Source: Bacteroidales bacterium (GTDB lineage Bacteria > Bacteroidota > Bacteroidia > Bacteroidales > WCHB1-69). From it: 45,022 nt of DNA. The translations under genes and the position numbers were made by a program. The stretch's first letter is position 1, and every line of letters begins with the position of its first letter. The notes under the pieces are model-generated. The model saw only the letters and a program-made list of their open reading frames with translations, did no database searches and had not been told where the DNA came from. The DNA lies in contig JAGCFD010000022.1 of NCBI GenBank assembly GCA_017650305.1, positions 1 to 45,022 on the forward strand. Reading direction: 5' to 3'. Positions 1 through 45,022 of the stretch are shown here, piece after piece.

Positions 1-2612
1 ATCAGCGCCATCAGCATGAACATGTCGCCGAAAGCATCCTGCTGGTCTTCCCACGTACCGCCGATTTTGTAATCCAACGTGGCGGGGACGTCCATTTGGT
101 CGAGTTCGTGCTGCGCGGATTCCACCAGTTCACTCAACGCGGCGCCCTTGGCCACCACACAGGAGACTTTGACCATACGCTCACGGTCCTTACGGACGAT
201 GGTCGGCGGGGTGAAGGTTTCCTCCACCGTGGCCACATCACCCACGCGGATGCCTTTGCCCATGTTGTTGTACATCAGGATGTTCTCAATAGCGCGGATG
301 TCATCGCGGAACTCGGGCGCGTAACGCACACGAATGTTATACTCGTCACCGTCCTCACGGAACTGCGATGCCGTGTAGCCGTTGAAGCGGTTGCGCACGT
401 AGCCGGCTGCCGTCGTGGAGTTGAGTCCGTTTTCGGCCAGCTTCTGGCGGTCGAAGACCACCTCCAACTCGGGCGTGTATTCGTCACGACTGATCACCAC
501 CTCGGAGCAGCCCTCCACCTGCCGCATACGCGCGGCGAGGTCGGCGGCGAACTGGTCGGTGGTGTTGAAATCGTAACAGTAGAGCTCAATATCGACGGTT
601 GATTGTCCACCCATATTGCCCTGGCCGGTACTGACCGTGGAAGAGACAATCTCGATATGCTGGCGCAACAGTTCACGAATACCGTCGGAGATCTCGGTGA
701 TGAACTTGTCGCGCTCGGTCTTCTTTACCAAACGGATGTTGAAAGAGAGGAGATGCGTACCGTTTTCACGCATCAAGCTGAAGGTGTTGTCTTCGTCGGG
801 CATACCCACGGAGTAGTTGATGGTCTTGATTTCGTTGGGATATTTTTCCCTGATCTCATTCACGATCTGGTCGCCCAATGCCTTGGTAGTTTCCACACGC
901 GTACCCTGCGGCAGCTTCACGGTAACGCTCAGACGGGCGTTATCCTGCGTTGGGAAGAACTCAGTGGGGATCACCAGCAGTAGCGAGAGGCTGGCCAGGA
1001 ATATGACGGAGGCGAGACCCACAACCGTTTTGCGATGGTTGACACACCAGCGGAGCACCTTGGCGTACCCTTCGTCCAAGCGGATGAGGAAGCGCTCGAT
1101 AGGACCGTACACTTTGGCGAACCATTTACTCTTTTTCGGGTTCTTCTTCAACAAGAGGGAACAGAGCATCGGGGTCAGCGTCATAGCCGCCGCCAAAGAG
1201 ACGGCAATCACAATGGTGACGATCCAGCCCAACTGCTTGAAGAGCACACCAGCCATACCGGTTAGGAAGGTCAACGGCAGGAACACGGCGATAATCACCA
1301 AGGTGGAAGCGATAATGGAGAGCGACACCTCACTGGTGGCGAACACAGCCGCCGCCTTGGGTTTCGACCCTCGTTCAATATGTGTGGTGATGTTCTCCAA
1401 CACCACGATAGAGTCATCGACCACCAAGCCGATGGCGATGGAGATAGACGACAAAGAGATAATGTTCAGCGTATTGCCCGTAGCCAACAGATAGATAAAC
1501 GCGGCAATCAAGGAGACGGGCACCACGATAGCGATGATGATGGTGGCGCGCCATCTGCCGAGGAAGAAGAGCACCACGACAACCACCAACAGAAGGATAA
1601 TGAGGATGGTCTCCTCCAAGCTGTCGATAGTGTTGGTAATATTGTCGGAGTTATCGACCAACACGTTCAGTTTCACATCGGAAGGCAGAGAACGCTGGAT
1701 TTCGGGCAGTTCCTTCAGCACCTTCTTACAGATCTGCACCGTATTGGCACCGGTTTGTTTCTGGATGATGACCATGGCTCCGCGTTCACCGTCCGTATAG
1801 GACTCTTGCATACGCTCCTGAAGGGTATCCTTCACTATTGCCACATCCTTCAAATAGACATTTTTATTATTATAACTGCCTATGACCACATTTTCCATCT
1901 CATCTGCGCTGTTGAACTCGCCGTCCACACGCATGGAATAGGTCTTGGAACCCACATCCATGATACCGAGAGAGACGTTGCGGTTCTCCGCGCCGAGGAT
2001 CTGGGCAATGGTCTCAATGGTAAGGTTATAGCTCTCTAACTTGTACGGATCGCAATAGACCTGGATTTCGCGCTGCGGGGCACCGGCGATGGAGACGGCA
2101 CCCACACCGCTGACACGTGACAGCGGGGAGGAGACCTTGTCGTCCAGAATCTTGTACAAGGCCTGCGTGCTCTGTCCAGACTGCACCGACAGCATCATGA
2201 TCGGCATGTCGTCGGCGCTGAACTTGAACAGGTAGGGCTGGTTGGCGCCGTCGGGCAGGGCCGACTTCACCATATCCAGCTTGTCGCGCACGTCGTTGGT
2301 CTTCTGTTCGATATCCACGCCATATTCAAACTCCAGATAGACGATGGAGTAGTTCTCCTTGGAGTTGGAGGTGATGTGCTTGAGGTCACTTAGGGTGTTG
2401 AGCACATTTTCAATGGGCTTGGACACGTTGTCCTCAATGTCCTCGGCACTCGCGCCGCCATAGACGGTGAGCACCATAATGGTATTGCTGTCCATGTGGG
2501 GGAAGAGGTCCACCGGCAGCTTGGTCAGGGAGAAGATGCCGATGATGATGACGGCAATGTAGATCAACCCTGTCATAATGGGTCTTGCGACCGATTTCTG
2601 ATATAAACTCAT
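1..2612 (-). CDS. RND efflux transporter, inner-membrane pump (AcrB/HAE1-like), C-terminus cut by window edge
   Basis: This is the proton-driven inner-membrane pump of a tripartite RND efflux system, which would export drugs, bile salts or other toxic compounds through its adaptor and a TolC channel. The reading frame is open from ATG at 2612 to the window edge, giving 870 residues of a family usually near 1030-1050, so the last membrane helices are missing. The start MSLYQKSVARPIMTG is typical for the family. TM1 follows at about residues 14-30, and TM4 carries the paired acidic residues (GLVVDDSIVV, D399 and D400) used for proton relay. It lies downstream of the adaptor gene on the same strand. 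The 144-bp gap between them contains two inverted arrays of a 7-bp repeat. The HAE1 assignment is confident; the substrate cannot be read from sequence. Confidence 0.95.
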   Translation of the reverse strand, partial: MSLYQKSVARPIMTGLIYIAVIIIGIFSLTKLPVDLFPHMDSNTIMVLTVYGGASAEDIEDNVSKPIENVLNTLSDLKHITSNSKENYSIVYLEFEYGVDIEQKTNDVRDKLDMVKSALPDGANQPYLFKFSADDMPIMMLSVQSGQSTQALYKILDDKVSSPLSRVSGVGAVSIAGAPQREIQVYCDPYKLESYNLTIETIAQILGAENRNVSLGIMDVGSKTYSMRVDGEFNSADEMENVVIGSYNNKNVYLKDVAIVKDTLQERMQESYTDGERGAMVIIQKQTGANTVQICKKVLKELPEIQRSLPSDVKLNVLVDNSDNITNTIDSLEETILIILLLVVVVVLFFLGRWRATIIIAIVVPVSLIAAFIYLLATGNTLNIISLSSISIAIGLVVDDSIVVLENITTHIERGSKPKAAAVFATSEVSLSIIASTLVIIAVFLPLTFLTGMAGVLFKQLGWIVTIVIAVSLAAAMTLTPMLCSLLLKKNPKKSKWFAKVYGPIERFLIRLDEGYAKVLRWCVNHRKTVVGLASVIFLASLSLLLVIPTEFFPTQDNARLSVTVKLPQGTRVETTKALGDQIVNEIREKYPNEIKTINYSVGMPDEDNTFSLMRENGTHLLSFNIRLVKKTERDKFITEISDGIRELLRQHIEIVSSTVSTGQGNMGGQSTVDIELYCYDFNTTDQFAADLAARMRQVEGCSEVVISRDEYTPELEVVFDRQKLAENGLNSTTAAGYVRNRFNGYTASQFREDGDEYNIRVRYAPEFRDDIRAIENILMYNNMGKGIRVGDVATVEETFTPPTIVRKDRERMVKVSCVVAKGAALSELVESAQHELDQMDVPATLDYKIGGTWEDQQDAFGDMFMLMAL

Positions 2613-2617
2613 AATTC

Positions 2618-2658
2618 TTGCTGTTAGCTATTGGCCGTTGGCTTTTAGCTGTTGATTA
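2618..2658. repeat. Heptamer array, TTRGCYN family, upstream of the RND pump start
   Basis: About six consecutive imperfect 7-bp units fit TTRGCYN (for example TTAGCTA, TTGGCCG, TTAGCTG). The array begins 6 bp upstream of the pump start codon, so on the minus strand it lies in the leader of that gene. It is the inverse orientation of the array at 2733-2760. Confidence 0.8.
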
Positions 2659-2732
2659 CAAAATATTATCTTTAATTATAACTGACAATGACTATTTGCT
2701 ACGATTCTTTACCTTTTGTCTATATAGGCAAA

Positions 2733-2760
2733 TGGCCAATAGCTAATAGCCAATGGCTAT
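2733..2760. repeat. Heptamer array, NRGCYAA orientation, overlapping the adaptor stop codon
   Basis: Four 7-bp units (such as TGGCCAA and TAGCTAA) are the reverse complement of the TTRGCYN family. The stop codon of the adaptor gene (CTA at 2757-2759, read TAG on the minus strand) lies inside the last unit. With the 2618-2658 array it forms a large imperfect inverted repeat between adaptor and pump genes. Confidence 0.8.
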
Positions 2761-3773
2761 TTATTCTCCACATTCACTTCCAGACCGTCTTTCAAACGTG
2801 CAAGTCCCGTGGTGGCCACCATGTCACCGTCCTGCACATTGCCGGAGAGCAGCTCGTAGGATTTGCCGAGGTGGCGGCCTATTTCAACTTTATTGAAGGA
2901 GACCTTGCCATCCTTATAAACATACACATAGCGGTTGCCGGATCCCTGTTGGCGGAAGATGGCCTCGTCGGGGACGACCACATGCTTCTCCGTGCCGAAG
3001 TTCATCGTCACACGAGCGTACATGCCCGGGCGCACGCGGCTATCCCCATTGGCCAGTTGGACCTCCACGGGGAAGGTGTGGGTAGCTCCGTCCATAGTCG
3101 GATAGATCAAGCTGATTTTACCCTTGAACTCCTCTTCGCCATAGGCATCCACCTTGATGGTCACCGGCGTGCCCACTTTAACCTGCTTGAAGAGGGTTTC
3201 GGAGATGTTGATGTTCATCTTCACGGGTGTGATCTGCTGTACCTGCACCACAGGCAGCCCACCGAAGAGGTCGCCACTATCATAGTTGCGCTGTGTCACA
3301 ACTCCGGAAATAGGACTTACCAATTGCGTATTCTCCAACAAGTTATCGTAGGTAGTCTGCGCCACATCGAGTTGGGTCTTCATCGCATCCCAGTCAGACT
3401 TGGAGCATCCGCCGACCTTGTAAAGCTCGTCAATACGATTAAAACTGGCCTTAAGATTATCCAGTTGAGACTTAGACTGTTTGAGGCTGTTCTCGTTCAT
3501 CTGCACGAGCACCTTGCCCTTGGCCACGCGGTCGCCGACCTCGACATAGATACGGTCGATGCGGCCGCCGGTGAGCGGGGCGATGTTGTTGACGGCGTTA
3601 GCCTCCACGATGGCCGTGTATTCGTAGGTCTGGTCCACCTGTTGCACATGCACTTGTTGCGTGCGGATGGTCATGATCTGACCGCCGGCGGTGACGGCCT
3701 CTTTCTTTTTGCAACCGCAGAGCATCATTACACCCACGGCCATAAGAATTGTTACATACGTTATTTTTTTCAT
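2757..3773 (-). CDS. RND efflux periplasmic adaptor (membrane fusion) lipoprotein, AcrA/MdtA-like
   Basis: This periplasmic adaptor bridges the inner-membrane RND pump and the TolC channel. The 338-residue protein starts with a lipoprotein signal (MKKITYVTILMAVGVMMLCGC) in which Cys21 would be acylated. After it come a barrel-sandwich half (TGGRIDRIYVEVGDRVAKGK), a short alpha-helical hairpin (about residues 90-150), the second barrel-sandwich half (LVSPISGVVTQRNYDSG) and beta-barrel and membrane-proximal domains (RVRPGMYARVTMNF). Length and domain order are normal. It is followed by the pump gene and preceded, 24 bp away, by the large T9SS protein gene. This is unusual, because tolC normally adjoins the adaptor directly in Bacteroidota. 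Confidence 0.95.
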   Translation of the reverse strand: MKKITYVTILMAVGVMMLCGCKKKEAVTAGGQIMTIRTQQVHVQQVDQTYEYTAIVEANAVNNIAPLTGGRIDRIYVEVGDRVAKGKVLVQMNENSLKQSKSQLDNLKASFNRIDELYKVGGCSKSDWDAMKTQLDVAQTTYDNLLENTQLVSPISGVVTQRNYDSGDLFGGLPVVQVQQITPVKMNINISETLFKQVKVGTPVTIKVDAYGEEEFKGKISLIYPTMDGATHTFPVEVQLANGDSRVRPGMYARVTMNFGTEKHVVVPDEAIFRQQGSGNRYVYVYKDGKVSFNKVEIGRHLGKSYELLSGNVQDGDMVATTGLARLKDGLEVNVENK

Positions 3774-3797
3774 ATTTTAGGTTAGTTAATTATATTC

Positions 3798-6700
3798 CTA
3801 TTGTTTCACCATTTTCAGATATTGCACCCGTTTCCCGGTGGTGACCACGCGGACGATGTAGCTTGCCTTTGCCAGACGACTAACGTTAAAGCGATGGTCG
3901 TTCCTGTACACTGCAACCTGCCGCCCTTCCATGGTAAGGACGGTAATTTCTACTACTTCTCCAGGGTCAACCCCCATCACCGTCACCTCGTCATGGGCCG
4001 GATTCGGAGCCAACCAGAGGGTCTCAACCTGCGGTACGGCTGCCTGCAGGCTTCTTGTGGTGTCATTGTCCGCCGTACTGGAGTCCGCAAGCTGGCGGTG
4101 GTCGTCAGGAACCAGTCCCCATAGATCAAAAGCATCGAAGCATACCTGCAAGTGGCACAGCTTGTTCCCGTCTAAGCAAACGATGGCATGGACACATATT
4201 TTCTCGTCTGCCATCGCCATCTGGGTCAGCCGGCCGTAACTGAGCATCAGCAACGCGTCCACGTCCGTATATGGCAAGTAGTTGTAAGACAGCATCTGGG
4301 GAAAATCGCTCCACACCGCCACCAGATCAGCCGTGTTGACAGGCAGTTCCAGATGCACATTGAAATAGGATGTCTGGTGCGGAGTGCTCAACACTTCCTG
4401 AAAAGTCACCGTGTCATGCTCCGCATAGCACTCGTCAATATGGCAGTCCTCCCAGTCAAAGTGCTCGGAAAAGACAAGTTCGCATTCATTTTCAACATCA
4501 TAGAAGGCAAACTCGATGAAGGGGTTCGAAAAGTCCAGGAACTCCAGGGTGACGTCAATGTCGTTGCTCCTGTGAGCCGGAACGACAAACGGCAGGGCAT
4601 CCACATACAGGATATTGCTGACGGTATGGTTGGACAGTTGGTCAAACACAACCGACTGGCTGCCGTTGTTGTGGACGGTAATGCTCATCCCGTAGGACAA
4701 GGTGCAGCTGTCGATGGAGCATTTCTTGTTCACGCTCACGGTGAGACTGTCGCAGGGGCACACATCAGCCTCAGCAATGTCCAAGTTCGGGGATTTGGCT
4801 ATGCATCCGTTCCCATAATGGGTGTCCATGAAATACTCCCCGAAGATGTTGACTGGCAAGACCGCATCCATGGTATTGCCCTGGCCTGCCAGCTGGTCAT
4901 CCTCATACCAAAACCACTCCAGACCATCCACGTTGTACGGATAGAGGCCGTAAACGTGCAGGAAGGCGGGCAAGTCCTCGCCACAAATCTCATAGCAGCC
5001 CGTGAGCAGCGCGTCATAGTTTGGGGCAGGCGGGATGAACAGGGTTGACTTGGCCGACGGGCATCCGGTGGAGGGGTCAATGTAATGTGCCGTCAGGAAC
5101 CCGGGCACGTAATAGTCGGCCGAGACCCCGTGGTGGCCGTTGTTCCACAGCAGGCTCTGACCTGTGGTAGAATGAACATTGACAGGCGGCGTGTGGATGC
5201 ACTCGTTGTTATAGAAGGCAATGGAGGGGGCTGGAGGCTGAGCATGCACGGTTATGGTGGTTGTAGCCGTGGCCGTGCAACCTTCCTGGATGGTGACCGT
5301 AAGGCTGACGTAATAGGTGCCTGGCAGGGTCGGCGTAAACTTCACATTGGGGGTGGTGAACGAATAGTTAGCAGGCCCGGTGACACTCCACGCATACTGG
5401 TTGGAGGCGCCCGTGTTGCCGTTCAGGCTCACCTCCCCGCCGAGACAGTACTCCGTGCTGCCGGTGATCCGGGCCGTGGGCGCGTTTTTGAAGCCGACAT
5501 TCTTAATTCGCTCCGCCTTGCAGCCGTTATTGTCGGTGACAAGCACATAGTAGTCCCCCGTCTGGTAGGTGTCGTACGTGTTGCTTGACACCCCAGTCTG
5601 GGAATGCTCCCAAAAATATATATTGTTGGGCAAGTAAGGAGTAATATAAATCTGCCTACTGGTGCCTGGGCAAACTGGAGCACCTATGGTCACAAGAGAA
5701 ACATTTTCTGGAGCATTACCGACAACATTAACACTGGCTGACGAGAATGCGACGCAGCCGTCCGCATTATGGACGGTCCATGACACAGAGCATTGTGCAT
5801 TGTTCCCTTCATACGCGTGAAAGACAGAGCTGCCATGTGAATATGTCCCGTCACCGAAATTCCACAGGTAATCGCTTCCCGTGGCCGTGGCGGAAAACTG
5901 GTATGGGGTTTTCTCGCACAGTTGTGAGGCGATGTTCAGGCTGGTTATCTGGGGCAGATAGTCGATGGTCAATGTCCTGACCACCTGGCACTGGTGCCCG
6001 TTAGAGAGCGTCACCGTATATATGACATGGTTCGTCGTTCCCTGCTGGAAAGCGGCATGGGGTATGGACACCCCGTTGAAGCTGTTGTCCACGTAGCCCG
6101 TTTCCGTTACCTCTATCTTCCGGGAGGTGACGGAAACGCCTTGAAGGCACAGGGTCTCGTCCACAAAGCCCACAGGGTTGTTGCACATATAGACAAGCGA
6201 GAAGTCGGGCACGCACTCCACGGCCACTTGGCTCTCCCCGTAATAGCACTGCCCGCCCACCGTCGTGCCGGCACTTATGGTATAGACACCTGGAAGGCTG
6301 AAGCTCAAGGTCGCGGAATAGTCGTCCTGATAGGTGAAGGCCGTGCCGGGAAGCTGGGGGCTGACCGACCAAGATACCGTGCCGCCGGTGGTGTTGGTGA
6401 GCGTCACGTCCGCCGTGCCGCAGGTCGCCGTGGCCGTGCACGGCATGGTTATGCAGGAGCTTGGCGGCGCCCCGCCCGTCACTGTGACGCATCCCGTGGC
6501 GGAGCAGTACGGGGTTGTGGTGTAAGTCACCGTGCAGCAATAGGTGCCTGTAACGGCATTGGGGAAGACGCTTCCCTGCACCTGCGGCTGCGCCACGCCG
6601 TCCTTCGACCAGCTGTATGTCGCGTTAGAATAGGCAACCACCCGCACATCCTGCCCATCAAAATAGGGGATCGCCACCGGTGGTGCCACCACCTCCACCG

Positions 6701-8885
6701 TCCCATGGACCACCACAGGTTGGCAGGCAGGGTACGGCTGGTAACTCAACGTGAACGGCTGCAAGCCCGACTGGGCATAGACGTGCGAGGTGCTGTTGCC
6801 CACAATATCTCCGCCACCAATATGCCAAGTATAGTCAGACGGGTCGGTAACGGTGGAGGTCACGGCGAACGAGGCGCTGCCGCCCTGGCAGATAGGGGTG
6901 CTGTAGGAAATGGTCGGGGCGGGGGCGTCCATCGTGGTCAGGACAAAGCTCTCCGCATACACCTGTCCCGAGCAGCAGGTACGCTTCAGCGTCACTAAAG
7001 CAGTGGCCGGCTGGTTGTTGGTGAGATGGTTGGACAGGATGCTGACATAGTTGCTGAGATGCTCCCCCTGCACAACCGCCACCCCAGCAGGCGACACCGT
7101 CCACTCGTACAGAACATTGTCCTGCAGAGGGACAGTATGGGTGAAGGGGGTGCCCGCACAGAGCTCGACAGAGGAAGGAAGTCCAGAGGCGGCCAGGACG
7201 AACAGGTCCACCTCATGAATGTAGGCGGCGGACCGGCACCCGTTCTCGCCGTCAACCTGGAACACGGCCACGTCGCAGACATCGTTCCCGTAGTTTATAG
7301 TCACCTCGTTCCCGTCCACCGACTGCGGCAAGGCCGTGGTGCATACGGGCACCCACTCCAGATAGTATCCGGGATGGGTCGGTGTGCCGCCCAGCAGGAT
7401 GGAGCTGCCCGCACACGCCTCGTGAGGTCCGCTCGTGGCGGTCAGGGCTGGAGGGCCGGCCAGCACCGTCACCCAGCACTCGGCCTCTCTACAATAGCTG
7501 CTGCCGGAGGCCACCACCCTGTAGTTGCCCGGGTAGGCGAACGTATAGTCAAGGGACACCCCATTGGAGGAATGCAGCAGGAGGTTGTCCTCGCTGTAAA
7601 CCTCCCATGCCACGACGTTCCCGTGCCAGGTGCCGTAATGCCCCGTGGCTCCTGCGCACAGGGTATGGTCACCGGAGTTGACACTCATCGTGTCCTTCAC
7701 CACAATGGTCTTGGAGGAGCCGAACGGGCCACAGCCGATGAAGTCGCACGCATAGGCGACCTCCAGCGTGTAGGTGCCCGCCTGTCCGAAGTGCACCAAC
7801 ACGCTGTTGGGCCCTTCGGTGCCAGTTATGGCGGCACTGCCCGATGGGGACACACCCCACAAATATTGTGTAGAGCCCCACAGGGGCAACCCGTACTGCT
7901 GCACATCCCCAACGCACACCACATCGGGACCGGTGATGTCCACGCTGTCTGCGATGACCGGGATCCTGATGGATGCCAGCGCATCGCAGTACGATTCGCA
8001 GAATGCGGCGTCAATGGAGATCACCCCGTATCCTGAAGGAGGGTTGCCCCACTGCACATGTATGGTGGAGGGATCGGCGGGGTCCTGGATGTAGGAGCCC
8101 CCCTCCACATTCCATCTGTACGGGGTGCAGTAAGGGTCCAGAAGCGTATAGTCGTGAGAGGAACCTGCACAGACAGTCCCGTAGCAGGAGAGTTCCAGGT
8201 TCAGCGGCTCCGTAACGTGAAGCGTAATCTCTTCATAGCTTTCGCAGCCGCATTCGTTCTGCACATAGTGCCCTATCGTAAAAGTTCCTGCCTGTGTGGC
8301 CGTTATGGTGTGGTTCGGTGTGGAGGCATTCCCGAAAGGAGTTGTCCAGAGACAGCCCGTGATGGGTGTCTGTCCCGCCGTGCTCATGTCCATCAGGTCT
8401 ATGACCGCATTCAGGCAGACCTCTATGGTCTTTGTCTCGCTCATGTCTGTGTAATATGCCGGCACCGTGGCGGATGCAACCTGCGGGGTGTCCATCAGAA
8501 GGACGCACGCGTCCGCCGTACAGGTATTGTTGCCGGAGGTCACCACGTTTACCGAGATACCGCCCGCGTCCCCGCTGCCCCAGGTCACCACCACCGACTG
8601 GCCCTGGCCCGCCGTATGCCAGCCAGACGCTCCAGTCACCGTCCATGTGTACTGCACCCCGTCGGGGCAGACCGCCGTATAGGTCACCGAGCCGCCCTTG
8701 CAGGCCAGCAGGCACTCCACTGAATCCGTATCCAGCAGGTTGGGGTACCCCCGGAAGTATTCCGTCAGGAGGCATTCGGAGTCAAAATCGGTGTTGATGT
8801 GCAGGCTGCAACCCGACTGTGCCCAGACCGGCATGATGCCGCACAACAGCAGCGGCAACAGTGCGATATAAAGTATTCTCTTCAT
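3798..8885 (-). CDS. Giant secreted PKD-like multidomain protein with T9SS type-A sorting domain
   Basis: This 1695-residue protein is predicted to be exported through Sec and then through the type IX system to the cell surface. It has a signal peptide (MKRILYIALLPLLLCGIMPVWAQ, cleavage after AQ). A long series of PKD/Ig-like modules follows, with recurring patterns such as Y-x-W-x-V, a Cys-x-Gly turn and V-x-W-G. One module has the classical PKD sequence WNFGDGTYSHG. The last 70 or so residues form a type-A C-terminal sorting domain (APNPAHDEVTVMG, TMEGRQV, SRLAKASYIVRV, LKMVKQ). It is rich in cysteine and looks more GC-rich than the flanking efflux genes. No catalytic domain is visible, so adhesion or a structural surface role is an inference. 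It sits between tolC and the adaptor gene. Confidence 0.9.
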   Translation of the reverse strand: MKRILYIALLPLLLCGIMPVWAQSGCSLHINTDFDSECLLTEYFRGYPNLLDTDSVECLLACKGGSVTYTAVCPDGVQYTWTVTGASGWHTAGQGQSVVVTWGSGDAGGISVNVVTSGNNTCTADACVLLMDTPQVASATVPAYYTDMSETKTIEVCLNAVIDLMDMSTAGQTPITGCLWTTPFGNASTPNHTITATQAGTFTIGHYVQNECGCESYEEITLHVTEPLNLELSCYGTVCAGSSHDYTLLDPYCTPYRWNVEGGSYIQDPADPSTIHVQWGNPPSGYGVISIDAAFCESYCDALASIRIPVIADSVDITGPDVVCVGDVQQYGLPLWGSTQYLWGVSPSGSAAITGTEGPNSVLVHFGQAGTYTLEVAYACDFIGCGPFGSSKTIVVKDTMSVNSGDHTLCAGATGHYGTWHGNVVAWEVYSEDNLLLHSSNGVSLDYTFAYPGNYRVVASGSSYCREAECWVTVLAGPPALTATSGPHEACAGSSILLGGTPTHPGYYLEWVPVCTTALPQSVDGNEVTINYGNDVCDVAVFQVDGENGCRSAAYIHEVDLFVLAASGLPSSVELCAGTPFTHTVPLQDNVLYEWTVSPAGVAVVQGEHLSNYVSILSNHLTNNQPATALVTLKRTCCSGQVYAESFVLTTMDAPAPTISYSTPICQGGSASFAVTSTVTDPSDYTWHIGGGDIVGNSTSHVYAQSGLQPFTLSYQPYPACQPVVVHGTVEVVAPPVAIPYFDGQDVRVVAYSNATYSWSKDGVAQPQVQGSVFPNAVTGTYCCTVTYTTTPYCSATGCVTVTGGAPPSSCITMPCTATATCGTADVTLTNTTGGTVSWSVSPQLPGTAFTYQDDYSATLSFSLPGVYTISAGTTVGGQCYYGESQVAVECVPDFSLVYMCNNPVGFVDETLCLQGVSVTSRKIEVTETGYVDNSFNGVSIPHAAFQQGTTNHVIYTVTLSNGHQCQVVRTLTIDYLPQITSLNIASQLCEKTPYQFSATATGSDYLWNFGDGTYSHGSSVFHAYEGNNAQCSVSWTVHNADGCVAFSSASVNVVGNAPENVSLVTIGAPVCPGTSRQIYITPYLPNNIYFWEHSQTGVSSNTYDTYQTGDYYVLVTDNNGCKAERIKNVGFKNAPTARITGSTEYCLGGEVSLNGNTGASNQYAWSVTGPANYSFTTPNVKFTPTLPGTYYVSLTVTIQEGCTATATTTITVHAQPPAPSIAFYNNECIHTPPVNVHSTTGQSLLWNNGHHGVSADYYVPGFLTAHYIDPSTGCPSAKSTLFIPPAPNYDALLTGCYEICGEDLPAFLHVYGLYPYNVDGLEWFWYEDDQLAGQGNTMDAVLPVNIFGEYFMDTHYGNGCIAKSPNLDIAEADVCPCDSLTVSVNKKCSIDSCTLSYGMSITVHNNGSQSVVFDQLSNHTVSNILYVDALPFVVPAHRSNDIDVTLEFLDFSNPFIEFAFYDVENECELVFSEHFDWEDCHIDECYAEHDTVTFQEVLSTPHQTSYFNVHLELPVNTADLVAVWSDFPQMLSYNYLPYTDVDALLMLSYGRLTQMAMADEKICVHAIVCLDGNKLCHLQVCFDAFDLWGLVPDDHRQLADSSTADNDTTRSLQAAVPQVETLWLAPNPAHDEVTVMGVDPGEVVEITVLTMEGRQVAVYRNDHRFNVSRLAKASYIVRVVTTGKRVQYLKMVKQ

Positions 8886-8904
8886 AATGTTATGGTTATA
8901 TGGG

Positions 8905-10941
8905 CTATAGGTCTGTTTTTACAAACTTTTCGACATGGGTCTCCCCTCCGCAGACCGTCCTGAGCACATACATCCCGTTCGGCAGCGACGACACGTCGAT
9001 TTCGCCCCTGTTGCCGTGCAAGTCCCGGCGCAGGAGCTCTTTCCCGGCCAGGTCAAGGACATAAACCCTGTCTATTGGAGTGCCCTTGCTCTCGACATGG
9101 AGCACGCCGCCTGTAGGGTTGGGGTATAACCTGACAGGACTGGACTCCGCATGCTGCGCCACTCCCGTGGAATCCTCCGGATACGGGGTCAGGATGGACG
9201 GGTCGTATCGGTACGCCACCACAGCATGGCTGTACAAATGATTGTCAAAGGTCAGGGAGAGGTCGTGGCCGAAAGACAGGTCTTCTTTGCAGGTCAAATC
9301 GCATAGTATTCTCCCGCCTTCTCCAAGGATCGTCTTTTGGACTTTGGCGGACGGATCGCTATAGGTGATGGAATCTGCTCTCATGAACTGGCCGTTAGTA
9401 TGAAAATACCCGAGCGAAGAACCTGATGAGAAGTCGTGCAGAAACAGTCCCAGCAAGTGGTTGTTCACGACGGCAGGTCGCGAGCGCTCACTTGCAAAAA
9501 CATGCATGCCGGGCAATTGGCCCAAGGACTTGAACGCACCTGTCTCCTTGTCAAACCTGACAAAATAACCCGTGTGCTGGTAGGCACCTGATATATAAGT
9601 CAAGTGATTTGACTCATTGTCAAAATAGAATAGCGGACTCTCTCCGGGCATAATGCTTGCTTTCCCCATCAGATACACGCCGCTGTTGTCAACATAATTG
9701 TCCGACCAATCCATAAAATGGTTTGTCGTCGTTAAATCGTTATTTACATGGGCCTGGTTAGACCATTGTACATTGCCATCCGAATCATACTTGATAATGA
9801 AAGGCATACACCATGCCATTCCCCCGTTATCTACAGTTGCATAATGGGTGCTGTCCCAATATATACTCATCGGGTACTGGTTGTATTCATCCATGATTGA
9901 CATATCTCGCAAATATCCTGAAAGATAGAGATTGTCCTCCCCGTCAACATTCAATCCGAAGACATAGGGGACATAAAAAGGATTGACTGTATCTACTGGC
10001 ATATACGGAGACAATCCTACTGTGTGGTCAACCCCCAACGTTGTCTTCAGCAAATCAAAACCCGGAGAAAACTTGAATATCATCATATTGGTTATTGAGC
10101 CGTAAGCATCTGTAGATCCCGGCAAAAATATGTCATACGTCTTGGCCGAATCTTCGTCAATCACGACAGTCCAGGGAAGTGTGTCCGGGCCTTGATAGCA
10201 AATAGCAGCAGCCAAGTAGATATTCCCGTAAGAATCCATGGTCATGGGCGTGGCACCAAATCTGGCACTGAGGCCTTCAGTATGTCTGTTTTCCTGCGCC
10301 CTTGACAGCGTCTTGACGAAATGGTTCTCCAAGATGTTCCCGTCAAGATCTAATACTGAAAAAAAAGTGTAAATTCCACCCGTGAAAGTATAAGGTGGAT
10401 GGTACTCCTCTGCTGGATAGGACATGGCTGTCTGCTGCGTGATCAGGGTGTCCAGAAACCACAGCTTCTCATTAGAGCTATAATCAAACATATATGCTCC
10501 CGAAATAATGATTTTCCCGTCCCTGAGAACCATGTCGTACGGTGGGCATTCACCTTGCTTGGTGTTCTTGACCAGCCTGCTCCACAGGAAGTTCCCCGAG
10601 GAGTCGAACTTCATGAGGACCGTGCCCTGGGTGTTTGCCGCTACCACCTCCACCATGTCGGAAATCCATGTGGACATGGTCTGGTCATAGACCCTCGCAT
10701 TGCCCCCGAAGCTGCCGAACACATACACGTTGCCGTCGTCGTCGAAGGCGGTGCGCACCACGTAGTTGTATGAGTGGGAGGTGTTTAGAGGGTCGTCATT
10801 GCCTGTCCAGTAGTTCGCCCACTTCCACTCGTCCTGGGAATGGGCGGGGAGGAAATGACAGCAGGAAAAAAGAATCACCATTAACCATCTGGTAAAAATT
10901 GTAGATATTTGGAATTTCATATTTAATAATCTTTTTGTCAT
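8905..10941 (-). CDS. Secreted beta-propeller-like protein with T9SS type-A sorting domain
   Basis: The 678-residue protein has an N-terminal hydrophobic export segment ending near HSQ. The middle region contains repeated blade-like motifs, D-x-x-G-N-x-Y-x-x-G (DDDGNVYVFGSFGG near residue 70, DSYGNIYLAAA, GEDNLYLSGYLRD), which resemble SBBP-type beta-propeller repeats. The C-terminus is a clear T9SS type-A sorting domain (LYPNPTGGVLHVES, DLAGKELLRRD, SSLPNGMYVLRTV, EKFVKTDL). The start may be the second Met (MKFQIS, 10920), which gives a more compact signal peptide. It lies 19 bp upstream of the 1695-residue PKD protein on the same strand, so the two are probably co-expressed surface proteins. 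No enzymatic motif was recognised. Confidence 0.85.
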   Translation of the reverse strand: MTKRLLNMKFQISTIFTRWLMVILFSCCHFLPAHSQDEWKWANYWTGNDDPLNTSHSYNYVVRTAFDDDGNVYVFGSFGGNARVYDQTMSTWISDMVEVVAANTQGTVLMKFDSSGNFLWSRLVKNTKQGECPPYDMVLRDGKIIISGAYMFDYSSNEKLWFLDTLITQQTAMSYPAEEYHPPYTFTGGIYTFFSVLDLDGNILENHFVKTLSRAQENRHTEGLSARFGATPMTMDSYGNIYLAAAICYQGPDTLPWTVVIDEDSAKTYDIFLPGSTDAYGSITNMMIFKFSPGFDLLKTTLGVDHTVGLSPYMPVDTVNPFYVPYVFGLNVDGEDNLYLSGYLRDMSIMDEYNQYPMSIYWDSTHYATVDNGGMAWCMPFIIKYDSDGNVQWSNQAHVNNDLTTTNHFMDWSDNYVDNSGVYLMGKASIMPGESPLFYFDNESNHLTYISGAYQHTGYFVRFDKETGAFKSLGQLPGMHVFASERSRPAVVNNHLLGLFLHDFSSGSSLGYFHTNGQFMRADSITYSDPSAKVQKTILGEGGRILCDLTCKEDLSFGHDLSLTFDNHLYSHAVVAYRYDPSILTPYPEDSTGVAQHAESSPVRLYPNPTGGVLHVESKGTPIDRVYVLDLAGKELLRRDLHGNRGEIDVSSLPNGMYVLRTVCGGETHVEKFVKTDL

Positions 10942-10954
10942 AAAAAAATGTAGG

Positions 10955-11012
10955 ATTGCGGCCTGCGGCCTTACCCTGGGCTACCGAGCTCTTGTTCCTG
11001 CGAGGCTGCTCA
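10955..11012. repeat. Possible degenerate interspersed repeat fragment
   Basis: The short gap between tolC and the first T9SS gene contains GCGGCCTGCGGCC followed by CCTGGGCTACCGAGCTC and TTCCTGCGAGGCTGC. Similar ...GCGGCCTGCGGCC...CCCTGGGCTA... strings recur, from memory, as intergenic repeats in Bacteroidota and other phyla. The assignment rests on recollection and the obvious compositional contrast, not on an alignment. Confidence 0.35.
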
Positions 11013-11018
11013 AGGAAT

Positions 11019-12392
11019 TTATTCCACACCCAACGTCGCGTCCAGGTTGGCTTTTGCCGTGAGGTAATTGAAGATGGACTGGCAATAGGTAAGCTGGGTG
11101 CTGGTAAGGGTCAGTTCGGCATTGCTCAGATCCAACCAGGTATTCATGCCCACCTCATATTGCTTCTGGGCTATCTCGTATGCCTTCTGGGCCTGGAGCA
11201 TGGTCTCGCGGTTGGCCGCGATGTCCTCAATGGCCTGTTGCATGTCGTTGAGATAGCTCTGCACGCCAACGCGAAGATTCCGTTCCACATCCAACCGTTG
11301 GTCGCGCATATTCTGGATGTTCAGGTCGGACTGTTTCAGCTTATAGGAAGTGGCCACCCAGGAGACGATAGGCACCTGGAGCGACAACGCCACGTATGAG
11401 TAGGGATAGTTGGTGAACTTCTGCCCGTCGTCGCCCATGCCGGAGTACTGGAACGCACCGGCTAAGGCAAGCATCGGCAGGGAGGCACCGCGGACAATCT
11501 TCTTGGACTGCTCCAACTCGCCGATGCCCAGATCCAACTGGCGCAGGGCGGAGTTTTGGGCGAGCTGAATATCCTGTTCGCTCGGCATGGTGGCATTGAG
11601 CACGCCCTGCTCATAGTCCGAAAGTTCCCCATCGAAGATAACGGGTTCTTCCATATTCATACCCAAAAGAACTTTGAGGCGCATTTGGGCGAGGCGCAGG
11701 CTCTTGACAGCGGAACTGATAGCCGGGCGCTGGTTCTGCAAGGTCACATCAGAACGCAGTTTTTCAAACTCGGAAACCAAGCCCTGGTTAAAGGAGTTGG
11801 TCACGAGCTGGTTGCTGGCCTCAATGTTGGCATAACTCTTCAGCAGCACATCGTACGACTGCTTGGCCAACAGATAGATGTAGTAGGCCTGTTTCACCTG
11901 GTTGACAAGCTCCAGTTTGGAGGAACGGGCCGCCTCTTGGGCCAGCTCGATGTCCATAGCACTGAGCTTGAGATTCGACCAGAGCGGGAAGGAGATGATC
12001 GGCAGGCTCAGGTTGGCCCCAACGGAGTAAGTGTTGTCACGGCCCACCTTGATGTTCATCGTCTGTCCGCCCATATCCATCGACATCGTCTGCTTGAGCA
12101 GCGTGCGGTTGTAGTTCGAAGCAAGCGACACGTCCGGGAAGAGGGCAGCGATCTGCTCTTTTCTGTAAAGTTGCTTAATCTGCACATCACGGTCGGCAAT
12201 GCGCATAGTCGGAGCATCCGAAAGTGCAATCTCAATGGCCTTGTTCAGATCCACATGGACGGAATCCTGCGCCTGAGCACGCAATCTTGAGGGCATCAGC
12301 AGAAGCAGGCAACCTGTCAAACATATTGTCACGAGAGACAGGGTCCGCTGATTTCGCATTATTTTCATCCGCATATCTTCCATATTACTCAT
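11019..12392 (-). CDS. TolC-family outer-membrane efflux channel
   Basis: This is the outer-membrane channel of the tripartite RND system. The 457-residue protein has a signal peptide (ending MPSRLRAQAQ) and two TolC-type repeats with long helical hairpins. The motif HVDLNKAIEIALSDAPTMRIADRDV marks the first repeat, and a second Q-L-A-Q-x-x-ALRQLDLG segment opens the second. The end KANLDATLGVE, with a hydrophilic tail, is usual for the family. The true start may be MKIMRNQ at 12368, which places the signal peptide closer to the N-terminus. It is the first gene of the minus-strand operon; a -7 box lies at 12462-12469. Its adaptor and pump follow only after two T9SS genes. Confidence 0.93.
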   Translation of the reverse strand: MSNMEDMRMKIMRNQRTLSLVTICLTGCLLLLMPSRLRAQAQDSVHVDLNKAIEIALSDAPTMRIADRDVQIKQLYRKEQIAALFPDVSLASNYNRTLLKQTMSMDMGGQTMNIKVGRDNTYSVGANLSLPIISFPLWSNLKLSAMDIELAQEAARSSKLELVNQVKQAYYIYLLAKQSYDVLLKSYANIEASNQLVTNSFNQGLVSEFEKLRSDVTLQNQRPAISSAVKSLRLAQMRLKVLLGMNMEEPVIFDGELSDYEQGVLNATMPSEQDIQLAQNSALRQLDLGIGELEQSKKIVRGASLPMLALAGAFQYSGMGDDGQKFTNYPYSYVALSLQVPIVSWVATSYKLKQSDLNIQNMRDQRLDVERNLRVGVQSYLNDMQQAIEDIAANRETMLQAQKAYEIAQKQYEVGMNTWLDLSNAELTLTSTQLTYCQSIFNYLTAKANLDATLGVE

Positions 12393-12461
12393 AAGAAATT
12401 ATCATAAAAATCTAAAAATCAAAATTTTAGCGAACAAATCCAGCATATTGTTCAAAGGTGG

Positions 12462-12469
12462 CAAAAATA
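12462..12469 (-). promoter_or_regulatory. -7 box of the tolC operon promoter
   Basis: CAAAAATA on the plus strand reads TATTTTTG on the minus strand, matching TAnnTTTG. It lies about 70 bp upstream of the annotated tolC start. No clear -33 TTG is present; an inverted repeat occupies that position instead. Confidence 0.6.
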
Positions 12470-12490
12470 GGAAAAATATTGAATAAATCC

Positions 12491-12505
12491 GTGTAAAAAA
12501 TACAC
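12491..12505. promoter_or_regulatory. Inverted repeat GTGTA-N5-TACAC, possible operator of the tolC operon
   Basis: A perfect 5-bp inverted repeat with a 5-A spacer lies about where the -33 element of the tolC promoter would be. Efflux operons are often controlled by TetR/MarR-type repressors at such sites. No regulator gene is present in the window, so this is positional inference. Confidence 0.3.
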
Positions 12506-12515
12506 GACCGTAAAA

Positions 12516-12660
12516 GTTGTCAGTTATCAGTTGTCGGTTGTCAGTTTGGAGGTTAAGGGTTTACCGTTTACGGTTTAAAAAGGTTAGAAGGTTAGGAGGT
12601 TAGTAGGTTAGAGGGTTATTCGATTAGACGATTAGGCGATTGGACGATTAGGCGATTAAT
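12516..12660. repeat. Mosaic of 7/8-bp arrays: GTTGTCA, GGTTAGNN and CGATTAGR families
   Basis: From 12516 a 7-bp family GTTGTCA runs about five units and decays into related GTTTAC units. From 12582 an 8-bp family GGTTAGNN has four to five units. From 12621 an 8-bp family CGATTAGR has five units. The families change abruptly but keep a similar unit length. Confidence 0.8.
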
Positions 12661-12718
12661 TGTTGGGGGTTAGAGGGTCAGAAGGCCACTCGGAGCAAAC
12701 TGCGCCTCCGAAGTATGA

Positions 12719-12796
12719 ATAATTAAGAAACTAAGAAATGAAGAAATTAAGGAATTATGTGCTCTTAGTTTCTTAGTTCCTTAATTTCTTAATTTG
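12719..12796. repeat. Inverted pair of 8-bp AAAYTAAG-type arrays
   Basis: The left arm (12719-12757) has roughly 8-bp purine-rich units such as AAACTAAG and AAATTAAG. The right arm (about 12765-12796) is its imperfect reverse complement (CTTAGTTT, CTTAATTT). Together they could form a long imperfect hairpin of about 30 bp. Confidence 0.75.
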
Positions 12797-12859
12797 TCAC
12801 TGTTCACTCTTCACTGATCACTGTTCACCGTTCACTGATCACTGATCACTGATCACTGC
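12797..12859. repeat. Heptamer array TCACTGN
   Basis: Nine consecutive 7-bp units fit TCACTGN with few mismatches. The array follows the inverted AAG-rich arrays directly. Confidence 0.85.
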
Positions 12860-12924
12860 TGGCTTGGCGAATTACGGTGTGACTGTTAAAGTTAAACTTT
12901 GAAGAATAATTCAAAAAAAATGTG

Positions 12925-12932
12925 TACTTTTG
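12925..12932 (+). promoter_or_regulatory. -7 box upstream of the CoA-transferase gene
   Basis: TACTTTTG matches TAnnTTTG and is followed by an 80-nt leader that contains the heptamer array at 12943-12977. A TTTG at 12898-12901 could be the -33 element, but its spacing (23 bp) is longer than usual. Confidence 0.55.
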
Positions 12933-12942
12933 CCCGCGTATT

Positions 12943-12977
12943 AGCCAACAGCTAATAGCTAACGGCCAATGGCCAAC
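12943..12977. repeat. Heptamer array, NRGCYAA orientation, in the CoA-transferase leader
   Basis: Five perfect-phase 7-bp units (AGCCAAC, AGCTAAT, AGCTAAC, GGCCAAT, GGCCAAC) lie between the promoter and the start codon of the next gene. Confidence 0.85.
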
Positions 12978-13013
12978 CGAATTCTATAGTAATCACAACA
13001 TAAACTTATCACA

Positions 13014-13658
13014 ATGAGTAAAATTATCACAGTTGAAGAAGCAGTTTCCCACATTCACGATGGCATGACCATCATGTTTGGCGGTTTTTTGGGCAATGGT
13101 TCCGCAGTCAAGATCATCGAAGGCATTGCCAAGAAGGGTGTCAAGGACCTTATTCTCATCGGCAACGACACTGCATATCCGAACCAGGCCATCGGCATGC
13201 TGATTGCCAACAAGCAGGTCAAGAAGCTCATTGCCTCCCACATCGGCACGAATGCCGACACCATCCAGCAGTTCAACGACAAGGAGTTAGAGATTGAGTT
13301 CGTACCTCAAGGCACGTTAGCAGAGCGCATCCGCTGCGGTGGCGCCGGACTTGGCGGCGTGCTCACCCAGACTGGTTTAGGCACTATCGTTGCTGAAGGC
13401 AAGCGCATCATCGAGATTGATGGCAAAGAGTATCTCTTGGAGATGCCGTTGCACGCTGACGTGGCCCTTATCGGTGCCAGCATCTGTGACGAAATGGGCA
13501 ACTGCATCTACAAGGGTACCTCCCAGAACTTCAACCCCACCATGGCCACCGCCGCTGACCTCGTCATCGTGGAGACCAAAGAGCTCGTCCCGACCGGTTC
13601 CATCCCCATGGAGCAGATCCACACGCCGGGCGTTTACGTTGACTATATCGTAAAATAA
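13014..13658 (+). CDS. CoA-transferase subunit alpha (AtoD/CtfA/ScoA-type), without adjacent beta subunit
   Basis: This 214-residue protein matches the alpha subunit of family I 3-oxoacid/acetate CoA-transferases over full length. Features seen include an N-terminal DGMTIMFGGFLGNGSA segment (the oxyanion or CoA-binding loop region), the central GTLAERIRCGGAGLGG motif typical of alpha subunits, and the C-terminal VPTGSIPMEQIHTPGVYVDYI. The family transfers CoA between acetate or butyrate and acetoacetate or similar acids, as in anaerobic amino-acid or butyrate fermentation. The catalytic glutamate is in the beta subunit, and none is encoded next to this gene. The following gene is unrelated and its ATG shares one base with this stop codon. 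The substrate is undetermined. Confidence 0.9.
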   Translation: MSKIITVEEAVSHIHDGMTIMFGGFLGNGSAVKIIEGIAKKGVKDLILIGNDTAYPNQAIGMLIANKQVKKLIASHIGTNADTIQQFNDKELEIEFVPQGTLAERIRCGGAGLGGVLTQTGLGTIVAEGKRIIEIDGKEYLLEMPLHADVALIGASICDEMGNCIYKGTSQNFNPTMATAADLVIVETKELVPTGSIPMEQIHTPGVYVDYIVK

Positions 13659-15109
13659 TGCACCTTCATAACAGTCAGGCTGCCAAAAGCGGCCTGACTT
13701 CTTTTTTAGCGCCAGTCCTGATGCTGCTCCTATGGGCGGCATTATCCCTACCGGCAGACGCCCAAAGGGGCAAGCCGCTGGTTTTGGATTTTCCCTTGGA
13801 ATTGTATGGCGAAGACCTTCAGCATACTCCATGCGACACTTTTGGCCTATGTGTTTTTCACTCCTCGTCTAAAAACGACAGCTGCCTATTTGAGTTGTTC
13901 CACTACGATTGCAATCTGGAGCAAACAGGACACACGCGACTTCTTTTCGCTCCCGAGACATACCTTGAAGCAGCCTGTTATGGTGACGGGGAATTAGTGA
14001 TTCTTTTTCAGTACAAAGAGAAAAAAAAGAAAACGGGCAGTGGCTTTTTTCTCATCTATGACTGTTCCAAAAAGCAGGTGGACACGCTCAGTGTTGACGG
14101 CTTGGCGGCAGGCTCCGTCTCTCGCATGTCACACAACAAGGACCTGACGCTTTTCAGTGCAACCAGGTCAAACAACAAACACAAAGACCTCTATTATCTT
14201 GGCAAAGGAGCCACGCATGCCCAACGCCTTAACATCCCTGATGTTGTAGATTATCAAATAGAGGATTTTGGGATTGACACATCCCAGCGCCACGTCCTTG
14301 CCGCCCTCCGCTCCACCGTGAACAACCAAACGATGATTTGGCTTTGTGAAACGGACTACCGGCAGAATATCCTTTTCACGTCTGATCTGCCAGACACCTT
14401 GGGGCACCGTTGCGAGAGCCTTCGGATGCTCCCTCTCGACAGCAGCCAATGGTTCTTGGCCGGCATCTATGAGTCAAGAGCCAACAATGTCACCATGGGG
14501 GTTTACACCCTACCCTATCATGACATGCAATTCGACTCGCTCAGCCTTCATCCCTACACCACGGCGAGCATTGTCACACCGAACAACGGACAATATTTCC
14601 ATACTGGAGGAAAGCTAACATGCGACACCAACGGTATCGTTTTCATCACAGAGACTCTCTACCCAGAGTATCATGACAGACCCGTCTATAATTACGGTGT
14701 TATGACTTACGAGCAGACTTTCAACGGTTATCGTTATACCAGTGCGGATGTGTTTGTCTTCCAGCCCGACGGCACTGAGACCTGGTATTACAATTTCCCT
14801 TACGACAACATTCTGAGCCAGCAGCTCGGATCCTATCTCAACTTTTCCTTTCTCCAAGATCGTTATCTGTTATATTATGTAAGGGGCAACGAGTTGGTCA
14901 CCATGCTCACCAACTCCAACGACGAGATCATAGACTCCAAACGCACATCGAGCCTCTTCCCTGCATCGGCGAACTCTCCTTTCACCTATAATGGCACGCA
15001 GATGAAGCAGTGGTATGGAGGTTATTATCTGTTATCTGGACAAAGACGTAGCTCAAGGAGCAGCTTGGGCAGCTCCAAATATTTCATACATAAATTATGG
15101 TATCGATAG
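13658..15109 (+). CDS. Secreted protein of unknown function
   Basis: I do not recognise this 483-residue protein. It has an N-terminal hydrophobic stretch (SFLAPVLMLLLWAALSLP) followed by ADAQ, a plausible signal-peptidase site, so export to the periplasm or beyond is likely. The rest is soluble and rich in aromatic and beta-forming segments (FFLIYDCSKKQVDTL, VFVFQPDGTETWYYNF, YLLYYVRGNELVTML), suggesting a beta-propeller-like fold, but no repeat is strong enough to count. No T9SS sorting domain or lipobox is present. The start ATG overlaps the stop of the CoA-transferase gene by one base, implying shared transcription. It converges with the glycosyltransferase gene with a 2-bp gap. Confidence 0.75.
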   Translation: MHLHNSQAAKSGLTSFLAPVLMLLLWAALSLPADAQRGKPLVLDFPLELYGEDLQHTPCDTFGLCVFHSSSKNDSCLFELFHYDCNLEQTGHTRLLFAPETYLEAACYGDGELVILFQYKEKKKKTGSGFFLIYDCSKKQVDTLSVDGLAAGSVSRMSHNKDLTLFSATRSNNKHKDLYYLGKGATHAQRLNIPDVVDYQIEDFGIDTSQRHVLAALRSTVNNQTMIWLCETDYRQNILFTSDLPDTLGHRCESLRMLPLDSSQWFLAGIYESRANNVTMGVYTLPYHDMQFDSLSLHPYTTASIVTPNNGQYFHTGGKLTCDTNGIVFITETLYPEYHDRPVYNYGVMTYEQTFNGYRYTSADVFVFQPDGTETWYYNFPYDNILSQQLGSYLNFSFLQDRYLLYYVRGNELVTMLTNSNDEIIDSKRTSSLFPASANSPFTYNGTQMKQWYGGYYLLSGQRRSSRSSLGSSKYFIHKLWYR

Positions 15110-15111
15110 GA

Positions 15112-16245
15112 CTATCGGCATAGAACGGTTTCCACCGTCTGCCACAACCTGTCTGCCGTCTGTTGCCAACTGAACAACTTTCGTTGTTCACGTCCCTTTG
15201 CAATCAAATCATCCCTATAAGCGTCATCATTCCAAAGACGAGTCATCGCCTTCGTAATTTCCGGCACTGAATTGGGGTCCACGAGCACAGCGGCTTCTCC
15301 GGCCACCTCCGGCATGGAAGTCACATTAGATGTTATGACAGCGGTTTCAGCATTGAAGGCCTCCACTATAGGGATGCCAAATCCTTCGAAAAGGGAGGTG
15401 TAGACGAGTGCACGGGCCGAGCCGTAAAGTTTCTGAAGCACCTCTATTTTCTGTCGCCCCATCATGATAACGTCATCGCGATGTTTCATCGCCAAATAGG
15501 TGTCTTCAATCTCTCCTTGCCACCATTTTTTGTCTCCAACCACCACCAACTTGGCGTCCGATGCTTGTTGTTCTTTGAAAGCGTCAAAGGCACGGAAAAT
15601 GTTAGCCAGGTTCTTCCGTTTATGGATCAAGCCTACAAAAAGAAAGAAATCACTCCCCTGGGAGAATTCTGTCTTGACAGCTGCTTGCTCTGCAGGGAGC
15701 AACGGATGGTAGAGTTCGTTAGAGCCATTATAGACCACATCTATCTTCTCAAGGGGGACGCCGTACTGCTGATGAATGTCTTGACGCGTATATTCCGAGA
15801 CGGTAGCCAAGCGATCGGCACGGCGGGCAAATTGCGGAAAAAATCGATCGTAATATCTTTTTACCGACTGTTTTTCGATAAAATCCGGATGATGTACAAA
15901 GTTCAGATCATGAATGACATCCACGATCGGGACATCCTGCATTCTGGTAGGGATCCAGCCGTCAGTGGAGAGGAGCAGGTCGGGGCGTATACGTCGCACC
16001 TCGCGCGGCACTCCGACTTCAAAAAAAAGATACCACAAGTATGGATGACGGGCCTGGGGGTGCGTCACAACGGGTGTGACATTGGGAGCATAAACGAATG
16101 ATTCATCGTATGCTCGGTCAAAAAGAAAATAGAATTGATGTTCCGGGTGTTGTCGGACAATACGTGAGAGGCACTCATGGGTAAACCAACCAATACCCTC
16201 CAGTCGATCTTTCAGGAGAAGTCTCGTATTGACGGCTATCTTCAT
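15112..16245 (-). CDS. Family-4-like glycosyltransferase (GT-B fold)
   Basis: The 377-residue enzyme is predicted to transfer a sugar from a nucleotide-sugar donor to an envelope glycan or lipid acceptor. The N-terminal half has the usual acceptor-domain start (MKIAVNTRLL, then GIGWFTHECL) and DVIHDLNFVHHPDF. The C-terminal donor domain has FVGLIHKRKNL around residue 203, VVVGDKKWW, and the retaining E-x7-E motif in LFEGFGIPIVEAF (E287 and E295). This resembles mannosyltransferase-like GT4 enzymes. It begins 9 bp after the recJ stop, so it is probably co-transcribed with recJ. No polysaccharide cluster surrounds it, so the acceptor is unknown. Confidence 0.9.
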   Translation of the reverse strand: MKIAVNTRLLLKDRLEGIGWFTHECLSRIVRQHPEHQFYFLFDRAYDESFVYAPNVTPVVTHPQARHPYLWYLFFEVGVPREVRRIRPDLLLSTDGWIPTRMQDVPIVDVIHDLNFVHHPDFIEKQSVKRYYDRFFPQFARRADRLATVSEYTRQDIHQQYGVPLEKIDVVYNGSNELYHPLLPAEQAAVKTEFSQGSDFFLFVGLIHKRKNLANIFRAFDAFKEQQASDAKLVVVGDKKWWQGEIEDTYLAMKHRDDVIMMGRQKIEVLQKLYGSARALVYTSLFEGFGIPIVEAFNAETAVITSNVTSMPEVAGEAAVLVDPNSVPEITKAMTRLWNDDAYRDDLIAKGREQRKLFSWQQTADRLWQTVETVLCR

Positions 16246-16254
16246 AAAACGTCC

Positions 16255-18027
16255 TTATTTTTTCGGATGACTGGCTCGAATATCCTTCACATTGAGTTGC
16301 AGTGAGGTAATATTGTTCCACACATTCTCCTCCACATGATAGAGTAGGTCAAACTCATTGTTATTCTGAAGCAGAGGCAGTTTATCTTTGCAGTTGAATG
16401 CGATCATGTCGATAGGTTGCACGACCTTGTCTGGATAGAGGACTCGAGCCTTGAGGTGCTTATCGCCCACGATGCGTGCATTGCCTTCGTCGATCAGGTT
16501 GTTGGATTGGAACACGGGTTCCATATTTCCCGGGCCGAATGGGGCGAACCGTTTCAGGTTGTGCATGAACTTGGGTGTGATATCATTCAAGTCGATGGGA
16601 AGATCGACAATGATTTCAGGGAGTGCTGAGGTCTCCTGAATATTATCGATCACATATTGTTCGAAACGTTCTGTAAACTCTTCGAGGTTTTCCTCCTTCA
16701 TAGAGAGGCCGGCTGCGAACTTATGACCGCCGAAGTGTTCCAACAGGTCGGAGCAAGAATCGATGCCGTCATAAATGTTAAACTCCTTCACGGAGCGTGC
16801 GGAGCCAGTGATCAGGCCATCGGAGGATTTCGTCAGCACGATAGTCGGTTTGTAGAAGACTTCCACGAGGCGGGAGGCCACGATTCCGATAATGCCTTTG
16901 AACCATGTCGGGTTATATATGACGATACTTTTGCGGTTCGTGTATTCGTGAGAGGTACGGATGGTATGGATAGCCTCTTCGGTGGCGTTACGGTCTTGTT
17001 CTTTGCGTTTCTCATTCTGCGCATTGATACTCTTGGCGATGTTGGCGGACTTGTTTTCATCCTCATCGATAAAGAGTCGCACAGACTCGCGGCCGCTCTT
17101 CATTCTTCCGGCAGCATTGATACGCGGGCCGACATAGAAGACAAGGTCGGAGATAGAGATGACGCGGGAGAAGATGGTCTCCTCCTTGAACGGATAGTGC
17201 AATTTGATGCCCGCTTGGTCGAGGATCGACTTGATGCCCATGCGCGGGAACTTGTTGATGATTTCCAGACCAAAATAGGCCAGGATGCGGTTCTCGCCGG
17301 TGATGGCCACGATGTCGGAGGCGATACTGATAGCCACGAGGTCTATACGAGAAAGCCACAGCTGGTCGGGAAGCCCATATTTTTGGCAATAGGCTTGAAT
17401 CAATTTGAATCCCACGCCGCAACCGGACAGTTCTTTATAGGGATAAGGACAATCTTTGCGTTTGGGATCGAGAATGGCGACTGCCTTGGGGAGTTCGTCT
17501 CCTTCCAGGTGATGGTCGCAGATGATGACATCGATACCATACTCATTGGCTTTATCGACCTTCTCATTGGCTTTGATGCCGCAGTCAAGCGATATCAGCA
17601 AGTTGATATTGTTATTCCGGCAATATTCGATACCTTGATCAGAGATGCCATAACCTTCGGCATATCTGTCAGGGATATAATATTCAACCAGGTTTTTGCT
17701 TTCTGAACCGATTATTTCGCAGATAAATGAATAGAGGAGAGCCACGGCGGATGTGCCATCGACGTCATAGTCGCCATATACGAGGATACGTTCATTGTGG
17801 GTGATGGCATCGGACAGTCTGTTGACAGCCTTATCCATATCCTTCATCAGGAAAGGGTTATGGATTTTTGAGATGTCCGGGTTAAAAAACTCTTGAGCCT
17901 TCTCTGGAGTGTCAATTCCACGCTGTAACAGAATGGCGGCAAGCGGCTGCTCGATAGAGATTTTCTCGGCGAGGGCCTTCACTTCCGACTCGTCGGGAAG
18001 CTCTTTAAATATCCACTTTTTCTCCAT
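16255..18027 (-). CDS. recJ: Single-stranded-DNA-specific 5'-3' exonuclease RecJ
   Basis: RecJ degrades single-stranded DNA 5' to 3' in recombination and mismatch or base-excision repair. The 590-residue length is normal. The DHH phosphoesterase core is intact: YGDYDVDGTSA (D88, D90), SLDCGIKANE (D148), DHHLEG (171-173) and SGCGVGFKL. The DHHA1 domain follows with GRMKSGRES and the C-terminal GGHKFAAGLSM, and the end is an OB-fold region (GNARIVGDKHLKARV). A -7 box at 18053-18060 gives it its own promoter 60 bp downstream of dnaA, and the glycosyltransferase gene follows closely. Confidence 0.97.
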   Translation of the reverse strand: MEKKWIFKELPDESEVKALAEKISIEQPLAAILLQRGIDTPEKAQEFFNPDISKIHNPFLMKDMDKAVNRLSDAITHNERILVYGDYDVDGTSAVALLYSFICEIIGSESKNLVEYYIPDRYAEGYGISDQGIEYCRNNNINLLISLDCGIKANEKVDKANEYGIDVIICDHHLEGDELPKAVAILDPKRKDCPYPYKELSGCGVGFKLIQAYCQKYGLPDQLWLSRIDLVAISIASDIVAITGENRILAYFGLEIINKFPRMGIKSILDQAGIKLHYPFKEETIFSRVISISDLVFYVGPRINAAGRMKSGRESVRLFIDEDENKSANIAKSINAQNEKRKEQDRNATEEAIHTIRTSHEYTNRKSIVIYNPTWFKGIIGIVASRLVEVFYKPTIVLTKSSDGLITGSARSVKEFNIYDGIDSCSDLLEHFGGHKFAAGLSMKEENLEEFTERFEQYVIDNIQETSALPEIIVDLPIDLNDITPKFMHNLKRFAPFGPGNMEPVFQSNNLIDEGNARIVGDKHLKARVLYPDKVVQPIDMIAFNCKDKLPLLQNNNEFDLLYHVEENVWNNITSLQLNVKDIRASHPKK

Positions 18028-18052
18028 AATACTAGTTCAAAAAAAATACCCG

Positions 18053-18060
18053 CAAACATA
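18053..18060 (-). promoter_or_regulatory. -7 box upstream of recJ
   Basis: CAAACATA on the plus strand reads TATGTTTG on the minus strand. It lies in the 60-bp gap between dnaA and recJ and would start transcription about 20 nt before the recJ ATG. Confidence 0.5.
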
Positions 18061-18087
18061 CACAAAAAAAATTATATATACAAGTAT

Positions 18088-19536
18088 TTATAATTTCATT
18101 TTTTTATCGATGTCATCGATGCTGGCACGCATCTTTTTGTCGGTGTCGTAAAGGTTTGCGATAGTCTTGCAGGCATGAAGAACGGTGGCGTGATCTTTGT
18201 TGCCACAATAGGAACCAATAGTGGAGAGAGGAAGTTTGGTATATTTCTTGGCGAAATACATGCACAGCTGGCGAGCCAGCACGATTTCGCTTTTACGGGT
18301 CTTGGCGTTAATAGTCTCGACAGAGATATTGTAATAGTCTCCGATGATTTTCTGGATATACTCGATGGATATCTCCTTGGCATTGGATTTGACATACTTA
18401 TCCACCATCTCTTTGGCAAGATCCATTGTGATTTCACGATGGTTGAGGGAGGCTTGGGCCAGGATTGCGATGATGGCGCCCTCCAGTTCTCTGGTGTTGG
18501 AGGTGATACGCAAAGCCAAGTAATCCACAATTTCATCCGGGAATTCAATGCCATCATTCTCCAGTTTCTTGCGGATAATGGCGTGGCGAGTCTCCAGGTC
18601 CGGAACCTGAAGGTCGATGGTCAGGCCCCATTTGAAACGGCTGAGAAGACGAGGCTCGAAGCCGGAAATATCCACAGGAGACTTATCGGAAGTGATGACA
18701 ATCTGCTTGTTGTCGCGATGCAAAGCATTGAAGATCTGGAAGAAGGTATCCTGTGTTTTGGCCTTTCCGCCGCTCATGAATTGGATGTCGTCAATGATGA
18801 GCATGTCGAGGGACTGGTAGAAGTAGATAAAGTCTTGGACATTGTTATTCTTCACAGCCTGAACATATTGGGAGCAGAATGTGTCAGCGGTCACATAGAC
18901 GACAATCTTCTCGGGGAAGTTGATTTTGGTCTGGATACCGATGGCATTGGCCAGGTGGGTTTTGCCGAGGCCGACATCAGAATAGACGAAAAGCGGGTTG
19001 AAGGAAGTGGTGCCGGGTTCTTTGGAGATAGCCCATCCCGCGGCGCGGGCCATACGGTTGCAGTCGCCCTCCACGTAGTTGTCAAACGTCATGGTGTCAA
19101 TGAGATTGGAGGGGATCTTCATCCTTTGGATGCCGGGAAGCGCGCGCGGATCCGGGATTTCATTATTGGATTTATTAAAGACATCCACAGGGGGCAATGT
19201 TGACGGATTGGAAATTGCCGGACGATAGGAAGAAGGTTCGGTGATGTACTTTGACATCTTGGGATCCGGATTGATCTCAACAGGATACCGGTATCTCAAA
19301 CGACCCTTGGGACCGAGATGCTTGTGGATCACCTCTTTCAAGACATCCACATAGTGTTGTTCCAGCACCTCGTTATGAAACGCGCTGGGCGTAACGAGGG
19401 TGAGCACGTTATCTTCCAGGGAATATGGAATCAACGGGGCAAACCAACTTTCAAAGGTCTGCACCCCGACAATTCCGGCAATCATCTTAAGGCAATCAGA
19501 CCACACTTTTCCTGCTTCTGTACTGGTATTATTCAT
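18088..19536 (-). CDS. dnaA: Chromosomal replication initiator DnaA
   Basis: DnaA binds DnaA boxes at oriC and opens the origin. The 482-residue protein has all four domains: N-terminal DnaB-interaction domain (VWSDCLKMIAG, FESWFAPLIPYSLEDNVLTL), linker (about 90-140), AAA+ domain (TFDNYVEGDCNRMARAAGWAI; Walker B LIIDDIQF; sensor motif FEPRLLSRFKWGL), and the helix-turn-helix DNA-binding domain with signature GNKDHATVLHACKTI. The Walker A segment reads YSDVGLGKTH: the first glycine of GxxxxGKT is Ser186, which is unusual for DnaA. A -7 box lies at 19603-19610. The 177-bp upstream gap is AT-rich but shows no cluster of TTATNCACA boxes. Confidence 0.97.
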   Translation of the reverse strand: MNNTSTEAGKVWSDCLKMIAGIVGVQTFESWFAPLIPYSLEDNVLTLVTPSAFHNEVLEQHYVDVLKEVIHKHLGPKGRLRYRYPVEINPDPKMSKYITEPSSYRPAISNPSTLPPVDVFNKSNNEIPDPRALPGIQRMKIPSNLIDTMTFDNYVEGDCNRMARAAGWAISKEPGTTSFNPLFVYSDVGLGKTHLANAIGIQTKINFPEKIVVYVTADTFCSQYVQAVKNNNVQDFIYFYQSLDMLIIDDIQFMSGGKAKTQDTFFQIFNALHRDNKQIVITSDKSPVDISGFEPRLLSRFKWGLTIDLQVPDLETRHAIIRKKLENDGIEFPDEIVDYLALRITSNTRELEGAIIAILAQASLNHREITMDLAKEMVDKYVKSNAKEISIEYIQKIIGDYYNISVETINAKTRKSEIVLARQLCMYFAKKYTKLPLSTIGSYCGNKDHATVLHACKTIANLYDTDKKMRASIDDIDKKMKL

Positions 19537-19602
19537 CTCTAATTCTTAAAAAGCTATAAAATAAACAATTATCGGATTTGTTTTCGGCGCAAATCCACGC
19601 TG

Positions 19603-19610
19603 CAAAAATA
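19603..19610 (-). promoter_or_regulatory. -7 box upstream of dnaA
   Basis: CAAAAATA on the plus strand reads TATTTTTG on the minus strand, about 67 bp before the dnaA start. The surrounding 177-bp gap is AT-rich with poly-A tracts. Confidence 0.55.
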
Positions 19611-19713
19611 AACACAAAAAAGTTAATAAAAAAAACAAAATGATATTGCTTTTTAAAAAAATTCGTATAAAGAAAATTGACGATAATCAACCTGAATTAG
19701 CGCGTAATATTCT

Positions 19714-20442
19714 TTAACTCAAACGATTACTATACTCTTCATACTTACCTACATCCTCCCAAGAATCGCTATTATGCTCATAGCCAACAATTTTGAAATC
19801 TTGACGTTTTTGAAGATAAAAATCGGTGATTGAGGATTTCTCAACGGAGGGTATGGATTCCAACAGCTTGCGTCCGATCAGGTGTATTCCGCTGAAGGCC
19901 ATTTCAACATCGCCGGGGCTTTCGGGGTCTCCGCGGCGGGCGTCGGACCGATGGTCGTGCCACCCGACAAGCCTCATCGTTTCTTTGTTAAAAACGAAAT
20001 AGCGGGAGGTGTTGCGATTTTTCACGGCGAGGGTGGCATCGGCGCCGGAACTCAGATGCGCCTCGAGCAATGATTCAAGGGAAAGAGACGAGAGTATGTC
20101 CACATTGTGAATGAGCAGATGCCGGCAATCTTTCAGGAGAGGCATCGCAAAACGCAATCCTCCGGCGGTATCACGCAAATAGGCACGCTCGTCGGAAATC
20201 ACAATGTCGGCCCCGAAGCTGTTTTCTCTAAGAAAATCGATGATCTGATCCGGAAAGTGATGCACGTTGACCACTATTCTCTTGACACCCGCATCCACCA
20301 TCTTGTTGATGACCTGTTCCAACAGAGGGACCCCATCGCAACGGACCAGCGCTTTTGGACGATTGGCCGTGAGCGGCATCAGTCGCGTGCCAAGCCCTGC
20401 GGCGAAGACAAAACCGGTAACTTTTCCCATCTCAGATTTCAT
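19714..20442 (-). CDS. Sugar-phosphate nucleotidyltransferase (MurU/GlmU-N-like)
   Basis: The protein (242 residues from 20442) forms a nucleotide sugar from a sugar-1-phosphate and NTP. It has the family signature FAAGLGTRLMPLTANRPKALV (G16-K30) and the nucleotide-binding DTAGGLRFA near residue 91. A probable metal-binding aspartate is in HNVDILSSLS (D115), and the end has EDVGKYEEYSNRL. Short length without a C-terminal hexapeptide domain fits MurU (MurNAc-1-phosphate uridylyltransferase in peptidoglycan recycling) or related mannose-1-phosphate guanylyltransferases. The usual kinase partner AmgK is not adjacent. The true start is probably MGKVTG at 20430, because the -7 box at 20448-20455 puts transcription start close to 20442. 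Confidence 0.85.
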   Translation of the reverse strand: MKSEMGKVTGFVFAAGLGTRLMPLTANRPKALVRCDGVPLLEQVINKMVDAGVKRIVVNVHHFPDQIIDFLRENSFGADIVISDERAYLRDTAGGLRFAMPLLKDCRHLLIHNVDILSSLSLESLLEAHLSSGADATLAVKNRNTSRYFVFNKETMRLVGWHDHRSDARRGDPESPGDVEMAFSGIHLIGRKLLESIPSVEKSSITDFYLQKRQDFKIVGYEHNSDSWEDVGKYEEYSNRLS

Positions 20443-20447
20443 GGCTG

Positions 20448-20455
20448 CAAAGATA
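20448..20455 (-). promoter_or_regulatory. -7 box of the nucleotidyltransferase gene, part of a divergent pair
   Basis: CAAAGATA reads TATCTTTG on the minus strand. With the opposite box at 20476-20483 it forms an almost symmetrical inverted repeat (ATACAAAAAT and ATTTTTGTAT), so both promoters lie back to back in about 36 bp. Confidence 0.65.
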
Positions 20456-20475
20456 CAAAAATTACAAGATTTTTG

Positions 20476-20483
20476 TATTTTTG
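20476..20483 (+). promoter_or_regulatory. -7 box of the small lipoprotein gene
   Basis: TATTTTTG matches TAnnTTTG and would start transcription near 20490, about 20 nt before the ATG at 20510. This supports the lipoprotein start rather than the much longer upstream extension of the frame. Confidence 0.65.
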
Positions 20484-20509
20484 CGGCTCAAATCATTAGC
20501 TATAACAAT

Positions 20510-20926
20510 ATGAAGAAATTAACGAGTATTCTTCTGTTTTTCAGCATCCTTCTATTATCCGGATGCGGCAACAAGACTGTCACAAACCACTACTCTATCG
20601 GCTGCTTGACATTCAAGGGGAACCTTGTATACAGCGATTGGGAGGGTTTTGAAGCATATATTTCATCTCTGGTGGACTACAATCAGACATTAACTTTCAC
20701 CAGCGAGTCGAAAGAAGAGAATGATGAAAAGGCCGTAGCCTATTTTAACGAGCAAGCTGCGAAACTTGACACTGACTCTCTCTGCACATTCATTGCGCCG
20801 GGCGACTACATTGTTTACGGAGTTGGTTATTCCGTATCCGAAAACAGTTTTTACATATTGAAAGGTCTCACTTTCAGCTGCGACACCGTCACTGAATACG
20901 ACGAGCAGTTCGCCCTCACCAATTAA
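20510..20926 (+). CDS. Small lipoprotein of unknown function
   Basis: This is a 138-residue lipoprotein that I do not assign to a family. The start MKKLTSILLFFSILLLSGC has a clear lipobox (LSGC, Cys19). Mature residues are mostly hydrophilic with a few hydrophobic beta segments (SLCTFIAPGDYIVYGVGYSV). The frame is open upstream to 20267, but the promoter at 20476-20483 and the lipobox place the start at 20510. It converges with pcm with a gap of 22 bp and is divergent from the nucleotidyltransferase gene. Confidence 0.8.
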   Translation: MKKLTSILLFFSILLLSGCGNKTVTNHYSIGCLTFKGNLVYSDWEGFEAYISSLVDYNQTLTFTSESKEENDEKAVAYFNEQAAKLDTDSLCTFIAPGDYIVYGVGYSVSENSFYILKGLTFSCDTVTEYDEQFALTN

Positions 20927-20948
20927 AAACACAGGAAAGAAGACTTTT

Positions 20949-21593
20949 TCAGAAGGTCACCCTGCTTTTCAGCATAGGCACGAAGAGAAAATCACCGAAG
21001 GTTTCCTCCTCGAAGGTGCCGTCTCCTGTTTTCGTCAAACGCATCATGGTTTGGGATTCTTCACCGACCGGAATCACCATAATGCCATTGTCGGCTAACT
21101 GTCCCAACAATGATTTAGGAACTTCCGAGGCGCCACATGTCACAATGATTCGGTCGTAAGGTGCGAAGCGGGGTATGCCGTGAAATCCATCCCCAAAAAC
21201 TGTATAGATATTATTGTCAATCTGTTCGAGCAACTTTGACGACTTCTGATAGAGCATCATCTGGCGCTCTATGGTGAACACGCGTGCCCCCATAGCACTC
21301 AGGATAGCCGCTTGGAAACCTGAGCCCGTGCCAATCTCAAGCACCTTGAGTCCCTTCCGAACCTGCAGCAACTGCGATTGAAAAGCCACCGTATATGGAT
21401 GCGAAATTGTTTGACCCATAGGCAGTTTCAAGGCAGTCTCCTCGTATGCTTTATTCCAAAGGAATGAATCCATAAATAGATGTCTGTCCACTTTATCGAA
21501 AGCGGCCAAGACATTCTCATCGGTAATACCCTTTTCCCTCAGCGACTCAATCATTCGCTTTTTAGCGCCAAGGAGCACATAGTCGGAAGTCAT
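20949..21593 (-). CDS. pcm: Protein-L-isoaspartate O-methyltransferase
   Basis: This enzyme methylates isoaspartyl residues in aged proteins with S-adenosylmethionine, starting their repair. The 214-residue form from ATG at 21593 has the normal family length. Motifs include the substrate-site region LPMGQTISHPYTVA, SAM motif I (VLEIGTGSGFQAAIL), motif II (VFTIER), and the later YDRIIVTCGASEVPKSLLGQL and GIMVIPVGE. The frame continues upstream to 21695, but that extension runs through the glyA terminator hairpin and adds a non-family N-terminus, so the shorter start is preferred. It follows glyA on the same strand. Confidence 0.93.
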   Translation of the reverse strand: MTSDYVLLGAKKRMIESLREKGITDENVLAAFDKVDRHLFMDSFLWNKAYEETALKLPMGQTISHPYTVAFQSQLLQVRKGLKVLEIGTGSGFQAAILSAMGARVFTIERQMMLYQKSSKLLEQIDNNIYTVFGDGFHGIPRFAPYDRIIVTCGASEVPKSLLGQLADNGIMVIPVGEESQTMMRLTKTGDGTFEEETFGDFLFVPMLKSRVTF

Positions 21594-21658
21594 CGTCAAG
21601 CGGTTATTAAATTCTACGAATGAAATAAAAAATTGTATATATATAATATTGTATAGAA

Positions 21659-21719
21659 AAAAACAGCGGGCAGCGGTTGCCACGTCTAAGCGCAAGCAGT
21701 CCGGATGCCCACTGTTTTT
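21659..21719 (-). terminator. Rho-independent terminator after glyA
   Basis: On the minus strand AAAAACAG, then GGGCA, pair with TGCCC, then CTGTTTTT across a loop of about 34 nt, and the run of T continues after the stem. On the plus strand the arms are 21659-21666 plus 21668-21672 and 21706-21710 plus 21712-21719. The flanking A and T tracts make it potentially active in both directions. It starts about 12 bp past the glyA stop. Confidence 0.7.
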
Positions 21720-21731
21720 AGCAAAGAACGA

Positions 21732-23012
21732 TTACCAAGCGAAGAGTGGACGATCGTGCATCATCTCATTCACCTGACTACGGGTCTTGGCGATGAGTTC
21801 TTCATTCTCCACATCGCAGAGGATAGCGTCGATCATGCCGACGATGCCGTCCATCTCATTCTCTTTCAGGCCACGGGTAGTGATAGCGGGGGTACCCACG
21901 CGAATACCGGATGTCTGGAAAGCAGAGCGGGTATCGAACGGAACCATGTTCTTGTTGATGGTGATGTCGGCCTTAACGAGGGTATTCTCGGCGACTTTAC
22001 CGGTCAGCTCAGGGAACTTGGTACGCAAGTCAATGAGCATCAAGTGGTTGTCAGTACCGTTGGAAATAACCTTATAGCCTCTCTTCACGAAAGCGTCGGC
22101 CATAGCAGCAGCGTTCAGTTTCACTTGTTTCACATATTGAGCATACTCATCGGTCAGGGCCTCGCCGAAAGCGACTGCTTTAGCGGCAATCACATGCTCC
22201 AGGGGACCACCTTGGCAGCCTGGGAACACGGCGGAATCCAGCATCTGGGACATCATCTTGACGACGCCTTTCGGAGTTGTCTTTCCCCAAGGATTCTCGA
22301 AGTCTTTGCCCAACATGATCAAACCGCCACGAGGGCCACGGAGGGTCTTGTGAGTAGTTGTGGTCACGATATGGCAATGAGCAACAGCATTGTTGAGCAA
22401 ACCCTTGGCGATCAAACCGGCGGGATGGGAGATGTCAGCCATCAGGATAGCACCGATCTTGTCAGCAATCTGACGCATACGAGCCCAGTCCCAGTCGCGG
22501 CTATAGGCGGAAGCACCACCGATGATCAACTTCGGTTTCTCGCGAAGGGCGACTTCTTCCATCGTGTCGTAGTTGACACAACCTGTTTCCTCGTCAACTT
22601 GATAAGCGACAGGGCGATAGAGGATACCGGAAGAGTTTACTGGAGAACCATGGGAGAGGTGGCCGCCATGATTCAGGTCAAGACCCATGAAGGTATCGCC
22701 CGGTTGAAGGCAGGTCAGAAGGACTGCCATATTGGCCTGGGCGCCGGAGTGCGGTTGGACGTTAGCCCATTCGCAGCCGAAAAGCTTCTTCACACGGTCA
22801 ATGGCCAGCTGTTCAGACTGGTCCACGATCTGGCATCCGCCATAATAACGTTTGCCCGGGAGACCCTCGGCATATTTGTTCGTCATCACAGAGCCCATGG
22901 CTTCCATAACCTGGTCACTGACAAAATTCTCAGAGGCGATCAACTCAATGCCATTTGTCTGACGTTGACGCTCTTGTTGGATAAGATTGAAAATCTGTTC
23001 GTCTCTTTTCAT
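21732..23012 (-). CDS. glyA: Serine hydroxymethyltransferase
   Basis: GlyA converts serine and tetrahydrofolate to glycine and methylene-tetrahydrofolate with pyridoxal phosphate, supplying one-carbon units. The 426-residue length is normal. Conserved segments are [58 protein letters not shown], the aspartate region [12 protein letters not shown], and the PLP lysine in [14 protein letters not shown] (Lys222). A -7 box at 23072-23079 is the likely promoter and a terminator lies immediately downstream, so it appears to be a single-gene unit. Confidence 0.98.
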
Positions 23013-23071
23013 ACTTGTTGTAATGATAATTATTTGATTAGTAATGAATTAAAAATCAATGCTTGAAAATC

Positions 23072-23079
23072 CAAAAATA
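23072..23079 (-). promoter_or_regulatory. -7 box of glyA, part of a divergent pair
   Basis: CAAAAATA reads TATTTTTG on the minus strand, 60 bp before the glyA start. The opposite box starts exactly 20 bp away at 23092. Confidence 0.6.
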
Positions 23080-23091
23080 CAATATTTTTAA

Positions 23092-23099
23092 TATCTTTG
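23092..23099 (+). promoter_or_regulatory. -7 box of the DUF349 operon
   Basis: TATCTTTG matches TAnnTTTG and lies 59 bp before the ATG at 23158. It is back to back with the glyA promoter. Confidence 0.65.
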
Positions 23100-23157
23100 C
23101 GCCTCATTTTATAAACAATCTTTATTCTAATTTTTATTCAAAAATCTAACAAGAATT

Positions 23158-25320
23158 ATGGAACAACAAGAACTTCTTCACCAAGAAAATTCTGAGATTC
23201 AGAATGCAGAGGTGAACTCTGGAGCTTCTGTAGAAGAGGCCACCGTCATTACGTCATCAGAAACATCCGCACCTGCAGAGGAAACTGAAACAGCCGCCCC
23301 CGCCGAGGAGGCAGCAGTGGTTGAGGAACCCGTTCAGGAAGAGCCCGTTGCTGAGGAGCCTGCAACCGAGGAACCCGCTCAGGAAGAGCCCGTTGCCGAG
23401 GAGCCTGCACAGGAAGAGCCTGTAGCAGAGACTCCTGTCGCTGAGGAGCCTGCTCAAGCGGAGCCGGCAGCAGAAGAGCCTGCCCCCGTGGAAGAGACCA
23501 TGGAGCAAGTTGAGAGCGAGTATGCCAACCTTGACCTGGAGCAATCCGTCGCTGAGATGGAGCGCCTCGTTGAAGAGCCCAACTTCAACCTCATCAAGAC
23601 ACGCATGAGTGTGTTGAGAACCAAGATCATCGAATTCTTACGCGAGAGAAAGCGTGCTGCCGAAGCTGCTTATTCTGAAGCACTCAAGAATGCGCAAGCT
23701 GCCACGGAGGAAAACCCGGAAGCCGCCACGGAAGTGGAAGCACCGGCTGCCGAGCCCGACCAGCTTGAAGTACGTTTCAACAACGCGTTACAAAAATACA
23801 AAGACTCCAAGGCTAAATTCATCGCCGCTCTGGAGGCTCAGAAAGTCAAGAATCTGGAAGCCAAGAACCAGATCCTTGAAAGTCTCAAGAATCTCATCGA
23901 GACCGAATCTCATCTGAAGGTTCTTAACGACAAGTTCAAAGAGTTGCAAGAGCAATGGAAGAGCATCGGACCTGTGCCTCAGGCTGACTCCTCCACCCTC
24001 TGGCAGAACTATCACTTCTATGTAGAGAAATTCTTCGACATCCTCCGTATCAACAAGGAGATGCGTACCTTGGATCTGAAAAAGAACCTGGAAAGCAAGG
24101 TTGAGCTTTGCGAGAAGGCTGAATCTCTGCTCTTGAACGACTCCATCAACCAATCATTCCGCGACCTGCAGGCATTGCACGAGCAGTGGAAGGAGATCGG
24201 ACCTGTTCCTGAAGAGAAAAAAGAGGAGATCTGGGAGCGTTTCAAAGCTGCATCCGACCAGATCAACCAGCGCAGAAAAGATTACTACGACAAGCTGTTT
24301 GCCGAAGAGCAAAACAACTACAATGCAAAGGTAGTGCTTTGCGAGCAAGCAGAAGAGACGGTAGCACAGAACGCCAACTCTGTAAAGGATTACAACGAGA
24401 TCAGCGACAAACTCACCGAGTTGTTGAACATGTGGAAGACCTTAGGACCGGCTCCTGCCAAGTTGAATGACGAGATCTGGAACCGATTCAAATCCACCTT
24501 GGACAAATTCTTCAGCCAGAAGAAAGAGTATTTCCAGCAGATCAAAGATTCCCAGATGCAGAACTACAATCAGAAGTTGAATCTCGCCATCCAGGCTGAG
24601 GGCATCGCGGACCGTACCGACTGGAAAGAGGCCACCAACGACATCTTGAAGCTCCAGACGGAATGGAAGAGCATTGGCGCCACCCCGCGCAAATACTCCG
24701 ACCAAGTTTGGAAACGCTTCCGCGCCGCTTGCGACAAATTCTTCGAGGCCAAGGCCAACTATTTCAACAACATTCAAGACATTGAAGCTGAGAACCTGAA
24801 GAAGAAGGAAGAGCTCATCCAGAAGATTCTGACACATGAATTCTCCGACGACAGAAGCGCCAACATGGAGGTCATCAAACAATACCAAAACGAATGGTTG
24901 GAGATCGGCTTCGTTCCGAAGAAAGAAAAAGACAGAATCTACACTGAGTACAGAGCTGCTTTGGACAAACGCTTCGCCGAGCTGAAGATCAGCGCCAACG
25001 ACTTGAGAAACAATCGTTTCAGAAACAAGATCGACAACATCCTCAACAATCCGAATGCTGACAAGATCATCGACAAAGAGAAGAACTTCTTGAAGAACAA
25101 ACTTCAGAAACTGAAAGAAGACATCATCCTTTGGGAAAACAACTTAGGATTCTTCTCCAACTCCAAGAATGCGGAAATCATCACTGCTGAATTCCGCAAA
25201 AAGATTGAATCTGCCAAGGATGAAATCAAGGATTTGGAATACAAGATCCGCATGATGGACGCTCCCAAGAAAGAGGAAGCTGCCGAGGCTCCTGAGACAG
25301 AAGAGAACACTCAAGAATAA
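23158..25320 (+). CDS. DUF349-repeat protein with acidic Pro-Glu-Ala N-terminus
   Basis: This 720-residue protein has a low-complexity N-terminus (about residues 45-120) of EEPVAEEPAQ-type repeats. Helical DUF349 modules follow. At least five modules are visible, each around a conserved tryptophan: WKSIGPVPQ, WKEIGPVPEE, WKTLGPAPAK, WKSIGATPRK and WLEIGFVPKK, each followed by a basic-aromatic helix such as WERFKAA. It ends in a coiled-coil region. There is no signal peptide, so it is cytoplasmic. The molecular role of this Bacteroidota-wide family is, to my knowledge, undefined. It is the first gene of a plus-strand group with the DUF2147 and S4 proteins. Confidence 0.9.
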   Translation: MEQQELLHQENSEIQNAEVNSGASVEEATVITSSETSAPAEETETAAPAEEAAVVEEPVQEEPVAEEPATEEPAQEEPVAEEPAQEEPVAETPVAEEPAQAEPAAEEPAPVEETMEQVESEYANLDLEQSVAEMERLVEEPNFNLIKTRMSVLRTKIIEFLRERKRAAEAAYSEALKNAQAATEENPEAATEVEAPAAEPDQLEVRFNNALQKYKDSKAKFIAALEAQKVKNLEAKNQILESLKNLIETESHLKVLNDKFKELQEQWKSIGPVPQADSSTLWQNYHFYVEKFFDILRINKEMRTLDLKKNLESKVELCEKAESLLLNDSINQSFRDLQALHEQWKEIGPVPEEKKEEIWERFKAASDQINQRRKDYYDKLFAEEQNNYNAKVVLCEQAEETVAQNANSVKDYNEISDKLTELLNMWKTLGPAPAKLNDEIWNRFKSTLDKFFSQKKEYFQQIKDSQMQNYNQKLNLAIQAEGIADRTDWKEATNDILKLQTEWKSIGATPRKYSDQVWKRFRAACDKFFEAKANYFNNIQDIEAENLKKKEELIQKILTHEFSDDRSANMEVIKQYQNEWLEIGFVPKKEKDRIYTEYRAALDKRFAELKISANDLRNNRFRNKIDNILNNPNADKIIDKEKNFLKNKLQKLKEDIILWENNLGFFSNSKNAEIITAEFRKKIESAKDEIKDLEYKIRMMDAPKKEEAAEAPETEENTQE

Positions 25321-25326
25321 CAAGTC

Positions 25327-25782
25327 ATGCGCAAACACATTTTCCTTTTAGGAATATTATGCCTTACGGTTTTATCAGCGGTTGGACAATCAGCCGCTGA
25401 TAAAATTATCGGCACCTATTATATCTCTGACGACAGTTCCGACGAAGACTGCAAGATCAAGATCTACAAGACTTCCACGGGCACCTACGAGGGTCGCATC
25501 TTCTGGGTCAAGAATCCTGTTTTCAAAGATGGTTCACCCAAGCGGGACATCAAGAATCCGGACCCATCGAAGCGCAACACGCCAGGAGACAAGATCCAGC
25601 TGTTATTCCATTTCCGATACGACAGCAAGGAGAACAAGTGGGTGGATGGAGAGATATACGACCCCGTGCATGGCAAATACTACAAGAGCAAAATGTGGTT
25701 CGAGAACGAGAAGAAACTTCGCGTGCGTGGGTATATCGGAGTTCCGGCCTTAGGGCGCACGATGGTCTGGGAAAAACTATAG
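25327..25782 (+). CDS. DUF2147 secreted protein
   Basis: The 151-residue protein has a signal peptide (MRKHIFLLGILCLTVLSAVGQ) and a single DUF2147 domain, recognisable from IIGTYYISD, IKIYKTSTGTYEGRIFWVKNP, the KDGSPKRDIKNPDPSKR segment, and YDPVHGKYYKSKMWFEN with RVRGYIGVPALGRTMVWEK at the end. Family members are small periplasmic or outer-surface proteins; their biochemical role is not established. It begins 6 bp after the DUF349 stop and is followed 4 bp later by the S4 protein gene, so the three are probably co-transcribed. Confidence 0.88.
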   Translation: MRKHIFLLGILCLTVLSAVGQSAADKIIGTYYISDDSSDEDCKIKIYKTSTGTYEGRIFWVKNPVFKDGSPKRDIKNPDPSKRNTPGDKIQLLFHFRYDSKENKWVDGEIYDPVHGKYYKSKMWFENEKKLRVRGYIGVPALGRTMVWEKL

Positions 25783-25786
25783 CGTC

Positions 25787-26182
25787 ATGGAGAATTTGCA
25801 TATCAGAATCGACAAATGGTTGTGGATGGTGCGACTGTTCAAGACCCGTTCCGCCGCAACAGAGGCTTGCAACGCCGGCAAGGTGAAATGCAACGGAGTC
25901 AATGTGAAGCCCTCCAAAGATGTCAAGACCGAAGAGATCTATGACGTGCACATTGGCCAGCTCAACAAGCAGGTGCAAGTGCTCGGCACCCCGAAAAGTC
26001 GCGTGGGCGCACCGTTAGTGCCGGACTATTACACCGACCTCACCCCGCAAGAGGAGTACGACCGCATGAAGACACTCCACACTTACGAATACCGCCCCCA
26101 CGGCTTAGGCCGCCCCACCAAACGCGACCGCCGACAACTGGAATACATCAAATCAATGATGGGAGACGGGGAGGAGTTTTAA
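25787..26182 (+). CDS. S4-domain RNA-binding protein, Hsp15 (HslR)-like
   Basis: The 131-residue protein has an S4 RNA-binding domain at residues 4-60 (IRIDKWLWMVRLFKTRSAATEACNAGKVKCNGV). Its relatives bind 50S subunits with stalled nascent chains (Hsp15) or other structured RNA. The C-terminal tail (GRPTKRDRRQLEYIKSMMG) is basic, as in Hsp15-like proteins. The gene is the last of the DUF349-DUF2147-S4 group. A heptamer array starts 2 bp after its stop codon. Confidence 0.9.
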   Translation: MENLHIRIDKWLWMVRLFKTRSAATEACNAGKVKCNGVNVKPSKDVKTEEIYDVHIGQLNKQVQVLGTPKSRVGAPLVPDYYTDLTPQEEYDRMKTLHTYEYRPHGLGRPTKRDRRQLEYIKSMMGDGEEF

Positions 26183-26184
26183 CT

Positions 26185-26219
26185 TTGGCCTTTAGCCATA
26201 GGCTATTGGCCTTTAGCAC
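26185..26219. repeat. Heptamer array TTRGCYN after the S4-protein stop codon
   Basis: Five in-phase 7-bp units (TTGGCCT, TTAGCCA, TAGGCTA, TTGGCCT, TTAGCAC) lie between the S4-protein stop (TAA at 26180-26182) and the nadA start. Confidence 0.85.
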
Positions 26220-26251
26220 TTTGGTAATTGATAACTATAAACATCATAATT

Positions 26252-27172
26252 ATGACAAAAGAAGATTTAGTGAATGAAATCAAACGTTTGCGTGATGAAA
26301 AAAACGCAATCATTTTAGCGCATTACTACACCCTGCCCGAAGTACAGGACATTGCAGACTTCGTGGGTGACAGTCTGGCATTGGCACGAAAGGCTGCCAG
26401 CACCGACGCCAGTATCATCCTGTTTGCCGGCGTGCATTTCATGGCAGAGACAGCCAAAATACTCAATCCCGACAAGAAGGTTTTGGTGCCCGACATGAGC
26501 GCAGGGTGCTGTCTGGCCGACAGCTGTCATGCCGCCGACCTGGCCCGCTTCAAAGAGGAGCATCCCGACTACCTGGTGCTCTCCTACGTCAACTGCACGG
26601 CTGCCGTCAAGGCACTCTCCGACCTGATTGTGACATCCGGCAATGCCTTGAAGCTCGTCAACACGCTGCCCGAAGATGCGAAGATTCTCTTCACCCCAGA
26701 CCAGAACCTGGGCGACTACATCAATCGTCAGACTGGACGCCAGATGTTGCTTTGGGATGGCATGTGCCGCATCCATGACCATTACACCATTGAGGATCTG
26801 GAGTTACTGAAAGAGTCCTATCCCGGTGTCAAGGTGGTGGCTCATCCCGAATGCCGCCGCGAATTCCTGGCACATGCCGACTTCGTCGGTTCCACAGCTG
26901 CCATGATCAACTTCATCTCAGAAAGTCCAGACAAAGAATTTATCGTAGCCACAGAGAGCGGCATCCTGCATGAGCTTAAAAAGCGCAATCCCGACAAAAC
27001 ATTCTACACGCTATACAATGGTGACCTTGCCCACGATTGCGGCAGCATGAAGAAAAACAATCTGGAAAACATCTATAGCGCTTTGCTTAACGAGGAACCT
27101 GAGTTGACCATGGATCCCGATTTGATGGCGAAATCCCTGGCTCCTATTAAAAAGATGCTGGAGTTGTCGTAA
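26252..27172 (+). CDS. nadA: Quinolinate synthase A
   Basis: NadA condenses iminoaspartate with dihydroxyacetone phosphate to quinolinate, a step of de novo NAD synthesis, using a [4Fe-4S] cluster. From ATG at 26252 it is 306 residues, the short form of the family; the upstream MITINIII extension is not family-like. Conserved segments are ILAHYYTLPEVQDIADFVGDSL, AGCCLADSC, SYVNCTAAVKA, WDGMCRIHDHY, HPECRREF and the DLAHDCGSMKKN end. Cluster cysteines are probably Cys86 or 87, Cys172 and Cys263. NadB and NadC are not in the window. A heptamer array begins at its stop codon. Confidence 0.95.
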   Translation: MTKEDLVNEIKRLRDEKNAIILAHYYTLPEVQDIADFVGDSLALARKAASTDASIILFAGVHFMAETAKILNPDKKVLVPDMSAGCCLADSCHAADLARFKEEHPDYLVLSYVNCTAAVKALSDLIVTSGNALKLVNTLPEDAKILFTPDQNLGDYINRQTGRQMLLWDGMCRIHDHYTIEDLELLKESYPGVKVVAHPECRREFLAHADFVGSTAAMINFISESPDKEFIVATESGILHELKKRNPDKTFYTLYNGDLAHDCGSMKKNNLENIYSALLNEEPELTMDPDLMAKSLAPIKKMLELS

Positions 27173-27290
27173 GCCGTTAGCCATTGGCCGTTAGCCATTA
27201 GCTGTTGGCCGTTAGCTATTAGCTATTATCGATTGGCCTTGAACTACCAACTATTATCTATTATCTATTAACTTTTAACTCTTAACTCTG
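27170..27290. repeat. Two fused heptamer arrays starting at the nadA stop codon
   Basis: From the TAA stop of nadA (27170-27172) about ten 7-bp units follow TTRGCYN to about 27240. The sequence then changes to about seven 7-bp units of an AACTNTT type to 27290. Phase is kept with few mismatches. The region separates the convergent nadA and Dus genes. Confidence 0.88.
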
Positions 27291-27312
27291 AAGAGTGCCC
27301 TCAGGCATATAA

Positions 27313-28236
27313 CTACCTCAGGTATTCCAAGGAGAGTGCGAAGAAGGGACTGAAGTCGTTGATTCGCAACAATGTTTTCAGTTCCGAAGCATCTATGCCC
27401 GCAAAAGAGGCATAGTAGTGCCACAACTCCTTTAAAATGAAGAGGGTGCTCTTTTCTTTGCGCGTCTCAAGCAATTCGTCGGCATAGTGCTGGTAATAGC
27501 GCAGAAAACGCTCTTTCACGTCACCAGTGTCCATCTCCTTAATCTCCTCGGCGAGAAAAGGATTGCAAAGGATTGGACGTCCCAGCATCCAGTCTTGAAC
27601 AGAAGGAAAACGCTCCTGCAGACGCTCATAATCCCCAACAGTCCAGACATCGCCACTATAAACCACTCGATGAGCAGTATGGTTCAGGCACTCTTGAAAG
27701 GCATCCAGGTCGGGAACACCCTCGTACAGTTGTTCTCCGAGACGGGGATGTATCACGATATATTCCAGCGGATAATCCTGCATCTTGTCGAGGATCTGCA
27801 GACTCTCAGACTTATCATGGAGTCCCAAACGCATTTTCAGAGAAAAATGGTAAGGAGTTTGTTCGGTCACCGCGCGCACCACGGACTCCACAATATCGGG
27901 GTGTGGCATCACACCGCAGCCACGCGTGCGACGGACCACCTGGTCCACAGGACAACCGATATTCCAATTGAACGAGGTATAGCCATATTCCTGATGCAGC
28001 TCGTTCAGCGTATCTAAAAAATGGGCAGGGTTATTACCCATCAACTGCGGGGTTGTCGGACGACAAGCATTATTCCGTGGCCACAAATCTTTCCACTTGC
28101 GCACATTCAGCTTGGACTTCTCCTGTACAGGCAAAAAGGGTGTAATAAAATTGTCTATGCCACCGACATGGCGACATAGACAATTTCTAAATTGAAAGTT
28201 CGTAATCCCGTCTAAGGGAGCCAACCAAAGACGCAT
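27313..28236 (-). CDS. tRNA-dihydrouridine synthase family protein (DusC-like)
   Basis: Dus enzymes reduce specific uridines in tRNA to dihydrouridine using FMN and NADPH. The 307-residue protein has the usual N-terminus (LWLAPLDGITNFQFRN), the FMN-binding PQLMGNNP, and the catalytic-cysteine motif FNWNIGCPVDQVVRRTRGCGVM (Cys95). Further on are SLKMRLGL, the VIHPR segment and YSGDVWTVGDYE. The last part (about residues 235-307) is the helical tRNA-binding domain. The ATG follows the stop of the upstream T9SS protein gene with no gap, so translation may be coupled. The family assignment is sure; which uridine is modified is not. Confidence 0.92.
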   Translation of the reverse strand: MRLWLAPLDGITNFQFRNCLCRHVGGIDNFITPFLPVQEKSKLNVRKWKDLWPRNNACRPTTPQLMGNNPAHFLDTLNELHQEYGYTSFNWNIGCPVDQVVRRTRGCGVMPHPDIVESVVRAVTEQTPYHFSLKMRLGLHDKSESLQILDKMQDYPLEYIVIHPRLGEQLYEGVPDLDAFQECLNHTAHRVVYSGDVWTVGDYERLQERFPSVQDWMLGRPILCNPFLAEEIKEMDTGDVKERFLRYYQHYADELLETRKEKSTLFILKELWHYYASFAGIDASELKTLLRINDFSPFFALSLEYLR

Positions 28237-29205
28237 CTATCTGATTATCACTTTTTTAGTAATTATTTGAGCATCAGACTGCAGGCGCAGCATGTAGGCG
28301 CCGGCAGGCAGTGAAGAAACGGAAATCATCTCTTGGCCTTCGCCGTTTCCAGACAGCAGCAAGCGTCCAGTAAGATCATGCAGCTGATAGGAGAAACGAC
28401 CTTCGGGGGATTGGATAGTCAACTGGTCAATAGCCGGATTCGGGAAGATGGCGAAAGACTTTTTCTGATGATCTTCCACGGCGACATTGCTGTAGTTCAA
28501 GGTCACATCATCCACGATAAGCGTGGTATTCTCATGTGTTTGAAGTCCGCCTGCGACGATAATGATACAGAGGCTGTCGCATGCAGAGAGCGGGTTGTCG
28601 AATTGGGCTTCAATCTGGGTATATTCATTCATAGTGGTCCCAGTTGTAAAATAGGCGTAAGATACCGGCACCCCATTGCTTTTGGTGAAGGCTGTCACGA
28701 TAAGGGAATCGCCCTCTTCCGGCATGAATTTGACCCACATTTTGATACCGTATGGTGTGGAAGTGCACACATCACCAGGGGCCACCATCCCTGCCAAAGA
28801 AGAAAGCGTGGAGACATCGCTGAAGTCTATATCAGAGAAGTTGCCTTGGGCGATGTCCAAGATCAGGGACAACGGGATGTTGAACCCCGTTGATGTTCCC
28901 AGTTGTGCGATACCGGGCAGCAGATAGCTATATTCGGTACCGGGCACGCCAAAGGTGGCAGGATGAAGTTGCAGAGCATAGGATCCGCCATGTGAATCCG
29001 TTGTGGAAGCGCCGAAGCTTACAGAAACGGGGATGGGGATCTCAAGACCTGGGACAAGTTCGGTCAAAATATTGCCATTCAAACTGGTAGTCCAGGAAAC
29101 CGGTTGATTATTACTCCAGTTCTCAAAACCGTTATTGGGAAGTGTTTGGGCTTGCAAGCAAACCATCGACAACAACATTAAAAAGGTAAAAATCGATTTT
29201 TTCAT
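28237..29205 (-). CDS. Secreted carbohydrate-binding-like protein with T9SS type-A sorting domain
   Basis: The 322-residue protein has a signal peptide (MKKSIFTFLMLLSMVCLQAQ). Its central jelly-roll-like region opens with LPNNGFENWSNNQPVSWTTS and contains YALQLHPATFGVPG and an ACDSLCIIIVAGG...LIVDDVTLNY ending. This pattern recalls PCMD and carbohydrate-binding-type modules of Bacteroidota surface proteins. The C-terminus is a T9SS type-A sorting domain (IFPNPAIDQLTIQS, LHDLTGRLLLSG, SLPAGAYMLRLQ, TKKVIIR). The ligand is unknown. It shares a junction with the Dus gene, an unrelated housekeeping function. Confidence 0.85.
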   Translation of the reverse strand: MKKSIFTFLMLLSMVCLQAQTLPNNGFENWSNNQPVSWTTSLNGNILTELVPGLEIPIPVSVSFGASTTDSHGGSYALQLHPATFGVPGTEYSYLLPGIAQLGTSTGFNIPLSLILDIAQGNFSDIDFSDVSTLSSLAGMVAPGDVCTSTPYGIKMWVKFMPEEGDSLIVTAFTKSNGVPVSYAYFTTGTTMNEYTQIEAQFDNPLSACDSLCIIIVAGGLQTHENTTLIVDDVTLNYSNVAVEDHQKKSFAIFPNPAIDQLTIQSPEGRFSYQLHDLTGRLLLSGNGEGQEMISVSSLPAGAYMLRLQSDAQIITKKVIIR

Positions 29206-29250
29206 AATAATTTGATGTTTATGTTAAGAAAATAATTATCGCAAAACTTA

Positions 29251-30432
29251 TCAGAGGGCGCCCAAGATAGCGGCGATGGCGACACCCAGGTAGTTGCCGA
29301 TGGCGTAGCCTACCAGGCCGATCACGATACCGCTGAGCAGCACCTTGCGGTTCCCAAGAGCCTCCACGATAGGCGGCACGAAGGGAGGTGAGCAGAGCAG
29401 GCTGATATGGCCAACCGTGAAGAGGTCACCATTCACCTTGAAAATGCGGCAGATGATAATGTGCAATCCTATGGAAATGAGCATCACGAAGAGGATGTAC
29501 CACATAATCGTGAGCGTGGACTTGTTGATGGCATAGATATTGAACTGCGAAGAGACCACGACACTGAAGATGAGGATGAAGAACATGCCGAGTTCAAATG
29601 TCTTGGGCAGTTCTCTTATCTTCTTGCTAAAAGATGCGATGATAGCCAGGGTGGTGATGGTCAGAATCACGATCAGCTCATTGAGTTTATGTGTGATGAG
29701 CAGCGACAGGCCGGCACCGATAGCGAGAAAGAGCACGGAGAGCAGCAGACCCAGCATCATCTTGCCGAAGGTTTTGGCTTTGAACATGCCCTTATAGTTC
29801 TCAAAAGAATCGTCTTCCAGGTGCATCTCACTATCCGTCACTTCCACGGACGATGTGTCGGGATAGGGCATCAATTTGCGGAAGATTTTGTAGCCTCCAG
29901 CCACGATGAAGAGGATGAATGGGAAGGTCACGATCTCCTCGAAGGTGAGGGTCAGCACGATGAGGCTCGGATCCACATCGAGAGCAAGGCCCAGGGAGTT
30001 GAAGTTCATGGTGCCACCCGTGTAGATACCGGTCATCATGGCCGCCACCTTCTCAAACTGCGGGACATTCTGGTTGCGGAAGACGAAATAGCCTGCCACG
30101 AGGGCCACCACGACAGAGAAGATACCGCCGAGCAACACGGCCATCGTCTTGGGCAGCGAGCGGGTCCACAACTTGAAATCCGAGTTGAAAAGCATCAACG
30201 GGATGGCAAGAGGAACGGCGACATTCATCAGGAGTTTTTGCCAAGAAGCCAATTGCTCAGCGCCGGCTTCTGTCCCTGAGGGAAGAATACCTGTCAGGGC
30301 AATAATAATGCCTATAGCGTAGGCCATCATCACGGTTCCGATCTTCTGTGTCCATTTAACCTTGGTGAAAAGGACAATAATCAGCACGGGGAATAGGAAA
30401 TAGCCCACTAACATTGCGATAGAAATTGCCAT
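29251..30432 (-). CDS. DUF819 family integral membrane protein
   Basis: The protein (393 residues from ATG at 30432) has about ten predicted transmembrane segments. Matches to the DUF819 (YjcL-like) family include YAIGIIIALTG near the N-terminus, MLFNSDFKLW, the conserved TGGTMNFNSLGLAL loop, and the C-terminal HISLLCSPPFVPPIVEALG followed by SGIVIGLVGYAIGNYLG. Substrates of this transporter-like family are not known to me. The longer frame from 30501 adds a Cys-rich N-terminus that overlaps the promoter at 30471-30478, so the start at 30432 is preferred. It is divergent from pepE. Confidence 0.88.
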   Translation of the reverse strand: MAISIAMLVGYFLFPVLIIVLFTKVKWTQKIGTVMMAYAIGIIIALTGILPSGTEAGAEQLASWQKLLMNVAVPLAIPLMLFNSDFKLWTRSLPKTMAVLLGGIFSVVVALVAGYFVFRNQNVPQFEKVAAMMTGIYTGGTMNFNSLGLALDVDPSLIVLTLTFEEIVTFPFILFIVAGGYKIFRKLMPYPDTSSVEVTDSEMHLEDDSFENYKGMFKAKTFGKMMLGLLLSVLFLAIGAGLSLLITHKLNELIVILTITTLAIIASFSKKIRELPKTFELGMFFILIFSVVVSSQFNIYAINKSTLTIMWYILFVMLISIGLHIIICRIFKVNGDLFTVGHISLLCSPPFVPPIVEALGNRKVLLSGIVIGLVGYAIGNYLGVAIAAILGAL

Positions 30433-30470
30433 AATTGTAATTTTGGTTTTACATTCTAAAAAAGAAGATG

Positions 30471-30478
30471 CAAACATA
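30471..30478 (-). promoter_or_regulatory. -7 box of the DUF819 gene, part of a divergent pair
   Basis: CAAACATA reads TATGTTTG on the minus strand, 39 bp before the DUF819 ATG at 30432. The opposite box starts exactly 20 bp away. Confidence 0.6.
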
Positions 30479-30490
30479 CAAAAAATTCTA

Positions 30491-30498
30491 TACCTTTG
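30491..30498 (+). promoter_or_regulatory. -7 box of pepE
   Basis: TACCTTTG matches TAnnTTTG and lies 45 bp before the pepE ATG. The pair has the same 20-bp offset as the glyA/DUF349 pair. Confidence 0.6.
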
Positions 30499-30542
30499 CA
30501 CCGCATTTTTTCAGCATATTATTCACATAAAAAATATCACTT

Positions 30543-31289
30543 ATGAAACTGTTACTTATCAGCAATTCCACCAACTACAAAGAGCCTTATCTTTCTTGGT
30601 GTATGCCTCTGTTAGAGGAGTTTTTACAAAAGACTTCCAAAAAGATTGTCTTCATCCCGTATGCAGGCGTGGATGTGGGCGGCAAAGTATATCCAGAGAG
30701 TTACGATGCTTATACGGAGCGCGTCCAGAAGGTGTTCAAGACTTTCGGCAAGACCATTCTTTCCGTGCACACGGCTCAGGATCCTGTGGACCTGATCAAC
30801 CATGCGGACCTCATCATGGTGGGTGGCGGCAACACCTTCCACTTGGTAGCTGAGTTGCACCGTAACAAGCTCATCGAGCCCATCCGTCGCAAAGTCATGG
30901 AAGGCACGCCATACATCGGATGGAGTGCCGGCTCCAACGTGGCCTGCCCTACCCTCTGCACCACCAACGACATGCCCATCGTGATGCCGGAGAGCTTCCA
31001 GTGCCTGGACCTTGTGCCGTTCCAGATCAACCCGCATTACATCGATCCCTATCCTGAGGATATCAACGACAGCATCCGTCATGGTGGTGAGACCCGTCAG
31101 GTGCGCCTGAACGAATACCTGGCGGTCAACCAATACAAGACCGTTGCCGGCCTGCGTGAAGGCACCGCTCTCTGGGTCGAGAACGAACGCATCACGCTGC
31201 GCGGCACCCGCAACATGATCGTTCTGCGCTATGGCAAGAAACCTGTGGAGAAGAAGCCCGGCGCCGTGTTCGGATTTGATTTGAAATAG
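30543..31289 (+). CDS. pepE: Peptidase E (alpha-aspartyl dipeptidase, family S51)
   Basis: PepE hydrolyses dipeptides with N-terminal aspartate. The 248-residue protein matches family S51: IFVPYAG-like segment FIPYAGVDV, DLIMVGGGNTFHLV, the nucleophile motif YIGWSAGSNV (Ser128), Asp143 in TTNDMPIV and His165 in QINPHYID. It is about 20 residues longer than the enteric enzyme because of a C-terminal tail (KKPVEKKPGAVFGFDLK). It has its own promoter and a hairpin 30 bp after the stop, so it may be transcribed alone. Confidence 0.95.
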   Translation: MKLLLISNSTNYKEPYLSWCMPLLEEFLQKTSKKIVFIPYAGVDVGGKVYPESYDAYTERVQKVFKTFGKTILSVHTAQDPVDLINHADLIMVGGGNTFHLVAELHRNKLIEPIRRKVMEGTPYIGWSAGSNVACPTLCTTNDMPIVMPESFQCLDLVPFQINPHYIDPYPEDINDSIRHGGETRQVRLNEYLAVNQYKTVAGLREGTALWVENERITLRGTRNMIVLRYGKKPVEKKPGAVFGFDLK

Positions 31290-31318
31290 TCCTTCCATAA
31301 TCAACAATATGGTATAGT

Positions 31319-31347
31319 GGTTGACCAGGGCCACTCCCCGGTCAACC
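31319..31347 (+). terminator. Stem-loop between pepE and the SanA-like gene
   Basis: A perfect 8-bp inverted repeat (GGTTGACC and GGTCAACC) encloses an inner GGG-CCACT-CCC hairpin. No strong T run follows at once (CTGACCATTTT), so it is either a weak terminator or a processing element. Confidence 0.5.
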
Positions 31348-31406
31348 CTGACCATTTTAAGAATTTTTAACCATCCAACCCACTTTCATCCTTCAACCCA
31401 TATAAC

Positions 31407-32051
31407 ATGCATTGGCTCAAAGTATTATCCTCAATACTGCTCATAGGAATATGTTTGGCTGTGATTGCTATCATCACTTGCAACATACTCGTTCGCAAAG
31501 ATAGCAAAGGAAGGATATTCCAGAATGTGGACGACATACCCTACCGGCGTGTCGGGCTGCTCCTCGGGACTACTCCTCTCAACAAAAGAGGTGGCGACAA
31601 TCCCTATTACACCAACAGGATGAAGGCTGCCGCAGAGTTGTATCACAAGGGCAAGATAACCTACGTCTTAGTCAGCGGCGACAATCACAAGTTGGGCTAC
31701 AACGAGCCCGAATGCATGCGGAGATCCCTGATTGCGCTCGGAGTTCCCGACTCTGTCATCTTCCTTGACTATGCGGGGTTCCGCACCTATGACTCCATGG
31801 TGAGAGCCAAGAAAGTGTTCGGCCAGGACTCCGTGACGGTCATCTCCCAAGAATGGCATAACGAGCGGGCCATTTACATCGCCAGGCACCATGGGATAGA
31901 CGCCATCGCGCTGAATGCCAAAGACGTGAGCCTCAAACGGAACTACGTGAAAAACCACGCCCGAGAAGCGTTGGCAAAAGTCAAAGTGGTACTGGACGTC
32001 ATCTTTCATAAAAAACCTAAATTTTTAGGCGAACCTGTTATTATCGGTTAA
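31407..32051 (+). CDS. SanA-like DUF218 envelope protein
   Basis: The 214-residue protein has one N-terminal transmembrane segment (ILLIGICLAVIAIITCNILV) and a periplasmic DUF218 domain. The domain begins RVGLLLGTTPL, followed by NPYYTNRMKAAAELYHKGKI, a VLVSGDN motif, RTYDSMVRAKKVFG, TVISQEWHNERAIYIA and the end KVVLDVIF. SanA of Escherichia coli affects envelope permeability and vancomycin sensitivity; the mechanism is not firmly known. The next gene, tcdA, starts 17 bp after the stop. Confidence 0.87.
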   Translation: MHWLKVLSSILLIGICLAVIAIITCNILVRKDSKGRIFQNVDDIPYRRVGLLLGTTPLNKRGGDNPYYTNRMKAAAELYHKGKITYVLVSGDNHKLGYNEPECMRRSLIALGVPDSVIFLDYAGFRTYDSMVRAKKVFGQDSVTVISQEWHNERAIYIARHHGIDAIALNAKDVSLKRNYVKNHAREALAKVKVVLDVIFHKKPKFLGEPVIIG

Positions 32052-32068
32052 AACAAATCCCAACACAG

Positions 32069-32874
32069 ATGACAAGCAGCAACGAGATATTCGACAGATC
32101 CTAACTTTTGTTAGGCGACACCGTGTTTGAGGCGCTCCAGAACACGCGGGTGATCCTCTTCGGCGTGGGCGGAGTCGGCAGCTGGTGTGCCGAAGGGCTG
32201 ATTCGCAGCGGCATCGGTCATCTGACCATCGTGGACAGCGACTCCGTCAGCGTATCCAACATCAACCGACAGCTGATGACCACCACCAAGACCGTCGGAC
32301 AGCCCAAGGTGGAGGTGCTGCGGGAACGCCTGCTCGACATCAACCCGGATGCCGACATCACAGCCTTGCAGGAGATTTACTGCGCAGAGACAGCAGCCCG
32401 TTCCAGCTGGAGACATACGACTATGTCATTGATGCCATCGACAGACTGAGCAACAAGGTGCAGCTCATCCTGCACGCCACCAGTCTGGATGTCCGGTTCT
32501 TCTCCGCCATGGGCGCCGCGCTGAAGGTGGACCCGTCCAAGATCCGCACAGGAGAGTTCTGGGAGATCAAATACTGTCCGCTCGCCCGGATGCTGCGCAA
32601 ACGATTCAAGAACCTCAACCAATATCCATCCAAAAAATTCCAGTGCGTCTATTCACCTGAAGTACTACCAAATATAGGAGCCGTATCAAACTCTGAAACA
32701 GAAAATTGTCAAGATGATAACGTTGAAGAAAAAGCGGTGGGAGCCTCAAGCTGGGATTTGCGCAAGGCGCAGACCAATGGGTCGCTGGTGCACATCACCG
32801 CCATCTTCGGGTTCACATTGGCAGGGCTGGTGGTGGAAGAGATGTACCAACAAGAATTAAAAATTAAAAATTAA
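32069..32874 (+). pseudogene. tcdA: Disrupted tRNA threonylcarbamoyladenosine dehydratase (TcdA/CsdL)
   Basis: TcdA cyclises t6A37 of tRNA to ct6A with ATP; it is a ThiF/E1-like enzyme. A natural start at 32069 reads MTSSNEIFDRS and meets an in-frame TAA at 32102-32104 where relatives have a glutamate (S-E-L-L-L-G); a single G to T change would make it. The frame then continues through ILFGVGGVGSWCAEGLIRSGI, VDSDSVSVSNINRQ and EIYCAET. Near 32390 it shifts by -1 into SSPFQLETYDYVIDAIDRLSNK, which continues intact to 32874. Two independent lesions argue for a pseudogene, though sequencing error is possible at either. A TTG at 32108 could start a shorter product, still frame-shifted. Period-7 repeats cover its stop. 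Confidence 0.85.
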
Positions 32875-32888
32875 GAATCAAAAAATGA
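32854..32888. repeat. A-rich heptamer array across the tcdA stop codon and next start
   Basis: Five 7-bp units of RAATTAA type (GAATTAA, AAATTAA twice, GAATCAA, AAAATGA) cover the end of tcdA, encode its last residues and contain the TAA stop and the ATG of the next gene. Confidence 0.65.
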
Positions 32889-33658
32889 AAAGAATCCTTA
32901 CGATTGCTCTTGTTGTTTCCTGTTGCATAGTTTCTTACGCTCAGGACACTATCATATTGCGCAATGCTAATGAGATTCAGGCCAAAGTGCTTTTGGTGGG
33001 CATCAATGACATCACTTACAAAAAATGGGACTATCAGGACGGCCCTAGCTATCAGATTGCCAAACAGGAGGTGTTTTGCATCAAATATGCTAATGGGACC
33101 AAGGAAGTTTTCGGCCAAGCGTCATCCTCTCCAAAAGAGACAAGCACGTCTAATGTATCGACAAAAAACAGAAAGCTCGACCCGTTTTTCAATGCCTACT
33201 TTGAAGGAGGATGTATTTTCACAACTGGCGAAGCGGGCCCGATGTTGAATGTCACTATTGGCTTTCATCTTTCTGAGCAAACATTTGTAGGTATTCAATC
33301 CGGCATAGAGGCACTATTTGGCTCATCGGCTGCCGATGTTGCAGGCTTCGACATGGCATCCTTTCCATTAATGGCTGATTTTCGGGCTCTTTATCCATTT
33401 AAAAATGCACCAGCCTATTTCTATATGGAATGTGCTCTGGGCGCAACTTTCCTCACCCGATTTGGACAGGGCATTTTCTATCAAGGACAGTATTATTACA
33501 TACCCACCATGGCCATATTCCGTTTTCAACCGGGCTTGGGCTTTAACTATAAACGAGCCACCATCAGTGCAGGTTATTCTCTCTTCCACATTCAGAAAAA
33601 AAACAATGTACATTGCGGCTATGTGAAGGTGGGCATACGTTTGGGAAAGCTGAAATAA
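32885..33658 (+). CDS. Exported protein with small N-terminal domain and outer-membrane beta-barrel
   Basis: The 257-residue protein has a signal peptide (MKRILTIALVVSCCIVSYAQ). A compact domain follows at about residues 21-75 (DTIILRNANEIQAKVLLVG, DITYKKWDYQDGPSYQIAKQEVFCIKYANG), a pattern common in exported Bacteroidota proteins. After a Ser/Thr/Lys linker comes an eight-strand-like barrel: alternating hydrophobic strands such as FNAYFEGGCIFTT, MLNVTIGFHLS, TFVGIQSGIEAL, AYFYMECALGATFLT and HCGYVKVGIRLG with a near-terminal aromatic pattern. The function is unknown. The ATG lies 11 bp after the tcdA stop. Confidence 0.75.
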   Translation: MKRILTIALVVSCCIVSYAQDTIILRNANEIQAKVLLVGINDITYKKWDYQDGPSYQIAKQEVFCIKYANGTKEVFGQASSSPKETSTSNVSTKNRKLDPFFNAYFEGGCIFTTGEAGPMLNVTIGFHLSEQTFVGIQSGIEALFGSSAADVAGFDMASFPLMADFRALYPFKNAPAYFYMECALGATFLTRFGQGIFYQGQYYYIPTMAIFRFQPGLGFNYKRATISAGYSLFHIQKKNNVHCGYVKVGIRLGKLK

Positions 33659-33673
33659 AACGCCCCATATTTA

Positions 33674-33704
33674 TTGTTTTTATTTATTAATTTTGTTATT
33701 TTTG
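33674..33704 (+). promoter_or_regulatory. Promoter of iorAB (-33 TTG and -7 TATTTTTG)
   Basis: TTG at 33674-33676 and TATTTTTG at 33697-33704 are separated by 20 bp, the expected Bacteroidota spacing. Transcription would start near 33711, giving a leader of about 100 nt. Confidence 0.65.
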
Positions 33705-33710
33705 CAACCG

Positions 33711-33780
33711 ATTTCCGTACCCTGCGAACAGGTAGTTCAAGGGGTGGCGGCATTTGTGCAAGAATATCTATAAATAATTA
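33711..33780 (+). promoter_or_regulatory. Structured leader of the iorAB mRNA
   Basis: The leader contains a hairpin with a CGAA loop (CCTG-CGAA-CAGG at 33721-33732). The ACCCT overlapping its 5' arm can instead pair with AGGGGT further downstream. Two exclusive pairings would allow switching, but no known riboswitch class was recognised. Confidence 0.35.
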
Positions 33781-33812
33781 ATAATCAAAAAAATAAGTAA
33801 AACAACTTTTTT

Positions 33813-35429
33813 ATGGCTAAAACATTATTCTTAGGAGATGAAGCCGTTGCCCAAGCAGCATTGGACGCCGGCTTATCGGGCGTGTACGCATATCCGGGCA
33901 CCCCATCGACAGAGATCACAGAGTTTATTCAGAATTCCAAACAGGGCCGTGAGGGTCAGGTGCACAGCATCTGGGCTGGCAACGAGAAGACTGCCATGGA
34001 ATCCGCGATCGGCATGTCCTATGCCGGCAAACGTGCCATGGTCTGCATGAAGCATGTGGGTTTGAACGTTGCTGCCGACCCCTTCATGAACTCCTCCATC
34101 ACAGGCGCCAACGGCGGTTTGGTAGTGGTAGTGGCTGACGATCCGTCGATGCACTCCTCACAGGACGAACAGGACTCTCGTTTCTTCGGCAAGTTCGCCT
34201 TGATCCCCTTCTACGAACCCTCCAACCAGCAAGAGGCCTACGACATCACGTATGCCGCTTTCGAGTATTCTGAGAAATATCACACGCCGGTTCTGATCCG
34301 TCTGACCACGCGTCTCTCCCACTCCCGCGCAGGTGTGGAGCGCAAGGAGGCCCGTCCGCAGAACCCGCTGCACATCGAAGAGAACCCGAAACAGTTCATC
34401 CTGTTGCCGGCCAATGCCCGCGTGCACTATCGCACCTTATTAGGCAAGCAAGAGGCTTTCGAGAACGAGTCTTTGAACTCCCCATTCAACAAATACATCG
34501 ACGGTGCCGACAAGAAGATGGGTATCATCGCTTCCGGTATCGCTTATAACTACTTGATGGAGAACTTTGAGAATCATCAATGCCCCTACCCTGTCCTGAA
34601 GATCTCCCAATATCCGCTGCCTTCCAAACTCATCGCCAAGATGGTGGACGAGTGTGAGACGGTCTTGGTGGCCGAAGAGGGTTATCCTTTCATCGAGGAG
34701 CAGGTACGTGGTATCCTGAACCGCACGGGCAACATCATCGGTCGTTTGAGCGGTGCGCTGCCTCGTGACGGCGAGTTGAACCCGAACCTGATTGCCAAGG
34801 CCCTCGGTCTTCCCGACACCTACGGCATGCCCGTTCCAGAGCTTGTGGTTCCGCGTCCCCCGGCCTTGTGTGTCGGCTGTCCGCACATCGACTCCTACCT
34901 GGCCATCAACGAGGCCATGGCTGAGCACGGCAAGGGCAAAGTCTTCGCCGACATCGGCTGCTACACCTTGGGCGCACTGCCTCCCTACAACGCCATCTAC
35001 ACGACAGTGGACATGGGTGCTTCCATCACAATGGCCAAGGGTGCCGCCGACGCTGGCTTGCGTCCTGTGCTGGCCGTCATCGGCGACTCCACCTTCACGC
35101 ACAGCGGCATGACCTCCCTGTTGGACTGCGTCTATGAGAACACACCCGTCACGGTGATGATTCTGGACAACAGCACCACTGGCATGACCGGTGGTCAGGA
35201 CTCTCACGCATTGGGTGTCTTGGGCGAGATCTGCAAAGGCCTGGGCGTCAAGGAGGAGCACATCCACCGTATCACCCCGTTGAAGAAAGACCACGAGGCT
35301 AACGTGGAGCTCATCAAAAAAGAGTTAGCTTACGAAGGTGTCTCCGTCATCATCCCGACTCGTGAGTGCATCCAGACCCTCAGCCGTCGCATGAAGAAAC
35401 AACAGGCCGCCAAGAAAGCTAACAGCTAA
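33813..35429 (+). CDS. iorA: Indolepyruvate ferredoxin oxidoreductase, alpha subunit (short form)
   Basis: IorA with IorB oxidatively decarboxylates aryl pyruvates from aromatic amino acids to aryl-acetyl-CoA, reducing ferredoxin. The 538-residue protein contains the pyrimidine domain (FLGDEAVAQAALDAGL, AYPGTPSTEI, GAMESAIGMSYAGKR-like EKTAMESAIGMSYAGKRA), the CVGCPH motif and the thiamine-diphosphate region (FADIGCYTLGALPP, GDSTFTHSGMTSL, ILDNSTTGMTGGQ). It ends at IIPTRECIQTLSRRMKKQQ without the C-terminal 2[4Fe-4S] ferredoxin domain of archaeal IorA (about 590-650 residues). The final Ala-Asn-Ser and stop are encoded by a heptamer array. Confidence 0.93.
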   Translation: MAKTLFLGDEAVAQAALDAGLSGVYAYPGTPSTEITEFIQNSKQGREGQVHSIWAGNEKTAMESAIGMSYAGKRAMVCMKHVGLNVAADPFMNSSITGANGGLVVVVADDPSMHSSQDEQDSRFFGKFALIPFYEPSNQQEAYDITYAAFEYSEKYHTPVLIRLTTRLSHSRAGVERKEARPQNPLHIEENPKQFILLPANARVHYRTLLGKQEAFENESLNSPFNKYIDGADKKMGIIASGIAYNYLMENFENHQCPYPVLKISQYPLPSKLIAKMVDECETVLVAEEGYPFIEEQVRGILNRTGNIIGRLSGALPRDGELNPNLIAKALGLPDTYGMPVPELVVPRPPALCVGCPHIDSYLAINEAMAEHGKGKVFADIGCYTLGALPPYNAIYTTVDMGASITMAKGAADAGLRPVLAVIGDSTFTHSGMTSLLDCVYENTPVTVMILDNSTTGMTGGQDSHALGVLGEICKGLGVKEEHIHRITPLKKDHEANVELIKKELAYEGVSVIIPTRECIQTLSRRMKKQQAAKKANS

Positions 35430-35444
35430 TAGCTAATGGCCAAA
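35417..35444. repeat. Heptamer array, NRGCYAA orientation, containing the iorA stop codon
   Basis: Four in-phase units (AGCTAAC, AGCTAAT, AGCTAAT, GGCCAAA) begin inside the last codons of iorA. The iorA stop TAA (35427-35429) lies in the second unit. Confidence 0.85.
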
Positions 35445-35473
35445 TATCACATTAATCAAAAAATAGAACAAAA

Positions 35474-36058
35474 ATGAAAATTGACATTATATTAGCAGGT
35501 GTAGGCGGACAAGGCATCCTCTCCATCGCCACCATCGTAGGCTATGCAGCCGTCAAAAGAGGAATGTACATGAAACAAGCCGAGGTACACGGCATGAGTC
35601 AGCGCGGCGGTGATGTGCAGTCGCACTTCCGTCTTTCCGACCACGAGATCGCATCCGACCTGATCCCCATGGGCAAGGCCGACATGATCATCTCTGTGGA
35701 GCCGATGGAGTCTTTGCGTTATCTGCCTTGGCTCAACCCGGAGACGGGTTGGTTGATCACCAACAGCCAGCCGTTCATCAACATCCCGAACTATCCGGAT
35801 GTGGACAAGCTGAATGCCACCTTGGACGGTTTGAAGAACAAGGTTGTCATCGATGCTGACAAGATCGCCTCCGAGTTAGGCTCTGCCCGTTCGGCCAACA
35901 TGGTCATCCTGGGTGCCGCCTCTCCGTATCTGCAGCTCCCGTTCGAGGAGATCGAGGCAGCCGTGCGTGAGAACTTTGCCCGCAAGGGTGACGATGTGGT
36001 CAACACCAACATCGCATGTCTCCGTGCCGGCAGAGAATTTGCTGAGAAGATGAAATAG
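35474..36058 (+). CDS. iorB: Indolepyruvate ferredoxin oxidoreductase, beta subunit
   Basis: This 194-residue subunit is the gamma-type domain of the 2-oxoacid:ferredoxin oxidoreductase family and completes the enzyme with IorA. Visible motifs are DIILAGVGGQGILSIATIVG, the KQAEVHGMSQRGGDVQSHFRLS loop and IISVEPMESLRYLPWL. Length is normal. It follows iorA after 44 bp on the same strand. A hairpin terminator lies shortly after its stop. Confidence 0.95.
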   Translation: MKIDIILAGVGGQGILSIATIVGYAAVKRGMYMKQAEVHGMSQRGGDVQSHFRLSDHEIASDLIPMGKADMIISVEPMESLRYLPWLNPETGWLITNSQPFINIPNYPDVDKLNATLDGLKNKVVIDADKIASELGSARSANMVILGAASPYLQLPFEEIEAAVRENFARKGDDVVNTNIACLRAGREFAEKMK

Positions 36059-36100
36059 CGAGTTCCGCTCATCATGGAGATAACCAACAAATGGCAATAA

Positions 36101-36154
36101 GACAGAAGTGGGCCACCGCTCCTCACCTGTGGGATGAGTGGCCCGCCTTCTGTT
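36101..36154 (+). terminator. Long stem-loop after iorB
   Basis: CAGAAG and GGGCCAC (36103-36116) pair with GTGGCCC and CTTCTG (36138-36152), with small asymmetry and a loop of about 21 nt. It is followed by TTTC rather than a long T run. It separates iorAB from the mreC group. Confidence 0.65.
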
Positions 36155-36172
36155 TCACCTCAGACAAAGTAT

Positions 36173-37021
36173 ATGAACAACCTCATTGAGTTCTTCAAAA
36201 ACAATTTCCATCATTTCGTGGCGGCGGTACTGTTGATACTCTGCTTCGTGCTGATAGGGCATTCTATGTCATACAGCCGATACAAGATCGCACGCATCTG
36301 CCAGAGCATCACCATGCCCGTTGAGAAAAGCTGGGGAAAGATGATCCGACAATTCAACTTGAGCAAAGAGAACGAGCAGTTGCTTCAACAGAACCTCGAG
36401 CTCTTGCGCAAGCAAGAAAACATGTTTCTGACCCGGGAGGACACCACCCTGACTCAAATGAGCGAGACTGACTCGGTACACACCACACGCACCCGTCTGT
36501 ACGACTACACCTACGCGCATGTCACCTTTGCAACCACCGACAAGCCATTCAACTACATCATCATCGACAAAGGCTCGAGGGATGGCATCGACCGCGACAT
36601 GGCAGTACTGTCACCGACAGGCATCGTAGGTGTGGTGAGTGACGTGTCCAAGAACTTCTCCTCTATCATCCCCATCCCGCACCTGGACACCCGCATCAGT
36701 GCGGTAATACCGTCCATCAACCAGGTGGGAGCCGTCGTCTGGGACGGCAAAGAGGCTGACATCGCCTATCTCAACGACATTCCACAACATCTGGAAATCA
36801 ACATCGGGGACTCCGTTCTAACCAGCGGTTACTCCACCATTTTCCCGAAAGGACTCATGATAGGAACCGTCAAAGAGGTTTCTACAGAGCAGAATGCCAC
36901 CTTCCTGACCATCAAGGTGAAACTGTCCACTGACTTCAAGAATCTCGACCTCCTTTATGTCGTCAAGAATCTATATCGTTCTGAACTTGACTCATTAAAA
37001 TCCAACTTCAAGAATGAATAG
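36173..37021 (+). CDS. mreC: Rod shape-determining protein MreC
   Basis: MreC is a membrane-anchored periplasmic scaffold of the elongasome, linking MreB, RodA and PBP2. From ATG at 36173 it is 282 residues: a transmembrane helix (FVAAVLLILCFVLIGHSM), a coiled coil (about 45-80, FNLSKENEQLLQQNLELLRKQ), and the beta-rich domain (YIIIDKGSRDGIDRDMAVLSPTGIVGVVSDVSKNFS, NQVGAVVWDG, GDSVLTSGYSTIFPKGLMIGTV). The frame reaches 36134, but that part lies in the preceding hairpin and is not family-like. It overlaps mreD by 8 bp. MreB, PBP2 and RodA genes are not within the window. Confidence 0.95.
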   Translation: MNNLIEFFKNNFHHFVAAVLLILCFVLIGHSMSYSRYKIARICQSITMPVEKSWGKMIRQFNLSKENEQLLQQNLELLRKQENMFLTREDTTLTQMSETDSVHTTRTRLYDYTYAHVTFATTDKPFNYIIIDKGSRDGIDRDMAVLSPTGIVGVVSDVSKNFSSIIPIPHLDTRISAVIPSINQVGAVVWDGKEADIAYLNDIPQHLEINIGDSVLTSGYSTIFPKGLMIGTVKEVSTEQNATFLTIKVKLSTDFKNLDLLYVVKNLYRSELDSLKSNFKNE

Positions 37022-37529
37022 CACCTTGACCAATATTATCCGATGCATCATAGCACTGTTGTTGCAAATTTTCATCTGCAACTACATCCATCTGTTTGGC
37101 TTCTTGACCCCAGCAATATATCTCTTTGCGCTTTTTCTCCTGCCAACAGACTTACCGAAATCCGTGCAGTACCTGATCGCCTTTGCGATGGGTTTCGTGG
37201 TGGACATGTTCACGCATACCTTAGGTGTCAACGCGGCAGCATCCATCATCCTCATGTTTGCACGGCCCTACATCTCCAACCTCATGAACGGCCGGAAAAC
37301 CATCGAAATCAACGATCGGCCCATGCCAGCCCACAAGGATTTTCGTTGGATGTTAGGCTTCACCTTCCTTCTCACTTTAATACACCAGACTGCCGTGGTG
37401 ATGTTGGAGACCTTCTCATTCCGCCATTTCGGCAAGACAGTCTTAGTAATCATAGGTGATACCATTCTCACTGTCATCGTAATTCTCAGTATTGACTATC
37501 TCTTTTATTCTCAGACCAAAAGAGCATAG
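37014..37529 (+). CDS. mreD: Rod shape-determining protein MreD
   Basis: MreD is a small inner-membrane partner of MreC in cell-wall elongation. The 171-residue protein has five or so transmembrane segments (IIRCIIALLLQIFICNYIHLF, YLFALFLLP, LIAFAMGFVVDMFTHTLGVNAAAS, FTFLLTLIHQTAVVMLETF, VLVIIGDTILTVIVILSIDYLF). The length and the GFVVDMFTHTLG motif are typical of the Bacteroidota type. It overlaps mreC and is followed 3 bp later by tamL. Confidence 0.9.
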   Translation: MNSTLTNIIRCIIALLLQIFICNYIHLFGFLTPAIYLFALFLLPTDLPKSVQYLIAFAMGFVVDMFTHTLGVNAAASIILMFARPYISNLMNGRKTIEINDRPMPAHKDFRWMLGFTFLLTLIHQTAVVMLETFSFRHFGKTVLVIIGDTILTVIVILSIDYLFYSQTKRA

Positions 37530-37532
37530 ATT

Positions 37533-39932
37533 ATGCACCGTTTTTCTATATATCTCCCACTCTTCGCATTAGTCGCTTTGCTGTTTTCATCCTGCCGGTC
37601 CACTCGGATCTTGTCGGATGGGGAGTATATGCTTATTAAAAACAACGTAACGGTGAACGATGCCAAGAGTCCTGACTTTGACAATCTGCGCTCATACACG
37701 CGCCCCTTGCCCAACAAAAAGTTCATGGATGTCTTCAACGTCAAGACGATGGCTTATGCCGCGGGATATCCCCGCACCGACAATAAGGGCATCGTACATG
37801 ACTCGAAATTCAAGAAGTGGATGCGAACCAAAGTCGGCGAACCGCCCGTTCTTCTGGACAGCGCAGAAATTGACAATTCCATGTCGCAACTGGACATCGT
37901 CATGAATCAACTCGGCTATTTCGACAACGAAATAGATTTCGAGGTAAAACACAAGAAATCCAACTACAAAAAAGTACGTGTTGAATACAACATCACGGCC
38001 CATGACCCATATTTCATCAGTAGCATAAACTACAACATCGACATTCCACAGTACAAAAAAATCATTGTGCTCAACCAGAGAGCGTCATTGCTTTCGGCAG
38101 GCATGCAATACAATGAGAACGTCATCAATGAAGAGTTGACCCGTATCATCAACCTTATCAGAGATGAGGGCTACTACTACGTGGAGAAATCCAATATCCG
38201 CTGCATCGTCTCTTACGACGAGGCACAAGACTCGGCTTCCACCGATCCCAAGACTGTTTCCTTAGAGATACTCATGAAGATACCGGAACACGAGAATGCC
38301 AACCGCTATCTTTACAAATACTATTTCAACGACGTATATATCCACACCAATTTCGATGCGGCGGCACCTGAAGGTCAGCAGTATGACACGGTCTTATACC
38401 AGGCCAAATTCAAATTTGACAGCACACGCTATTATTTCATAACTCCGCATGTGGCAGACGGCGGTTATCGCATCAAAGACTTCAACTATCCCGTCATCGC
38501 CTCCACCATCAGCAGTCGGACAGGCATTCCATACTCCCAGTACGTCAAGAGAAACAGCAGCCGGGCATTAAACCTGCTTGACAACTTCACCTACACCAAC
38601 ATCTCCTACCGCGAACGGGAGGACCTGCTTGACACCAACAAAAAAATCGGGTATCTGGATTCCCATTATCTGCTTACCAGACAGAAAGTACACAGTATCG
38701 GAGGGCAGATAGACCTTCGCAACGACAAGTCGGCCATCTCCTTCACCTACACAAACCGCAACATCTTCAAAGGGGCCGAGCATTTGACTTTGAACATGTC
38801 GGCCGGTTATTTCTACTACTCCCTACCCAACCTGTTCAAGCATGACAGGGCCTACTCGTATCCTGAATTCAACATCTCAGCCTCGTTGGATTTCCCTAAA
38901 TTGTTCCTTTTCAAGAACTACCAACGGAGGGACGGCATCAAGTACAACACTTCCATCGACTTGGGCGTCAACTACTCAGGATTATATGGAAAACTCATGT
39001 ATTTTGCCGCTCTCACATACAATTGGAGTCCCAATTTCTACACCAACCACAGTTTCTCCCCCATCGACATTTCCACCATCAACAACAACGACAAGCGATA
39101 CGCCAACATCCTCAACATCTACAAATATCCAACCTCCTACCAGAATCGTTTCGGAAAGTTCATGCTGTTCTCGATGGAGTACAGTTTCAACTATCTGGTG
39201 CCGTTCTCCGGAAACAAGCGGAAGCACAACATGCGCATATCCATCAATACTGAGTCCACCGGACTGCTTCTCAAAGGGTTGAATGCACTTTTCACCCCAG
39301 ATCACAGATGGATTTTCGGCCGCAATTCTCTTGACACCACCGGTTACAACTACAGCACCATGGAACGTCTGGAGTTTACTTGGAACTACACCTACAAAGT
39401 CAACAACAACAATGCCTGGGCCATGCGGTTGAATGCAGGCGCCATTATTCCCATTGACAAAGATTCATACGTCCCTTACGAAAGAGGATTCTATTTAGGT
39501 ACGAGCAACAGCATGCGTGGTTGGGGCTATCGCGGACTGGGTCCGGGGTCGTACGAGCGCGAGCGCGACAGCCTGTATACCGGCGACATCAAGATAGAGC
39601 TGAACCTTGAATGGCGCGGAACCATTTACCGCTCCTTCAAATATGGTATCTTCACTGACATTGGAAACATCTGGCTGGCCCGCAAGAACGACGACATGCC
39701 CAACGCTGAGTTCTCCTTCAAACGTTTCTACAAAGAGTTGGCCGTGGATGTGGGCGTAGGATTGCGATTAGACTTCGACTTCTTCGTCTTGCGTTTGGAC
39801 TATGCCCTACCCATCTATGACCCGACACGCACTTCATACGGAGGGTGTGTGCTAAACGAAGAATGGTTTGACGGCCCAAGAAGACTGCGCTTTGGTGACG
39901 GCCTGAAGATTGCGATCGGGTACGCGTTTTAG
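37533..39932 (+). CDS. tamL: TamL-type Omp85 outer-membrane assembly lipoprotein
   Basis: The protein is an Omp85-superfamily barrel thought to help insert outer-membrane proteins or lipids. The 799 residues start with a lipobox (LFSSC, Cys21), a feature of Bacteroidota TamL. POTRA-like domains follow (about 30-330) and then a C-terminal beta-barrel. The Omp85 motif RGW/RGF is visible as SMRGWGYRGLGPGSY, and the last strand ends LKIAIGYAF. Length is normal. It follows mreD by 3 bp, making an mreC-mreD-tamL envelope operon. The partner TamB is not in the window. A heptamer-like array starts at its stop codon. Confidence 0.9.
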   Translation: MHRFSIYLPLFALVALLFSSCRSTRILSDGEYMLIKNNVTVNDAKSPDFDNLRSYTRPLPNKKFMDVFNVKTMAYAAGYPRTDNKGIVHDSKFKKWMRTKVGEPPVLLDSAEIDNSMSQLDIVMNQLGYFDNEIDFEVKHKKSNYKKVRVEYNITAHDPYFISSINYNIDIPQYKKIIVLNQRASLLSAGMQYNENVINEELTRIINLIRDEGYYYVEKSNIRCIVSYDEAQDSASTDPKTVSLEILMKIPEHENANRYLYKYYFNDVYIHTNFDAAAPEGQQYDTVLYQAKFKFDSTRYYFITPHVADGGYRIKDFNYPVIASTISSRTGIPYSQYVKRNSSRALNLLDNFTYTNISYREREDLLDTNKKIGYLDSHYLLTRQKVHSIGGQIDLRNDKSAISFTYTNRNIFKGAEHLTLNMSAGYFYYSLPNLFKHDRAYSYPEFNISASLDFPKLFLFKNYQRRDGIKYNTSIDLGVNYSGLYGKLMYFAALTYNWSPNFYTNHSFSPIDISTINNNDKRYANILNIYKYPTSYQNRFGKFMLFSMEYSFNYLVPFSGNKRKHNMRISINTESTGLLLKGLNALFTPDHRWIFGRNSLDTTGYNYSTMERLEFTWNYTYKVNNNNAWAMRLNAGAIIPIDKDSYVPYERGFYLGTSNSMRGWGYRGLGPGSYERERDSLYTGDIKIELNLEWRGTIYRSFKYGIFTDIGNIWLARKNDDMPNAEFSFKRFYKELAVDVGVGLRLDFDFFVLRLDYALPIYDPTRTSYGGCVLNEEWFDGPRRLRFGDGLKIAIGYAF

Positions 39933-39965
39933 GAGTTGTCAGTTAGGAGTTTGGAGTTGTAAGTG
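39930..39965. repeat. Heptamer array GGAGTTN starting at the tamL stop codon
   Basis: About five 7-bp units of the GGAGTTG/TCAGTTA type begin with the TAG stop codon of tamL and decay after 39958. Confidence 0.6.
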
Positions 39966-40191
39966 TTCTGTAAATCAAGATTGACTTAAACATTGCGTGG
40001 TATAGAATTTATCATCCCGTAATGATCATACTTGCCACATTTTCATCCAAAATCCGTCCTTATATATGAGTGGATTATTGTGAAAAGATTTCCTTGAAAT
40101 TGGCAAGCTATATTTACAAGATAATAGAATTCAATCGATTACCCCCCCCGACAATAATTTCTAAACAGGTAATGGCATTATAATAATTTTG
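39966..40191. other. Intergenic region before the FISUMP gene with a C8 tract
   Basis: No gene is seen. A run of eight cytosines lies at 40142-40149, about 43 bp before the -7 box of the downstream gene. The rest is AT-rich without further structure that I can support. Confidence 0.6.
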
Positions 40192-40199
40192 TATATTTG
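40192..40199 (+). promoter_or_regulatory. -7 box of the FISUMP protein gene
   Basis: TATATTTG matches TAnnTTTG. It places transcription start near 40206 and supports the ATG at 40231 over the longer frame from 40189. Confidence 0.6.
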
Positions 40200-40230
40200 C
40201 GGCATCATCATTCAAAAAAATCTGACATAT

Positions 40231-41655
40231 ATGAAAAAGATATTACTTGTTTTCATCACCGTTTGCATGAGTACAGCATTGGATGCTCAATTTATGTATA
40301 TATTCTTTACCGGTCGTGACACCAACAATCGTTATGTTCAGCTTGACAGCGTGCGAGTCACCAACATTAGCCAAGGATGGCAGTCAACTCTCTATTGGCC
40401 CGATACCTTATTAAGGATAATTCCCAGTCCTAACGGCATTGAAGACTATGAAATGTCGGGCACCATTGTGCAATTATTGCAAAACACGCCAAATCCATTC
40501 ATAGGCACTACTTCCGTGACACTGAACATAAAGGAAGAGGGCGAAGTTAACATTGAGATGACAGACCTCGCTGGTCGTTTGGTGGGTACATATCACAGGA
40601 ACTCTATGCAGCCGGGGGCTCATTTCTTCCGCATCTCAGCTGCCTCCACTGGCATCTATTTTTTGACGGCACAGGCAAATGGTCAATCATCATCCATCAA
40701 AATGATCAGTCACGGTCATAGCGGAAAGAACCTCATTGAATATGGAGGCTATGAGGATATTTTTCATCAACACAATCCTGAATTCGACAACAAAGGGATA
40801 ATAAACAACACGTTCCACATCGGCGACCAGATGGAATATGTGGGGTATGCTGCCGTCAGCGGTGCCCATGCGGAGAGTTTTCATCTCTTAGAAGAACCTA
40901 GCTACAGTCATGTTTCACAACTGATGTTTGCCGCCACCATAGGGATGTACGATGGCCAACCCTGTCCGAATGTCAAGGTTTTCACCGACTATGATGGTAA
41001 TCAGTACAATACTGTTCAAATTGGCAATCAGTGTTGGATGAGGGAGAACTTACGTACTACCCACTACGCGAACGGGGCGAGCATCCCATTAGGCCCGACA
41101 ACGCTGAGCGCCACGACAGCTTATCGCTATTATCCCAACAACGACTCCACCCTTGTAGCCGCTCACGGTTACCTTTACAATTGGCTCGCCACCATGCACG
41201 GTCCTTATGGCAGCGACAGCAACCCGTCAGGACTTCAAGGTATATGCCCTAACAATTGGCATGTACCCAGCGAAGCTGAATGGCTCCAGATGATCAACTA
41301 TGCAAGCACCCAAAGTGCATATATCTGCGGCACCTTTAATGGACATACAGCTAAAGCATTTGCCTCTCAAACAGGTTGGAACAGCAACTATTATGATACC
41401 TGCACACCAGGATATGACATGGCCACGAACAATGCAACCAACTTTTCAGCATATCCTATTGGCTTTTTAAGGGCGTATGGCGACACTGACAGTTGCAATT
41501 TCGTATCGCCAGGCACCATTGCGCGCTTTTGGACCACCAATGAAACGTGCAACAACCATATCATTACATACAGCATCACTAATAATTTGATGATGCCAAC
41601 AAACCCTATCGCCGAGAAGTGGGATGGGTATTCTGTTCGATGTGTGCATGATTAA
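40231..41655 (+). CDS. FISUMP-domain surface protein with internal T9SS-like sorting module
   Basis: From ATG at 40231 the protein is 474 residues with a signal peptide (MKKILLVFITVCMSTALDAQ). An N-terminal YVQLDSVRVTNISQGWQSTLYWPDT domain is followed at about residues 75-170 by a segment resembling a type-A sorting domain (LLQNTPNPFIGTTSVTLNI, MTDLAGRLVG, AASTGIYFLTAQ, SSIKMISHG). The C-terminal half is a FISUMP domain (Fibrobacter succinogenes major domain, TIGR02145): TDYDGNQYNTVQIGNQCWMRENL, HGYLYNWLA, ICPNNWHVPSEAEWLQM, FWTTNE and the end GYSVRCVHD. The order is reversed relative to normal T9SS cargo, where the sorting domain is last. Function unknown; surface or periplasmic location is inferred. 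Confidence 0.88.
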   Translation: MKKILLVFITVCMSTALDAQFMYIFFTGRDTNNRYVQLDSVRVTNISQGWQSTLYWPDTLLRIIPSPNGIEDYEMSGTIVQLLQNTPNPFIGTTSVTLNIKEEGEVNIEMTDLAGRLVGTYHRNSMQPGAHFFRISAASTGIYFLTAQANGQSSSIKMISHGHSGKNLIEYGGYEDIFHQHNPEFDNKGIINNTFHIGDQMEYVGYAAVSGAHAESFHLLEEPSYSHVSQLMFAATIGMYDGQPCPNVKVFTDYDGNQYNTVQIGNQCWMRENLRTTHYANGASIPLGPTTLSATTAYRYYPNNDSTLVAAHGYLYNWLATMHGPYGSDSNPSGLQGICPNNWHVPSEAEWLQMINYASTQSAYICGTFNGHTAKAFASQTGWNSNYYDTCTPGYDMATNNATNFSAYPIGFLRAYGDTDSCNFVSPGTIARFWTTNETCNNHIITYSITNNLMMPTNPIAEKWDGYSVRCVHD

Positions 41656-41798
41656 GCCCTAACCCACCCTAACCACAAGCACAGATACGCGGAGATTGTC
41701 AGAGACCATCTTCTACAAACACCGATTCATACAGACAAGAGCTTTCTGTGAGCAAATGGAATCTGCATGACGAGCAGAGATCATATCAAAAAAATGTG

Positions 41799-41806
41799 TA
41801 CATTTG
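41799..41806 (+). promoter_or_regulatory. -7 box of the decarboxylase-like gene
   Basis: TACATTTG matches TAnnTTTG, 61 bp before the ATG at 41867. The other 140 bp of this gap show nothing I can support. Confidence 0.6.
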
Positions 41807-41866
41807 CACTGCTTTTTGAGGAAGCAATACTTTAAATTAACTATTTAACTATCAATCATTTACAAT

Positions 41867-43654
41867 ATGAGTAAGAAGATCAGATTCTGTTTAGTATATC
41901 GTGACATGTGGCAATCATCGGGCAAATACCAGCCGCGTGTGGACCAGTTAGTTGAGATAGCACCCGTGATTGTGAAGATGGGTTGTTTTGCCCGGGTAGA
42001 GACCAACGGCGGTGCCTTTGAGCAAGTCAACTTGATGTATGGTGAGAATCCCAACCGTGCGGTGCGCGAATGGACGAAGCCCTTGCGGGAGGCCGGCATC
42101 CAGACCCAGATGTTGGAGCGTGCGCTGAATGGCCTGCGCATGTATCCGGTGCCTGCAGACGTACGTCGTCTGATGTGCAAGGTGAAGAAGGCCCAGGGTG
42201 TTGATGTAGTCCGTTCCTTCTGCGGACTCAACGACCACCGCAACTTGGAGTTGTCCATCAAATATGCCAATGAATTCGGCCTTATCAGTCAGGCTGCCTT
42301 GAGCATCACGCACTCCCCAGTGCACACCATCGAGCACTACCTGTCCATCGTGGACAAATATGTGGAGTACGGCGCCAAGGAGATCGGCTTGAAGGACATG
42401 GCTGGCATCGGTCGTCCCACCATGCTGGGCCAGTTGGTGAAAGCCATCAAAGAGAAATACCCGCACTTGGTCATCCAATATCACGGCCACACGGGTCCTG
42501 GTCTCTCCATGGCATCGGTCTTGGAGGTCTGCCGCAATGGTGCCGACATCATCGATGTGGCCATGGAGCCGCTCTCCTGGGGCATGGTACATCCCGACGT
42601 CATCGCCGTGCAGGCCATGTTGAAGGCCGACGGTTTTGATGTGCCCGAGATCAACATGAACGCCTATATGGAGGCGCGCGCCCTGACACAGAAGTTCATG
42701 GATGACTTCCTGGGTTACTTCATCGAGCCGAAGAACAAGATCTCCACCTCCCTGCTGTTGGGTTGCGGACTTCCGGGCGGCATGATGGGTTCCATGATGG
42801 CCGACCTGAAGGGTGTCAAAGACGCCATCAACTTGGCGTTGCGCAAGAGTGGGAAGAAAGAGCTTTCGGAAGACGAGCTGTTAGTCAAACTATTTGACGA
42901 AGTGCAATATGTGTGGCCGCGTGTCGGCACGCCCGGCCTGGTCACGCCGTTCAGCCAGTACGTGAAGAACATCGCCTTGATGAACATCCTCGCCCAAGCG
43001 CAAGGAGCTCCCCGCTACTCCAAGATGGACGACAAGATGTGGGATATGATCTTAGGCCGTTGTGGCCGTCTGCCCGGCACCTTGGCTCCTGAGATCGTGG
43101 AGTTAGCCAAAGAGCACAACTACGAGTTCTTCGACGGTGTGCCGCAAGACAACTATCCGGACGAGCTGCCCAAATACCGCAAGATGATGGAAGAGCGCGG
43201 CTGGGATGTGGGCGAAGACGAGGAAGAGCTCTTCGAGTTCGCCATGCACGAGCGTCAGTACATCGACTACAAAGAGGGCCGTGCCAAAGGCAACTTCGAG
43301 AAAGAGCTGGCCATTGCCAAAGAGAAATCCAACGTCCGTGAAGTCATCAAGGTGGTGAAACTGCCCGAAGTGATCCAAGAGGAGATCATCGAGAAGATGA
43401 AGGCCGAAGAGCCCGACGCCAAGCCGGTCATCGCGCCCGTGAGCGGACAGCTCTTCTGGGAATTTGCCGTGGAAGAGCAGTCTATGCCCAAGCCCATCGG
43501 CAGTCATCTCAAAGAGAACGACATCGTCTGCTTCATCCAGACCTACTACGGACACGAGGAAGTACGTTCCTGCTACGATGGTCATCTTATCAAGGCTGTG
43601 GTCGGCCAAGGGAAGAAGGTGCACCGCGGAGACGTGGTAGCCTTCATCAAGTAA
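41867..43654 (+). CDS. Oxaloacetate decarboxylase alpha/pyruvate carboxylase subunit B-like protein lacking the biotin lysine
   Basis: The 595-residue protein has a carboxyltransferase domain of the OadA/PycB type. Visible features are LVYRDMWQSS with the metal-site aspartate, RVETNGGAFEQ, the lysine motif EIGLKDMAGIGRP, the metal motif YHGHTGPGLS, and GGMMGSMMADL. A helical PYC_OADA domain follows (FDEVQYVWPRVGTPGLVTPFSQYV, LGRCGRLPG). The C-terminal 75 residues have the fold pattern of a biotinyl domain (VIAPVSGQLFWEF, ENDIVCFIQ, DGHLIKAVVGQGKKVHRGDVVAFI). Where EAMKM should stand it reads QTYYG, so the biotin lysine is Tyr561. It may act with a separate carrier protein or on another reaction. 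No partner subunits are adjacent. Confidence 0.9.
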   Translation: MSKKIRFCLVYRDMWQSSGKYQPRVDQLVEIAPVIVKMGCFARVETNGGAFEQVNLMYGENPNRAVREWTKPLREAGIQTQMLERALNGLRMYPVPADVRRLMCKVKKAQGVDVVRSFCGLNDHRNLELSIKYANEFGLISQAALSITHSPVHTIEHYLSIVDKYVEYGAKEIGLKDMAGIGRPTMLGQLVKAIKEKYPHLVIQYHGHTGPGLSMASVLEVCRNGADIIDVAMEPLSWGMVHPDVIAVQAMLKADGFDVPEINMNAYMEARALTQKFMDDFLGYFIEPKNKISTSLLLGCGLPGGMMGSMMADLKGVKDAINLALRKSGKKELSEDELLVKLFDEVQYVWPRVGTPGLVTPFSQYVKNIALMNILAQAQGAPRYSKMDDKMWDMILGRCGRLPGTLAPEIVELAKEHNYEFFDGVPQDNYPDELPKYRKMMEERGWDVGEDEEELFEFAMHERQYIDYKEGRAKGNFEKELAIAKEKSNVREVIKVVKLPEVIQEEIIEKMKAEEPDAKPVIAPVSGQLFWEFAVEEQSMPKPIGSHLKENDIVCFIQTYYGHEEVRSCYDGHLIKAVVGQGKKVHRGDVVAFIK

Positions 43655-43666
43655 TCCATAATAGCT

Positions 43667-44536
43667 ATGGAATCCTTTTTTGCGCATAAGAGTCGCGGGG
43701 TGCAGTTATTGTATCTGGCGCTGTTTTTCCTCATTGGCCTCATCGTTGCCACGGGTATTTCCATGTTGCTCACTTGGCTTTGCTTTGGCTCTCCGAATGC
43801 GGCAGAATCGAGCAATCCATTGGCGGCATTGTATTTACAGTCGGCGGTGGCCTCCATCGGTTCTTTTTTGGCTCCGGCGCTCTTGTTCGCCTATTGTCAG
43901 GACCGTCAATGGTGGCGCTACAGCAGTGCAGACCGGAAACCTGCTTACCATCTGGTCAACGTCACGCTAATCCTCTCCATCATCATCTTGCCGTTAGTAG
44001 CTTTGTTGGGACAGTGGAATGAGGCCATCCCGCTACCGGAGGCTTTGCAACAGATGGAAGACGCGGCCAACGACGTCTTAGAAAAGCTGATGCAGGACCA
44101 CTCCTACGCCACCCTCTTCCTCAACATCATCGTGCTTGGCTTAATACCTGCCGCAAGCGAAGAGTTTCTTTTCAGAGGAGCCCTGCAACCGTTCCTCACC
44201 GACTGGACGCGCAAACCGCATCTGGCCATTTGGCTTACCGCCTTTATCTTCAGCGCTATACACCTGCAATTCGCGGGATTTATCCCAAGATTCCTCTTAG
44301 GCGCCTATCTGGGATACCTCTGTTACTGGAGCCGTTCTCTTTGGCTGCCCATCCTGGCCCATTTCCTGCACAACGCGCTCACCATCATGGTCTCTTTCAC
44401 GCTGGCCGGAAGAGGTATTGACCTGGAGAACATCAAGTTCACACAAATCCATGGAGCTCTCCCCATGATCATCACCTGCGTTGTGGGCACTTTCATCAGC
44501 TTGGTGTTCATGTGGAAGACGAAGGACGCTGAATAA
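43667..44536 (+). CDS. CPBP family intramembrane metalloprotease
   Basis: CPBP (CAAX prenyl protease and bacteriocin-processing) proteins are glutamate-type intramembrane endopeptidases. The 289-residue protein has about eight transmembrane segments and the motifs PAASEEFLFRG (Glu165, Glu166, Arg170), AFIFSAIHLQFAGFIPRFLLGAYLGYLCY (His in motif 2) and ILAHFLHNALTIM (motif 3). Relatives process peptides, confer immunity to bacteriocins or take part in signalling; the substrate here is unknown. It starts 12 bp after the decarboxylase-like gene and probably shares its transcript. An octamer-based array begins 4 bp after the stop. Confidence 0.92.
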   Translation: MESFFAHKSRGVQLLYLALFFLIGLIVATGISMLLTWLCFGSPNAAESSNPLAALYLQSAVASIGSFLAPALLFAYCQDRQWWRYSSADRKPAYHLVNVTLILSIIILPLVALLGQWNEAIPLPEALQQMEDAANDVLEKLMQDHSYATLFLNIIVLGLIPAASEEFLFRGALQPFLTDWTRKPHLAIWLTAFIFSAIHLQFAGFIPRFLLGAYLGYLCYWSRSLWLPILAHFLHNALTIMVSFTLAGRGIDLENIKFTQIHGALPMIITCVVGTFISLVFMWKTKDAE

Positions 44537-44539
44537 GAA

Positions 44540-44828
44540 CACAAAGGGGGTTACCACAAAGGGCACAAAGGAGGTTACCGCAAAGGCACAAAGGACACAA
44601 AGAGGGTTACCGCAAAGGCACAAAGGACACAAAGAGGGTTACCGCAAAGGCACAAAGGACACAAAGGGGGTTACCGCAAAGGGCACAAAGGGGGTTACCA
44701 CAAAGGCACGAAGGACACAAAGGGGGTTACCGCAAAGGCACAAAGGGCACAAAGGGGGTTACCACAAAGACACAAAGGGCACAAAGAGTTATACCACTAA
44801 GGCACGAAGGACACAAAGGAGATTTTCG
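44540..44828. repeat. Tandem 24/32-bp repeats built of 8-bp modules (CACAAAGG type)
   Basis: About ten copies end in GGTTACCG or GGTTACCA. Most are 32 bp, two are 24 bp. All lengths are multiples of an 8-bp module of the CAAAGGCA/CAAAGGAC/ACAAAGRG kind. A low-complexity reading frame (44481-44873) spans it but is a by-product. Similar CACAAAGGACACAAAG repeats occur, from memory, in intergenic regions of several bacterial phyla. Confidence 0.9.
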
Positions 44829-45022
44829 CTAATCCGAAAAGAGTTCCTTCATAACTACTTCACATATCACTAATCATAGTTTAGTACTGATGCAATAAAT
44901 TTTATCACGTTATAAATTATCAAAAAGTGTAGGTTCTTTGACAGATTGATTGAGAATGACAGAGGGGTTAGGTTTGGTGACAAGTTCGCGTAGAGAGGTA
45001 CGCTCTAGTGCGGAGACTCTGA
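44829..45022. other. Gene-free end of window with promoter-like site and hairpin
   Basis: No gene is seen up to the edge. After an AT-rich stretch, TTG at 44946-44948 and TAGGTTTG at 44969-44976 (20-bp spacing) match a Bacteroidota promoter on the plus strand. Downstream the predicted transcript has a hairpin with TAGAG and CTCTA arms (about 44991-45007), extended by CGC/GCG pairs. The transcript runs out of the window. Confidence 0.5.

What the first reader, a model, noticed from the sequence alone, without database searches (positions are those of the whole stretch)
2618..44828. Period-7 and period-8 tandem arrays anchored at stop codons across the window
Imperfect arrays with a 7- or 8-bp unit occur between genes at 2618-2658, 2733-2760, 12516-12859, 12943-12977, 26185-26219, 27170-27290, 32854-32888, 35417-35444, 39930-39965 and 44540-44828. 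The unit sequence differs (TTRGCYN, TCACTGN, GGTTAGNN, CGATTAGR, AACTNTT, CAAAGGCA), but unit length is conserved. Seven arrays start at, contain, or follow within about four bases the stop codon of a gene: the adaptor, S4, nadA, tcdA, iorA, tamL and CPBP genes. A 7-bp unit containing TAA or TAG yields stops in all three frames. This could be a translational or transcriptional backstop, or the footprint of a slippage or template-switch process at transcript ends. I know of no description of such a class.
Basis: partly seen in the sequence, partly recalled or inferred. Interest (0 to 1): 0.72.

Follow-up and report, generated by a model that had tools for sequence, protein, structure and literature searches.

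The report
Polar seven-base repeat arrays between genes
The gaps between genes in this bacterium are often filled with repeats of a seven- or eight-letter word, a known type of DNA stutter, but here they tend to start right at the ends of genes and mostly point the same way away from them, for reasons still unknown.

Summary
In 422 kb of this genome, intergenic DNA has 29 period-7 and 11 period-8 arrays where shuffles give 0.25 each. Array ends lie at stop codons more often than random placement allows (35 against 21.7, 52 arrays), and the gene's own stop triplet recurs at +7 and +14.

The class is known: heptamer simple-sequence arrays, described in cyanobacteria, Beggiatoaceae, Xanthomonas and some Bacteroidetes. 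Between two relatives, 8 of 11 larger indels in alignable array gaps are multiples of 7 or 8, so slippage-type growth is likely. A backstop, hairpin selection and a reverse transcriptase are not supported.

The G-rich strand runs outward from each flanking gene, whatever its direction, in 254 of 323 arrays. Where one gap holds both polarities, G-rich comes first in 58 of 58. This was seen in the window's genus, a Chitinophaga and an Oscillatoria. One paper reports the same geometry for one heptamer type. The cause is open: selection near gene ends, or a process starting at DNA ends.

The parts
2620..2653 (+). TTRGCYN period-7 array; starts 8 bp outside the longest-ORF start (2612) of the '-' gene; outward
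2727..2757 (-). TTRGCYN period-7 array abutting the stop of the HlyD-type gene 2757-3773 (-); outward
12515..12577 (+). AGTTGTC then GTTTACN period-7 arrays in a divergent gap
12580..12658 (+). GGTTAGNN then CGATTAGN period-8 arrays
12721..12757 (+). TAAGAANN period-8 array, left arm of an imperfect inverted pair
12763..12795 (-). TAAGAANN period-8 array, right arm of the pair
12797..12858 (-). AGTGANN (read TCACTGN on +) period-7 array with 21-bp higher order
12943..12976 (-). TTRGCYN period-7 array 37 bp before the start of the CoA-transferase gene 13014-13658
26183..26234 (+). TTRGCYN-type period-7 array directly after the TAA of the S4-domain gene; other units or none in relatives
27168..27234 (+). 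TTRGCYN period-7 array overlapping the stop of nadA; kept in 4 of 5 relatives, absent in G049
27242..27292 (-). AACTATT (AGTTNNN-type read on -) period-7 array, right half of the convergent nadA/dus gap
32852..32891 (+). TTAARAA period-7 array overlapping the stop of ORF 32458-32874 and the next start
35417..35444 (-). TTRGCYN period-7 array overlapping the stop of the POR/TPP gene; an exception to the polarity rule
39929..39958 (+). AGTTNNN period-7 array starting in the TAG stop of the Omp85-family gene
44540..44828 (+). compound CACAAAGG array (units 8/9; 24, 32, 88 higher order) starting 4 bp after the stop of the Rce1/CPBP gene

Best explanation
These are heptamer/octamer simple-sequence arrays of a known kind. 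They arise and change by tandem duplication and deletion of 7- or 8-base units (slipped-strand replication or unequal exchange), and persist in the part of an intergenic region that carries no needed sequence, which begins at the stop codon. A first duplication that spans the stop codon leaves the protein intact, so the stop is often the first copy of the unit. SHOWN: the period, stop anchoring, stop in register in a subset, indels mostly of unit multiples between two relatives, turnover of unit family at one site, and the polarity (G-rich strand outward from both flanking genes). INFERRED: slippage as the molecular step, and immediate purifying selection near gene ends as the likeliest cause of polarity (G-rich repeats tolerated just after stops but not in the 7-60 bp before starts). 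I give slippage plus stop tolerance about 0.75 and the selective cause of polarity about 0.45.
For: Period spectrum (Chitinophaga 68 period-7 arrays, other lags from 4 to 12 give 0-6, no shuffles run there). G020 against G013: of 23 syntenic gaps 13 hold arrays; in the 8 of these that align at 0.93 identity or more, 8 of 11 indels of 5 bp or more are multiples of 7 or 8 (7, 7, 7, 14, 14, 35, 56, 56; the others 10, 15, 31). Orthologous nadA gap with about 5-10 units in 5 of 6 species, none in G049, stop position kept. A different unit or none at the S4 gap in most species. Units within an array are more alike than genome-wide expectation (38 of 163 neighbours against 18.6 in the genus; 185 of 426 against 38.3 in the mixed loci). 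Stop triplet recurs at +7 in four array-bearing samples, clearly at +14 in three of them, and not in the array-free Leptolyngbya sample; ATG does not show it. 49 of 180 stop-flush arrays have the stop in register. TAG is the stop in 20 of 32 gene-array pairs at TTRGCYN arrays against 227 of 865 genes. Array ends within 6 bp of stops 117 against 65.6 expected, of starts 38 against 51.4, for 200 arrays. Polarity depends on distance: 134 of 156 within 30 bp of a stop but 16 of 37 beyond; 58 of 60 at 7-60 bp from a start. This fits selection near gene ends.
Against: Replication slippage alone cannot know on which side the gene lies, so it does not give the polarity. Array-free gaps have almost no such base skew (51% outward), so a general preference for UTR composition is not seen. 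Near gene ends the most perfect (youngest-looking) arrays are the most polar: 98 of 104 at lag identity 0.85 or more against 31 of 44 below 0.75, which suggests polarity at birth, or very strong selection. The same unit families recur at many loci and in genomes of several phyla, which local slippage does not predict. Neighbouring units are no more alike than other units of the same array (38 against 31.7, sd 3.8; 185 against 195.4, sd 4.4), and in G000 alone not even more alike than the genome-wide rate (6 of 75 against 0.121). Five of the 13 array gaps of G020/G013 did not align well enough to judge, or changed by replacement.
Confidence: 0.7

Rival explanations
1. End-directed growth: at a break in an intergenic region both 3' ends are extended by slippage-prone, G-biased addition in 7-8-base steps, then rejoined. 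This would leave G-rich strands running outward from both flanks and meeting head to head, as at fused telomeres.
For: Order G-rich then C-rich in 58 of 58 mixed gaps, in all four gene arrangements (29, 19, 7 and 3 gaps); TTRGCYN clusters + then - in 32 of 33 in loci from many taxa; most perfect arrays most polar; the gap 12392-13013 has +++--- between two conserved flanks that relative G010 keeps without the block.
Against: Polarity fades beyond 30 bp from a stop (16 of 37) and 200 bp from a start (4 of 9). No reverse transcriptase (PF00078) was found in array-rich G000, G004, G020, G050 or G051, so a telomerase-like RT is not needed; of the 8 genomes with one, four are array-rich (G005, G008, G013, G017) and four array-poor (G001, G019, G023, G047). 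The two halves often hold unrelated units. No break was observed.
Confidence: 0.15
2. RNA hairpins or bidirectional terminators: palindromic TTRGCYR units and inverted pairs are kept because they fold in 3' UTRs.
For: TRGCYR is self-complementary allowing G-U; the variable positions are mainly R, Y, R in G000; inverted pairs are common.
Against: Real arrays fold no better than arrays with R/Y/N drawn at random (mean z +0.41 on the TTRGCYN strand in both sets); in loci of other taxa the last position is not mainly R (G 201, T 154, A 130, C 76); by reading, most other units are not self-complementary; hairpins do not explain why G-rich comes first; no Rfam match in the window.
Confidence: 0.1
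3. Translational backstop: units carry stops in all frames to end read-through.
For: 129 of 180 stop-flush arrays have at least 0.5 sense stops per unit.
Against: 99 of 180 have as many on the antisense strand, and polarity does not differ with sense-stop content; start-side and divergent arrays exist and are polar.
Confidence: 0.05
4. A mobile fold-back element (MITE-like) with array ends.
For: Inverted + - pairs, e.g. many in Chitinophaga hostae.
Against: By reading, spacers and units differ from gap to gap and between relatives at the same gap; no formal search for shared spacers or target duplications was made.
Confidence: 0.05

Closest known systems
Long simple-sequence repeats of 5-11 nt, heptamers most abundant (Mrazek et al. 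2007; known here only as cited in PMC4679880 and PMC4692102)
   Same: Unit length 7, intergenic, proposed slippage linked to polymerase contact length
   Different: Here unit sequences are often degenerate and shared between loci, with stop register and polarity measured
TAACTGA heptamer arrays (MacGregor 2015, PMC4679880; abstract and sections 3 and 10 read)
   Same: TAACTGA is the reverse complement of TCAGTTA, that is AGTTATC of the AGTTNNN arrays here; found in Bacteroidetes and Cyanobacteria; in Beggiatoaceae and Flexibacter litoralis mostly just before starts in the orientation that is 'outward' here
   Different: That paper reads them as translational regulator sites; its sample of Microcystis sets (6 forward, 8 reverse to a start, 8 between stops) shows no clear agreement with the rule
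GGGAATC / GGGGA(C/T)T heptamers of Xanthomonas and Nostoc (Rehm et al. 2015, PMC4692102; sections 13 and 16 and passages read)
   Same: Close to ORF ends; [quoted passage not shown] length variation between relatives
   Different: One G-quadruplex-forming unit type; here the rule is seen for many units in other taxa
STRR heptamers of cyanobacteria (name recalled; three tandem heptanucleotides in Calothrix are mentioned in PMC4692102)
   Same: Tandem heptamers
   Different: Not compared by sequence here

Membership tests
Heptamer long simple-sequence repeats (LSSR) | Tandem unit of fixed length 5-11, longer than chance | tested here: met
   periods 7 and 8, 29 and 11 against 0.25
Heptamer long simple-sequence repeats (LSSR) | Mainly non-coding | tested here: met
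   coding 1 and 0 at lags 7 and 8
Heptamer long simple-sequence repeats (LSSR) | Length change by whole units | tested here: met
   8 of 11 indels of 5 bp or more are multiples of 7 or 8 in eight alignable array gaps;
TAACTGA repeats of MacGregor | Unit TAACTGA or its reverse complement | tested here: inconclusive
   AGTTATC units occur mixed with AGTTGTC, AGTTAGN etc.; no pure count was made
Rehm GGGAATC repeats | G4-forming unit GGGAATC or GGGGA(C/T)T | tested here: not met
   Units in this genome are TTRGCYN, AGTTNNN etc.; only the geometry is shared
RT-made (telomerase-like) repeats | A reverse transcriptase in array-rich genomes | tested here: not met
   PF00078 in 8 of 40 same-genus genomes, absent from array-rich G000, G004, G020, G050, G051; present in array-rich G005, G008, G013, G017
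REP/BIME palindromes | Single 20-40 bp palindrome with a conserved head and RAYT transposase | not tested
   Arrays are tandem, not one palindrome; RAYT was not searched

The most novel reading that the evidence does not exclude
Intergenic heptamer arrays in several bacterial phyla follow one polarity law (G-rich strand outward from both flanking genes, G-rich before C-rich in mixed gaps) because they are made at DNA ends: 3' ends at intergenic breaks are extended in 7-8-base steps by a non-RT polymerase and then fused, leaving scars like interstitial telomere fusions.
Probability: 0.13. Interest if true: 0.85.

Novelty: new variant of a known kind. Interest (0 to 1): 0.5.

Why it matters
Heptamer arrays have been noted separately in several groups with different proposed roles. 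A polarity rule independent of unit sequence and gene direction, seen in more than one phylum, ties those reports together and limits any mechanism: it must know which side the gene lies on. It also gives a simple test (are new arrays polar in mutation-accumulation lines?) for a question open since heptamers were first reported as over-abundant.

Tried and rejected
Hairpin selection: real TTRGCYN arrays are not better folded than random-R/Y/N ones (42 genus arrays, 41 folded; 135 from mixed loci, 133 folded; those over 90 bases left out). Reverse transcriptase as maker: absent from five array-rich genomes, present in four others. Stop codons as cause of polarity: equal polarity in stop-rich and stop-poor units, and no stronger when the stop is in register (36 of 48 in register, 113 of 138 not). 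T/A skew as the polar property: none (162 of 310). Background skew of gaps: 51%; the four-mers TTAG/TTGG were skewed outward in array-free gaps (130 against 83), a result against a perfectly clean baseline. My first reading that neighbouring units are independent (G000 only) was not general: units of one array are alike, though neighbours no more than others.

Weak or contrary samples: G000 alone is less polar (28 of 42; 35 of 57 at a looser cut). The TTTGANN unit shows no polarity (9 of 15) and CGATTARN is split 2 to 2. Relatives G004 and G042 gave 1 of 6. TTRGCYN arrays in the mixed loci are polar by GC skew in only 40 of 58. In Oscillatoria the stop recurrence is clear only at +7 (11 of 142; 7 and 5 at +14 and +21 are within background). 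The closest pair by one locus, G020/G054, shared only 6.7 kb with the fetched stretch and was of no use. In one search one array-free gap (46559-46976) was not truly alignable and was left out of the indel count, as were five array gaps below 0.93 identity.

Limits: genes were called by my own ORF and hexamer script, so stops are exact but starts approximate; loci had a cruder caller. Family '+' strands were named after seeing G000; the GC-skew tests do not depend on that. Arrays in related genomes are not independent, so p-values overstate. Rows dropped before the polarity counts: arrays inside genes, gaps over 3 kb, |G-C| below 2 and sides differing by less than 5 bp. Literature: 7 searches in an open-access library; a statement of polarity elsewhere may have been missed.
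Full report
What is there. The window is contig 42 of a 2.09 Mb genome in 66 contigs, 84.65% complete. TRF, a lag scan and direct reading confirm tandem units of 7 or 8 bases at the ten listed places. In the window plus 377 kb of the same genome, lag-7 and lag-8 self-similarity in intergenic DNA is far above dinucleotide shuffles (29 and 11 against 0.25 each), with nothing comparable at lags 2-6 or 10-12 and almost nothing in coding DNA. Units fall into families: 7-mers TTRGCYN, AGTTNNN, AGTGANN, CTTTGAA and TTAARAA, 8-mers GGTTAGNN, CGATTAGN, TAAGAANN and others; several recur at more than one locus. TTRGCYN times 2.7 with one mismatch gives 350 places in the genome and its reversed control none. 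CACAAAGGACACAAAG with up to two mismatches gives 40 and none.

Stop codons. For 52 arrays in this genome's sample, 35 array ends lie within 6 bp of, or over, a stop (21.7 expected by random placement in the same gap, maximum 29 in 2000 trials); starts are avoided (13 against 18.3). In G020 the figures are 61 against 31.2 and 17 against 26.8 for 118 arrays. Without any array detection, the gene's own stop triplet recurs at +7, +14 and +21: 19, 23, 14 of 339 genes here (other offsets from +3 to +22: 4-12); 23, 18, 15 of 289 in G020 (2-13); 23, 30, 19 of 322 in Chitinophaga (4-14); in Oscillatoria only +7 stands out (11 of 142; 7 and 5 at +14 and +21, other offsets 1-8); 0, 2, 1 of 108 in an array-free Leptolyngbya sample. 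ATG upstream of starts shows no such series. So the stop is in register with the array in a subset: 49 of 180 stop-flush arrays. In the nadA gap the stop stays in place whether or not an array follows.

Growth and turnover. Between species of the genus the same gap can hold another unit family or none (S4 gap), a conserved family with about 5-10 units (nadA gap), or an array that others lack (29167-29250; 12393-13013, where G010 keeps both flanks without the block). Between G020 and G013 (about 88% identical over 38.5 kb), 13 of 23 syntenic gaps hold arrays. In the eight of these that align at 0.93 identity or more, 8 of 11 indels of 5 bp or more are multiples of 7 or 8; the other five gaps were replaced or aligned poorly. 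Array load varies from 0 to 483 TTRGCYN matches within the genus, 38 of 40 genomes having some. This is the behaviour of simple-sequence arrays changing by duplication and deletion of units.

Polarity. The unlooked-for result is that arrays point the same way relative to the genes. Family by family in seven genus samples, 131 of 167 matches run outward. By GC skew alone, which needs no family definition, the G-rich strand runs outward in 254 of 323 arrays, 77-81% in each of the four gene arrangements. By sample: G000 28 of 42, G020 91 of 106, G013 22 of 26, Chitinophaga 43 of 51, Oscillatoria 54 of 72, the five other relatives 16 of 26 together; Leptolyngbya contributed none. In the loci drawn from many taxa: arrays other than TTRGCYN 44 of 55, TTRGCYN 40 of 58; array-free gaps of the genus 51%. 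Where one gap holds both polarities, G-rich precedes C-rich in 58 of 58 (46 of these from G000, G020, Chitinophaga and Oscillatoria). By unit family in the genus the count was 27 to 1. TTRGCYN clusters in the taxonomically mixed loci: + before - in 32 of 33. Polarity is strong within 30 bp of stops (134 of 156) and 7-60 bp before starts (58 of 60), weaker within 7 bp of called starts (22 of 34), and lost further from stops (16 of 37). Near gene ends it is strongest in the most perfect arrays (98 of 104). Exceptions exist, among them the window's own array at 35417-35444.

How it most likely works. Slippage-type unit duplication makes and changes the arrays. They survive where no needed sequence is lost, which begins at the stop codon, and a duplication that includes the stop does no harm. 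Slippage alone gives no polarity, so something must read the side on which the gene lies. The nearest-end dependence favours selection on what the array does near a start or a stop; the high polarity of the most perfect arrays and the order in mixed gaps leave room for a process that starts at DNA ends. Hairpins, stop-codon backstops, a reverse transcriptase and a fold-back element were considered and are weaker.

What is known. MacGregor 2015 (PMC4679880; abstract and sections 3 and 10 read) described TAACTGA heptamer arrays in Beggiatoaceae, Cyanobacteria and five Bacteroidetes. The unit is the reverse complement of the AGTTATC form here. Positions in the Beggiatoa genome and in Flexibacter litoralis (forward, just before starts; one set reversed, just after a stop) agree with the outward rule; the Microcystis sample (6 forward, 8 reverse to a start, 8 between stops) does not clearly. 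Rehm 2015 (PMC4692102; sections 13 and 16 and passages read) described GGGAATC-type heptamers and the same geometry without explaining it. Both cite Mrazek 2007 for the excess of heptamers, which I did not read. A short mention in Thiomargarita (PMC4853749, passages) adds nothing on polarity. In the searches made (listings apart from the papers named) I found no statement of a polarity rule that holds across units and gene arrangements.

Verdict.

Noticed in passing
window 12558-12658 and L170 (G010, gap orthologous to window 29167-29250): The same order of units (GTTTAC heptamers, then CGATTAGN octamers) appears at unrelated loci of two species, as if compound arrays were copied between loci.
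   Followed up: no
L185:9045-9241 and L186:10254-10497 (G020): G+C-rich palindromic elements (CCCCCCTAAAGGGGGG, GCCCGAAGGGC) recur in array-bearing gaps of G020 and G013; they look like a MITE or REP-like family.
   Followed up: no
window 44540-44828: The CACAAAGG compound array with 24-, 32- and 88-bp higher order; its core pattern has 40 matches in this genome (some within this array), none for the reversed control.
   Followed up: partly
window 28135-28236: A near-perfect inverted repeat (ATTGTCTATGYC / GACATAGACAAT) at the start of the Dus-family gene is kept, with small changes, in four relatives; function unknown.
   Followed up: no
window 23323-23482: In-frame 15-bp repeats inside ORF 23158-25320, unrelated to the intergenic arrays.
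   Followed up: no
Chitinophaga hostae G060 C1 (L198-L217): Many inverted TTRGCYN pairs with the + arm first and the arms tens to a few hundred bases apart; good material for testing a fold-back element or terminator role.
   Followed up: partly
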